Virus record (IMG/VR): IMGVR_UViG_3300048838_000242
Location: 1-41,241 of that record
Length of the DNA: 41,241 nucleotides
Direction: 5' to 3' (one strand)
Origin: a virus
In this document: piece by piece, positions 1-41,241 of the stretch
How the letters are laid out: every line of letters begins with the position of its first letter
How positions within the stretch are numbered: position 1 is the stretch's first letter
Program-made: the position numbers and the translations under genes
Notes under the pieces: generated by a model
What the model was told of the DNA's origin: nothing
The model's database searches: none
What the model saw: only the letters and a program-made list of their open reading frames with translations

Positions 1-80
1 AGGTTTATGGCGATGCTCTGGTTTATGGCGATGCTCTGGTTTATGGCGATGCTCAGGTTTATGGCGATGCTCAGGTTTCT
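1..80 (+). repeat. 18-nt tandem coding repeat, other end
   Basis: Four to five copies of the same 18-nt unit as at 40965-41241, in the same reading frame, running into unique sequence after base 80. Confidence 0.9.
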
Positions 81-251
81 GGCAAATTAAAGCTACTGGC
101 TGGATTCTTTTTTGGAATAAGATACAAAAAAGAAGAAATCGGATATGTAGAAGTAGACGAAGATAAAGAACTAATCTACAAAGGCAATGCCAAGTTTGGA
201 GAAGAAGAAAAATCACTAAGCGGTGTTACTTATGAGGCGGTGATTAAATGA
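1..251 (+). CDS. C-terminal part of hexapeptide-repeat beta-helix protein (gene split by the window ends)
   Basis: Open in frame from base 3 (GTT) to TGA at 249-251. The first 25 or so residues are VYGDAL/VYGDAQ repeats. A non-repetitive tail of about 55 residues follows, with an FFFG-containing hydrophobic stretch and an acidic end. The repeat matches the C-terminal part of the gene that begins at 40815, so this is very probably the same gene continued across the ends. Proteins of this layout are common in phages and are expected to fold as a beta-helix-like solenoid; their function is not established. Joining the ends directly stays in frame but reads LEVYG instead of LVYG, so the number of repeats in the real gene is uncertain. 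Confidence 0.8.
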   Translation, partial: VYGDALVYGDALVYGDAQVYGDAQVSGKLKLLAGFFFGIRYKKEEIGYVEVDEDKELIYKGNAKFGEEEKSLSGVTYEAVIK

Positions 252-517
252 AAACACTAGAACAAATAAAGCGGGAGTTTGAAGAAATATTGAAAGCTGT
301 ATATTACGAGGGCGTAACCGATGCTTGGACACTAACAGGATTTCACGATGCTTACTACCTCAAAAGGATAATCCACATTGTACAAAAGGAACGAGAGGAA
401 GCCTACGAGAGCGGGGCAAGGGATTTTGATAGATGGCTGGATAAAACATATCAAATAGGGGTTGATTATGAGTACTTTCTATCCCAAACTTCACCAGAAA
501 ACAAGGAAGATGATTAA
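248..517 (+). CDS. Small hypothetical protein, 89 aa
   Basis: The ATG overlaps the stop of the repeat protein (ATGA), so translation is probably coupled. The predicted protein is soluble and charged, mostly helical, with many aromatic residues in a central YYLKRIIHIVQKEREEAYESG segment and an acidic C terminus. I recognise no domain. It leads a run of small early or accessory genes; coding potential rests on length, overlap and composition. Confidence 0.6.
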   Translation: MKTLEQIKREFEEILKAVYYEGVTDAWTLTGFHDAYYLKRIIHIVQKEREEAYESGARDFDRWLDKTYQIGVDYEYFLSQTSPENKEDD

Positions 518-818
518 ATTAATTACAAAAGACCCAGCCAAAAATAAACAAGTGTTTTGTGGAAATATTGAGGGCGATTGTTTTTATCGCATAGTAAAAA
601 ACGAGCATTACATGGTTAAGGAAAATGGTTATGGTATTCAAACAGATGTACTAGATAAACTTGTAGCTTATGGTGTAAAAACAATATTCTTGAAAACTTC
701 ACGAGGTACTATAATGAAAAGCAAGTTATCGGATTGGAACAGCAAGGGCAAAAAAAGAGATTACGGCAATGGTTTGCAGGTATTTTTAGATACTAAATAT
801 ATGGAAGTGGCAAAGTAA
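510..818 (+). CDS. Hypothetical protein, 102 aa
   Basis: I chose the ATG at 510 rather than the in-frame ATG at 462 because AAGGAAG lies directly upstream and the start then overlaps the previous stop by only a few bases. The protein has alternating hydrophobic and charged strands. Its C-terminal part (LDKLVAYGVKTIFLKTS, then a DW and a QVFL segment) resembles small conserved phage proteins I have seen but cannot name. No catalytic motif is visible. Confidence 0.6.
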   Translation: MIKLITKDPAKNKQVFCGNIEGDCFYRIVKNEHYMVKENGYGIQTDVLDKLVAYGVKTIFLKTSRGTIMKSKLSDWNSKGKKRDYGNGLQVFLDTKYMEVAK

Positions 819-854
819 TTGACTTATTTACAAAAAGGATATTAAATTAAACAA

Positions 855-1256
855 ATGCGATTTGAGTCAGAAAACCCCCCAAAAACTATGAGAAAAATTA
901 CCGATAGGGGCTTAGTAAAGAAACTGGACGATATTATGCGTGTTCATGTGAGACAGAGAGATGATAATACTTGTCAATGGTGCGGTAAAAAAGGCTTGGT
1001 TGGATTTGACTCGCAAATTTCCCACATTATCCCCAAAGGTCGTTCAACATATTTAAGGTGGGATATGAACAATCTTATTTTACTATGTGCCTATTGTCAT
1101 AATGAAAAGTGGCACAAATTATCATTGGGTAGAAAATGGTTTGACCCAAAATACCCAGAACGAGTACAGTATTTAGAAGCCAGACAACACACCACTATTA
1201 AAAAAAGACCTTTTATGGAACAAAGGCGTACAGAATTAGAGGAAGGTAAGATATGA
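855..1256 (+). CDS. HNH nuclease, NinG-like
   Basis: A 133-aa protein with a CxxC pair (CQWC, about residues 40-43), an SHIIPKGRS segment that supplies the first His, and a second CxxC (CAYC) followed by HNEKWH. This is the zinc-bound beta-beta-alpha HNH arrangement. The spacing and the DMNNLILLC segment recall phage NinG recombination proteins. Known HNH phage proteins nick or cut DNA during recombination or packaging; the role here is inferred. The best upstream AAAGGA is about 15 bases from the ATG, and a weak TTGACT at 819-824 could be a promoter element. It overlaps the next gene by ATGA. Confidence 0.8.
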   Translation: MRFESENPPKTMRKITDRGLVKKLDDIMRVHVRQRDDNTCQWCGKKGLVGFDSQISHIIPKGRSTYLRWDMNNLILLCAYCHNEKWHKLSLGRKWFDPKYPERVQYLEARQHTTIKKRPFMEQRRTELEEGKI

Positions 1257-2173
1257 AAATAGGTTATATAGGAAATTTCATACCGCCATTTAGTACGGAA
1301 AATGACCGTAAAAAAGATTTTGAGAAACTCGGACACACAATAACTCCTTTTCAAGAAAACCAGACCTCTTTAGGCGATTTATTTAATGGTTTGATTGATT
1401 TGGATATATTGATTTACTCACATACACACGGCTGGGCTATAGCAGGTTTAAATGATGTGTTTGCGGAGTGCAGATTTAGACAGATACCCGTTGTTACTAT
1501 TCATTTAGATTTATGGCGAGGTCTACAAAGATGGTCAGATGTAGGCAAAGAAGCCACATGGTCAGCTGATTATATTTTTACACCAGACGATACAGGCGAT
1601 TGGCCTAACGATATTGCAGAGCGACATCACTATATGCGACCCGGAATTTTGTCAGACAGTTGCTATTTAGCCGAACCAAATAAAGAAAAATACCCTCACG
1701 ATATTATTTTCGTAGGCAGTAGGGGCTACCACCACGAGTGGAAATGGCGACCACAGGTTATTGATTGGTTGAAACAAACTTATGGCAATAGATTTGGCTT
1801 GTACGGTAATGACGGTTTGGGGGTTGTTAGACAAGACGAACTCAACACTTTATATGCTAGTGCAAAGGTTGTTGTTGGCGATAGTTGTTTTGGCGGTCAA
1901 ATTAAAGGCTATTATTCCGACAGGTTAACAGAAACAACTGGCAGGGGTGGTTTTTTGCTTCACCCAAAAAATGAGTGGATAAACCCCCACGTTGTGCAGT
2001 TTGACTTAAACTTTGAGGATTTAAAATCTAAAATAGATTACTGGCTTGACCATGACGTTGAACGAGAAGAATTAAGACTTAAAATGTACGAATACACAAA
2101 AGAACACGATACATATTTGCAAATTGGCAAAGAAATTTTGGACACAATAAATGCAAAAAACTCTAATAAATAA
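1253..2173 (+). CDS. GT-B glycosyltransferase (CgeB-like)
   Basis: A 306-aa protein with an N-terminal Rossmann-like half (MKIGYIGNF) and a C-terminal half containing YSDRLTETTGRGGFLLHP and DLNFEDLKSKIDYWLDH. That is the nucleotide-sugar-binding end typical of CgeB/Glyco_trans_1_2 proteins. It is expected to transfer a sugar from a nucleotide donor; donor and acceptor cannot be read from sequence. GAGGAAGG precedes the ATG. It heads a tightly overlapped block of sugar-transfer genes to 6112, which suggests joint action on one glycan, on virion proteins or on the host surface. Confidence 0.75.
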   Translation: MKIGYIGNFIPPFSTENDRKKDFEKLGHTITPFQENQTSLGDLFNGLIDLDILIYSHTHGWAIAGLNDVFAECRFRQIPVVTIHLDLWRGLQRWSDVGKEATWSADYIFTPDDTGDWPNDIAERHHYMRPGILSDSCYLAEPNKEKYPHDIIFVGSRGYHHEWKWRPQVIDWLKQTYGNRFGLYGNDGLGVVRQDELNTLYASAKVVVGDSCFGGQIKGYYSDRLTETTGRGGFLLHPKNEWINPHVVQFDLNFEDLKSKIDYWLDHDVEREELRLKMYEYTKEHDTYLQIGKEILDTINAKNSNK

Positions 2174-2816
2174 AAAATGGGAGCTTTCATTACCAGAACA
2201 TCGGGCTGCTCGTGACGTGTGGGATACATGGGAGTTTGAGCGTCTACAGTCAATGCACAGCCATTTAAAACCAAAAGATAGGGTTGTATATGTCGGGGCA
2301 GAGGAAGGCGATTTAGCAGCCTTGTGTGCCTTGTGGGGTTGTGAAATGGTGCTTATTGAACCTAACGAAAAGGTGTGGCCTAACATTAGGGTAATTTGGG
2401 AAGTTAACAATTTTTCACAGCCTGAAATATTTGTAGGTTTTGCTTCTGATGTTACTACTGGTGAAACGGTGTTTCACTTTCCCGATTCTGCTTATGGTGA
2501 GGTCATAGGCGACCACGGGTTTAAAACATTAAAAGAATACCCAGAGTTGCCAACAATTAGAATTGATGACATTGCAGGAAAGATAGATGCTATTAGCATT
2601 GATGTTGAGGGCGCAGAGTGCAAAGTTATAGACGGAGCTATTGAAACTTTAAAAACAAGAAGACCTAAAGTTTGGTTAAGTCTGCACCCTGAGTTTATGT
2701 TTGAGCAATACGGGATATATTCAAACGATTTGCGTAAAAAAATAAGAGATTTAGCATACAGAGAAACATTATTAGATTATCAGCACGAGGTGCATTTGTA
2801 TTATGAGCCTTTATAA
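2151..2816 (+). CDS. FkbM-family methyltransferase
   Basis: A 221-aa class I SAM-dependent methyltransferase. The N-terminal VVYVGAEEGDLAALCA is the SAM-binding loop, IEPNEKVWPN ends strand 2, and IDAISIDVEGAE is the characteristic FkbM motif. FkbM enzymes O-methylate sugars or other small moieties, and this one sits between glycosyltransferases, so methylation of the transferred glycan is the natural guess. It overlaps its neighbours on both sides (22 and 14 nt). Confidence 0.85.
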   Translation: MQKTLINKKWELSLPEHRAARDVWDTWEFERLQSMHSHLKPKDRVVYVGAEEGDLAALCALWGCEMVLIEPNEKVWPNIRVIWEVNNFSQPEIFVGFASDVTTGETVFHFPDSAYGEVIGDHGFKTLKEYPELPTIRIDDIAGKIDAISIDVEGAECKVIDGAIETLKTRRPKVWLSLHPEFMFEQYGIYSNDLRKKIRDLAYRETLLDYQHEVHLYYEPL

Positions 2817-4341
2817 ATATTATTTGTCAGTCAAAGAGGGTGTACCTGCTAGGGGGTATTGGGACCAAACATTATTGGATAGACTATTCATTGACTTTGT
2901 AGATGTTCCATCATTAAAAGATGTTTCCCATGCACTTGTGATTATTGCAGGTGCTTATCAATTCGATGTTGTGGATAAAATCAATAAGGAGCTTTCAAAA
3001 TTAGATTCTTGTGTTGTGATTATAAGTTCAGACGAAGAAAACAAATTTCCAGTTAATGAAATAGACCACCCAAACTGCAAAGTATATATGATGTACCCAA
3101 ATGGCATGGCCGAGGGCTTCCCCATAGGTATAACGCCACATACTGATTATCTGTCTTGGTTGGAAAAAGATTTAGACGTTTTTTATAGTGGTCAAGTTAA
3201 CCACGAAGACAGAAAATTAATGGCAAACAAACTGTCGTATTTACCGGAAACACTAAATAAATATCTTCATTACAGCGAGGGCTTTTCTTTAGGTTTGGAA
3301 CGAGGCGTGTATATGAATTTTATGAGCATGGCTAAGGTTGCACCAGCACCAAAGGGAAATATCTCTTACGATAGTTTCAGATTGTATGAAGCATTGGAAG
3401 CTGGGGCTGTACCGATTGCTCAAAACCCAGAGTTTTGGCATAACCTGTTTGGTGATTTTCCTTTCCCTGCAATAGATAGCCACGAGCAATGGAGCGGTTA
3501 TATACAGGACACTTTAAATAAATTCCCATATATAAATGCAGAGTGCCAAGCGTGGTGGACAAGACAAAAATTCAATTTAAGGCACAAAATAAAGGGCTTT
3601 TTTGAAGATGAAATGATGTCATTTATTATTCCCGTTAGTCCGATAAAATCACACCCAGATATCAGTATTTTAGTTGAAACATATAAATCTATTCGTTTTC
3701 ATTTTCCCACCGCCCCGATTTATATAACTTTTGATGGTGTACGCAAGGAACAAAGAAGTAAAAAACTTGACTATATAAATCACATTAGGCACTTTTTATT
3801 TGAAACAAGGCAGGATTCAAACATTTATCCAGTCATTTTTGACGAGCATAAACATCAAATAGGCATGGCAAGGTACATAATGGATTATATAAATACCCCA
3901 TTGATTTGTTATGTAGAGCAAGATTGCCCGTTAGTAACTGATGAACCCATAGATTGGGCGTCTATAGCTGATTTCATATTTTCTGGATACTCAAATGTGG
4001 TGAGATTTCATTTCGAGGCCTTTATTCCAAAGGAACACGAGCATTTAATGTTGGGTGTGGAAAATGAGTTTATGCGTACTATCCAATGGAGCCAACGACC
4101 TGCTGTTTATTCCACGGCCTATTTTAGACGAATATTAAAAGACTGTTTTAAACCAAACGCTAAATGTTTCATAGAGGATAAAATGCACGGTGTAATAATT
4201 GAGGATTATCACAAAGACGGCATACAAGGTTGGTTGCAACATAGAATACATATTTATCACCCAGACGGAAATATCAAAAGGTCATTACACACAGACGGCA
4301 GGGCTGGTGAAGCAAAGTTTGATGAAAGGCAGATTTTTTAA
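2803..4341 (+). CDS. Two-domain glycosyltransferase (exostosin-like GT-B plus GT-A)
   Basis: A 512-aa protein. Residues about 1-270 resemble exostosin-type GT-B ends: APAPKGNISYDSFRLYEALEA, then GAVPIAQNPEFW. From about residue 270 (MMSFIIPVSPIKSHPD) a second domain begins that looks like a GT-A/GT2 fold. It has strands ITFDG and ICYVEQDCPL, the acidic site probably being EQD. The two halves look like a fusion of separate transferases that could add two sugars in sequence. Substrates are unknown. The ATG overlaps the upstream stop by 14 nt. Confidence 0.7.
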   Translation: MSLYKYYLSVKEGVPARGYWDQTLLDRLFIDFVDVPSLKDVSHALVIIAGAYQFDVVDKINKELSKLDSCVVIISSDEENKFPVNEIDHPNCKVYMMYPNGMAEGFPIGITPHTDYLSWLEKDLDVFYSGQVNHEDRKLMANKLSYLPETLNKYLHYSEGFSLGLERGVYMNFMSMAKVAPAPKGNISYDSFRLYEALEAGAVPIAQNPEFWHNLFGDFPFPAIDSHEQWSGYIQDTLNKFPYINAECQAWWTRQKFNLRHKIKGFFEDEMMSFIIPVSPIKSHPDISILVETYKSIRFHFPTAPIYITFDGVRKEQRSKKLDYINHIRHFLFETRQDSNIYPVIFDEHKHQIGMARYIMDYINTPLICYVEQDCPLVTDEPIDWASIADFIFSGYSNVVRFHFEAFIPKEHEHLMLGVENEFMRTIQWSQRPAVYSTAYFRRILKDCFKPNAKCFIEDKMHGVIIEDYHKDGIQGWLQHRIHIYHPDGNIKRSLHTDGRAGEAKFDERQIF

Positions 4342-5375
4342 TGCGCAGACTTGGAATATTAGCGAGAATGGACGATAGCGGTTTGGGAAACCAAACTAAA
4401 AGATTAGTTGAATTTTTAAAGCCTGAAAAGGTTTTGGTAATTGATAGTAGCTCATTTGGTAAAAACAAGGTTCAACACAGAGATTGGTATAAGGATTACA
4501 ACGCATATTCAGTTAAAGGATTTCCCACTAACAGAGACGTTGAGATATTCGGCAAGGATTTGACACATTTCTTTTGTTGCGAAAACCCTCATAATTTTCA
4601 CTTTTATTTATACGGCAAACGTAGGGGGTTCAAAACATACTGTCAGACTAATTATGAGTTTTGCGATAATTTGGCCGCACTTGTACCGCTTCCGGATAAG
4701 TTTCTTATGCCCTCACATTGGCATGTTGATACCATGTCGCACAGGTTTGGAAATGACAGAGTTGAATTATTACCACCACCTATAAAGATGTCAGATTTTA
4801 ATAGTGAGATTAATAAGTCACGACATTACAGGTTTTTACATATAGTAGGAACTTTGGCTTCGCATGACAGGAACGGCACGTTGGACTTACTAAATTGTTT
4901 AAAGTTTGTACCTTATGATTTTAAATTGGTTATAAGGTCGCAACATCAACTACCCAGCGAATACATTTTAAAAGATGAACGAGTCATTTATGAGATAGGC
5001 ACAATCCCAAACACTGCTGATATGTATTTGAATTTTGACGCTTTGATTTTACCTCGTAGATATGGCGGTCTTTGTTTGCCCTGCAATGAGGCTTTGGCTA
5101 GTGGGTTGCCTGTCATTATGACTGATATATCACCTAATAATCAGTTGCTTAAAAAAGATTGGTTAGTACCAGCGAGTAAAACGCATAGCTTTATGGCAAG
5201 AGTTCCTATAGATGTTTACTCCGTACATGATTTGGATTTAGCCGATATGATTAGTCATTTTTTAACCATGAGTGATAGCCAACTTTTGAAGCAAAAACAA
5301 GACGCATTGAAAATAGCACAGGATAATTTCTCGGAAGAAGTTTTGAGGGAAAAGTACGAAAGGTTGTTTAGATGA
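4341..5375 (+). CDS. GT4-like glycosyltransferase
   Basis: A 344-aa GT-B enzyme. The N-terminal half opens with LGILARMDDSGLGNQTKRL, a Gly-rich acceptor loop. The C-terminal half has HIVGTLASHDRNG and LPRRYGGLCLPCNEALASGLPVI. The latter is the E-x7-E-type nucleotide-sugar site of family GT4. It starts on the last base of the previous stop codon (TAATG), which implies coupling with the upstream transferase. Confidence 0.8.
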   Translation: MRRLGILARMDDSGLGNQTKRLVEFLKPEKVLVIDSSSFGKNKVQHRDWYKDYNAYSVKGFPTNRDVEIFGKDLTHFFCCENPHNFHFYLYGKRRGFKTYCQTNYEFCDNLAALVPLPDKFLMPSHWHVDTMSHRFGNDRVELLPPPIKMSDFNSEINKSRHYRFLHIVGTLASHDRNGTLDLLNCLKFVPYDFKLVIRSQHQLPSEYILKDERVIYEIGTIPNTADMYLNFDALILPRRYGGLCLPCNEALASGLPVIMTDISPNNQLLKKDWLVPASKTHSFMARVPIDVYSVHDLDLADMISHFLTMSDSQLLKQKQDALKIAQDNFSEEVLREKYERLFR

Positions 5376-6112
5376 TTACCATTGTTTTACCAGTAAGCAG
5401 AGATACATTTATCAAGCCAGTAATGGATAGTATTAATAATTTCTACGGTGAATATAATCTTTTGGTTTATGTGGATTCCGATTTGAAAATATTTGAGAAA
5501 TGGCGAAACGCTGTTTCACAATCTAAGGCTAGGGAAAGGTTGTGTGTGTTCAGAAACAAAAAATCTTTACCCGATGTTAGCAATATTTTGAAAAGGCGAA
5601 AACGCATAGGTGATATACACAAAGAAATGTTAAATCTCATAAAGGACACGGATTATATATTTTTGACCGAGGACGATACTACAATGCCACCAGACACACT
5701 ACAATGCCTTCTAAGGGACTTTTCAGATGAAACGGGGTTTGTATCAGGTGTGCAAATAGGTAGGTGGGGTTTTCCTTACATCGGTGCTTGGAAAGTAGAC
5801 GATGTTAATAATCCTACTTTTGTTGAGAGTGTACCCAGAGGTGAGGGCTTACAGGAAGTAGACACGGCTGGTTTTTATGCTTGTTTGATGAAAAAAGAAA
5901 CTTACCTTAACGGGAATTTTGAACCATTTGAAGATGTTTTGGGACCAGACTTTAGTTTTGGGCTGTCATTGAGGCAACAGGGCTTAAAAAACTACATTAA
6001 CCACGATATTAAATGCGGTCATTTGACTTTAAAGAAAGAACTCACATTTGAAAACACTAAAACTAGCATAGTAAAATTCAAAAAAGGCGAAAAATGGTCT
6101 ATTCTCTTTTAA
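5372..6112 (+). CDS. GT2-like (GT-A) glycosyltransferase
   Basis: A 246-aa protein starting MITIVLPVSRDTFIKPV, with strand LLVYVDSD and the metal site YIFLTEDDTTMPPD, the DxD-type signature of GT-A inverting enzymes. A later VDTAGFYACLMKK and PFEDVLGPDFSFGLSLRQQG match the acceptor and base region (ED..F). It overlaps its neighbours by 4 and 19 nt and closes the first glycosylation block. Confidence 0.8.
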   Translation: MITIVLPVSRDTFIKPVMDSINNFYGEYNLLVYVDSDLKIFEKWRNAVSQSKARERLCVFRNKKSLPDVSNILKRRKRIGDIHKEMLNLIKDTDYIFLTEDDTTMPPDTLQCLLRDFSDETGFVSGVQIGRWGFPYIGAWKVDDVNNPTFVESVPRGEGLQEVDTAGFYACLMKKETYLNGNFEPFEDVLGPDFSFGLSLRQQGLKNYINHDIKCGHLTLKKELTFENTKTSIVKFKKGEKWSILF

Positions 6113-6366
6113 ATCCAGTACTAATAATCTTTGCAGTTTGGCGTATAACCAGTTTCCTAGTAAATGAAACAGGACCATTTAAAATATTTGAACGCATTAG
6201 ATTTGGCAGGGAATTTTGTTTTATGTGTGCTAGTGTTTGGGTTGGACTTGGATTCGCTTTATTACTGACTAATGATTTAAGAAGTTTATTTATTTTATCC
6301 CTTGCATATTCTGCTGGGGCTATTCTGTTGGAAAATCTAAACAATGCCTTGTTCGAGATGTCCTAG
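6094..6366 (+). CDS. DUF1360 membrane protein
   Basis: A 90-aa protein with an N-terminal hydrophobic segment (LNPVLIIFAVWRITSFLV), then ETGPFKIFERIR and FCFMCASVWVGLGFALLL, and a second hydrophobic hairpin. The R-x2-x-L-x3-E-TGPF pattern followed by C-x2-C-x-SVW is the hallmark of the DUF1360 family found in phages of Gram-positive and other bacteria. Function is unknown; an inner-membrane location is inferred. Confidence 0.85.
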   Translation: MVYSLLNPVLIIFAVWRITSFLVNETGPFKIFERIRFGREFCFMCASVWVGLGFALLLTNDLRSLFILSLAYSAGAILLENLNNALFEMS

Positions 6367-6520
6367 TTGGGTTATTTCAAGATTTCAATGCTCGAAGTGC
6401 CAAAATGTATTTATTTATAGGCACAGGGATAAGGGAAACCCTGTAGACCAATTAATTAGAAAAAAGTACAAGTGTACACAATGCAACGGTGTGGATTTTG
6501 TATTTTTGGAAAGAGTATAA
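6344..6520 (+). CDS. Zinc-ribbon mini-protein, 58 aa
   Basis: The ATG at 6344 lies inside the end of the DUF1360 gene in another frame; the stop is TAA at 6518-6520. The 58 residues carry three CxxC knuckles (C3/C6, C16/C19, C44/C47), enough for one or two zinc ribbons. Such proteins usually bind nucleic acid or protein partners. I do not recognise a named family. Coding is supported by the Cys pairs and by exact overlaps with both neighbours. Confidence 0.65.
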   Translation: MPCSRCPSWVISRFQCSKCQNVFIYRHRDKGNPVDQLIRKKYKCTQCNGVDFVFLERV

Positions 6521-6630
6521 TGTCAAAATTAGATAAGTTTTTTTATTATTTATTAGTATTTATGACTTTCGGAAGTGCATATTTCTTTAAGGTGATTATC
6601 ACCAAAGCTATAAATGACGCCAAACGTTAA
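6520..6630 (+). CDS. Single-span membrane peptide, 36 aa
   Basis: The start shares its A with the previous stop (TAATG), and the end overlaps the next gene by 17 nt. Residues 6-28 (KFFYYLLVFMTFGSAYFFKVII) form one hydrophobic span with a short basic tail. Small membrane peptides of this kind are frequent in phage operons; function is not assignable. Confidence 0.5.
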   Translation: MSKLDKFFYYLLVFMTFGSAYFFKVIITKAINDAKR

Positions 6631-7192
6631 TACATTAAAATTAAACCCAAACAACCCAAGAACTATCTCAAAAATAAAGTATGAGAAGTTAAAAAAATCC
6701 CTACATGAATTTGTCAAAATGCTGGAAATTAGACCTATTGCCTATGACGAGGAAGGTATTATTTGGGGCGGTAACATGAGATTTAGGGCTTTGAAAGATT
6801 TAGTTAATGAGGGTTTACTTGAAGACAAGCCAGAATATTACAAAGAACTCACGGGGTTTACCTTAGAGGAAAAAAGACGCTTTGCAATAGAGGGCAATGT
6901 AGAGTTTGGAGATTGGGACATGGACATGCTAGGCAATGAGTGGGACGACTTACCACTTGATGAGTGGGGGGTTTTACCTGCTACATGGGGAGCTGAAGCC
7001 GTTGATGTAAATGAATTGTGGGAACAAAACGGAATGCCAGATTATGGTGACCCAAGCTCAAAGAAGCCTTTCAGGTCTGTGATGGTGCATTTTCAAACAC
7101 AAGATGATGTTAATAGGTTTGCAGAATTGCTAATGCAAACAATTACAGAAAAAACTAAATTCTTGTGGTATCCACGAAAAAATGAAGTATAA
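6614..7192 (+). CDS. ParB/Srx-like domain protein
   Basis: A 192-aa protein. The N-terminal LNPNNPRTISKIKYEKLKKS and IIWGGNMRFRALKDL match the ParB-like nuclease/NTP-binding fold (N-P-R, then G-G-x-x-R). The C-terminal half is acidic and tryptophan-rich, ending in a small ferredoxin-like segment (SVMVHFQTQDDVNRF). In phages such stand-alone ParB domains often sit beside DNA-modifying enzymes and the terminase. Here it directly precedes two TAGT-type glycosyltransferases, so a role in DNA modification is plausible but unproven. Confidence 0.8.
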   Translation: MTPNVNTLKLNPNNPRTISKIKYEKLKKSLHEFVKMLEIRPIAYDEEGIIWGGNMRFRALKDLVNEGLLEDKPEYYKELTGFTLEEKRRFAIEGNVEFGDWDMDMLGNEWDDLPLDEWGVLPATWGAEAVDVNELWEQNGMPDYGDPSSKKPFRSVMVHFQTQDDVNRFAELLMQTITEKTKFLWYPRKNEV

Positions 7193-7943
7193 GATTTATA
7201 TACCTACATTAGGCAGGTGGGAGCGAAGTTTAACTGCCGACCTGCTTTTATCACAGAACATTGATTTTAAACTGGTGGTTGAGGACAAGGAATATACCAA
7301 ATATGCCGATAAATTTGGTAGTGACAGGGTATTGAAGCTACCGAGCAGTAATTATGGCGGTGTGGCTTTTGCTAGGAACTTTATTAAGGAACACTCCAAA
7401 AATCACGGCGAGTTAAGGCATTGGCAAATAGATGATGACATTAAAAAGATTTATCAACAAAGTGGCGGTAAGGTAATAAATGATTCTGTTGATGAAGTTC
7501 TAACTAACTGCGAGAACTTTGTTGATGTATTCAGTAATGTTGGGCTTGCTTCATTATCAAGCAATGTCTTTGTTAAATGGCAAAAAAATCCCTTTGAAAT
7601 AAACAAATGTGCATACACGATAAAGCTAATTGATAATTCACTCGATATAAATTGGAACGGCGATGTGGTTGAGGACATAGATTACAATTTGCAGGTCTTA
7701 GATAGTGGTTACTGCACGCTACGGTTTAATTCTTTTTGTTTTGCATGGAGTGGTGCTGGTGAACAAAACGGTGGTTGGTCTGATGTTTACAGAGCCACGG
7801 GTTATAAAGAACACATAATAGCTACTCAAAAGAAATGGGGACTTGGTAAGGTGACGAAGAAGGTTAAAAATGGAATAGATTTATATGTTGTTGATTACAA
7901 CAAGAAATTCAGAGAGTACAAACAAACTTTAAAAAAATTATGA
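7182..7943 (+). CDS. TET-associated-type glycosyltransferase (TAGT), copy 1
   Basis: A 253-aa protein beginning YKIYIPTLGRWERSLTADLL, followed by KLVVEDKEYTKYADKF, the stretch GGVAFARNFI, and HWQIDDDI (DDD at 84-86). This order (GR-T, VE-x-E-Y, RN-I, hW-x-DDDI) is that of the TAGT family of GT-A enzymes, described from phage loci that decorate DNA bases. It is clearly related to the next gene. It overlaps the neighbours by 11 and 4 nt. No TET/JBP dioxygenase or base-hydroxylating gene is visible in this window, so the substrate is open. Confidence 0.75.
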   Translation: MKYKIYIPTLGRWERSLTADLLLSQNIDFKLVVEDKEYTKYADKFGSDRVLKLPSSNYGGVAFARNFIKEHSKNHGELRHWQIDDDIKKIYQQSGGKVINDSVDEVLTNCENFVDVFSNVGLASLSSNVFVKWQKNPFEINKCAYTIKLIDNSLDINWNGDVVEDIDYNLQVLDSGYCTLRFNSFCFAWSGAGEQNGGWSDVYRATGYKEHIIATQKKWGLGKVTKKVKNGIDLYVVDYNKKFREYKQTLKKL

Positions 7944-8731
7944 ACCCCGATTATCCAGTCTATATAATATCTAAAGGGCGTTGGGAAAGTAGATTAACAA
8001 GCAAGGCATTGGAAAAAATCAATGTACATTATCACATAGTCATTGAACCGCAGGAATACGAACAATACTCGTCAGTAATAGACCCTAAAAAAATACTCAT
8101 TTTGCCTTTTAGTAATTTAGGTCAAGGCTCAATCCCTGCTAGAAATTGGGTTTGGGAGCATTCCATATCTATAGGTGCAAAAAGACATTGGATTTTAGAT
8201 GACAACATCAGAAATTTTAGAGTTGTTAAAGACGGTGAGCGTTACAAAAACGGTGCAAAGGTTACTGATGGTTACTCGTTTAAAATGATAGAGCAATTTG
8301 TTGATAGATACTCAAATATCAAAATGGCAGGTATGCAATATACTTTCCATAATGTCTATAACCCCAAGCCAATGATTTTGAATACTAGAATTTATTCCTG
8401 CATTTTACTTTCCAATGACATAGACCACAGGTGGCGAGGTAGGTACAACGAAGACACGGATTTATCCATACGCATATTAAAAGACGGCTACTGTACTGTT
8501 TTGTTTAATATGTTTACTTGTGATAAACAAATGACTATGACCATGAAGGGCGGTAATACCGATATGCTGTATAAACAAAACCAAGAATTTGACGGTAGGT
8601 TAGAAATGGCAAAACACCTACAAAAACAACACCCAGACATTGTTAAAGTTAAGTGGAAATGGGGTAGGTGGCAACATGAGGTAGATTATAGGCAGTTTAG
8701 GAAGAATAGATTAATACCTATTGACAATTAG
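7940..8731 (+). CDS. TET-associated-type glycosyltransferase (TAGT), copy 2
   Basis: A 263-aa protein very close to the family pattern: PVYIISKGRWESRLTSKAL, HIVIEPQEYEQY, FSNLGQGSIPARNWVWEH, RHWILDDNI (DD at 87-88), then RGRYNEDTDLSIRILKDGY and MTMTMKGGNTD. The acidic pairs are the likely metal and catalytic residues. It is divergent from copy 1, so the two may add different sugars or act in sequence. This is the last gene before the promoter at 8721. Confidence 0.85.
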   Translation: MNPDYPVYIISKGRWESRLTSKALEKINVHYHIVIEPQEYEQYSSVIDPKKILILPFSNLGQGSIPARNWVWEHSISIGAKRHWILDDNIRNFRVVKDGERYKNGAKVTDGYSFKMIEQFVDRYSNIKMAGMQYTFHNVYNPKPMILNTRIYSCILLSNDIDHRWRGRYNEDTDLSIRILKDGYCTVLFNMFTCDKQMTMTMKGGNTDMLYKQNQEFDGRLEMAKHLQKQHPDIVKVKWKWGRWQHEVDYRQFRKNRLIPIDN

Positions 8732-8749
8732 GTAAATATATATTATATT
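8721..8749 (+). promoter_or_regulatory. Class E promoter (TTGACA / 17 / TATATT)
   Basis: TTGACA at 8721-8726, a 17-nt spacer containing GTAAATAT exactly five bases after the -35, and TATATT at 8744-8749. The same spacer element recurs in the promoters at 36274 and 38837. It overlaps the end of the second TAGT gene and drives the packaging block. Confidence 0.8.
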
Positions 8750-8764
8750 GGTATCAATAATTAT

Positions 8765-8776
8765 TTGAAAGGATTA
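8765..8776 (+). promoter_or_regulatory. Uniform leader site TTGAAAGGATTA (ribosome binding)
   Basis: TTGAAAGGATTA a few bases before the ATG at 8782. GAAAGGA pairs with a 16S tail of the CCUUUC type. The same string precedes 36334, 38898 and, with one change, 39589. It is complementary to the hairpin loop at 38319-38331. Confidence 0.75.
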
Positions 8777-8781
8777 CTAAA

Positions 8782-8973
8782 ATGACACCAAAAGAGGCAC
8801 TAGGCATTGTAGAGTCAATAAAAATGCAGGTTAAACTAGGCAATATTGACTATGAAACAGGTAGAAAACAGGCTGCACCATACATTGAGATAATAAATTC
8901 CAAAGCCAAAGAAATAGCCAAAAAATATAACAGAAGACCACAATTATATCCTTGGAGAGGATTGAGTCACTAA
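8782..8973 (+). CDS. Small terminase-adjacent protein, 63 aa
   Basis: A predominantly helical, basic protein (PKEALGIVESIKMQVKLGN, YETGRKQAAPYIEIIN, AKKYNRRP). Proteins of this size and shape are often encoded just before phage TerS; no function is known to me. It has a clear promoter and a strong leader site, unlike the leaderless gene after it. Confidence 0.7.
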   Translation: MTPKEALGIVESIKMQVKLGNIDYETGRKQAAPYIEIINSKAKEIAKKYNRRPQLYPWRGLSH

Positions 8974-8975
8974 TA

Positions 8976-8990
8976 TGATATTATGTAAAT
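8976..8990 (+). promoter_or_regulatory. Leaderless-type promoter for terS (TGA-TATTAT-N6-ATG)
   Basis: TATTAT at 8979-8984 preceded by TGA (extended -10) and followed by exactly six bases before the ATG at 8991. No Shine-Dalgarno sequence is present. Transcription starting about seven bases after the -10 would begin at the start codon. Confidence 0.65.
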
Positions 8991-9395
8991 ATGGCACAAG
9001 GAATTGCAAGAGATAAGGAAGAAACTATCGAAGCACTAAGACCCTACTTCCAGCTAGGCTATAGCGTAACCAAAGCTTGTGAATTAGCAAAAATCCCACA
9101 ATCAACCGTAGCTACATGGATTTCAAGCGATGAAGAACTTCGTTTAAAAATCACAGCATGGCAGGGAATGGTATCAGCACAGGCCAGAGCTAATGTCGTT
9201 AAGGCAATAAGAGGCGAGTCTGCACCAGACGGAACTGTAATTGTTGAACCAGATTTAAAACTTTCCCAATGGTGGTTAGAAACAAAAGACAGGGACGAAT
9301 TCAAAAAAGGCTTGGAAGTTGACGGTGTTTTAAGACTAGAAAAACTTATAGATGACATACTCAACGAAGATACAGAAGATTCAGAAACTAATTAA
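8991..9395 (+). CDS. terS: Terminase small subunit (TerS)
   Basis: A 134-aa protein with an N-terminal helix-turn-helix (LGYSVTKACELAKIPQSTVATWI) and a helical region with ARANVVKAI and DLKLSQWWLETKDRDEF. The WWLE-x-K-D-x-EF segment is typical of phage small terminases, which recognise viral DNA and hand it to TerL. It lies directly before TerL with a 44-nt overlap. It has its own leaderless-type promoter. Confidence 0.85.
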   Translation: MAQGIARDKEETIEALRPYFQLGYSVTKACELAKIPQSTVATWISSDEELRLKITAWQGMVSAQARANVVKAIRGESAPDGTVIVEPDLKLSQWWLETKDRDEFKKGLEVDGVLRLEKLIDDILNEDTEDSETN

Positions 9396-10662
9396 AGGTC
9401 TTTATTTAAACGGTAAAAAAGAACCTTATTTGGCTACCCCCAGCCAAGCTAAAGTATTCCTAGAAATTATAGACCCACACACACGCTGGTTATGGCTATC
9501 AGCACCTACTCGATTTGGTAAGTCTGAAATACTGGCTATGGCACTTATTTATCTTGCCAGTGTCAAACACCTTAAAATACCTATTGTTGCAGGCTCTAAA
9601 GACAAGGCTAACAAAATAATGGATTATGTTTTGCAACATCTATCGGACAATGATTTCTTTTACAAGGGGCTTATCAACCTTGATTTAACAGATGTGGAAA
9701 AATTAAAAGTCAGGGCTACAAAAGAAGCCTTACGCTGGTCAACAGGTGGGTGGGTATACATTACATCTATTGAAAGCTCCAACACGGTAAAACAAGGTGA
9801 GGGTGTTGTAGGTGAGGGTGGTGACGTGGTTGTACTTGAAGAAGCTGGACTTATTAAATCAAAAGAACAATTTTCAAAGATTGTTCGTATGCCAGAAGAA
9901 GACAAAGGTTGGGGAAAGCTCATCATGTCGGGAAACATGATAGAAAATAGCGTTTTTGAAACAGCCTATTCAGACCCACTCTATAAAAAAATCCGCATAA
10001 CACTAGATGACGCTGTAGCAGAGGGTAGGTTTACTTGGGAATACCTCGAAGAAAAGAAAAAACAAACTACCTCTAAGGACTGGAAACGCTATTACATACC
10101 AGAATTCCCACTTGCCGATGAATATGCCTACTTTAAACCACGCAGATATGACGTACTGCCTAGAGAGTTAAAATACTACGGTGCAATAGACCCAGCATTA
10201 GGTGAAAGCGAAAAGGGAAGTGCTACAGGCATTGTTGTTATAGGTGTAGCAACCGACACAGGTCAGAAATACGAGGTTGAAAGCATTAAAAGGATATTAA
10301 AACCCGATGAAGCAATAAGGCTCATATTCAACTTACCTTACACATTTCAAAGGTTTGGTTTTGAAGATGTCATGTTTCAAAGGTATTTCGGTAAGATTGC
10401 CAATGATTTAAGCAAAGAGCTTGGTATAAATATACCTTTTGAGGGAATTAAACAAACTAAGAACAAACTAGAGCGTATAGAGAGCCTTGAACCACCTATA
10501 AACACGGGTGGGATATTATTCAAGGGCGATAATGATTTGTGGAATGACCTTGCCGAATACCCCAAAGTAGAGTTACTCGATGTCCTAGACGCACTAGAAA
10601 TGGCAGATAGGATTAGTGAAAAAAAGAAACCCCGTATTTTAATTGGTGAGGAAGTCTGGTAG
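9352..10662 (+). CDS. terL: Terminase large subunit (TerL)
   Basis: A 436-aa packaging ATPase-nuclease. Walker A is APTRFGKS (51-58) and Walker B is DVVVLEE (158-164). A coupling motif MSGN lies at 192-195. The nuclease half has YGAIDP (Asp 280), FED near 337-339 and a C-terminal DVLDALEMADR. It pumps DNA into the prohead and cuts concatemers. The start is the least certain part: the ATG at 9352 gives a 44-nt overlap and no clear ribosome site, and no better ATG exists before the conserved region. Confidence 0.93.
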   Translation: MTYSTKIQKIQKLIKGLYLNGKKEPYLATPSQAKVFLEIIDPHTRWLWLSAPTRFGKSEILAMALIYLASVKHLKIPIVAGSKDKANKIMDYVLQHLSDNDFFYKGLINLDLTDVEKLKVRATKEALRWSTGGWVYITSIESSNTVKQGEGVVGEGGDVVVLEEAGLIKSKEQFSKIVRMPEEDKGWGKLIMSGNMIENSVFETAYSDPLYKKIRITLDDAVAEGRFTWEYLEEKKKQTTSKDWKRYYIPEFPLADEYAYFKPRRYDVLPRELKYYGAIDPALGESEKGSATGIVVIGVATDTGQKYEVESIKRILKPDEAIRLIFNLPYTFQRFGFEDVMFQRYFGKIANDLSKELGINIPFEGIKQTKNKLERIESLEPPINTGGILFKGDNDLWNDLAEYPKVELLDVLDALEMADRISEKKKPRILIGEEVW

Positions 10663-10671
10663 CATTCTAGT
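10657..10671 (+). promoter_or_regulatory. Leaderless-type promoter for the portal gene (TGG-TAGCAT-N6-ATG)
   Basis: TAGCAT at 10660-10665 with an upstream TGG, then TCTAGT and the ATG at 10672. The terL stop codon TAG forms the first half of the -10 box. No ribosome-binding sequence is visible. Confidence 0.65.
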
Positions 10672-12744
10672 ATGTCAAAAATATCTCAATTACGAAACGC
10701 ACTAGCTAAACGCATTTCAAAAAATGCAATGTCTGTGCCATTACCTAAAGAATTTTTAAAACACGGTAACAGGTACATGGCTTCGGACTGGTCAACTGTT
10801 GTCATGTCCGACAACGACCTTTATACAGGTTATGGTTATTCTGCAATTAGAAACCGAGCCAACATTGTTGCTAATACTGCAATAGAAAATGTCAGGACTG
10901 AAAGCAAGAAGCCGGATTATGTCCACCCATATTTAGACCTTATAAGAAATTCCCTTGATTTTTCAGAGTATGAGTTTTGGGCTAACATTTCCACTTACAT
11001 TGATTTAGAGGGTGTGTTTTATTTAATGGCTGTCAGAAGTGTGGGTGAGTCAAGTTTGGGCGATGTTCAATATTTTAAAATGCTTAATCCCTACAACATA
11101 CAGAGGGTTTTATCTAATGACACCTTAGAGGTTCAGGGCTATATAGAACGTAGAAAAGGTTTCAGCAGGGAAATACCCAAAGAAATGATTATTGAAATAC
11201 GCCAGTTAAACCCTTTTGATGAGGATAATCCTTATGCAATGACTGACGCAGCCAAAGAGGGGCAATTTACTTTAAAGACTGCTAGTGACTACACACGCCA
11301 CGCTTTGAAGAATAATATCAATGCTCCGGGTATTTTATCGACCGACATTATTTTAGATGAGGAAGAATTTAAGAATTTTAGAGCCAGAGTTTTAGCTCAT
11401 GTAAAGGGTGAGCCTATGTTTGCAAATGGTGCTGGTGCTATCAAATGGGATAGTATGCAGACCGAACTATCTAAGGCAGCCTTAAAAGATGTCAACGAGA
11501 TTAATCGAGAACTTTTATTTGCAGTAAGCGGTGTGTCAAAAACAATCATGGGTATAGAACAGTCAGGCACTACTAGAGAAACATCACGGGTTCAAAAGGA
11601 AATGATTATCGAATACCACTTGATACCTCAAATTAGGCTTATTACAGACGCCTTGAACCTTGATTACAGAAGAAACTACAGCGATGACTTTGAAAAGACC
11701 GAAGCCATGATTGTAGTTGATAGTCCTTTATCAGTTGACCTTGACGCTAAGTTAAAAGAGGTTGAACTGTCTAAAGAAAAACTGGATTTATATCAAACAT
11801 TAATTAACAAGGATATTTCCAATGATGTTGCAGAACAATATGTAATGGGTGAAATAGAGGTAGGTCAATTACCACTTGAAAAGTCTTTACCTATAATCCC
11901 AGAGGATACCAAAGAAAAAGATGAAGAACCACAAGACGTTGAAAACAAACTAGCACTCAACAAATTAAATGAGGACATTATCAAACAACAGCAAAACTCA
12001 TTAAAAAACGAAATTGTTAATATAGATGGAAGGCTTGTTTCAACTGCATTAAACAGACTAAGAAAAATCAAAAATGAAGTCGAAATAGACAAGGAGAGTG
12101 ATTTAATCAAAAAGACCGAGAAAAAAGAATTTGCCGATGAGTTAAATCTAACTTTAGGTTTATTCTATGCGATGGTGTTCAATATAATGGGCTCAGGCTT
12201 TATGAGTAAAAGAACACTTGAATACGGACTAACTGGTAGTTTTCAAATAGACAAAAAGACCACAGACGCAATTAAGTCACTTACAGGTAAGGTAAGCAAA
12301 AGTCACATTGACACTATATCCAGCGAAATTTACAAGGTAGCTAAGGAAGAAGCCAAAGCAGGTAAGTCATTATCTGAAATTGAAAGCATTTTAACTCAAA
12401 GATATTCTGGTCAAATTTCCGAAGCTAGGGCTACAGTAGTCGCAAGGACAGAAACCAACAGGGCTTTTACTATGTCGCAATTTGAAGCAGACAAACAATT
12501 CATAGAACAAAATGATTTAAGTTCTGTTGCATACAAACAATGGCGCACACGTTCCAGCAACCCATGTGAATTTTGCCAAGCACTAGAAAAACAAGGACCT
12601 GTACCATTCGGTAAAAACTTTAAGAATTTAGGTGACAGCATTGTGGTTGGTGATAAATCACTCAATGTTGATTTTGTACCTTTAGAGGCAGGTAATGCCC
12701 ACCCTAATTGCTCATGCACCTATGAGTTAGTACTTGAATTGTGA
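10672..12744 (+). CDS. Portal protein fused to MuF-like head morphogenesis domain
   Basis: A 690-aa protein. The N-terminal 400 or so residues form an HK97-type portal (GYSAIRNRANIVAN, then an ELLFAVSGVSKTIMGI region and ETSRVQKEMIIEYHLIPQ). A low-complexity acidic linker and a helical region follow. Residues from about 580 carry the MuF signature: ARATVVARTETNRAF, WRTRSSNPCEFCQALEKQ and AHPNCSCTYELV. The portal ring is the DNA gate of the head; MuF is a minor head component. Fused forms are known in some siphoviruses. Confidence 0.9.
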   Translation: MSKISQLRNALAKRISKNAMSVPLPKEFLKHGNRYMASDWSTVVMSDNDLYTGYGYSAIRNRANIVANTAIENVRTESKKPDYVHPYLDLIRNSLDFSEYEFWANISTYIDLEGVFYLMAVRSVGESSLGDVQYFKMLNPYNIQRVLSNDTLEVQGYIERRKGFSREIPKEMIIEIRQLNPFDEDNPYAMTDAAKEGQFTLKTASDYTRHALKNNINAPGILSTDIILDEEEFKNFRARVLAHVKGEPMFANGAGAIKWDSMQTELSKAALKDVNEINRELLFAVSGVSKTIMGIEQSGTTRETSRVQKEMIIEYHLIPQIRLITDALNLDYRRNYSDDFEKTEAMIVVDSPLSVDLDAKLKEVELSKEKLDLYQTLINKDISNDVAEQYVMGEIEVGQLPLEKSLPIIPEDTKEKDEEPQDVENKLALNKLNEDIIKQQQNSLKNEIVNIDGRLVSTALNRLRKIKNEVEIDKESDLIKKTEKKEFADELNLTLGLFYAMVFNIMGSGFMSKRTLEYGLTGSFQIDKKTTDAIKSLTGKVSKSHIDTISSEIYKVAKEEAKAGKSLSEIESILTQRYSGQISEARATVVARTETNRAFTMSQFEADKQFIEQNDLSSVAYKQWRTRSSNPCEFCQALEKQGPVPFGKNFKNLGDSIVVGDKSLNVDFVPLEAGNAHPNCSCTYELVLEL

Positions 12745-12756
12745 TAGCATATTAAT
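12742..12756 (+). promoter_or_regulatory. Leaderless-type promoter (TGA-TAGCAT-N6-ATG)
   Basis: TAGCAT at 12745-12750 preceded by TGA, which is also the portal stop codon, then ATTAAT and the ATG at 12757. It is nearly identical to the site before the portal gene and would drive the capsid transcript. Confidence 0.65.
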
Positions 12757-12867
12757 ATGTTTAAAAAATTGCTTGAGAAACTAAAATGCAAAAAAGACGA
12801 AGATGTGCATATTCACGACAACAAAGTGAAGAAGCATAAACCTCGTATTAAAAGAAATGAAAAATAA
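12757..12867 (+). CDS. Basic 36-aa peptide upstream of capsid gene
   Basis: MFKKLLEKLKCKKDEDV, then a His/Lys-rich tail and TAA at 12865. About 40% of residues are Lys, Arg or His. The ATG sits six bases after an extended -10, and the end overlaps the capsid start by 11 nt. The capsid gene has no obvious ribosome site of its own, so this peptide may mainly serve to deliver ribosomes to it. A small DNA-binding or decoration role is also possible. Confidence 0.6.
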   Translation: MFKKLLEKLKCKKDEDVHIHDNKVKKHKPRIKRNEK

Positions 12868-14818
12868 GTTCATAACACACATAAACAAAATTGAGGTCAT
12901 GCAAGACGGTGATAGTATTGTTAGGTTTTCCAACCCCGTACCAATTACCAGCGACCAAACAATGTATAACGGTGCTAGATACGATATAGCCAGTATGGAC
13001 ATATCAAAATACAAAGGGCTAGTTACTGTTAATCACTCCGACAATATTCAGGACATTGTTGGTAAGGTCATGGGTGTACAGAAAAACGACACCAATGTAA
13101 CTATCACAGGAATTGAATTTGCTACAGAACATTCTGCACTCGCTAGATTTACAAGGGATATGTTTTTGAACGGATTTATAACTGACTTTTCTATCGAAAC
13201 TGTTGGTCCTTGGGCTGACGATGACGGTGTGTATTATAACAGCGAATTAATCGGACTTTCCATTGTACTTGTAGGAAATAACAAGGAAGCAACGGTTAGT
13301 GAGATTTACGCAAAAGTATTAAATTCTGCAAAGGATAGTGGCCTTAATGTTGATGTATTAAATAAGATAATGCTTGACAATGAGGATACTGAAACCAATA
13401 ATAATCATATGAAATATGTAACTATTAAAAACAGCAAGGATTTCCCTGTTGTTGTCAAATACAAAAATGCAGAGGGCGATGAAGTCGAAAAGACACTAGC
13501 TCCTGCCGAAACTTTAGATGTTTCCGAGGAACAAAAGGAAGTAGTCGAAACTCAAGTAGAGGAAGCTACCGCACCAGAAACAACTGAAGAACCTAAAGAG
13601 GAAAAAAAGGAAGAAACCGAAGCTAAACTCCAATTAGACGCGGTTTTAAATAAAATAGAAAAATTGGAAAAAGAAGTTCTCAATAAAATGGCTAAAGAGC
13701 CTAACTTTATTAAAGACACTTCAAAACAAATTAATTCAATGGATTACAAACAAAGACATGCAGAACAAATAGTCGCTGCTTGGGATATGCTTAAAAACCA
13801 TGACTCTATTGCAGCCAGCAAACTCAAAGAAATAAACAAAGTCCATTTAGAATCTTTGCAAAAAGATGGCATAGTTTCTAACTCAGTTACTATCGCAGAT
13901 ATGGGCAACTTTGTTATTTCACCAGAGCTTTTGAGGGATATCGAAGGTCATAGGTCAAATTACCAAGACTTACTTTCTAGAGTTGACTGGAAAGAAACAC
14001 TTAGTTTACAAATGGCTTGGTTATCACGAAGTGGTGATATCAGCATGACAGAAGTTGAGCACTGCGATGATGGTGCAGATGGAAACCTTAAACCAATTTC
14101 AGAATATGGGGCAACTATCAATACTTCTAACCTACACGAATTAGCAGCCGTTACACCTGTTTGCGATGCAGCTACAAGATTTTTAGCTGTTGACCTTTTG
14201 GGCGATGTTGCTAATGGATACCGAACAGATTACGACAGAAAAAGAGCACAGTTGTTAATCGCTAGATTACAACAGGCTGTAAATACAACTGGTAATACAG
14301 TTACATACAGTACAGTAAGTTCTTTGACTGCTATTCAATCATTCATTGATGTTTGGTCAAGCATGGCTGAGGAAATTTCTAATGGTATTTTTGTATTCAA
14401 CTACAAAACATACGGGCAATTACTAAGACAATTAGTAGGAGCTGGAATTTCAACCGATAGCGCAATGGGGTTGTTTACAACTGGTAACCAACCAATGATT
14501 TTAGGTAGACCATACGTGGTAGTTCCTAATGACTTAATGCCTACATTAAATACTGCTGAAACTAAATCTTTCACAGTTGAAGGTTCGTCAGTAACAATCA
14601 ATAAGGGAGTATTCTACTTTGACCCAACTACTTTCACAGGTAGAACAAGTGGCGGATTGAAATACGACCTATCCACAGAAGCAGCTTACGAAGATGGTGA
14701 AACTGTTAAATCAGCTTTCCAAAGAAATGAACTTGTACTTAGAGGTTCGTTCTTCAGAGGCGGTGCTGTCAAGGATACAGACAAGGTTGTTGGTTTAGGA
14801 GCAAACGGAGTTTCCTAA
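12857..14818 (+). CDS. Prohead protease-scaffold-major capsid fusion (HK97 fold)
   Basis: A 653-aa protein with three parts. Residues 1-155 match the S78 prohead protease: VTVNHSD gives His60 and DFSIET gives Ser112, close to the HK97 spacing. Residues about 185-300 are Glu/Lys-rich with a predicted coiled coil, the usual scaffold or delta domain. From about 300 a HK97-type capsid subunit follows (SRVDWKETLSLQMAW, then a VFNYKTYGQLLRQ region and ELVLRGSFFRGG). The polyprotein is expected to assemble and then cut itself. An internal ATG at 13409 could give a separate scaffold-capsid product. A strong terminator follows. Confidence 0.9.
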   Translation: MKNKFITHINKIEVMQDGDSIVRFSNPVPITSDQTMYNGARYDIASMDISKYKGLVTVNHSDNIQDIVGKVMGVQKNDTNVTITGIEFATEHSALARFTRDMFLNGFITDFSIETVGPWADDDGVYYNSELIGLSIVLVGNNKEATVSEIYAKVLNSAKDSGLNVDVLNKIMLDNEDTETNNNHMKYVTIKNSKDFPVVVKYKNAEGDEVEKTLAPAETLDVSEEQKEVVETQVEEATAPETTEEPKEEKKEETEAKLQLDAVLNKIEKLEKEVLNKMAKEPNFIKDTSKQINSMDYKQRHAEQIVAAWDMLKNHDSIAASKLKEINKVHLESLQKDGIVSNSVTIADMGNFVISPELLRDIEGHRSNYQDLLSRVDWKETLSLQMAWLSRSGDISMTEVEHCDDGADGNLKPISEYGATINTSNLHELAAVTPVCDAATRFLAVDLLGDVANGYRTDYDRKRAQLLIARLQQAVNTTGNTVTYSTVSSLTAIQSFIDVWSSMAEEISNGIFVFNYKTYGQLLRQLVGAGISTDSAMGLFTTGNQPMILGRPYVVVPNDLMPTLNTAETKSFTVEGSSVTINKGVFYFDPTTFTGRTSGGLKYDLSTEAAYEDGETVKSAFQRNELVLRGSFFRGGAVKDTDKVVGLGANGVS

Positions 14819-14839
14819 TAACTAACTAGAATTTAGACT

Positions 14840-14867
14840 AGAGGGGGTGTAACAACCCCCTCTTTTT
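14840..14867 (+). terminator. Intrinsic terminator after the capsid gene
   Basis: A perfect 9-bp stem AGAGGGGGT/ACCCCCTCT with a 6-nt loop followed by a five-T run. It separates the capsid transcript from the promoter at 14869. Confidence 0.93.
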
Positions 14868-14868
14868 A

Positions 14869-14902
14869 TTGAAAAAAAACCTCAAACAGCTATACTTTTC
14901 TT
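14869..14902 (+). promoter_or_regulatory. Leaderless-type promoter (TTGAAA / 16 / TATACT-N6-ATG)
   Basis: TTGAAA at 14869-14874, a 16-nt spacer, TATACT at 14891-14896 and exactly six bases before the ATG at 14903. It lies directly behind the terminator, so the -35 and -10 assignment is good. No ribosome site is present. Confidence 0.75.
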
Positions 14903-15219
14903 ATGAACATTTCAATCAGACAAGGCGAAACGCTAGAACTCACCGTAACAATAGATGATTTGACTGCTAGTACAGTTCAATTAATAGTGGAAAATGACGA
15001 CGGCATTATCATAAATGAAACGGAAAACTTCTCTACAGTTAGCGGTAAGCGTGTTGCTTTAATAGAAACAAATAATACTGACCATGATTTAGGCGAATAC
15101 GAATATATGTTGGTTGTTACATACTCCGATGGTGTTATAGAAAAACTACCAGATGTTGCAGATTGCGAGGAATGTAGTTTACCAACACTTACTATTTGTA
15201 AATCTTTAGGAGTTAGTTA

Positions 15220-15220
<1 letters not shown>
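14903..15220 (+). CDS. Beta-sandwich virion protein candidate, 105 aa
   Basis: [19 protein letters not shown], then [19 protein letters not shown] and a [12 protein letters not shown] strand give an all-beta, Ig-like or BppU-N-like pattern. A CEEC near the C terminus could bind metal. The position between capsid and fibre suggests a head decoration or fibre-attachment protein. The name is not certain. It is probably expressed from a leaderless mRNA. Confidence 0.65.
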
Positions 15221-17201
<1,981 letters not shown>

Positions 17202-17205
<4 letters not shown>

Positions 17206-17765
17206 GCTGTTTAAAAGGTTATAAACAAACAAAAGAACATTCGGAAAAGATTAGGTTGGCGAATTTAGGTAGGAAAAGAACAGAGGAATTTAAGGAGAAA
17301 GTTCGTGCGGGGGTGAATAAAGCTATAAAAGAGGGTAGAAAAACAACATGGAATAAAGGTCTAAAGGGTTATGGTGCTGATGTTGAAAGAACAAAGGAAT
17401 GGGGAGATAAAATATCACAGGCTAAACGGGGTAAACCAAACCCATATTTGAGGGGGGATAAACACCACAATTGGAAGGGTGGTATTAGCCTCATAAAAAG
17501 AGATTTGCGTTCTGCGGATTATGTTTGTTGGCGTTCCCTCGTTTTTGAAAGGGATAAATATACTTGTTGCTTGTGCGGTAAAATTGGTGGGGATTTAGAG
17601 AGTCACCATGTGAAAACATGGAAGAATGAGCCTACGCTTAGGTTTGAATTAAGTAATGGTGTAACTCTTTGTAGGAAATGTCATAATAAAACAAAGGGCA
17701 AAGAGATTAAGTTTGAGTTATTCTTTGTGGAGTATATAAAGTTAATTAACTATACAAGAGCATGA
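17202..17765 (+). CDS. NUMOD3/HNH homing endonuclease
   Basis: A 187-aa protein. The N-terminal half has NUMOD3-like DNA-binding repeats ([19 protein letters not shown], then [15 protein letters not shown] and HHNWKGG). The C-terminal HNH has [15 protein letters not shown] and LCRKCHNKT. Free-standing homing nucleases of this type spread by cutting DNA that lacks them. It is joined to both neighbours by ATGA overlaps, so it sits in the fibre operon without breaking a gene. Confidence 0.88.
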
Positions 17766-18145
17766 TTAAATGTTTTTTAGTTCCAATGAATGAACCGCCA
17801 TACGGCAGGGAAAACCATCAAAGACCTAAGTTTTGTGATAACTTAACATGGTCAGGTGTGCCTATATTTGCAAAGAAATACTACTTAATAAAAGTGGCTG
17901 GTACAGTTGCACAGCTTTTGACTTTACAGAATCAGCAGGGGGTTTATGACTTCCCTAATGTTGATACGGACAGATTAAGAGATATGCCAAATGCAAGGCG
18001 TATAAAAAACCGCTTGATGTACAAACTTTTAAACCTTAACGAGAATGAAGATTTAACCACTCGTCAATTTATTAATTTACTTGCAAATTCTGAAACCATG
18101 CATGGCTGGGATAAGGACAGCGTTTTCGTAATAGACAATGCCTAG
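17762..18145 (+). CDS. Hypothetical protein in the fibre operon, 127 aa
   Basis: [16 protein letters not shown] opens the protein. A mixed alpha/beta body follows with LIKVAGTVAQLLTLQ and a helical C-terminal half (ARRIKNRLMYKLL, LTTRQFINLLANS). No domain is recognised. Overlaps of 4 and 8 nt with its neighbours indicate coupled expression with the fibre genes, so an accessory structural or assembly role is possible. Confidence 0.65.
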   Translation: MIKCFLVPMNEPPYGRENHQRPKFCDNLTWSGVPIFAKKYYLIKVAGTVAQLLTLQNQQGVYDFPNVDTDRLRDMPNARRIKNRLMYKLLNLNENEDLTTRQFINLLANSETMHGWDKDSVFVIDNA

Positions 18146-19346
18146 AAAACTCGTAGCATCAGATGATTTTAATAGGTCTAACGGTGCAATAGGTGCAAAT
18201 TGGACTGAATCCACAAACAATGACGGCTTGAACATTGTAAGTAATGCAGTAAAGTCTGCAAATGCAGGTTCTTATGACAATGCAATGTTTTGGAATGTTG
18301 ACGCTTTTAATGCAGCTCAATGGTCAAAAGCAACTTTAGTTGATATTGGTTCTGGTACTCCTTATGCAGCTGTTATTGTCAGGGCAAATGCCACAGACTT
18401 TGTAGGCGGTCAGAGTAGAGAGGGCGACCCACCTGAAATATCTATCTTTTGGTATAACGGTGGTTCATTCACGAACTTAGCAAATACAAGCTCCCATGCT
18501 TGGGCAAATAATGATGAAATGGTCATGGAGGCTACTGGCACTAGATTTAGCTTGTTTGTTAATAACATTCTTAGAATTTCAGGCACTAATGGTTCTGCAC
18601 CATCATCAGGTAGTGCAGGAATTTCAATGTACTCCACAAGCTCAATTATGGACAACTGGAGTGGTGGTAACTTAACCCACTTTGTCAATAGTAGCGGTTC
18701 GGGAACTGCAATATCGGTAGCAACAAGTGGTATTGCTGTTGGCGATTTAGTTATCTGTGTAGTTCATGTAAACAACGACACCACTATTGTTGATAATAAT
18801 GGGGCTACTCCTTTTACAGAGAATGTTAATGATTACCACCCAAACCCAGCAGGTGCTCATACCGTTTCCATTTTCTCTAGGGTTTTCCAAACTGGAGACC
18901 CCACCACATTTAGTTTTACCTCTGGTGTTGACGGTAGGTGGAATATATCTTGTATGCACTTTACAGGGTATGAGTTTGATGTAACACCAAGCACTACTTA
19001 CTTTAATAATACGAATACTTACGATAATAACTATATAGATGCACCAACTATAACCACAGGTTTGGATAACGCTTTACATATAATCGGTGCGGTGTTAGAT
19101 GCCTCTGCAACTCAGATAATCACGCTACCCGCAGGTTATGAAAATGCTGGAAGCAACGGAGCTACCCATGCTATTGCTTTGGGTATAAAGACTATTGCTA
19201 CGGCAGGTGCCACAGGTGCTCAAACCATCACATTTGTTGATGGGGCAACAATTATGGGCTTTTCCTTTTCTGTAAAACCTGTTTCTAGTGTTGTTTATGT
19301 ACCTCGTATGGGTTTTGTTAATCATCAAAACCCCGGTATGGTATAA
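18138..19346 (+). CDS. Lectin-like virion surface protein, 402 aa
   Basis: Residues about 1-178 look like a concanavalin/LamG-type sandwich (ASDDFNRSNGAIGANWTE at the N terminus, a central SLFVNNILRISG strand, and a WSGGNL end). Residues about 180-395 form a second beta domain (VGDLVICVVHVNND, ITTGLDNALHIIGAVLD, AQTITFVDG) that resembles the protein at 30221. Both halves suit sugar recognition on the virion. The last codons overlap the promoter of the next gene. Confidence 0.75.
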   Translation: MPRKLVASDDFNRSNGAIGANWTESTNNDGLNIVSNAVKSANAGSYDNAMFWNVDAFNAAQWSKATLVDIGSGTPYAAVIVRANATDFVGGQSREGDPPEISIFWYNGGSFTNLANTSSHAWANNDEMVMEATGTRFSLFVNNILRISGTNGSAPSSGSAGISMYSTSSIMDNWSGGNLTHFVNSSGSGTAISVATSGIAVGDLVICVVHVNNDTTIVDNNGATPFTENVNDYHPNPAGAHTVSIFSRVFQTGDPTTFSFTSGVDGRWNISCMHFTGYEFDVTPSTTYFNNTNTYDNNYIDAPTITTGLDNALHIIGAVLDASATQIITLPAGYENAGSNGATHAIALGIKTIATAGATGAQTITFVDGATIMGFSFSVKPVSSVVYVPRMGFVNHQNPGMV

Positions 19347-19353
19347 TTACAAT
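19339..19353 (+). promoter_or_regulatory. Leaderless-type promoter (TGG-TATAAT-N6-ATG)
   Basis: A perfect TATAAT at 19342-19347 with a TGG extension and exactly six bases (TACAAT) before the ATG at 19354. The upstream gene's stop codon lies inside the -10 box. This decides the start of the next gene at 19354 over the in-frame ATG at 19288. Confidence 0.75.
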
Positions 19354-19959
19354 ATGGTAAATGAGTGGCTAGATGTTCACCAAGACTTTGAGAAAAAATG
19401 GCATGGTGACTGTATAAACTCTTATTGGGAAGAAACAAAACAACTCGTTTACGCTAAAAAGATTGGGTTAACCCCACTTTTTGAAAATGGCAAGTACCCC
19501 GTTTATGATTTAAAAGGCATTTCCGTTTGTGATATTGGCGGTGGCCCTTATTCAATACTCCTAAAAGCAATTAATAGAGGTTACTGTTTGGTTGTTGACC
19601 CCTGCGAATATCCAGAATGGATTAGGCTCAGATATGACACGGCATTTATAGCGTCTACAATGACACAGGCTGAAACTTTCACCACAGACAGGGTGTTTGA
19701 TGAGGTATGGATATATAACTGTCTACAGCACACCACAGACCCCCAAAGGATAATACAAAATGCTAGGTCATACTCCAAAGTTATCAGAATATTCGAGTGG
19801 GTAGATAACGGTATTTCAATAGGCCACCCCCAAGATTTAAAGGCTGATTTGTTAAATGAGTGGCTTGGCGGTATTGGTAAAGTCGAGCAATTAAATGAAA
19901 ATGGTTGTAAAGGTAAGGCGTATTACGGAATATTTAAAGGACAACATTATGAAACGTAG
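19354..19959 (+). CDS. Class I SAM-dependent methyltransferase
   Basis: A 201-aa protein. ISVCDIGGGPYSILLKAINRG is split here by motif I (VCDIGGGP). LVVDPCEYP gives the acidic end of strand 2, and VWIYNCLQHTTDPQRII matches motif IV/V of small-molecule methyltransferases. No DNA-methyltransferase signature such as DPPY or PCQ is present, so a sugar or metabolite substrate is likelier. It overlaps the following glycosyltransferase by 11 nt, which suggests methylation of its product. Confidence 0.8.
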   Translation: MVNEWLDVHQDFEKKWHGDCINSYWEETKQLVYAKKIGLTPLFENGKYPVYDLKGISVCDIGGGPYSILLKAINRGYCLVVDPCEYPEWIRLRYDTAFIASTMTQAETFTTDRVFDEVWIYNCLQHTTDPQRIIQNARSYSKVIRIFEWVDNGISIGHPQDLKADLLNEWLGGIGKVEQLNENGCKGKAYYGIFKGQHYET

Positions 19960-21172
19960 TTTCACTTTCCATTTATTGGGTTTGGCTCACTTGCCAACAT
20001 CAAAGTATTATCTTAGTTGTGCTTTCACACAGAAAAACGTCAAACTTACTAAAATGTTATGTGATTTAGGTCATACAGTATATTTGTATGGTGTTAAATC
20101 CACAGAAAAGGGCTTTGATTTAGAGGAATATATTAATTCGGATAAATTTCATTTCATAGAAACCCACACAATACACGATATTGCTAATGACTATGGTGAT
20201 GGTGATAATAGATTTGAGATAGGCTACAACTGGAAAATACAAGACTTCAAGCACGATTTAAGCTCTGAAAGACGTTCTTCAACATTAAAATTTTATGCCA
20301 ACGTTATAAAAAAGATAAACAGGTTAAAAAAACCAGACCATTTTGTGTTGGCTACACAAGGTCAATATCATAGTCCGATAACACAGGCAGTTAATCTTTA
20401 TCTTACTTGTGAGAGTGGTATCGGTTACAGGGGTTCTATTAAAGGCATGTTTAGAAGTTTTGAAAGTCCCTATATTCAAAATTTTACTTACGGTTCAGAA
20501 AATCCCTTTGCTTCTGTTGATGGCTCGTATTATGACAGGGTTATTCCTAACTATTTTGATGACAACGACATAAAATTCTCTGATAAAAAGGGTGATTATT
20601 TTTTATTCATTGGAAGACTAATCAAGCGCAAGGGTATTTTGACTGCATATATGGCAACAAAAGCCATAGGTGCAAAGTTAATAATCGTAGGGCAGGGCGG
20701 TTTGATTGATGGCAGGGGTTATTTAGTGGATAACCACCCGAAGGAGTTTGAAATACCAAACGATAGTGATTGGGAATACAGGGGTTACGCTGATGTAGAA
20801 ACTCGAAAAGACTTAATGGCAAATGCCATAGCAACATTTGTACCAACAGAATATTTAGAGTGTTTTGGTGGTGTTCATGTTGAAAGTATGTTAAGCGGTA
20901 CTCCACCAATTACCACAGACTTTGGAGTTTTCCCTTATACCATACCAGATTATTTAAATGGTAAGGTTGGCTTTAGATGTAACACCTTGCAAGATTTTGT
21001 AGACGCCTCGGTGAAAGCTAGAGAGGTAGACCACAAGTTTATTAGACAATATGCTGAAAGATTTTTAATGCAAAATGTTGCACAGGATTACCAAAAGTGG
21101 TTTGAAGACCTTTATCAAGTTTATCTATCTACAGACGGTAAGACAAAGGGTTGGAGTTTTGTCAGAAAATAG
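19949..21172 (+). CDS. GT4-family glycosyltransferase
   Basis: I placed the start at the ATG at 19949 because AAAGGACAAC lies just upstream; the longer in-frame form from 19895 has no such site. The 407-aa GT-B enzyme has YFLFIGRLIKRKGILTAY, AKLIIVGQGG and a C-terminal site PTEYLECFGGVHVESMLSG (E-x7-E type). It sits among fibre and connector genes, far from the first sugar block. Glycosylation of a virion protein such as the collagen-like fibre is therefore an attractive guess. Confidence 0.85.
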   Translation: MKRSFTFHLLGLAHLPTSKYYLSCAFTQKNVKLTKMLCDLGHTVYLYGVKSTEKGFDLEEYINSDKFHFIETHTIHDIANDYGDGDNRFEIGYNWKIQDFKHDLSSERRSSTLKFYANVIKKINRLKKPDHFVLATQGQYHSPITQAVNLYLTCESGIGYRGSIKGMFRSFESPYIQNFTYGSENPFASVDGSYYDRVIPNYFDDNDIKFSDKKGDYFLFIGRLIKRKGILTAYMATKAIGAKLIIVGQGGLIDGRGYLVDNHPKEFEIPNDSDWEYRGYADVETRKDLMANAIATFVPTEYLECFGGVHVESMLSGTPPITTDFGVFPYTIPDYLNGKVGFRCNTLQDFVDASVKAREVDHKFIRQYAERFLMQNVAQDYQKWFEDLYQVYLSTDGKTKGWSFVRK

Positions 21173-21174
21173 AT

Positions 21175-21186
21175 TAAGATTTTATT
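21175..21186 (+). promoter_or_regulatory. Leaderless-type promoter (TAAGAT-N6-ATG)
   Basis: TAAGAT at 21175-21180 and exactly six bases (TTTATT) before the ATG at 21187. It lacks the TGn extension and a good -35, so the call rests mainly on the shared spacing. Confidence 0.45.
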
Positions 21187-21876
21187 ATGAAAATTGAAAC
21201 ATACGAAACACTCACGGGAAAAACTGTAACCGATGAGGCCTTGTATAACGCCATGATTAAAAAAACACGCCTACAGCTTGAAACAATGCTGGGGTATTCA
21301 TTGTTGGCAAAGGATATTCTGCACAATCATTATGAAGAATTAGGCAAAGTGCAAAATGAGTGTATTTGTGATATTGACGGCACATTAAACGACCCTGATG
21401 ATGTTGTGGCTGCTTACAGGCTGTTTAATTACAACAAACACGATGAATTTATACTTGTAGACCCTTTTATACGACTTCACGCAGTAAAACTTGTTCATAT
21501 AAAAATGGGTGAAGACCCAAGCGGTGTTACTTTAAAGACTTTCACAGATGACGAGATAAGGGTTCACAAAAAAGGCAATATTACTAAATATATCCAGAAC
21601 TGTGAGACTTGCGAGTGTCTTTGCAAATGCACTTCGTGTGTTCAATTAGCGGTAGACGCTGACTGGTTTTATGAGGATTGTTTACCAGACGATTTGAATA
21701 TGGTTTGGGCTGATATGATAACAATAGAAGCAGACCAGAGTAAGGACATTAAATCTGAGACTTTGGGGACTCACTCATATACTAAATTTGATAAACCACG
21801 GGGTGTTGATGTTAGTACTTCTGTACTCAACAAATACGCAGGACCTAATGGCTCGCTTTATAGAACGATAGTATGA
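21187..21876 (+). CDS. Head-tail connector (adaptor) with cysteine cluster
   Basis: A 229-aa protein at the adaptor position of the head-tail block. The helical N terminus (TVTDEALYNAMIKKTRLQLE, then MLGYSL) matches the gp6/YqbG-type adaptor fold. Unusually, residues 139-151 read CETCECLCKCTSC, six Cys in thirteen residues, with further Cys at 59, 61 and 165. That suggests a metal-bound or disulfide-stapled insertion. It would bind the portal and seat the stopper protein encoded next. Confidence 0.75.
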   Translation: MKIETYETLTGKTVTDEALYNAMIKKTRLQLETMLGYSLLAKDILHNHYEELGKVQNECICDIDGTLNDPDDVVAAYRLFNYNKHDEFILVDPFIRLHAVKLVHIKMGEDPSGVTLKTFTDDEIRVHKKGNITKYIQNCETCECLCKCTSCVQLAVDADWFYEDCLPDDLNMVWADMITIEADQSKDIKSETLGTHSYTKFDKPRGVDVSTSVLNKYAGPNGSLYRTIV

Positions 21877-22256
21877 CCTTAAAATTAAATTACAGAGATA
21901 CTGTTACAATCGTTAAAGTTGAAAGTAACGGTTATAGGAACGATAAAGAGGTTGTAAGTCAATCAAGCGTACCAGCTATATTTATTCAAAACACAGGCTC
22001 GGTTAATAACGACTTTCAAGAAAACATAGACGCTGACGCTATATGTTATCCAGATTTTAACAATGCTTTTCTAATTTCAAACAACTACAGACTTGAAGGT
22101 ATGTATTTACTAGCTCCTTTATTCGATGTTAATTCAAATGATGGTTGGTACAAAATAACTGATGTTTCAATTAATCGAGACCATTTAATAGGTCGTAACA
22201 TAGATAATATTCAACTTTTACTTAAAAAGACTACCAGAATTGCAGGGATATCATGA
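21873..22256 (+). CDS. Head closure (stopper) protein candidate
   Basis: A 127-aa all-beta protein (LNYRDTVTIVKVESNGYRND, then AICYPDF, then YLLAPLF and YKITDVSINRD). Size, order and beta pattern fit the SPP1 gp16/HK97 head-closure family, which plugs the portal after packaging. The assignment is by position and shape. Both ends overlap neighbours by ATGA. Confidence 0.65.
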   Translation: MTLKLNYRDTVTIVKVESNGYRNDKEVVSQSSVPAIFIQNTGSVNNDFQENIDADAICYPDFNNAFLISNNYRLEGMYLLAPLFDVNSNDGWYKITDVSINRDHLIGRNIDNIQLLLKKTTRIAGIS

Positions 22257-22588
22257 AAGTTATTGTTAAAAACAACATGCCTAAATTACGAGATGAAACC
22301 AAAACTCGTTCAAGCATATTTTTAAGAGCCTTGACTGATGAGGTTGTCAAAACATCTACACCTAAAACACCTATGAGAACAGGCAGACTTAGAATGGACA
22401 TAGTAAAACAAGTCTTGGGCTTAAAGGGTAGAATTATATGGGGAAAAAACTATGCGATATACCAAGAAAAAAAACAATACACAAACTATACAACAGCAGG
22501 TACAGGTCCTCATTTTGCGGAGAATGCTGTTAACGATACGGTTAAACAGAGTGAAAGCATTGCAAGGAAAGTTGGATTAATCAAATGA
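22253..22588 (+). CDS. HK97 gp10-like head-tail joining protein
   Basis: A 111-aa protein with the family's core: a basic helix, TPMRTGRLRMDI, a beta strand GRIIWGKNYAIYQE and GTGPHFAENAVND. The RTGxLR and Y-x2-x-x-E-x pattern is diagnostic for the HK97-gp10 family. These proteins join head and tail during siphovirus assembly. Confidence 0.85.
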   Translation: MKVIVKNNMPKLRDETKTRSSIFLRALTDEVVKTSTPKTPMRTGRLRMDIVKQVLGLKGRIIWGKNYAIYQEKKQYTNYTTAGTGPHFAENAVNDTVKQSESIARKVGLIK

Positions 22589-22968
22589 ACATAGCCGAAA
22601 GTTTTGCAAATTATTTAGTCGATAATTTTTCACTCACTTTAGGCACAGACCTTTTTATAGGCGGTGTACCTCTTAGCGCACCAGATAGTGCTTGGTGGTT
22701 AGTCTTATCAGGCGGTAATAATGAAAACAAATTAAGTACTGGCGAAAAGATTAAGAACTATCGCATTAATACATATTACCGAAGTTCAAACACCAGCGAT
22801 GTCTATAATTCACTTCACGCTTTGGAATTGGCAATAAGTGGTTGCATAGAATTAGAGGATTTTGAAGTCATTGAAGTTGAAACTTTAGTTTATCCCACAG
22901 ACCAAGACCTCGATATTGAAGACCGAACAGTAGGCATGATTGAAGTCAATGTTCGTGTTTATGCTTGA
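22585..22968 (+). CDS. Tail terminator candidate
   Basis: A 127-aa alpha/beta protein (NIAESFANYLVDNF, then FIGGVPLSAPDSAWWLVLSG and a VIEVETLVYPTDQ strand). The pattern helix, APDxAWWLxxSGG, IEVNVRVYA is that of phage tail terminators or minor capsid proteins that cap the tail tube. It precedes the major tail protein, as expected for this role. Confidence 0.75.
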   Translation: MNIAESFANYLVDNFSLTLGTDLFIGGVPLSAPDSAWWLVLSGGNNENKLSTGEKIKNYRINTYYRSSNTSDVYNSLHALELAISGCIELEDFEVIEVETLVYPTDQDLDIEDRTVGMIEVNVRVYA

Positions 22969-22999
22969 CTAATATATTTTACCACTCTATCATTTCAAT
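22965..22999 (+). promoter_or_regulatory. Leaderless-type promoter for the major tail protein (TTGACT / 17 / TATCAT-N6-ATG)
   Basis: TTGACT at 22965-22970, an exact 17-nt spacer, TATCAT at 22988-22993 and six bases before the ATG at 23000. The complete -35/-10 pair makes this the clearest member of the leaderless class. Confidence 0.8.
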
Positions 23000-23506
23000 A
23001 TGGCAATAATTAAAGGTCCTTTCAACCTGCGCTGGGGTGACAGCGAACTTCAAGACATTGAAGAAATAGAATTTGAGCACGAAATCAATACAGAAGATAT
23101 TGAGAGTGTTCAAGGTAAAGTTATAGAATTAGACGGTTCGTATAAGGCAACTGTTACCATTACTCTTTTGGAAACTGATATTGCAGCCTTAGCTGTTGTT
23201 CTTCCTCAACACCATGTAGTAAATGGCGGTGTATTATCAACTGGGGAAACTGTAAACAACGCACAGGGTGCTATTGATGTTGCACCTAGAGCTTGTGATG
23301 ACGCAGAAATAACTAAAAATCTTGATATTATTTCTTGTGAAAATCCTGCACAGGTCATGCGACTTGTTAGTGCAAGGTCAAAACTCGAAGGTATCGAAGT
23401 TGACAATATGTTGAGAAAAGTCATGGTTAAATTCATAGGTCAATCAGAAAGCACTGAAGCTACAGTTCAATTCTTTAAAGAGGGAACTATTAGCGTAGTA
23501 TCATAA
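23000..23506 (+). CDS. Major tail tube protein
   Basis: A 168-aa protein (KGPFNLRWGDSELQDIEEIE, then VTITLLETDIAALAVVLPQ, then VMVKFIGQSESTEATVQFF) with the beta-sandwich pattern of siphovirus tube subunits. It lies between the tail terminator and the chaperones. It has its own strong promoter, as expected for one of the most abundant virion proteins. Confidence 0.8.
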   Translation: MAIIKGPFNLRWGDSELQDIEEIEFEHEINTEDIESVQGKVIELDGSYKATVTITLLETDIAALAVVLPQHHVVNGGVLSTGETVNNAQGAIDVAPRACDDAEITKNLDIISCENPAQVMRLVSARSKLEGIEVDNMLRKVMVKFIGQSESTEATVQFFKEGTISVVS

Positions 23507-23772
23507 TGCACAATCTTGACTTAGATATTCAGGAATATTTTGAATTTCAGTTAAAGGGGCATACCTATCGTTTTAGGCAACCTACGACAGAGGAAATTCA
23601 GTTGTTCTCTAAACTGGATACTCAAGACGAGGAAAAGGCTAATGCTTTTATGTTTCAATTCATTACTCCGGTAAATGACGCACCACCTTTTGAGGAAATA
23701 TCCAAACAAATGCTTATTCCTCATTGGCGTAAGTTCCGAGATATGATAGAAACAGAACTCGGTGTCAAGTAA
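23506..23772 (+). CDS. Tail assembly chaperone, first reading frame
   Basis: An 88-aa acidic protein (YFEFQLKGHTYRFRQPTTEE, then FRDMIETELGVK). Small proteins at this position, just before the tape measure, coat it during tail assembly. It starts on the preceding stop (TAATG). Confidence 0.7.
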   Translation: MHNLDLDIQEYFEFQLKGHTYRFRQPTTEEIQLFSKLDTQDEEKANAFMFQFITPVNDAPPFEEISKQMLIPHWRKFRDMIETELGVK

Positions 23773-24034
23773 AGTAATAAAAGTTCAGAAAATACCAAGA
23801 AAAGAAGCTAACATTGATGATTTGTTGGCTTCTTTTTGTTACCATTATCCACAGTACAAATTTAATGAAGCAAGGCAACTTCCGTACAAAAGATTAATTC
23901 AAATGTTAAAAATAGCAGAAAAGGAAAAAGCAAGAACATTGTTTGTACTGTGTAAAGGTATGGCTTTAACTAATGCTAAACCTAAAGCCATGAAAGACTT
24001 TTTAGATGATTTAAGAAAGGTCATAGATGGCTAA
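23762..24034 (+). CDS. Tail assembly chaperone, second reading frame
   Basis: A 90-aa basic protein that begins with GTG at 23762 inside the end of the first chaperone. It lies in the +1 frame relative to it, so a classical -1 frameshift would not join them. Either separate initiation (GTG, 11-nt overlap) or a +1 shift is needed. The helical sequence (YNEARQLPYKRLIQML type) matches G/T-like chaperone ends. It overlaps the tape measure start. Confidence 0.65.
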   Translation: MSSKVIKVQKIPRKEANIDDLLASFCYHYPQYKFNEARQLPYKRLIQMLKIAEKEKARTLFVLCKGMALTNAKPKAMKDFLDDLRKVIDG

Positions 24035-26084
24035 TGGCGGTTCAATTACATGGATATTAGACATTGACGATAAGAACTTTAGCGAGGGATTATCTAGGGC
24101 TAGTAAAAAGGTTGAGGGCTTTTCACGTTCTGTAGGCGGTTCATTACAAAGTGCTACAGATTCGGCAGTTCATTTTGGAAAAATATTAGCTGGTATAGGT
24201 GCGGTTGGTGCTACTGCGTTTGGTGCTTTAGCTGTCAAGGGAGTTAAGTTTGCAGGTGATTTAGAGTCGGCAGAACAGGGCTTTGTCGCATTATTAGGTT
24301 CTGCAAAGAAAGCCGAGGCGGTCATTGCTAGAGTTAAAAAAGAAGCAGCTGCTACACCATTTGAATTGCCCGGTCTTGTTGAGGGTACACAAGCATTAGC
24401 AGCCATAACTAAAGATGGCGATAAGGCGGTTGATATACTGCTCGATGTTGGTAAAGCTATTGCCACAAGTGGTAAAGGTCAAGCTGAAATGAATAGCGTT
24501 ATTGCTAACTTACAGCAGGTAGCCTCTACTGGTGTGGTTAGTGAAATGGATATAAGGCAATTTCAAAGGGCAATTCCTCTTTTTAATGACATTTTAAAAG
24601 CGTCTAATTTAACAACCGAAGAACTAAAAGGTTCTGCAAATGCAGCCGATTTGTTGTTTGGTGCTTTTGAAAAAGCAGGTGCTAAGGGCGGTATAACTGC
24701 AATGGGTTTTACTGCACAGGCTGGTACATTTAATCAGGTAATGTCTAATTTATCAGATACGATAGGGATTACCTTGTCCGATTTTGTAAAAGCGTCTGGA
24801 ATATTTGACCTATTTAAGGGTGCGGTAACTAAAACCACAGGTGCTATATCGGGATTTGGTCGTAAGTTCTCCATGATTGTTGGGCTTATAAGGTCTGGTA
24901 TTCAAGGTGATTTGACAGGTAGATTTTTAAGAGATTTTGGATTAAATGAAGATGACGCCATAGTCGCTAAATGGTTTAGGTTTGGTAAGGTAATACGCAA
25001 TGTTATAGAAAGTATAAAGGGTATATTTCAAGGGCAGGATTTAAAGGCTGAACTTACCGAGGCATTTTCGTTTTTTACAGGTGATAATTTTGCACAAGCA
25101 GGTTTGATAGCCGATATAGTTATTGGTTTGGTAAATGCCTTTCGTTCATTATCAACATGGATTGTTGAGAATAAAGAAACGGTTTTTGCTTTCCTTAAAG
25201 GTGTTGCTGTAGCTTTGGCTGCTTTATTGATAATAGGTACTATCGCTGGTTTGGTTAGCATGTTAACCAACCCGCTTGTTTTAATTTCGGCACTTGTTGG
25301 GCTTTTGTTTGTTGCATGGCAAAAGAACTTTTTGGGTATCCAAGATATTACTAGAGACGTTGTTAAAGCTATAACTGAATTCTGGGCAAAACATAAAGAA
25401 GATATCATGTATATAATAAACGGCATAAAAGAGATTATTCTTTGGTTTTTTGAACAATTAAAGACGTTTTGGAAACTTTATGGCGACAATATAATGACTG
25501 TGGCTAGGGCGATGTGGGAATTCATAAAATCATACTTTAAGAACAGCATAGATATATTAATAGGCATAATTAAATTCTTTGTTGCTGTGTTTAAGGGCGA
25601 CTGGCAAGGTGCTTGGGACGCTGTTAAATCAATAGTACAAGCATCTTTCAACATAATTAAATCCTACTTTTCAATGTTAGGTACTATTGCTACCGAAGGT
25701 GTAAAAGCGGTTTATGATACCGCCGTATATTGGATAGGCAAGGCTTGGAATTATGTCAAGGAAGTTGCTGAAAAAATCAGAAGTGCCATATCAAACGCAT
25801 TTAATGTGAAAAAAAGAAACTCACCATCAATATTGGATAGACTTAGCATTTTAAAAGACGCTGTATCAAGCACTTTAGAGAGTATCCAAGTCCCTACATA
25901 CAGTTCACAAATTAGCTCTAATTTGGGTGGTATGACTGACCGCTTGGCATATGCTGGTTCTACACCTAATTTTACAGTTAATATAGGCACTTATGCAGGT
26001 ACAGACATGGAAAAAAGAGAATTAGCAAGACAAATATTTGAAGCATATGATGATTATGCAAAGGGAAGGGGATTAACAATATGA
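24027..26084 (+). CDS. Tape measure protein
   Basis: A 685-aa protein. The N terminus (ITWILDIDDKNFSEGLSRAS, then FVALLGSAKKAEAVIARVKK and EMDIRQFQRAIPLFNDIL) matches the TIGR02675/COG5412 tape-measure domain. The middle has several hydrophobic segments (LKGVAVALAALLIIGTIAGL) followed by amphipathic helices. Tape measure length sets tail length; 685 residues would give a tail of about 100 nm by the usual 0.15 nm per residue. No muralytic domain is visible. Confidence 0.92.
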   Translation: MANGGSITWILDIDDKNFSEGLSRASKKVEGFSRSVGGSLQSATDSAVHFGKILAGIGAVGATAFGALAVKGVKFAGDLESAEQGFVALLGSAKKAEAVIARVKKEAAATPFELPGLVEGTQALAAITKDGDKAVDILLDVGKAIATSGKGQAEMNSVIANLQQVASTGVVSEMDIRQFQRAIPLFNDILKASNLTTEELKGSANAADLLFGAFEKAGAKGGITAMGFTAQAGTFNQVMSNLSDTIGITLSDFVKASGIFDLFKGAVTKTTGAISGFGRKFSMIVGLIRSGIQGDLTGRFLRDFGLNEDDAIVAKWFRFGKVIRNVIESIKGIFQGQDLKAELTEAFSFFTGDNFAQAGLIADIVIGLVNAFRSLSTWIVENKETVFAFLKGVAVALAALLIIGTIAGLVSMLTNPLVLISALVGLLFVAWQKNFLGIQDITRDVVKAITEFWAKHKEDIMYIINGIKEIILWFFEQLKTFWKLYGDNIMTVARAMWEFIKSYFKNSIDILIGIIKFFVAVFKGDWQGAWDAVKSIVQASFNIIKSYFSMLGTIATEGVKAVYDTAVYWIGKAWNYVKEVAEKIRSAISNAFNVKKRNSPSILDRLSILKDAVSSTLESIQVPTYSSQISSNLGGMTDRLAYAGSTPNFTVNIGTYAGTDMEKRELARQIFEAYDDYAKGRGLTI

Positions 26085-26458
26085 GTTGCGTACTAAGATT
26101 TGTTTGCAATGATTTAGATATCACCATAGACCACCCTATTAATTATTCACGCAAGGAATTTGTGGCTAGAAGTGTTGATGAAACATTAAATTCTACCTCG
26201 TGGAGTGATGTTACTGGAAGAAAATATATATATAAAATGTCTTGGGGTGGTTTACCTAAAGACCAATACGAACAACTTCAGGAGTTATTTTTAGAACATT
26301 TAGATAGTGAAACACCTGTTTCATTATATTTTGGCAGATATGACAGTGCTAATGGGGTTTTGTGTAACATGGAGCTTGGCGAAATGCGACCAAGGGGAAT
26401 TCAAGACAATTATTATGTAGAATTTGATGTTGAATTAACAGAAATAAACAACAGATGA
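26081..26458 (+). CDS. Distal tail protein candidate
   Basis: A 125-aa beta-rich protein (FVCNDLDITIDHPINYSRKE, then VTGRKYIYKMSWGGLPKDQY, then YYVEFDVELTEI). Order, size and beta pattern fit a small distal-tail or hub protein between tape measure and tail tip. The family is assigned by position only. Confidence 0.6.
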   Translation: MSCVLRFVCNDLDITIDHPINYSRKEFVARSVDETLNSTSWSDVTGRKYIYKMSWGGLPKDQYEQLQELFLEHLDSETPVSLYFGRYDSANGVLCNMELGEMRPRGIQDNYYVEFDVELTEINNR

Positions 26459-26703
26459 TTAATGTAACTGCTACATTTATTACAAATGCCACTAAAAAAA
26501 ACCGCAGTCCAGAACATGAGGTTTTAGTTGATTGGGAATTAGACGGCACAACACAAGACGAAAGCCATCTAGTCAAATTAATTGAAATTGAAAGAAACAT
26601 TAGTGAGCCTTTAGGCGGTGTGGTTTTAGCACAAGCTGATATTACATTTGTTAACCTAAAAGGTAGATTTACTGCAAGACCAGAAAGCATGTTTGTATCG
26701 TGA
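26455..26703 (+). CDS. N-terminal segment of tail tip protein, 82 aa
   Basis: MINVTATFITNATKKNRSPE, then WELDGTT, then ISEPLGGVVLAQADITFVNL and GRFTARPES. In many phages this is the beginning of one long tail-tip protein. Here it stops at TGA (26701), and the next gene starts with GTG at 26700 on the same bases. Probably a natural split of the hub, with both parts made by coupled translation. Confidence 0.7.
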   Translation: MINVTATFITNATKKNRSPEHEVLVDWELDGTTQDESHLVKLIEIERNISEPLGGVVLAQADITFVNLKGRFTARPESMFVS

Positions 26704-29432
26704 AAACTGAAACTTTAAGAAATGTTTTAAATAAAAATTTTAATGACTTTACCGAAGCCACAGTTGACGGTGGTGTTGAAATAAACAACAAACGGCTTGA
26801 AGTTTTTCTTAATTCTAGCGTTTCTGGCGGTGTTGAGTTATTGGATAATCAACAAAATTCCACGGGTACTAATTTTGGTTTTGGTGAGTTTACAGGCAAG
26901 AGGTATAGAGGTCAGGTTTTTACTTGCTCACTTACTGGTGATTTAACCAAAATAGGTTTTTCGAGAAATAAAGGTTCAACAGGGTTAAAAATATATATTG
27001 ATACGGTTGATGGAAGTAATTTACCTGCACACTCTGTAGGTTCTGAACTTTATTCTTTCACTATTCCTTACGCTAATGTTATTGATGAGTACGGAGAGTA
27101 CGAATTACCAGTACCACTAGCAGTAACTTCAGGCACGAAATATTGTTTTTATGTTGCCCCTTGGGATACTGTATCAGATACTTATTCAGATGATTACGAG
27201 GATTTTCGAGGTATCAATTCAATAAGTGGCGGTGTAACCACGATAGAAAATACAAATGGTACTTGGGGAACAGAAGCACTTACTTTGCAATACAAAACTT
27301 ACGTTACACAAAGTAGTGTTAGTGAAAACTACGCCAAGATAGTTTCTGATGATGTTTACGACCTTACAAACAGTTACGCAAGAGTACAATTAGTACAACC
27401 CCCCATATCTACTTCCGAGGTGGTGGCTTTTATTAGGTTGTACGAGTCTACAGCAGATGGAGAGTTCGTTTTTTACTACAAAGGTGGTTTATTATATGCC
27501 CGATATGTAAACACGTCTGGGAGCGTTACAGAGCTTGGAAGTGTTACCTATGACAGGGTGGCTCACAAATATATTCAAATAAGGCATAGTGGAAGTAACG
27601 TAAACTTTGACGTATCACCCGACCTTGTTAATTTCTCTACTTTGTTTACTACAACCCATAATTTGGATTTAACGGATTTAAAAATAGAGCTGGGAGTAGA
27701 ATTAACCGACGAGGAAACCGCATTTAATGTAGTGGCATTTTCTAACCTCAATACTGTTGCACCTGTAATTCTACCTAATAGAAAATTCAATATTAAAACA
27801 GGCTTTGAGGGTGAGTTGATAGATAAATTTAATGGCGTGGCTGAGTACCCCGACAGCACAATAAGGGAAACTAAATTTCATATATACGATGCTTTGGAAG
27901 CCATAAGTGAATTTAAATTGAGTGCTGGTGGGCTTGATGAAGATGTTCGTACTGATATTTATATTCAGGGCATTTTAGATGAGGTTTATGCTGATTATTA
28001 TTTGCCTGTGGTAACTGCCGAGGTTGCAGAAAGCTGGACAGATGATGGTACTGGTGCAGATGACGCTACTTTTTCAGACGATACCTCTAATTTTAAATAC
28101 GGAAGTGCTTCAAGAAAAATCAATGTTGATAATGGTACTGCTTTGTCAGAATTAGCTGTGTCTTTGGATTTATCAGACTATGACGCTATAACATTTGATA
28201 TTTGGGTTGAAGATGTTACGTCTTTAGATGAAGTAATTTTAAGACTTTACGATGGAGCAGATTTTTATTCATACACACCAACACTATCAGACGACTGGAA
28301 CTCATTTAAGGTTTTGATATCAGACATGACTGTTTCAGGCACACCAAATTTAGCCACAATAGATAAGGTTGAGATTGAAGTTACTAGCGTGGCTAGTGAA
28401 ATTGCGGAAATTAATTTTGATGAAATTCGAGCAGTAATAAACAAGGACTACCCTCAAAGAATATTTGATAGCGGTTTGAGTGTAATTCCTGTGGTTTGGT
28501 GGGGCGGTAATACAGCCTTATATGAAATAAAAACCGCAAGCGAAGCCGAGGGTGCTAGATTTTTTGCTGATGAACAAGGCAGATTAATATTCCAAAATAG
28601 ACAGCATTTTAACGTAAATGATGAGTTCAAAAGTTCGAGGTATGGTTTTGACTTTGATAATTCAAAAGATTTGATTTATACGGGTAAGATTTCAGAAATT
28701 ATCAATAAGGTTACTGTAGTGCTAAAACCTAGACGAGTACAATCTGTGCAGGTTGTTTGGTCATACTTTGACGTTCCTAAATCAATATCAGGCGGTGAAA
28801 CATTGGTTGTTTGGGCTAACTTTGAAAACCCCGTGTTTGATATTGTTACCCCCGTTTCAACCACTGATTATGTAGGAAATGCTAATTCTGACGGCTCTGG
28901 TGCAAACAGAACCTCTGATATCACTGTAACAATAACCAAATTTGGCACGTCTGCTAAATTGGAAATAGAAAACACTTCAGGCACACCACTTTATTTGACG
29001 CTAATGCAAATAAGGGGCGAACCAGCAACCGAACAATCCGCAGTTTTAATTGAAGCCGAAAACACCACAAGCATATCGAGATATGGCGTTCAACCATCGG
29101 GCGGTTTAATTATTGAAAACAAGTACGCAGTAGATGAAGAATATGCTCAATCTCTTGCTGATTTATTTATTGACCAGTACAGTACACCTAATTCAAAGGT
29201 AGTCATAAGAGGCAGGGCTGTACCACATTTGCAATTAGGCGACATGGTTTCGGTTAATAATTCATACCTAAATGAAACCTACATAATGCGAATAATCCAA
29301 ATAAAAGAACAATTTGCTAGTGGCTTATACAATGCAGAATATAGGTTGCGTCATGTAACTAATTTTGAAACATTATCGTTTTTTACTATTGGCACTTCTT
29401 CTATTGAAGGGGAAGATGTAATATCATTTTAA
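26700..29432 (+). CDS. Tail tip/baseplate hub protein with inserted glycan-binding-like domains
   Basis: A 910-aa protein with GTG start. Residues 1-360 hold two beta-rich modules (RYRGQVFTCSLTGDLTKIGF; YARVQLVQPPISTSEVVAF) that look like carbohydrate-binding or lectin domains. Hub-type sequence then resumes at PNRKFNIKTGFEGELIDKF. A third sandwich (ESWTDDGTGADDATFSDD to INFDEIRAVIN) interrupts it again before EAEGARFFADEQGRLIFQNR and the C-terminal hub part (VVIRGRAVPHLQLGDMVSV). Expected to form the adsorption tip. Confidence 0.75.
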   Translation: MKTETLRNVLNKNFNDFTEATVDGGVEINNKRLEVFLNSSVSGGVELLDNQQNSTGTNFGFGEFTGKRYRGQVFTCSLTGDLTKIGFSRNKGSTGLKIYIDTVDGSNLPAHSVGSELYSFTIPYANVIDEYGEYELPVPLAVTSGTKYCFYVAPWDTVSDTYSDDYEDFRGINSISGGVTTIENTNGTWGTEALTLQYKTYVTQSSVSENYAKIVSDDVYDLTNSYARVQLVQPPISTSEVVAFIRLYESTADGEFVFYYKGGLLYARYVNTSGSVTELGSVTYDRVAHKYIQIRHSGSNVNFDVSPDLVNFSTLFTTTHNLDLTDLKIELGVELTDEETAFNVVAFSNLNTVAPVILPNRKFNIKTGFEGELIDKFNGVAEYPDSTIRETKFHIYDALEAISEFKLSAGGLDEDVRTDIYIQGILDEVYADYYLPVVTAEVAESWTDDGTGADDATFSDDTSNFKYGSASRKINVDNGTALSELAVSLDLSDYDAITFDIWVEDVTSLDEVILRLYDGADFYSYTPTLSDDWNSFKVLISDMTVSGTPNLATIDKVEIEVTSVASEIAEINFDEIRAVINKDYPQRIFDSGLSVIPVVWWGGNTALYEIKTASEAEGARFFADEQGRLIFQNRQHFNVNDEFKSSRYGFDFDNSKDLIYTGKISEIINKVTVVLKPRRVQSVQVVWSYFDVPKSISGGETLVVWANFENPVFDIVTPVSTTDYVGNANSDGSGANRTSDITVTITKFGTSAKLEIENTSGTPLYLTLMQIRGEPATEQSAVLIEAENTTSISRYGVQPSGGLIIENKYAVDEEYAQSLADLFIDQYSTPNSKVVIRGRAVPHLQLGDMVSVNNSYLNETYIMRIIQIKEQFASGLYNAEYRLRHVTNFETLSFFTIGTSSIEGEDVISF

Positions 29433-29433
29433 T
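29422..29433 (+). promoter_or_regulatory. Leaderless-type promoter (TATCAT-N6-ATG)
   Basis: TATCAT at 29422-29427, then TTTAAT and the ATG at 29434, the same -10 hexamer and spacing as before the major tail gene. It lies in the last codons of the hub gene; the -35 is poor. Confidence 0.5.
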
Positions 29434-29796
29434 ATGTACTATAAATTTGTCTGGAATAAAACTAAAAGAAAGTGGGAAGACAAAGTCCCTTTGGTAAATG
29501 AGGCTGTTGGTTTGCATTACCTTGTAAAAAATGGTGATGAAGTTGTGATTGAGGTGTATATAGACGATGGGGATTTATTTAAAACCTTTTTTTGCGAATA
29601 CAAGGAAAGCTGTTTGACTGTGAGAAAAAGACCCCAAGGTCTTTTGGGAGTGCAGGATTGGAGTATTGATACTAGATTAAGCGAACACGCTAAAGACGCA
29701 CCTCTTAGGGCTATGTATCCCAACTCGCCAGTTACCAGCGATGAAGAGGCTCATTGGAACACAGAAAGTAGTTTATTCAGTTTGGAGGTTTTATGA
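29434..29796 (+). CDS. Tail-associated hypothetical protein, 120 aa
   Basis: A beta-rich protein (MYYKFVWNKTKRKWEDKVPL, then VVIEVYIDDGDLFKTFFCEY, then a Trp-rich C terminus). I recognise no domain. It starts with a leaderless-type signal and overlaps the next tail gene by 4 nt, so a minor tail or fibre-tip component is likely. Confidence 0.6.
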   Translation: MYYKFVWNKTKRKWEDKVPLVNEAVGLHYLVKNGDEVVIEVYIDDGDLFKTFFCEYKESCLTVRKRPQGLLGVQDWSIDTRLSEHAKDAPLRAMYPNSPVTSDEEAHWNTESSLFSLEVL

Positions 29797-30224
29797 CATT
29801 TACAGCTAACTGGAATGTTTATGCTGGGGAAGTTCCCTCGGCTTCTAAATGGAATCAAATAGGCGAAAGTTTAGACGCTTTATATGATTATATTTTTACC
29901 AGCACGATAAAAATTGAGAACAAAATACCCGTGCCTAGTGTTGTATCTTCTACTTCTGGTGCATTTGATTTAAATTTAGGCTCTATATTTGTTCGTACAT
30001 TGAATGGTTCTAATAACACGCTATCACTTAGTAATGTTTCTGTTGGTCAATGTTTTATGGTTGAGATTATTCAAGACGGGACAGGACCTACTTGGTGGTC
30101 TGGTATTTCTTGGGTAAATGGTTCTGCACCTGCTAAATCTGCAAACGGTAAAAGAGATGTTTACGGTTTTAGATGTACTGGAAGCGGTGCCTATTACGGA
30201 GTGGTAGTAGGACAGAACATATGA
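29793..30224 (+). CDS. Tail fibre tip protein, 143 aa
   Basis: The first 45 residues (ANWNVYAGEVPSASKWNQIG) are an attachment segment common in phage fibre genes. The rest (SIFVRTLNGSNNTLSLSNVS, FMVEIIQDGTGP, WWSGISWVNGSAP, GFRCTGSGAYYGVVVGQ) matches a small receptor-binding-like beta domain seen at many fibre C termini. A strong Shine-Dalgarno (GGAGG) precedes the ATG, unlike the leaderless operon starts. Confidence 0.75.
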   Translation: MTFTANWNVYAGEVPSASKWNQIGESLDALYDYIFTSTIKIENKIPVPSVVSSTSGAFDLNLGSIFVRTLNGSNNTLSLSNVSVGQCFMVEIIQDGTGPTWWSGISWVNGSAPAKSANGKRDVYGFRCTGSGAYYGVVVGQNI

Positions 30225-30886
30225 TTTGGGAACTTACTACACCAGTTGTTCAAGGTGTGGTTGAACCGCAGACCGTACCCATAACTATCAAAGGTCAGAA
30301 CGAAATGCTAATTCTTTTATTAGCAACTGCCGATGGTAGAGATAATACTTATACAGCCACATTTAACGGCTTGCCAATGAGCCAATGGGGTTACGCCATG
30401 CGATATGATTATGAGGATAATCAATATTGTTCTATACACGGGCTTTATTTTAATACCTCAAACATGACGCCCGGAACTTACAATATGTATAAGAATTGTC
30501 CCAGCGGTGGTCCAGATGACTCAATAGAGGCTTGGTTTTTAATAAGGGGTTTAAATCCATATAACCCAATTGACCACTCCGCATCTGCGAGTAATAGAAA
30601 CGGAACTATCACAACAACGGTAAATGTTAATCAGGATAACGATTTGATACTAAATGCTTTTTATTCTAGAAAAGATGGCTCTCATGCTTTTTCGGCTGTA
30701 ACGTCTGGTTTAACGGAATATATTTATAACAATTTACACAATAACCAGTTTGCTGTTCATTACAAAGAGGCTGACATAGGAAGTCATGCTATAACTTTTT
30801 TGCAGGGTACTGATAGGTGGGCTCAAATTACCATGTCATTAAAACAAGGGCATGATATGGGTTCATTTCTTCTTAATTTTATGTAA
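30221..30886 (+). CDS. Beta-rich fibre or lectin-like protein, 222 aa
   Basis: The start at 30221 (ATGA with the previous stop, weak AGGACAG upstream) is preferred over the in-frame ATG at 30173, which lies deep in the preceding gene. The sequence alternates strands (MLILLLATADGRDNTYTATF, then DNDLILNAFYSRKDG and WAQITMSLKQGH). It resembles the second half of the protein at 18138, so the two probably share a fold and a surface-binding role. Confidence 0.7.
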   Translation: MIWELTTPVVQGVVEPQTVPITIKGQNEMLILLLATADGRDNTYTATFNGLPMSQWGYAMRYDYEDNQYCSIHGLYFNTSNMTPGTYNMYKNCPSGGPDDSIEAWFLIRGLNPYNPIDHSASASNRNGTITTTVNVNQDNDLILNAFYSRKDGSHAFSAVTSGLTEYIYNNLHNNQFAVHYKEADIGSHAITFLQGTDRWAQITMSLKQGHDMGSFLLNFM

Positions 30887-30889
30887 TTA

Positions 30890-30904
30890 TGTTACGATTT
30901 AGAT
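30890..30904 (+). promoter_or_regulatory. Leaderless-type promoter (TGT-TACGAT-N6-ATG)
   Basis: TACGAT at 30893-30898 with a TGT extension and six bases before the ATG at 30905. It marks the start of the lysis block. Confidence 0.55.
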
Positions 30905-31072
30905 ATGGACATGGGCGAATTTTTTAATGCTATATCAAACTTCGGCTTTCCTATAGTGTTAGCTGGGTATTTACTTCTTCGGTTTGAGAAAAAACTAGAC
31001 GAACTTACAAGAACTATAGATAAATTAGACACTTCAGTTAATAATTTAATTAATAACAGAAATAGAAGGTGA
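30905..31072 (+). CDS. YvrJ-family membrane protein, 55 aa
   Basis: MDMGEFFNAISNFGFPIVLA, then GYLLLRFEKKLDELTRTIDK: an N-terminal span with the NxGFPI motif followed by a charged helix. This is the YvrJ family found in Bacillus and in phages, often near lysis genes. Function is not established; a holin or anti-holin partner is possible. Confidence 0.85.
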   Translation: MDMGEFFNAISNFGFPIVLAGYLLLRFEKKLDELTRTIDKLDTSVNNLINNRNRR

Positions 31073-31077
31073 TTATA

Positions 31078-31425
31078 TTGTTCGATACATTGCTATATGT
31101 GATAAATGCCCCGTACTTTTGGGGTTCAATGGGATTTACGGTAGCTATGGCAATGTTGATAGGTGCGTATATTTTTGACGGCAATATTGATGACGCTAAA
31201 AAAGGTGTAGCGGTTATGTCTAGCTATGGCGTTATGATTATTTGGCTGATGTTGTGTAGAATTTATGACACCACAAACGGATTTAAAACACTTCATTTCT
31301 CGTCAAGACCAGAATTAGCATTTGCGGGTATTGTCACGGTTTTGTGCGTAACAGTAGCGTGGTTGTTTGGTTTGGTCTTGGGGGTTTTCATATTAAGGCA
31401 CAGAAAATCCTTGACAAGACTGTAA
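31078..31425 (+). CDS. Three-span membrane protein, holin candidate
   Basis: Three hydrophobic spans (WGSMGFTVAMAMLIGAYIF; VAVMSSYGVMIIWLMLC; LAFAGIVTVLCVTVAWLFGL) and a basic tail (RHRKSLTRL). The layout and the position next to YvrJ and the amidase fit a holin. I choose TTG at 31078 as start because AGAAGGTGAT lies 5-10 bases upstream; GTG at 31069 would sit on that ribosome site. The reading frame has no ATG before the first span. Confidence 0.6.
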   Translation: MFDTLLYVINAPYFWGSMGFTVAMAMLIGAYIFDGNIDDAKKGVAVMSSYGVMIIWLMLCRIYDTTNGFKTLHFSSRPELAFAGIVTVLCVTVAWLFGLVLGVFILRHRKSLTRL

Positions 31426-31444
31426 ATATGGTAGAATAGATTTA
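31411..31444 (+). promoter_or_regulatory. Hybrid promoter: TTGACA-N5-GTAAATAT plus TGG-TAGAAT-N7-ATG
   Basis: TTGACA at 31411-31416 with GTAAATAT five bases later, as in the three class E promoters. It is combined with an extended -10 (TGG TAGAAT, 31429-31437) seven bases before the ATG at 31445, as in the leaderless class. The -35/-10 distance is only 15, or 17 if GAATAG is the -10. Confidence 0.55.
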
Positions 31445-31627
31445 ATGTATCTAGTCTTGTTTAAACCCCAAAAAGGTGAAAAAACTGCGGCTTACTCCTT
31501 CGTTGAAGATTTAACTCTAATTCCTAAAGAAATTATTTTAAAAAAACGCAAAGTTAATTTTGATATAGTCCCATCAAAAGAAGAATGCGCTGTGTTAGTT
31601 GAAAAGGTGTTAAATGATAAAAGATAG
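31445..31627 (+). CDS. Small hypothetical protein, 60 aa
   Basis: MYLVLFKPQKGEKTAAYSFV, then a Lys-rich strand (KEIILKKRKVNFDIV) and a helical end. Not recognised. Coding support comes from its promoter, the absence of other frames and the 14-nt overlap with the amidase gene. Confidence 0.55.
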   Translation: MYLVLFKPQKGEKTAAYSFVEDLTLIPKEIILKKRKVNFDIVPSKEECAVLVEKVLNDKR

Positions 31628-32669
31628 AACTCATGAATATCTAGCTGACGGCAGGTCTTGGTATCAACGAAACGCTGATACAATAAAAAAGATTACTGTT
31701 CACCATACAGCAGGAACTACAGACGGTTCGGAGGATTTTATCCTTAATTCGATATTTTCCACACACCACGGCACAAATGGGTGGCCTGGGATTTCATACC
31801 ACTATTTTTATATACCAAAAAGATTTAAAGGTTACTCTGGAAAAATAATTAAGTTAAATAATGATGAAGACGTTACATGGCATGACGGAGTAAACTTTGA
31901 TAGCATTGGCTTTTGTATTCATGGATTTTACCACCCTGACGTTAATCAAACACTTGAACCAGAGGATTTTGAAAACATAAAGGCATTTTTAGACTGGTTG
32001 TGTAGTGAAAACCCTCAATTCCCAGCCGATTTTGATGATGTTGTAGGTCATAGGGATAGAGGTCAAACAGCCTGTCCCGGAAATTATTTATACCCATATG
32101 TTACTGAATACAGAACAAAGCGGGGTAATGTAGATTGGGGAGTTGATGAAGACTGCCTGTGCTTAGATGATGACATTACTGCTGGTATCGAGGATGAGTT
32201 TAAACTAAAAGATAAACCTTGGTACTCAAAGTATTGGAACCTTACCGATTTTATAAACGACAGCATTAAAACCCACTCGATAGTAAGTACACTTGAAGAT
32301 ACTGTTAGCAGACAAAAAACCGAATTAAGGGATTTGAAAACACTTTTGGATAGGGCTTTGACAGATAAGGAAAACATAAATAACACGTTAATTCAAACAC
32401 AAAAAATTCATGGTGATTTGAAAATTGCATACGACCGAGATTTTAAGGAGCTGACACTTAAAAAAGAGGAGTTGACTAAATTACAAACTGATTACAACAA
32501 ACTTAATGGGCTGTATCAGACAGCTCTGGATAAAGTTGATACTTATAAGGGTAAGCTAGACTTGGCAAATTTAGAAATTGCACGATTAACCAATCAGAAA
32601 TTCACAGTACCAGAAAGTTTAAATTTCTTAATTCAAGCAATTAGAGGGGGTGGAAAAAATGTACAGTAG
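31614..32669 (+). CDS. Endolysin: N-acetylmuramoyl-L-alanine amidase with coiled-coil tail
   Basis: A 351-aa protein. Residues about 25-175 are an Amidase_2/PGRP domain. KITVHHTAGTT (His30) and VGHRDRGQTACPG supply zinc ligands, and WHDGVNFDSIGFCIHGFY is the core strand. It cuts the bond between MurNAc and L-Ala of peptidoglycan. Residues about 235-335 form a long heptad-rich coiled coil instead of a typical wall-binding domain. No signal peptide is visible, so export by a holin is expected. Confidence 0.92.
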   Translation: MIKDRTHEYLADGRSWYQRNADTIKKITVHHTAGTTDGSEDFILNSIFSTHHGTNGWPGISYHYFYIPKRFKGYSGKIIKLNNDEDVTWHDGVNFDSIGFCIHGFYHPDVNQTLEPEDFENIKAFLDWLCSENPQFPADFDDVVGHRDRGQTACPGNYLYPYVTEYRTKRGNVDWGVDEDCLCLDDDITAGIEDEFKLKDKPWYSKYWNLTDFINDSIKTHSIVSTLEDTVSRQKTELRDLKTLLDRALTDKENINNTLIQTQKIHGDLKIAYDRDFKELTLKKEELTKLQTDYNKLNGLYQTALDKVDTYKGKLDLANLEIARLTNQKFTVPESLNFLIQAIRGGGKNVQ

Positions 32670-32925
32670 TTTAGTAGGTTTAATTTTGCCACCATTTATT
32701 GACTTCATAAACAAAAACATAGCTAACTCCAAAGTTAGGTTTGTCGTTTCTTTGGTTGTATGTTCATTTGTAGCTCTAGCATTAGAATTTATGAACGGCA
32801 CATTGAAGTATGCAAATGGTCAAGAAATATTACAATCCATAGCTTTGATTTTTACGTCATCGCAGGTTATTTATAAACTTTATTGGGAAAAATCCACCAT
32901 GCGAGAGGTGGTATTCAAAAAATGA
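32659..32925 (+). CDS. Two-span membrane protein, second holin candidate
   Basis: An 88-aa protein with a hydrophobic N-terminal segment (LVGLILPPFIDFI), a main span (VRFVVSLVVCSFVALALEF), a weak third hydrophobic stretch and a basic tail. The ATG at 32659 follows AGAGGGGGTGG at good distance, so I prefer it to the GTG at 32650. It directly follows the amidase, the usual holin position. Confidence 0.65.
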   Translation: MYSSLVGLILPPFIDFINKNIANSKVRFVVSLVVCSFVALALEFMNGTLKYANGQEILQSIALIFTSSQVIYKLYWEKSTMREVVFKK

Positions 32926-33101
32926 CTTTGAGGTTACTGCTCTTATCCTGTATTTAGCTTAATATTTGGGCGACATATAGGACAGATTGGTTCCTCAAAG
33001 TTCTAGGATTAATTCTAGGACTGTTTTATCTCCAAAAGGTATTACCCATCATTTCATTATATAAATTGCCCTACGGTCATTGTAGGCTCTCAAAATGGTG
33101 C
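32926..33101. other. Intergenic stretch with small repeats
   Basis: No gene. Contains a direct repeat TTCTAGGA (about 33000-33025) and a short hairpin CCTAC/GTAGG near 33070-33087. No clear terminator follows the lysis genes here; the nearest one is at 33173. Confidence 0.4.
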
Positions 33102-33136
33102 TTTACAACTTAATAATCACTAAATATCATTAAGTA
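33102..33136 (+). promoter_or_regulatory. Promoter with overlapping operator-like palindrome
   Basis: TTTACA at 33102-33107, an exact 17-nt spacer and TATCAT at 33125-33130. A perfect dyad TCATTA-AG-TAATGA (33127-33140) overlaps the -10 and the expected start point, a good place for a repressor. ATG follows the -10 by six bases, as in the leaderless class. Confidence 0.7.
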
Positions 33137-33166
33137 ATGAACTTAGGTTTAACACCTACAATCTAA
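33137..33166 (+). CDS. Possible leaderless nine-residue leader peptide
   Basis: ATG at 33137, exactly six bases after TATCAT, opens MNLGLTPTI and stops at TAA 33164-33166, just before the terminator hairpin at 33173. The arrangement is that of an attenuator leader. There is no run of one amino acid, so the regulatory cue is not evident. It may be chance. Confidence 0.3.
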   Translation: MNLGLTPTI

Positions 33167-33172
33167 CCGTAT

Positions 33173-33198
33173 AGACGCTGAAATAGGCGTCTTTTTTT
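33173..33198 (+). terminator. Intrinsic terminator before the cargo block
   Basis: Stem AGACGC/GCGTCT with an 8-nt loop, followed by six further T residues. It ends the lysis-side transcripts and the short transcript from the promoter at 33102. Confidence 0.92.
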
Positions 33199-33220
33199 AT
33201 GCACTTTAACAGGTGAATAA

Positions 33221-33520
33221 ATGGCTTTTGAGGAGTGGCAACGCAAAGTAATCTTCGCTAGAGCCGATGCTCGGTGCGAAAATTGCGGTAAAAGTTGGCA
33301 TGATGGTTACATGCTAGAGTGTGACCATATTGTGCCACTGTCCATGGGAGGCGAGAACCATACAGACAATGGACAGCTTTTATGTCGTCGGTGCCATGCT
33401 CAAAAACATATGCGACTTGCAAAAGAAGCTAAGAAGCGTGGCGATAAAAAGGCCTATCTGGACAACGACAGAGCAGCCAGACTTGTTGGGCGTAAGAGTG
33501 ATATGAGGCATGGGTGGTAA
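33221..33520 (+). CDS. HNH endonuclease, 99 aa
   Basis: EEWQRKVIFARADARCENCG, then LECDHIVPLSMGGENHTDNG, then LLCRRCHAQKH: complete HNH motif with both CxxC pairs and the catalytic DH. Stand-alone HNH proteins of this size support phage packaging or act as mobile nucleases. GGTG upstream of the ATG serves as ribosome site. Higher GC than the late genes; it leads a four-gene block between two terminators. Confidence 0.88.
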   Translation: MAFEEWQRKVIFARADARCENCGKSWHDGYMLECDHIVPLSMGGENHTDNGQLLCRRCHAQKHMRLAKEAKKRGDKKAYLDNDRAARLVGRKSDMRHGW

Positions 33521-33522
33521 CT

Positions 33523-33690
33523 ATGAAAATGCAAGTTTCGGCAAAGGTAATCGTGGCGAAAACGCTTTTTGAGATTCAGAAACGAGTCAACGAGCTAATC
33601 GCCGAGGGGTGGATACTGCAAGGAGCGGTAACACCCGTGTATAAGGAGGGACATTTAAGCTATCTGGCAACGCTGGTCAAGGAGGTTTGA
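33523..33690 (+). CDS. DUF1737-like small protein, 55 aa
   Basis: MKMQVSAKVIVAKTLFEIQK, then RVNELIAEGWILQGAV and YLATLVKEV. The V-x-E-L-I-x-EGW-x-x-x-G core is that of DUF1737-type proteins of unknown function found in phages and bacteria. By count the gene is about 48% GC (80 of 168 bases), well above most of the window. GGAGG at its end serves the next gene. Confidence 0.65.
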   Translation: MKMQVSAKVIVAKTLFEIQKRVNELIAEGWILQGAVTPVYKEGHLSYLATLVKEV

Positions 33691-33691
33691 C

Positions 33692-33895
33692 ATGAAATGG
33701 TATTGGATTGTCGTTTGGACTAGACCAACAGGCACGGCTGACAGCAATGATAGTGGCACTATTAGGTCACAGCCGTTTGAGAGAGAACAAGACGCGAGAA
33801 ACAATCTCGACGCACGACTCAACCAACCTGTACCCGATGTCGGCCTACCCAAAGGGGCGTACATTGCTTCCTACAGCGTGGAGTTGAAAAGATGA
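33692..33895 (+). CDS. Hypothetical protein, 67 aa, high-GC block
   Basis: MKWYWIVVWTRPTGTADSND and a C-terminal AYIASYSVELKR give a small beta-strand-edged protein. Not recognised. It is preceded by a strong ribosome site (GGAGGTTTGAC) and ends in ATGA with the next gene. Base composition matches the two genes before it rather than the rest of the phage. Confidence 0.6.
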   Translation: MKWYWIVVWTRPTGTADSNDSGTIRSQPFEREQDARNNLDARLNQPVPDVGLPKGAYIASYSVELKR

Positions 33896-34032
33896 CCGCA
33901 ACAGTCACGGGAACCACAATGCAGGAGTGTATCGAGAAAGCAGGTATGCTTCAAAGGTTCGGCTGGGCTATTCAAAAGCCTATTCATTATGAGGGCGGTA
34001 CATGGAAAATTGTACTGTATCTCAAGGTTTGA
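33892..34032 (+). CDS. Hypothetical protein, 46 aa, high-GC block
   Basis: MTATVTGTTMQECIEKAGML, then FGWAIQKPIHYEGG and WKIVLYLKV. Not recognised; no motif. The ATG overlaps the previous stop, and the gene ends just before the terminator at 34041, so it closes the cargo block. Confidence 0.55.
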   Translation: MTATVTGTTMQECIEKAGMLQRFGWAIQKPIHYEGGTWKIVLYLKV

Positions 34033-34040
34033 GTGCGAAG

Positions 34041-34088
34041 ACCCACTTATTGCGTATCCGTAAGGGCGTGATTAGTGGGTTTTCTTTT
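34041..34088 (+). terminator. Terminator after the high-GC block
   Basis: ACCCACT (34041-34047) pairs with AGTGGGT (34074-34080), followed by TTTCTTTT. The 26-nt loop is long and may hold further pairing. The T-rich tail supports termination. Confidence 0.65.
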
Positions 34089-34136
34089 CACAAAGGGCAA
34101 AGATATATAAATGATGTTTGTTCTTCCTTGACAGGG

Positions 34137-34205
34137 TGCTATAATGTGTTAGTAAAAGTCTCCTTCTTAACCAAAGCACTTAAACCCCGTCAAGGGGTTT
34201 TTGTG
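34137..34205 (+). ncRNA. Short transcription unit: TATAAT promoter to intrinsic terminator
   Basis: TATAAT at 34140-34145 with an upstream TGC (extended -10) would start an RNA near 34152. A terminator with stem AAACCCC/GGGGTTT (34182-34200) and a T-run follows about 35-50 bases later. There is no reading frame of note inside. Expected product about 50 nt; function unknown. Confidence 0.5.
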
Positions 34206-34354
34206 TTATAATGTTTATGGTTCCTATTCGAAGGGAACTAACTCTCAATTTCGGGGAGTTTACAAACTAATATCGGCTACTGTGGGCAGGAGTAATCGGT
34301 GCAATAACCCTCTAGCAATAGGGGGTTATTTAATGAAACGGTGTTTCACTTTTT
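34204..34354 (+). ncRNA. Structured small RNA candidate with own promoter and terminator
   Basis: An extended -10 TGT TATAAT (34204-34212) lies directly behind the previous terminator. Predicted hairpins follow: GTTCC/GGAAC near 34219-34238, AACTCTC with GGGGAGTT near 34239-34260, and AATAACCC/GGGTTATT (34293-34330). The unit ends at stem TGAAAC/GTTTCA (34334-34348) plus five T. A 17-codon frame (34217-34270) four bases behind the -10 is also present. Either a small regulatory RNA or a leader. Confidence 0.5.
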
Positions 34355-34398
34355 CCTATTTACAAGCCAAATAGTCCGTGTTATTGTGTTTGTATAAA

Positions 34399-34505
34399 TG
34401 CAACATCGGGCTTTTCTATACATAAATTTTAATAACAATAACCTACCTACGGGCGTGGCTGATGTTGCAATTTGTCCTCTTACCTCGTGGGTAGGTTTTT
34501 GTTAT
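34399..34505 (+). promoter_or_regulatory. Structured 5' leader with two interlocked inverted repeats
   Basis: Arm A1 TGCAACATC (34399-34407) pairs with A2 GATGTTGCA (34461-34469). Arm B1 (34432-34451) pairs with B2 (34486-34505) over 20 positions, with one mismatch and one wobble. The order A1-B1-A2-B2 is that of a pseudoknot or of switching hairpins. B2 contains a five-T run, so the B stem could act as a terminator. The structure ends 10 bases before the start of the replication operon at 34516. Confidence 0.65.
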
Positions 34506-34515
34506 CGAGGTCTAT

Positions 34516-34707
34516 ATGGAAAATAACGACATGATAATAAATTTAATTAGTGATGTTGCTACAACAAGGGCAAGACACAATGTTGCAAGGATATTGGTTG
34601 ATGTTGCCGACGCATTGTTAGATGAATACATACTTGAGGGGTTAATCATGGACTTGAACTCACTAAAAGGTAAATTTAAAAAAGACAAAGTTAAAAAGGT
34701 AAAATAA
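34516..34707 (+). CDS. Small hypothetical protein opening the replication operon, 63 aa
   Basis: MENNDMIINLISDVATTRAR, then a helical middle and a very basic end (GKFKKDKVKKVK). Not recognised. GAGG lies seven bases before the ATG, directly after the structured leader. It is joined to the replication gene by TAATG, so both are probably under control of the leader. Confidence 0.6.
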   Translation: MENNDMIINLISDVATTRARHNVARILVDVADALLDEYILEGLIMDLNSLKGKFKKDKVKKVK

Positions 34708-35438
34708 TGCTCACTTATACAACCATTGTCCACCAAGCTAGAGAGGATTTAGGTATAAGCCTAAATGAGTATGCCCTTGCCGATATTATTTATCACATAC
34801 AAAACAATCCTAATTCCAGTCATTATGGTTGGTGTTATGCCTCTAAAGAATATCTAGGCAGGTGCATTGGAGTATCAAAACAGGCTATCCATTCAATACT
34901 TAAACGCCTGTATAAACTAGAGATATTGGAGCAACAACCCGACACGAAACATTTAAGGACAACTAACAAGTGGTATGAAGCTGTGGTTATATTGGTAAAT
35001 GAGGGTAAAGAAACTTTACCAATGGTAAAGAAAGTTTACTCCGATGGTAAAGAAAGTTTACCCGAAACCAGTAAAGAAAGTTTACCCAATAATAATATTA
35101 TTAATAACAATAATATAGACAATACTGTACCACCTAAAGGTGATACCACTAAATATAATGGGTATAAAAAGGAATACATACAAGACTATATTGATTTCTT
35201 CAATAAGTTGTTTAACTCGAACTTTAGAGTAACACCAGCCCGTGAGAATAAATTAAAACTCCGATTTAAAACCTATACAGGTGATGAGATTTTAAAAGCC
35301 TTGCAAAATCTCTCTAAAAGTAAGTTTCATCAGGGTGATAATGACAGGGGTTGGAAAGCCGACCCAGATTTCCTTATCAGAAGTGATGAACAAATAGATA
35401 TCTGGTTAAACAAGAAAGATTCAAAAAATGACTTTTGA
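34707..35438 (+). CDS. Replisome organiser / replication initiator
   Basis: A 243-aa protein. An N-terminal winged helix (residues about 1-85: NEYALADIIYHIQNN, YASKEYLGRCIGVSKQAIHS, LKRLYKLEILEQ) resembles phage replication organisers. A low-complexity linker (about 97-150) follows. The C-terminal domain (DYIDFFNKLFNSNFRVTP, DEILKALQNLSKSKFHQGD, WKADPDFLI) is DnaD/Phg_2220_C-like. It would bind the origin and recruit the host helicase. The linker DNA carries the iteron array at 35004-35086, the layout known for lambda O. Confidence 0.8.
   Translation: MLTYTTIVHQAREDLGISLNEYALADIIYHIQNNPNSSHYGWCYASKEYLGRCIGVSKQAIHSILKRLYKLEILEQQPDTKHLRTTNKWYEAVVILVNEGKETLPMVKKVYSDGKESLPETSKESLPNNNIINNNNIDNTVPPKGDTTKYNGYKKEYIQDYIDFFNKLFNSNFRVTPARENKLKLRFKTYTGDEILKALQNLSKSKFHQGDNDRGWKADPDFLIRSDEQIDIWLNKKDSKNDF
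35004..35120 (+). other. Origin-like iteron array with AT-rich element inside the initiator gene
   Basis: Four 17-nt copies of GGTAAAGAAAGTTTACC start at 35004, 35024, 35046 and 35070. Each is itself a hyphenated dyad (GTAAA/TTTAC). An almost pure AT stretch with TAATAATATTATTA follows at 35087-35120. Copies 1, 3 and 4 are read as GKESLP-type peptide, but copy 2 lies in another frame (VKKVY). The DNA, not the protein, is therefore what is conserved. Matches the iterons plus unwinding element of lambdoid origins. Confidence 0.75.
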
Positions 35439-35802
35439 AGAAGCAAAAATTGCAATGATTAATTTAGGTTTTCCTGTTAATGACTTTAACAAGGAAATGG
35501 GACAATTTCGAACACAAACTACATCGGTAGGCGGTGTTGTTATGGATAAATACAGAGTGACCAAAGCTAGTAGGAAACATGACAACCACAAGGCTGATTA
35601 TCATGCTGTATCGAGTTTTAAAAATTTTGGTGGATATATTGTTGATTACTCAATATTGGCATGTAGGGAGTGCAGTTATAGAAAATATACAGGCACTATC
35701 TTTGACCGTGAGGAAAATATTGCTTTTCACCATGTATTCAAAGAGGAAAATGCCAGCACAGAGGATTTGACTTTAAAGTTTGGGGGTAACAGATGGAACT
35801 AA
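35428..35802 (+). CDS. Hypothetical protein, 124 aa
   Basis: MTFEEAKIAMINLGFPVNDF, then a basic middle (TKASRKHDNHKADYH) and CRECSYRKYTG, which provides a single CxxC. The His/Cys content suggests a small metal site. No family recognised. It overlaps the neighbours by 11 and 10 nt inside the replication operon. Confidence 0.6.
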   Translation: MTFEEAKIAMINLGFPVNDFNKEMGQFRTQTTSVGGVVMDKYRVTKASRKHDNHKADYHAVSSFKNFGGYIVDYSILACRECSYRKYTGTIFDREENIAFHHVFKEENASTEDLTLKFGGNRWN

Positions 35803-36284
35803 CACACGGAAGTGACTACAACTATTTCATTGAAGAATTACAGGCAATTTTAGTTGAGGGTGTCTACAACTCTAATTTGGAATTGATACAGACCTACCAT
35901 CAATTTGGACAAAGAATTTATGAGGAAATGCAAAGGGATAATGTATATGGTCAAAAGCTCACGGAACGCATTGCAAAGGATTTGGGAAAATCACAACGAA
36001 CCATACAAAAATGTGTGCGGTTTGCAAAGGATTGCCCCAACCTAGACGATTTCTTGTCTGCTGTAGATGAGGGAAAAAGCATTTCATGGCGTAAAATCGC
36101 CAATCATTATTTGGTAGAACCAAGTGAAACTAAAGAGGTAGTGCCAGTTGAACCAGTAAACAATATTGCGGAGTGTATAAGGTTAAATCTAAAGTTTCTC
36201 ATTGATACTGCAACAATAAAACCAGATGGCATACACTTGTTTTTACCAAAAGATATGTGTTCCGAACTACCTGTTGACAAATAA
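35793..36284 (+). CDS. DUF1016 N-terminal-like protein
   Basis: A 163-aa protein. Residues about 8-85 (FIEELQAILVEGVYNSNLEL, YHQFGQRIYEEMQRD, LTERIAKDLGKSQRTIQKCV, RFAKDCP) match the helical N-terminal domain of DUF1016 (YhcG-type) proteins, whose full-length members carry a PD-(D/E)XK nuclease behind it. That nuclease part is missing here, so this is probably a DNA-binding regulator or adaptor. GGGGG lies before the ATG. Confidence 0.7.
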   Translation: MELTHGSDYNYFIEELQAILVEGVYNSNLELIQTYHQFGQRIYEEMQRDNVYGQKLTERIAKDLGKSQRTIQKCVRFAKDCPNLDDFLSAVDEGKSISWRKIANHYLVEPSETKEVVPVEPVNNIAECIRLNLKFLIDTATIKPDGIHLFLPKDMCSELPVDK

Positions 36285-36302
36285 GTAAATATATTGTAAA
36301 TT
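36274..36302 (+). promoter_or_regulatory. Class E promoter (TTGACA / 17 / TAAATT)
   Basis: TTGACA at 36274-36279, AATAAGTAAATAT in the spacer as at 38837, and TAAATT at 36297-36302. It overlaps the end of the DUF1016-like gene and drives the recombination block. Confidence 0.8.
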
Positions 36303-36317
36303 GTACATATTAATTAA

Positions 36318-36330
36318 TTGAAAGGATTAA
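36318..36330 (+). promoter_or_regulatory. Uniform leader site TTGAAAGGATTAA
   Basis: The full 13-nt ribosome-binding sequence just before the ATG at 36334. It is perfectly complementary to the hairpin loop at 38319-38331. Confidence 0.8.
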
Positions 36331-36333
36331 AAA

Positions 36334-36612
36334 ATGGATTCAAACATACCAGTTAACCACCAAGGTATTGACAACATCATATTGCGCTCTGGTGACATAA
36401 TTGTAGAAACTTTTGATGTCAAACTTGACGCTAGTGATTTACAAGATAGTTTCATCAATTCAGTACGCAAGGAATTAATTTTAAGGCTTGAAGATATGGG
36501 TATTCCCACTACATTAGCAGAGGATTCAGCCGACAGGGCTTTAGATAAAATCAGAATATATGCCGAATTTGATTTGGAAGTTACCATTCCAGAATTTGAG
36601 GAAGACCAATGA
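36334..36612 (+). CDS. Hypothetical protein, 92 aa
   Basis: MDSNIPVNHQGIDNIILRSG, an acidic helical C-terminal half (KELILRLEDMGIPTTLAEDS) and an EFEEDQ end. Not recognised; first gene behind a strong promoter and leader site, so expected to be expressed early and well. ATGA overlap with the next gene. Confidence 0.6.
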   Translation: MDSNIPVNHQGIDNIILRSGDIIVETFDVKLDASDLQDSFINSVRKELILRLEDMGIPTTLAEDSADRALDKIRIYAEFDLEVTIPEFEEDQ

Positions 36613-36836
36613 ACGAATACTCACACATATTGAAATTACTTGAAGATTATATACAGCTTATGAAGTCGGAAGAATTTTCAATAGGCATAAGACAAAACAC
36701 ACATTACACACAAGAGGATATAGAAATAATGATTTCAACGGCACACGTTATTTACAACTTGATAAATGGTGAAGTAATTAAGGAATTAGCAATAATGGGT
36801 GCAGAAATGGAGAAACAATGTCAACCAAAGGCTTAA
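36609..36836 (+). CDS. Hypothetical protein, 75 aa
   Basis: An all-helical acidic protein (NEYSHILKLLEDYIQLMKSE, then DIEIMISTAHVIYNLINGE). No domain recognised. It overlaps both neighbours and lies directly before the nuclease gene, so a partner role in recombination is possible. Confidence 0.6.
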   Translation: MNEYSHILKLLEDYIQLMKSEEFSIGIRQNTHYTQEDIEIMISTAHVIYNLINGEVIKELAIMGAEMEKQCQPKA

Positions 36837-37873
36837 ATATATCTAAATTAAAAACTTATCCTACTTGGACTTTTGTTGGTGGCTGGAATAAATCACTTGA
36901 CGAAGTAAGACGCAATGACGGTTGGGCGCATGATTATTTGTGGGCTTCTCAATTAGGTGCTTCACAGGTTGATATATACCTTAATTTAATGGGAACTAAG
37001 CCAAGCAACGACTTTGATGTTAGGGCAAAAAGAAAATTTGACGCCGGTGTAATGTGGGAGTGGATTGCTGTCATGGTTGCTAAAAGGGCAGGTATCTATA
37101 TTTCTAGCCAAGATAAGGTTGAATATCAATTAGAGGGCGGTTTAAGGGTTACTGGTAAATTGGATTTAAGAATTGGCGGTATGCGTAATATGGAAATGGT
37201 AAATTCAATGCAGTCCGCTTTAAGGGTTATTGAGTTGCCCGACATATTTATAAATGCCATGAATACAGTAGAGCAAACTATGAATTTTGAAACCGAGTTA
37301 CCTACAAGGATAATTGAGGTTAAATCTTCATCAGCCTTTATGTATGACTCACAATATAAATTTGGCATACCAAGCGAAAACCATGCTCTACAGTGCCTAC
37401 ATTACCTTTTAAGCACGGGAACTTATGAGGGTGCGGTTTTGTATATATCAAAGGACGATGCCCGTATGACTGAAATTCCTATTTGGCTTGATGATGAGCT
37501 TTTAAATGCCAAGTATAGGGAAGTGGTAACTTTGGCTAAAATGTATTACGACAAAAAGGAGCAACCACCACTTGAACCATTGGTTGTGTTCGACAAAAGC
37601 AAGGGCAAATTCACGGATAACTGGAACATAAAGTACTCGGCATACCTGACATATTTATATGGATTTGAAACTGAGAGCGACTATCAAGACGCCTTTAAGT
37701 CAAAGATTGCTTCTTGGAATAGGGTTGTCGGCAGAATGAAAAAGGGCGACAAGATGACTGCTAATAATTTGAAATATATTGAGGAAATGAAAGAGCAATT
37801 TCCCGACCTTGATGACATAATAAAAGATTTTACAGTAGAAATTTCAGATGAAAGCGAGGTGGAAAATGAATAA
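36818..37873 (+). CDS. PD-(D/E)XK nuclease, Cas4/RecB-like
   Basis: A 351-aa protein with the motif series of the Cas4/RecB-type exonuclease family: Glu81 in AGVMWEW, Asp116 in VTGKLDLRIGG, Glu167 and Lys169 in RIIEVKSS, and Gln192 in HALQCLHYL. No Cys cluster for an iron-sulfur centre is visible, so the AddB/PDDEXK_1 type is likelier than true Cas4. It probably trims DNA ends for phage recombination together with the next gene. GGAGAA lies before the ATG. Confidence 0.85.
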   Translation: MSTKGLNISKLKTYPTWTFVGGWNKSLDEVRRNDGWAHDYLWASQLGASQVDIYLNLMGTKPSNDFDVRAKRKFDAGVMWEWIAVMVAKRAGIYISSQDKVEYQLEGGLRVTGKLDLRIGGMRNMEMVNSMQSALRVIELPDIFINAMNTVEQTMNFETELPTRIIEVKSSSAFMYDSQYKFGIPSENHALQCLHYLLSTGTYEGAVLYISKDDARMTEIPIWLDDELLNAKYREVVTLAKMYYDKKEQPPLEPLVVFDKSKGKFTDNWNIKYSAYLTYLYGFETESDYQDAFKSKIASWNRVVGRMKKGDKMTANNLKYIEEMKEQFPDLDDIIKDFTVEISDESEVENE

Positions 37874-38273
37874 TCACGGTTTAAGTGATGATTGGGAACA
37901 AATGGGTAAAAGTCCTGTATGGGAACTTGACAATGCCCAAGTAGGTGATAAGTTTTTTGGTTTTTTTCTCGATGTAGAGGAAAATGTAGGTCCTAATTCT
38001 TCAAATTTATATAATTTTGTAAGGTATGAAGACCAACAATTCACCAAAAGAATAGGACAGTACGCAATTTGGGGTACTACGCTTCTGGACACACGATTTA
38101 AAAATTTCGTGAGAGGGGAACAAGTTGCGATAGTTTATTTAGGTAAGACACAATCCGAACAAAGGAAAGGTTCGTCTTATCACAACTTTGAGGTTTACCA
38201 CAGACCGCCCGAAAAGAAAATTAATCTTGACACACAAGAATTAATAGAGGACTTTGGTGAACCAATGGTTTAG
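37866..38273 (+). CDS. ssDNA-binding (OB-fold) protein candidate
   Basis: A 135-aa protein; the start is the ATG at 37866, overlapping the nuclease stop. Strand-rich middle (VGDKFFGFFLDVEENVGPNS, then IGQYAIWGTTLLDTRFKNFV, then EQVAIVYLGKTQS) and an acidic tail (DTQELIEDFGEPMV). Size, beta pattern and acidic end resemble phage ssDNA-binding proteins. Position next to a recombination nuclease supports this; no exact family match is claimed. Confidence 0.6.
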   Translation: MNNHGLSDDWEQMGKSPVWELDNAQVGDKFFGFFLDVEENVGPNSSNLYNFVRYEDQQFTKRIGQYAIWGTTLLDTRFKNFVRGEQVAIVYLGKTQSEQRKGSSYHNFEVYHRPPEKKINLDTQELIEDFGEPMV

Positions 38274-38279
38274 TAAACT

Positions 38280-38346
38280 TCCCACTTTCATAGGTGGGAG
38301 GGTGAGTTGGGTTCGTTCTTAATCCTTTCAAACGCGACTCACCCTC
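38280..38346 (+). ncRNA. Double-hairpin RNA with loop complementary to the phage ribosome-binding site
   Basis: Hairpin 1 is TCCCAC/GTGGGA (38280-38299). Hairpin 2 pairs 38298-38309 with 38335-38346: 12 bp, one wobble, core GAGGGTGAGT/ACTCACCCTC. It leaves a 25-nt loop whose centre, TTAATCCTTTCAA (38319-38331), is the exact complement of TTGAAAGGATTAA before 36334 and 38898. It complements 12 of 13 positions before 8782 and 39589, and 9 before 40815. A TGG-TTTAGT box at 38266-38274 could start the RNA at about 38281. It may act in trans, as a leader of the next gene, or both. Confidence 0.65.
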
Positions 38347-38352
38347 TTGCTT

Positions 38353-38517
38353 ATGAAAAAACAAATTAAAAAAATATTAGGTAATTTTGGTTGGGATTAT
38401 TGCCAGTATTGTGGCGAAAAACTAACATTTGACCAAGAAAAATTTGATATGGGTTATAGAGTTCACTCGAAATGCCCTAAATGTACTAATTTACAAAGGT
38501 TCGATGTTACCCTGTAA
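38353..38517 (+). CDS. Zinc-ribbon mini-protein A, 54 aa
   Basis: MKKQIKKILGNFGWDYCQYC, then a loop and CPKC: two CxxC pairs (C17/C20, C41/C44) with a His38 between. No ribosome site; the ATG lies six bases after the hairpin stem at 38335-38346, so the hairpin may control its translation. Family unknown; probably nucleic-acid or protein binding. Confidence 0.6.
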   Translation: MKKQIKKILGNFGWDYCQYCGEKLTFDQEKFDMGYRVHSKCPKCTNLQRFDVTL

Positions 38518-38656
38518 AGAACATAGACTAGCATTTGGTTCAGATTGTCCCGAGCTTGCTAGTATGTGTAGGTATTACAAATTTACAAAATGTTCAAAAT
38601 GTGGTTACATATTTACAGATGAGTTTCAAAAATCCTATTTTACAAGAATACGCTGA
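38504..38656 (+). CDS. Cys-rich mini-protein B, 50 aa
   Basis: MLPCKEHRLAFGSDCPELAS, then MCRYYKFTKCSKCGY: five Cys and a His, including a CxxC (CSKC), suggest a zinc-binding knuckle. It starts inside the end of protein A (14-nt overlap) and ends inside the next gene. The longer in-frame form from 38429 would lie entirely over protein A and is less likely. Confidence 0.55.
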   Translation: MLPCKEHRLAFGSDCPELASMCRYYKFTKCSKCGYIFTDEFQKSYFTRIR

Positions 38657-38828
38657 ACAAATAGCCCGTGACTACGAAATAATGCTGGAAAACGGCGTTA
38701 AAGGCTATGACGCAATATTTAAACTGGCTGAAGAAAACCAAATGAGTCGATTTCAGATTTACCGATACATAAAACACGCAGGAACACCCATAAAAAAGGA
38801 CAGAACTAAACCCCCCAAAACCCAATAA
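38619..38828 (+). CDS. Small helix-turn-helix-like protein, 69 aa
   Basis: MSFKNPILQEYAEQIARDYE, then GYDAIFKLAEENQMSRFQIY, RYIKHAG and a basic tail (KKDRTKPPKTQ). The second helix pair (FKLAEENQMSRFQIYRYIK) fits a helix-turn-helix, so this may be a transcription regulator of the neighbouring class E promoters. The start overlaps mini-protein B by 38 nt; the in-frame ATG at 38535 is rejected because it lies deep in that gene. Confidence 0.6.
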   Translation: MSFKNPILQEYAEQIARDYEIMLENGVKGYDAIFKLAEENQMSRFQIYRYIKHAGTPIKKDRTKPPKTQ

Positions 38829-38836
38829 ATTACCTA

Positions 38837-38865
38837 TTGACAAATAAGTAAATATGTATTAATAT
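38837..38865 (+). promoter_or_regulatory. Class E promoter (TTGACA / 17 / TAATAT)
   Basis: TTGACA at 38837-38842, spacer with AATAAGTAAATAT as at 36274, TAATAT at 38860-38865. The strong sequence identity to the other two members reaches beyond the -35/-10 boxes. Confidence 0.82.
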
Positions 38866-38880
38866 GTATTTATTAATAAA

Positions 38881-38893
38881 TTGAAAGGATTAA
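38881..38893 (+). promoter_or_regulatory. Uniform leader site TTGAAAGGATTAA
   Basis: The 13-nt site just before the ATG at 38898, identical to that before 36334 and complementary to the loop at 38319-38331, which lies only about 550 bases upstream. Confidence 0.8.
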
Positions 38894-38897
38894 TTCA

Positions 38898-39314
38898 ATG
38901 ATTTTAAAGAATGCTACTGATATTAAAACTATCACCAAGCCACAGGATATATACGATATCATGAAGCCAATTTACAAGCTAAATGATAAATTGGACAAGG
39001 AAAGGGAACAACTTTATTTAATAGGTTTGGACACTCGAAACAATATCAAAACTATAGAGCTTGTTTCAATGGGTACAATCAATGAAACCCTTTTATCACC
39101 TAGAGAGATTTTCCGAACTGCATTGATTAAAAACTGTGTTTCCATAATTTTAGTACACAATCACCCAAGCCAAGACCCAACACCCAGCCAAGCTGATATA
39201 GAGGCAACCGCCAAAATTAAAGAGGCTGGAAAATTGCTTGAAATTAATTTACTCGACCATGTAATTTATACCGACAAAGAGTATGCGAGTTTAAAGACTG
39301 TGGGGGTTTGCTAA
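38898..39314 (+). CDS. RadC/JAB-domain protein
   Basis: A 138-aa protein with a complete JAMM metal site: Glu54 in TIELVSMG, and VHNHPSQDPTPSQAD giving His87, His89, Ser97 and Asp100. This is the RadC-type MPN domain without the N-terminal helix-hairpin-helix part of bacterial RadC. Such short forms are common in phages and plasmids, often beside antirestriction genes, as here. The exact activity is not known. Confidence 0.9.
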   Translation: MILKNATDIKTITKPQDIYDIMKPIYKLNDKLDKEREQLYLIGLDTRNNIKTIELVSMGTINETLLSPREIFRTALIKNCVSIILVHNHPSQDPTPSQADIEATAKIKEAGKLLEINLLDHVIYTDKEYASLKTVGVC

Positions 39315-39592
39315 TGAATATAAATCACATTACCAAAAAGCCATATAAAAATAATAATCAAACATTACTTGAGGATACAAGGAAAAAGGAAGGTTATAAA
39401 TCAAAATCTTGGTTGACTTTTGTACAGGCTAATAGTTGCGGATTAAAAGTAAAATCGGGCGAACACGGCACTAAATTAATGTATGTAACAGATGAGGAAG
39501 TTCCTGTAGAGGGAAGCAATGATTCATTACGTCATCAAATAAAAAGATTTACCGTATTTAATTTAGAGCAAACTGAAAGGATTAAAAAATGA
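39314..39592 (+). CDS. ArdC N-terminal-domain protein (antirestriction-like)
   Basis: A 92-aa protein that starts on the previous stop (TAATG). SWLTFVQANSCGLKVKSGEH, GTKLMYV and RFTVFNLEQTE match the ssDNA-binding N-terminal domain of ArdC (W-x-T-x-x-QA, G-x-x-V-x-x-GE-x-GT, VFN-x-x-Q). ArdC shields incoming DNA from restriction. Here the metallopeptidase half of full ArdC is absent. Confidence 0.78.
   Translation: MNINHITKKPYKNNNQTLLEDTRKKEGYKSKSWLTFVQANSCGLKVKSGEHGTKLMYVTDEEVPVEGSNDSLRHQIKRFTVFNLEQTERIKK
39573..39585 (+). promoter_or_regulatory. Leader site CTGAAAGGATTAA within the operon
   Basis: One base different from the uniform 13-nt site; located in the end of the ArdC-like gene, three bases before the ATG at 39589. 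It still pairs with 12 bases of the loop at 38319-38331. Confidence 0.7.
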
Positions 39593-40173
39593 TTAATCGT
39601 AAATCATATAAAGGAAAAGGTAGGCCTAGAAAAACTGACTACATGCCTACATTTTGGCAAAAATGGGGCAACACCATTATTTGGTTTGTACTATTTAATT
39701 TTACCGTTGTTATGTGGTTTGGCGGTGCGGTTAGGGTTAAAAATGCCTATGCTGAAACACAAAGACCGTTCTTGAAACCTACACCAGATGAACAACCTAA
39801 GTGGAATTACACGTTTGTTGATGAACCAGTACACAAGAAAAAACCCACCATTGAGAGCTTGTTTTACAAATATGACTGGAACGCTGAACTGATGATTGCG
39901 GTTTGTAAGTCAGAGGTTGGATATTCTTATCAAGGCTGGAAACAAGACGCTGTATTTAATGGCAACCCCGATGGTTCAATAGATACTGGCTTGTGCATGA
40001 TTAACAGCAACACATTTAATGATTTTGTCCGTAGGGGTAAATTATCTGCTGAACTCAACTTAAAAAATGCCGAGGACAACATATATTCTGCTTATGTGAT
40101 TTGGACTGAACAAAAGTGCGGTGCTTGGACTAATTGTAGAAATGGTAATTATTTGGCTTACTTGGAGAAATAA
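39589..40173 (+). CDS. Membrane-anchored or secreted lytic transglycosylase-like protein
   Basis: A 194-aa protein. Basic N terminus, one span at about residues 27-47 (GNTIIWFVLFNFTVVMWFGG), then a possible cleavage site after AYA (53-55). From about 90 a lysozyme-like domain follows: WNAELMIAVCKSEVGYS (Glu109, the catalytic acid), GSIDTGLCMINSNTFND (GLxxIN motif) and YSAYVIWTEQ. It would cut peptidoglycan outside the membrane. It lies in the early-type operon, apart from the lysis genes, which suggests wall remodelling or exclusion rather than lysis. Confidence 0.8.
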   Translation: MINRKSYKGKGRPRKTDYMPTFWQKWGNTIIWFVLFNFTVVMWFGGAVRVKNAYAETQRPFLKPTPDEQPKWNYTFVDEPVHKKKPTIESLFYKYDWNAELMIAVCKSEVGYSYQGWKQDAVFNGNPDGSIDTGLCMINSNTFNDFVRRGKLSAELNLKNAEDNIYSAYVIWTEQKCGAWTNCRNGNYLAYLEK

Positions 40174-40175
40174 AA

Positions 40176-40505
40176 ATGGATAAATCAAAAGAACTTATAC
40201 AACAACTTATGGATAGTGGGATATCACCAGAAACTTTAGAAAAAGTGGCAATGGAATTAAAACCCAACGCTTTGGGGCTTGAAATGACCGAATACAGAAA
40301 AACCATGATGTATCACAAATTTAAATCTGTTGACAAATACACAAGTCAATTTAGGGATTGGTGTTGGGAAGAGTACAAGGACAGGCAACAATTCATGTCA
40401 TTGCTCATAGCTGTAGAACAACAACACGAGTTACTAAGAATGCTTTACAACTGGGCTGTTACTGATGGGTTGATAAAAGGAGATAAATTAAAATGGAAAA
40501 ATTAA
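40176..40505 (+). CDS. Hypothetical protein, 109 aa
   Basis: An all-helical protein (MDKSKELIQQLMDSGISPET, then QFRDWCWEEYKDRQQ and LLIAVEQQHELLRMLY) without recognised domain. GGAG stands 9 bases before the ATG. Overlaps the next gene by 13 nt. Confidence 0.6.
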   Translation: MDKSKELIQQLMDSGISPETLEKVAMELKPNALGLEMTEYRKTMMYHKFKSVDKYTSQFRDWCWEEYKDRQQFMSLLIAVEQQHELLRMLYNWAVTDGLIKGDKLKWKN

Positions 40506-40801
40506 CAATCGGTAATTTTACAAGGCTCGGTATGGCGGGAAGCTTTCAACATTATTTCACCTACCTAGATGAAAACGGCTATGAGGTATGTTTGGAAAGC
40601 TGTTTGAACGGGTATGATGTGGCTATTTATAAGGACAAGGAATTACTTGTGGAAAAACAATGTACTGATATTGACGGCATGCTTGAAGCTCAAATAATAC
40701 CGGGGTTTTCCATGCTGGGCGGTGAGGCATTGCAAAAAGCATTAGCCATTGCCAATGATATGTATAAAAAATTTTATGAAAGTGAGGAAGTAAATAATTA
40801 A
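40493..40801 (+). CDS. Hypothetical protein, 102 aa
   Basis: The beta-rich first half (LTIGNFTRLGMAGSFQHYFT, then YEVCLESCLNGYDVAIYKD) and helical C terminus (GEALQKALAIANDMYKKFYE) suggest a small alpha/beta protein. Not recognised. Start supported by GGAGATAA upstream. Confidence 0.6.
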   Translation: MEKLTIGNFTRLGMAGSFQHYFTYLDENGYEVCLESCLNGYDVAIYKDKELLVEKQCTDIDGMLEAQIIPGFSMLGGEALQKALAIANDMYKKFYESEEVNN

Positions 40802-40810
40802 TTGAAAGGA
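40802..40810 (+). promoter_or_regulatory. Leader site TTGAAAGGA before the repeat gene
   Basis: A shortened version of the uniform site (nine bases kept) four bases before the ATG at 40815. Confidence 0.65.
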
Positions 40811-40814
40811 ACAA

Positions 40815-41241
40815 ATGAAAAAATATAGTTTAACAAAAGAAACAAAAGAGCGGGGCGGAAAAACCCTTTTCAGGATAAGGGCAGCGAAATCGTTTGGTAT
40901 TGTAACTAAGGGGGAGTTGGGGGGATTTGTAGAAAAAGAGGGGAACTTATCGCAAGAAGATAATGCTTGGGTTTCTGGCGATGCTCTGGTTTATGGCGAT
41001 GCTCTGGTTTATGGCGATGCTCAGGTTTATGGCGATGCTCTGGTTTATGGCAATGCTCTGGTTTATGGCGATGCTCAGGTTTATGGCGATGCTCTGGTTT
41101 ATGGCAATGCTCGGGTTTATGGCGATGCTTGGGTTTCTGGCAATGCTCAGGTTTCTGGCAATGCTCGGGTTTATGGCAATGCTCTGGTTTCTGGCAATGC
41201 TCAGGTTTCTGGCAATGCTCAGGTTTATGTAGATGCTCTGG
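40815..41241 (+). CDS. N-terminal part of hexapeptide-repeat beta-helix protein (runs off the window)
   Basis: MKKYSLTKETKERGGKTLFR, then IRAAKSFGIVTKGELGGFVE, is a widespread phage N-terminal cap. The LGG-x-x-E segment leads directly into about fifteen VYGDAx/VSGNAx repeats that continue past the end of the window. Positions within the repeat vary in a patterned way: D or N, Y or S, and L, Q, R or W. The protein should form a solenoid with these residues outward. The C-terminal end is at 1-251. Function unknown. Confidence 0.85.
   Translation, partial: MKKYSLTKETKERGGKTLFRIRAAKSFGIVTKGELGGFVEKEGNLSQEDNAWVSGDALVYGDALVYGDAQVYGDALVYGNALVYGDAQVYGDALVYGNARVYGDAWVSGNAQVSGNARVYGNALVSGNAQVSGNAQVYVDAL
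40965..41241 (+). repeat. 18-nt tandem coding repeat
   Basis: About fifteen copies of an 18-nt unit (core GTTTATGGCGATGCTCTG). Copies differ mainly at the three codons that give D/N, L/Q/R/W and Y/S. The same unit occupies bases 1-80. A tract that long explains why an assembly would break here. Confidence 0.92.

Follow-up and report, generated by a model that had tools for sequence, protein, structure and literature searches.

A virus record of 41.2 kb (IMGVR_UViG_3300048838_000242; 37.4% GC), referred to here over its whole length of 41,241 nucleotides as the window, carries a series of genes whose ATG follows a hexamer of the form TAnnAT at a nearly constant distance. An earlier sequence-only reading took these hexamers for the -10 boxes of a family of late promoters, placed such that transcription would begin on the start codon itself. 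The locus raises the question of whether the boxes are a real feature, whether they are promoters, and which polymerase and which kind of translation initiation they would then serve.

Gene content of the virus record

Almost every gene of the window lies on the + strand. The late block codes for the small and large terminase subunits, a portal/head protein, a collagen-like tail fibre, a tail tube protein, a tape measure protein, a holin and an amidase, and the other genes include glycosyltransferases, two of them TET-associated, as well as RadC-like and ArdC-like genes; the terms early and late were assigned from this gene content. The two TET-associated glycosyltransferase (TAGT) genes adjoin each other at 7182-8731 and further glycosyltransferases are found at 1253-6112 and 19895-21172, a set that could possibly act in DNA or virion glycosylation. 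The gene with an ArdC N-terminal domain (anti-restriction, 39314-39592) adjoins the RadC-like gene (38898-39314).

Rfam and tRNA scans across the window gave no matches. DNA and protein searches of named phages did not yield a close isolate phage: a distant DNA search with positions 8950-16900 matched the collagen-like tail-fibre repeats only, and searches with the TerL, portal and tape measure proteins returned remote relatives only, with no pointer to the host.

Leaderless-type starts in the window

Eleven starts had been listed, ten of them with TAnnAT ending six nucleotides before the ATG. Direct reading confirmed nine of these, whereas the box at 14903 is TATACT and fits only the looser TAnnnT; at the eleventh, 31445, TAGAAT ends seven nucleotides before the ATG, as claimed. 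The starts and the elements next to them are as follows.

8976-8991, + strand: TGA-TATTAT-N6-ATG, an extended -10; leaderless-type start of the terminase small subunit gene (8991-9395)
10657-10672, + strand: TGG-TAGCAT-N6-ATG; leaderless-type start of the portal/head-morphogenesis gene (10672-12744)
12742-12757, + strand: TGA-TAGCAT-N6-ATG; leaderless-type start of a 36-aa ORF overlapping the next start (12857)
14840-14863, + strand: terminator-like hairpin of 9 pairs followed by TTTTT, directly 5' of the 14903 promoter
14869-14903, + strand: TTGAAA-16-TATACT-N6-ATG; putative promoter and leaderless-type start of 14903-15220, directly 5' of the tail-fibre gene
19339-19354, + strand: TGG-TATAAT-N6-ATG; leaderless-type start of the phrog_3603 gene (19354-19959)
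21175-21187, + strand: TAAGAT-N6-ATG; leaderless-type start of 21187-21876
22965-23000, + strand: TTGACT-17-TATCAT-N6-ATG; putative promoter and leaderless-type start of the major-tail-protein-like gene (23000-23506)
29422-29434, + strand: TATCAT-N6-ATG; leaderless-type start of 29434-29796
30890-30905, + strand: TGT-TACGAT-N6-ATG; leaderless-type start of the holin-like gene (30905-31072)
31411-31445, + strand: TTGACA-15-TAGAAT-N7-ATG with TGG before the -10; putative promoter and start of 31445-31627, with the amidase gene (31614-32669) next
33125-33198, + strand: TATCAT-N6-ATG, then a frame of 9 codons and a terminator-like hairpin; questionable as a gene

Ten of the eleven look like leaderless starts at intergenic ATGs, and the one at 33137 is weak. 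In agreement with the earlier description, a TGn precedes the box at six of the eleven (8991, 10672, 12757, 19354, 30905 and 31445), a Shine-Dalgarno (SD) sequence at normal distance is absent before all of them, and the stop codon of the upstream gene overlaps the promoter at three, where TAG forms part of the -10 (10672), TGA makes the TGn (12757) or TAA lies within the -10 (19354); at 29434 the upstream stop codon sits in the spacer. Homology backs several of these starts, as the proteins from 21187 and 23000 align with those of a related contig (L002) from residue 1 and that from 10672 from residue 3. The match of the 19354 ORF covers almost all of phrog_3603.

The candidate at 33137 is best not counted as a gene: its spacing fits, but the frame has 9 codons and is followed by a terminator-like hairpin within 60 nucleotides, the whole element being about 75 nucleotides long. 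The element at 33125-33198 is possibly a small RNA, an attenuator or a product of chance.

Spacing of the box over all gene starts

To keep the choice of start blind to the motif, ORF length was the sole criterion in gene calling. Of the 66 window genes obtained in this way, 6 carry TAnnAT at spacing 6, where about 0.7 would be expected (P = 8e-5). The calling did not recover 12757 (the 36-aa ORF) or 19354 (its ORF being extended to a GTG at 19288). Searches with the portal and TerL proteins found as relatives seven virus contigs and L010, a phage contig in a MAG. The window was pooled with seven contigs (L002, L003 and G003-G007, the last five being the records behind L004, L005, L007, L008 and L009; L006, nearly identical to L005, was left out), which gave 364 genes.

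TAnnAT stands at spacing 6 before 36 of these 364 genes, whereas a first-order Markov model predicts 3.7 (P = 3e-23); the model gives 1.0% per gene, in line with the chance rate of about 1% that had been estimated from base composition. The counts are 13 at spacing 5, 8 at spacing 7 and about 4 at the others. The exact hexamer TATAAT occurs before 28 genes at spacings 5, 6 and 7 (8, 14 and 6, respectively) and 0-2 times at any other spacing, and a TGn precedes 52% of the pooled sites at spacings 5-7, compared with 6% of the TAnnAT further upstream that served as a control. ATGs that are not gene starts showed a flat profile without a spacing peak (33/4642 at spacing 6). Sites at spacing 6 were found at 21 of the 72 genes preceded by a gap of 5-40 nucleotides, against 4 of the 141 overlapping starts. 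The same script found a single spacing-6 match among the 220 genes of four phages of other hosts, distributed as follows.

Staphylococcus phage phi 11: 0 genes
Faecalibacterium phage Mushu: 0 genes
Weissella phage phiYS61: 1 gene
Arthrobacter phage Reedo: 0 genes

These numbers bear on the simplest alternative, namely that the boxes arise by chance in AT-rich, compact gene junctions, where stop codons beginning with TA lie near the next ATG. The window, at 37% GC, and its three sites in which the motif takes in a stop codon are of the kind that this account would predict. Yet the Markov expectation, the flat profiles seen for other spacings and before ATGs that are not starts, the conservation of the box in relatives and its lack at spacing 6 in phi 11, a phage of 34% GC, make it scarcely credible and refute it as a general account, although it may still apply to individual sites, 33137 or 29434 for instance.

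Conservation in related phages

Conservation of the spacing in relatives had been set as a test of the earlier reading, and the reading passes it. The portal proteins of four of them (G003, G004, G006 and G007) share 22-24% identity with that of the window, and their genes carry the box at spacings of 5-7.

G003, portal gene: TGA.TATAAT at spacing 5
G004, portal gene: TGG.TATAAT at spacing 7
G006, portal gene: TTG.TATAAT at spacing 6
G007, portal gene: TGA.TATAAT at spacing 7

In G005 the position corresponding to the portal start carries TGC.TATAAT at spacing 6, and this record is the clearest case overall, with about ten TGnTATAAT-N5/6-ATG starts. Similarly, the L002 ortholog of the 21187 gene has TGG.TATAAT at spacing 7, and a small ORF of L002 in the place equivalent to the 12757 ORF has TGT.TATAAT at spacing 7, the two peptides being without obvious likeness. 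In L010 no box was found at the portal gene and TAnnAT stood at spacing 6 in none of 31 genes. The spaced box is a real, conserved and non-chance feature of these phages. Its spacing in the relatives ranges from 5 to 9, and some leaders may therefore be 1-3 nucleotides long.

Promoter-like character of the boxes

A TTGACA or TTGACT lies 15-18 bp before the box at 23000 and 31445 of the window, at 4326 and 5781 of G003 and at 25863 of G007. A site with one of the two elements, -35 or TGn, tends to lack the other (2/35 against 11/52, P = 0.066), a trend expected of sigma70 promoters, and the TGn would stand in for the -35. The mean match to the -35 was not above control (2.7/6 at the sites and 2.6/6 in the control), and the boxes at 21187 and 29434 are far from TATAAT and lack a TGn. 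Judged by their sequence, the sites with their -35 or TGn elements, the upstream terminator and the intergenic gaps resemble sigma70 promoters of separate transcription units.

Transcription begins about 7 nucleotides past a -10 box. With a spacing of 6, +1 would therefore coincide with the A of the start codon; spacings of 5-7 correspond to a leader of 0-1 nucleotide and spacings of 8-9 to one of 1-3 nucleotides. The motif could instead be a translation signal, such as an AU-rich standby site or an S1-type site within a longer leader; most genes of these phages are without a recognisable SD, so that another aid to initiation would be needed. Such a signal would require neither an exact TATAAT, a TGn at fixed offset and a TTGACA at 15-18 bp nor an upstream hairpin terminator and a preference for genes that follow intergenic gaps, and we consider it very improbable.

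Probable host phylum

The one TerL relative found in a genome (60% identity) is encoded on L010, which is binned in the MAG 'bacterium ADurb.Bin212' (G001). The phylum of this MAG is the candidate host phylum; when 380, 384 and 393 genomes belonging to it or to its classes were searched with a TerL profile, one strong match was obtained, in the genome that bears L010, and otherwise weak ones. The genomes drawn from the candidate phylum are of 0.4-2.2 Mb, mostly 0.5-1.5 Mb, and the ribosomal protein uL30 (PF00327) was found in 0 of 9 of them, compared with 13 of 14 control genomes. The reduced genomes and the missing uL30 fit the Patescibacteria, the phylum to which the MAG, unclassified at NCBI, would then belong.

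At least one TGnTATAAT-N6-ATG site is present in 352 of 380 candidate-phylum genomes, and 24 of the 380 contain 20-102 sites. The same pattern at spacing 11 never exceeded a count of 9 in these genomes; this control replaced a reversed-pattern control, which was too weak since TATAAT itself is enriched. The sites are densest in three genomes of 0.7 Mb each (G116, G164 and G294), with 86-102 exact matches. Gene starts show a peak at spacing 6 in G170 (18/110, P = 6e-12, with an SD found in none), in G252 (13/101, all with TGn) and in G260 (12/125), and a weak one in G001 (11/267 against 3.5 expected, P = 1e-3). This weak peak, seen in a larger sample of G001, led us to discard the idea that L010 simply reflects a host lacking leaderless genes.

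The spacing mode of 6 and the TGn of the phages thus match a start type common in the candidate phylum. Taken together, the one binned contig and this match in start type point to the candidate phylum as the probable host group. As to mechanism, the parallel drawn earlier with Actinobacteria and Deinococcus is a fitting one, but the host evidence favours a reduced-genome, Patescibacteria-like phylum.

Early and late genes

Leaderless-type starts in the window occur at 10 of about 31 late genes and at no more than 1 of 36 others (855, a weak site; Fisher P = 0.002). A different kind of promoter was found three times outside this set.

8716-8782, + strand: early-type promoter with ACCTATTGACAATTAGGT (operator-like inverted repeat), -10 TATATT and the SD AAAGGA in the leader; ATG at 8782
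36269-36334, + strand: early SD-led promoter, copy 2 of 3; ATG at 36334
38832-38898, + strand: early SD-led promoter, copy 3 of 3; ATG at 38898, of the RadC-like gene

The three share ACCTATTGACAAnTAnGTAAATAT (8716-8739, 36269-36292 and 38832-38855), for which shuffled sequences give an expectation of 0, and all have a -10 box, with AAAGGA in the leader ahead of the ATG. In the first copy the inverted repeat ACCTA...TAGGT covers the -35. The shared element suggests that a single repressor governs the three promoters, and the window phage appears to use two start types, SD-led for early and leaderless for late genes.

The notion of a late-gene programme is supported for the window, whose late half contains the sites, but not for the family: the early-region genes 4326 and 5781 of G003 carry TTGACA-17-TAnnnT-N6-ATG, and leaderlessness is therefore not tied to lateness. 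The early promoters of G003 (the record behind L004/L012), at 4078-4350 and 5746-5781, share an element resembling CTACTAGCAG that lies between their -35 and -10 and is perhaps the operator of that phage.

The late clustering in the window would also be expected if the boxes were read by a phage-specific late sigma factor or a modified polymerase, and not by host sigma70. Against this, the consensus of the relatives is an ordinary TGnTATAAT, joined at some sites by TTGACA-17, the early regions of relatives use the signal too, it is also borne by chromosomal genes in the phylum of the likely host, and Pfam scans of window proteins revealed no sigma factor; we regard this explanation as quite improbable.

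Proposed mechanism

The account that we consider probable is that the boxes are -10 elements, often extended (TGnTATAAT), which the housekeeping sigma70-type RNA polymerase of the host would read to give leaderless or near-leaderless mRNAs; the phage would in this way use a start type common in its probable host group. Since the box ends 5-7 nucleotides before the ATG, transcription would start on its A or within about 1 base of it, and the ribosome would bind the 5' AUG to begin translation. The first gene of each transcription unit would be leaderless, with the genes after it served by read-through, translational coupling or an SD. The sigma factor, the exact transcript 5' ends, the leaderless translation and the identity of the host are here as we infer them.

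A more specific proposal is that, in a reduced-genome, Patescibacteria-like host, the phage splits its programme by translation mode, with operator-overlapped, TTGACA-type, SD-led early promoters and extended -10 leaderless late ones. We think this unlikely; if true, a change in the state of the ribosome or of initiation factors could switch the programme.

If the sigma70 account is right, gene starts in these phages, and in a portion of the phylum that probably hosts them, could be called from the -10 box and not from the SD, and the phages would supply a small, naturally occurring collection of extended -10 leaderless promoters open to direct testing. The match in start type suggests that phage start signals track the initiation habits of the host, and such signals may aid host prediction. 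Leaderless starts occur in a number of bacterial phyla, but the literature searched contained no description of them in Patescibacteria or in the structural genes of a phage family, although an earlier description is possible.

Comparison with known leaderless systems

By kind, the starts in the window appear to belong with known bacterial leaderless genes. The mRNA of lambda cI begins at its AUG and is leaderless; cI is a single regulatory gene, whereas many structural genes across a phage family are concerned here.

Leaderless genes have been broadly predicted in bacteria, and the 2011 survey of TA-led (leaderless) genes described a TANNNT about 12 bp before the start, read as the sigma70 -10, and, in genomes of low GC content such as that of Lactococcus, a peak of TG (PMC3160421). 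The position of the box and the TG peak are like those found here; the part of the survey considered mentions phage only for lambda, whereas the present case concerns a phage family and a phylum of reduced genomes. Similarly, a TANNNT precedes mRNAs with a 5' AUG at genome scale in Mycobacterium tuberculosis (PMC3898074). That organism is of a different phylum and its 5' ends were reportedly mapped, whereas here the starts are predicted from sequence. In Deinococcus-Thermus, experiments have established that an ORF-adjacent -10 box with a spacing requirement drives leaderless transcription (PMC12340547). The adjacent box and the constrained spacing are shared with the phages described here, but the motif of Deinococcus-Thermus is a loose TANNNT, whereas that of the phages, of 34-40% GC, is often the extended TGnTATAAT.

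Follow-up and report, generated by a model that had tools for sequence, protein, structure and literature searches.

A long RNA hairpin in a virus record with a loop complementary to the leaders of the phage's own operons: a candidate antisense regulator

What might be the role of a long intercistronic hairpin whose loop carries the complement of ribosome-binding sites of the same phage? We addressed this question in the window analyzed here, which is a whole IMG/VR virus record of 41,241 bases with 37% GC. The hairpin is located on the sense strand of its operon after gene 37848, begins 12 nt past the upstream gene's stop codon (38273), and has exonuclease-like, zinc-ribbon, RadC, and ArdC-like genes as neighbors. 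The original prediction described a 12-bp stem (38298-38309 with 38335-38346) that closes a 25-nt loop and is adjoined by a second hairpin. Both the stem and the loop are present, and the stem runs on to a single unbroken RNA helix of 24 bp (38286..38358 on the plus strand, arms 38286-38309/38335-38358, 5 G.U pairs), the longest in the record, the runner-up having 15 bp. With a minimum free energy of -40.6 kcal/mol (z -6.3; 0 of 200 shuffled sequences equally stable), it is the lowest-energy local structure found when both strands of the 41,241-base record were scanned. The adjoining second hairpin did not hold up as a separate element: it is a competing fold, as its pairing requires bases that form the outer half of the long stem, and the resulting two-hairpin form reaches -25.2 kcal/mol versus about -40 kcal/mol for the long form, a difference of some 15 kcal/mol.

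The fold is strongly strand-biased. RNA of the plus strand folds at -40.6 kcal/mol versus -29.3 kcal/mol for the minus strand, because all five positions at which the stem departs from Watson-Crick pairing in the DNA are G.U pairs on the plus strand. Together, the bias and the placement of the G.U pairs point to a function of the sense-strand RNA and are what selection on this RNA would be expected to produce. A minus-strand RNA that would expose the Shine-Dalgarno sequence itself was rejected as a candidate, since it folds much less well. Also rejected were an intrinsic terminator (the 3' side of the hairpin reads CTCTTGCTTATGAAAAAAC with no T-run, and the hairpin is absent from the sites of the terminator scan), a tRNA identity, and the Rfam families: covariance models, those for C4 and RNAIII included, gave no family at the gathering score in the window. 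The promoter and terminator scan revealed neither a promoter-like site directly before the hairpin nor a T-run terminator directly after it that would delimit a discrete RNA. The coordinates of the hairpin elements and of the sites discussed below are collected in Table 1.

Table 1. Elements of the hairpin region and leader sites complementary to its loop (window positions)
Feature	Position	Strand	Remarks
Loop, 25 nt	38310..38334	+	Presents the anti-leader motif; weak pairs inside, GTT/AAC (38311-38313 with 38331-38333)
Anti-leader motif TTAATCCTTTCAA	38319..38331	+	Perfect complement of leader TTGAAAGGATTAA
UCGUU, possible partner of AAUGA at target start codons	38313..38317	+	Duplex predictions; suggestive only
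Alternative 5-bp hairpin (38281-38285/38294-38298)	38281..38298	+	Excludes outer half of long stem
54-aa zinc-ribbon ORF (CxxC...CxxC)	38353..38517	+	AUG paired in 3' arm of stem; no Shine-Dalgarno
Promoter-like site (TTGACA 36274, 17 nt, TAAATT) plus leader, target 36318-36330 (gene 36334)	36265..36330	+	66-nt repeat, promoter scan; heads the hairpin's operon
Second promoter-plus-leader copy, target 38881-38893 (gene 38898)	38828..38893	+	66-nt repeat, promoter scan; heads radC/ardC operon
Third promoter-plus-leader copy, target 8764-8776 (13 nt, one-base shift)	8712..8777	+	66-nt repeat; heads gene 8782, terminase, portal
12-nt target before gene 39589, without promoter repeat	39573..39585	+	Complement search
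9-nt target before gene 40815, without promoter repeat	40802..40810	+	Complement search

The loop motif TTAATCCTTTCAA has perfect 13-nt complements in the leaders of genes 36334 and 38898, a 12-nt complement in the leader of 39589, and a 9-nt complement in that of 40815, exactly as had been predicted. For gene 8782, 12 nt had been claimed; this is the extent of the match in the same register, and a one-base shift extends it to 13 nt (TTTGAAAGGATTA). Three of the targets lie within 66-nt promoter-plus-leader repeats that include, besides the leader, TTGACA, a 17-nt spacer, and a -10-like hexamer (TTGACA at 8721, 36274, and 38837). Gene 36334 heads the recombination operon, with an exonuclease-like gene at 36818, gene 38898 heads an operon with radC, ardC, and a transglycosylase-like gene, and 8782 is a small gene ahead of the terminase and portal genes of the packaging operon. 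The hairpin is placed on the presumed transcript from the 36274 promoter, and its own mRNA would therefore carry the best target, about 2 kb upstream of the hairpin. The resemblance of the loop to the 16S anti-Shine-Dalgarno sequence, which had been pointed out earlier, is due to its complementarity to GAAAGGA.

The complementarity between loop and leaders is well beyond chance. Unrelated 13-mers complementary to any of the 65 gene leaders occur only twice in 41 kb, and this rate, taken from the record itself, gives a chance of ~6e-4 for a 13-nt match at the 13 loop positions. We further compared the loop with those of ~6,080 hairpins, comprising 545 from the record (both strands), 2,297 from six related records, and 3,238 from other viral loci. 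Matches of at least 11 nt to two or more leaders were confined to this hairpin, whose loop matched four leaders at 12-13 nt; a few other loops matched a single leader, at 11-12 nt. RNA-RNA duplex prediction against the five leaders, the check proposed with the original prediction, gave a mean duplex energy of -18.0 kcal/mol. No 25-mer among 4,122 sampled from the record reached this value, although the five leader matches do not count as five independent events, since the leaders resemble each other. The strongest duplex (-24.9 kcal/mol) was obtained with the leader of 36334, at the head of the hairpin's own presumed mRNA. Additional pairing between UCGUU, in the 5' part of the loop, and the start codons was not significant over the five leaders (88 of 1000 shuffles as good) and is suggestive only; for 36334 alone, one of the five leaders tried, 12 of 500 shuffles did as well.

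Based on these results, we favor, at a probability of about 0.5, an antisense hairpin that prevents translation from starting at the genes heading the phage's own operons, that of its own mRNA among them. The kissing or antisense regulator of phage ribosome-binding sites envisaged in the original prediction thus remains the best reading, given the complementarity beyond chance, with a fold that had been under-called; its suggested reach to host genes is speculative. The polycistronic mRNA from the 36274 promoter would include the element, which might also be excised from it. The 25-nt loop would pair over 13 nt with the Shine-Dalgarno regions of 36334, 38898, and 8782, and less strongly with those of 39589 and 40815, so that binding of the 30S subunit would be blocked; this block would exert negative feedback on the hairpin's own operon and set the timing of the other operons. 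Of these proposed antisense effects, autoregulation of the hairpin's own mRNA is the most probable. The role of the 24-bp stem would be to display the loop, to stabilize the RNA, and to offer RNase III a natural substrate, and it would also hold the AUG of the zinc-ribbon gene. RNase III could cut a 24-bp duplex, and long intercistronic duplexes are typical processing sites. The hairpin could be active either within the mRNA or as a free RNA released by an RNase III cut of the duplex. The hairpin, its complementarity, the rarity of the match, and the gene layout are seen directly in the sequence; we infer the transcription units, the RNA-RNA pairing in the cell, the translational repression, the processing, and the timing. 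Only tentatively do we extend the antisense reading to the whole genome, where one antisense hairpin and the repeated promoter-plus-leader cassette might form a self-regulating RNA circuit over all main operon heads, with the start of the zinc-ribbon gene built in.

The alternative that survives best, although we consider it unlikely as the main explanation, is that the stem governs the zinc-ribbon gene 38353 in cis, either by hiding its AUG or by keeping the AUG beside the upstream stop codon (38273) for reinitiation, the leader match being a side effect or a tuning device. The stem, which starts 12 nt past that stop codon, engages the AUG (38353-38355) in its A/U-rich end, and the ORF has no Shine-Dalgarno sequence; with an AUG so placed and no Shine-Dalgarno sequence, the cis control of 38353 raised in the original prediction is still plausible, and it may coexist with an antisense role. 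The ORF itself gave a weak Pfam match to a double zinc ribbon, below the cut-off, and the predicted fold of the 54-aa protein (mean pLDDT 65) was too uncertain for a fold search. Control in cis is also in line with the relative L002 (L002/G001), whose exonuclease is 71-72% identical and which also has a homolog of the next small protein (38504): between these two genes, L002 has neither the hairpin nor the 38353 ORF. Being absent together, the hairpin and the ORF look like one module of ~230 bp that was inserted here or lost in L002. What cis control leaves without explanation is that the loop is the record's best antisense to the leaders of the operon heads.

Less probable again is autogenous long-range pairing confined to one mRNA, in which the loop would bind its own 5' leader (36318-36330) ~2 kb upstream, no free small RNA would be made, and the other leaders would match as copies. 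The target on the same presumed transcript gives the best duplex energy, and among the five targets, extra pairing comes near significance for 36334 alone (the 12 of 500 shuffles given above). Against such a restriction, the leaders of 38898 and 8782 are also perfect over 13 nt, and nothing limits the pairing to one of them. We regard as improbable that the hairpin merely serves RNase III processing, mRNA stability, or an operon boundary and that its loop matches the leaders by chance; the long intercistronic duplex would suit a processing site and its fold is independent of the loop sequence, but the estimated chance of a 13-nt match in the loop is low, and a match to several leaders was found in no other hairpin of the ~6,080. 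Finally, a DNA operator common to the promoters and inverted at 38319, with no RNA element involved, is highly improbable: three motif copies do stand beside the repeated promoters, but those at 39573 and 40802 directly precede start codons without a promoter repeat and fit a Shine-Dalgarno sequence rather than an operator, the spacing to the ATG likewise fits Shine-Dalgarno, the inverted copy is placed precisely within the loop that the strongest RNA hairpin forms, and similar promoters of the relative G001 lack the motif.

Comparison with related phages bears on the preferred antisense reading through the leaders. L002 is the only relative found with this gene neighborhood, and its leaders differ: the promoter-linked leader is ACAGGAGGTCTT, not GAAAGGATT. 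This difference is consistent with, and no proof of, a joint occurrence of the hairpin and the leader type. A parallel pair of loop and leader was sought in G001 and not found. In five further relatives, recognized by structural genes, the available sequence contained no promoter, leader, or hairpin of this kind. No second copy of the hairpin was detected by single-protein and alignment scans of IMG/VR (neighboring proteins, portal, capsid), by two scans of bacterial genomes, by BLAST against phages and plasmids, or by a scan for the promoter-plus-Shine-Dalgarno pattern, which mostly returned unrelated sequences.

With the functional class of antisense RNAs that act on Shine-Dalgarno sites, the hairpin shares a loop whose complementarity to the target sites exceeds chance. 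The C4 RNA of phages P1 and P7 pairs with a phage mRNA in the region of its ribosome-binding site, by way of complementary sequences that are probably located in loops (PMC12197685). C4 is the nearest mechanistic likeness, both RNAs being phage-encoded and complementary to a ribosome-binding site of phage mRNA; the present loop complements three leaders perfectly over 13 nt, and the likeness is one of mechanism, not of descent. Whereas C4 controls the ant mRNA, the single loop described here fits the leaders of several operons. On its transcript, C4 precedes its target, whereas the present hairpin lies ~2 kb downstream of the target on its own mRNA; nor does it precede an antirepressor (ant/icd) gene on that mRNA. 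In RNAIII of Staphylococcus aureus, the loop of a stable hairpin pairs with the Shine-Dalgarno regions of several mRNAs. RNAIII is, however, a host quorum-sensing RNA of roughly 500 nt with C-rich loops, whereas the hairpin has no Rfam match. Despite similar working, the hairpin is a member of neither C4 nor RNAIII. FinP and other cis-encoded antisense RNAs likewise present, in the loop of a hairpin, the complement of a ribosome-binding site; FinP is made from the strand opposite its target, whereas here the loop and several leaders are on the same strand and at a distance. What sets the element apart is that a single loop matches a leader cassette present in copies at several operons. To our knowledge, phage antisense RNAs, C4, sar, and OOP among them, have been described against single transcripts. 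If the antisense reading is true, one loop directed against a leader that several operons share would allow a phage to couple the translation of its modules economically.

Several other features of the record were observed. The intergenic region 34120-34510 contains three successive promoter-like plus terminator-like units with strong folds, which are candidate tandem small RNAs; the region has no Rfam match, and its first unit includes a C/U-rich CTCCTTCTTAA segment. Four GTAAAGAAAGTTTAC-like repeats at 34999-35087, within a replication-initiator-like gene (34707-35438), are likely origin iterons. Gene 40815 has an array of 18-nt repeats into which both ends of the record (1-121 and 40908-41241) fall, and the genome is therefore probably circular or permuted, with the assembly broken at this array. 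A palindromic TGAAACNNNGTTTCA-like motif occurs in four copies (2462, 5504, 19950, and 34334); glycosyltransferase or methyltransferase genes contain three of these. Two adjacent TET-associated glycosyltransferase (TAGT) genes are encoded at 7182-8731, with several other glycosyltransferases nearby, which suggests modified phage DNA or surface sugars.
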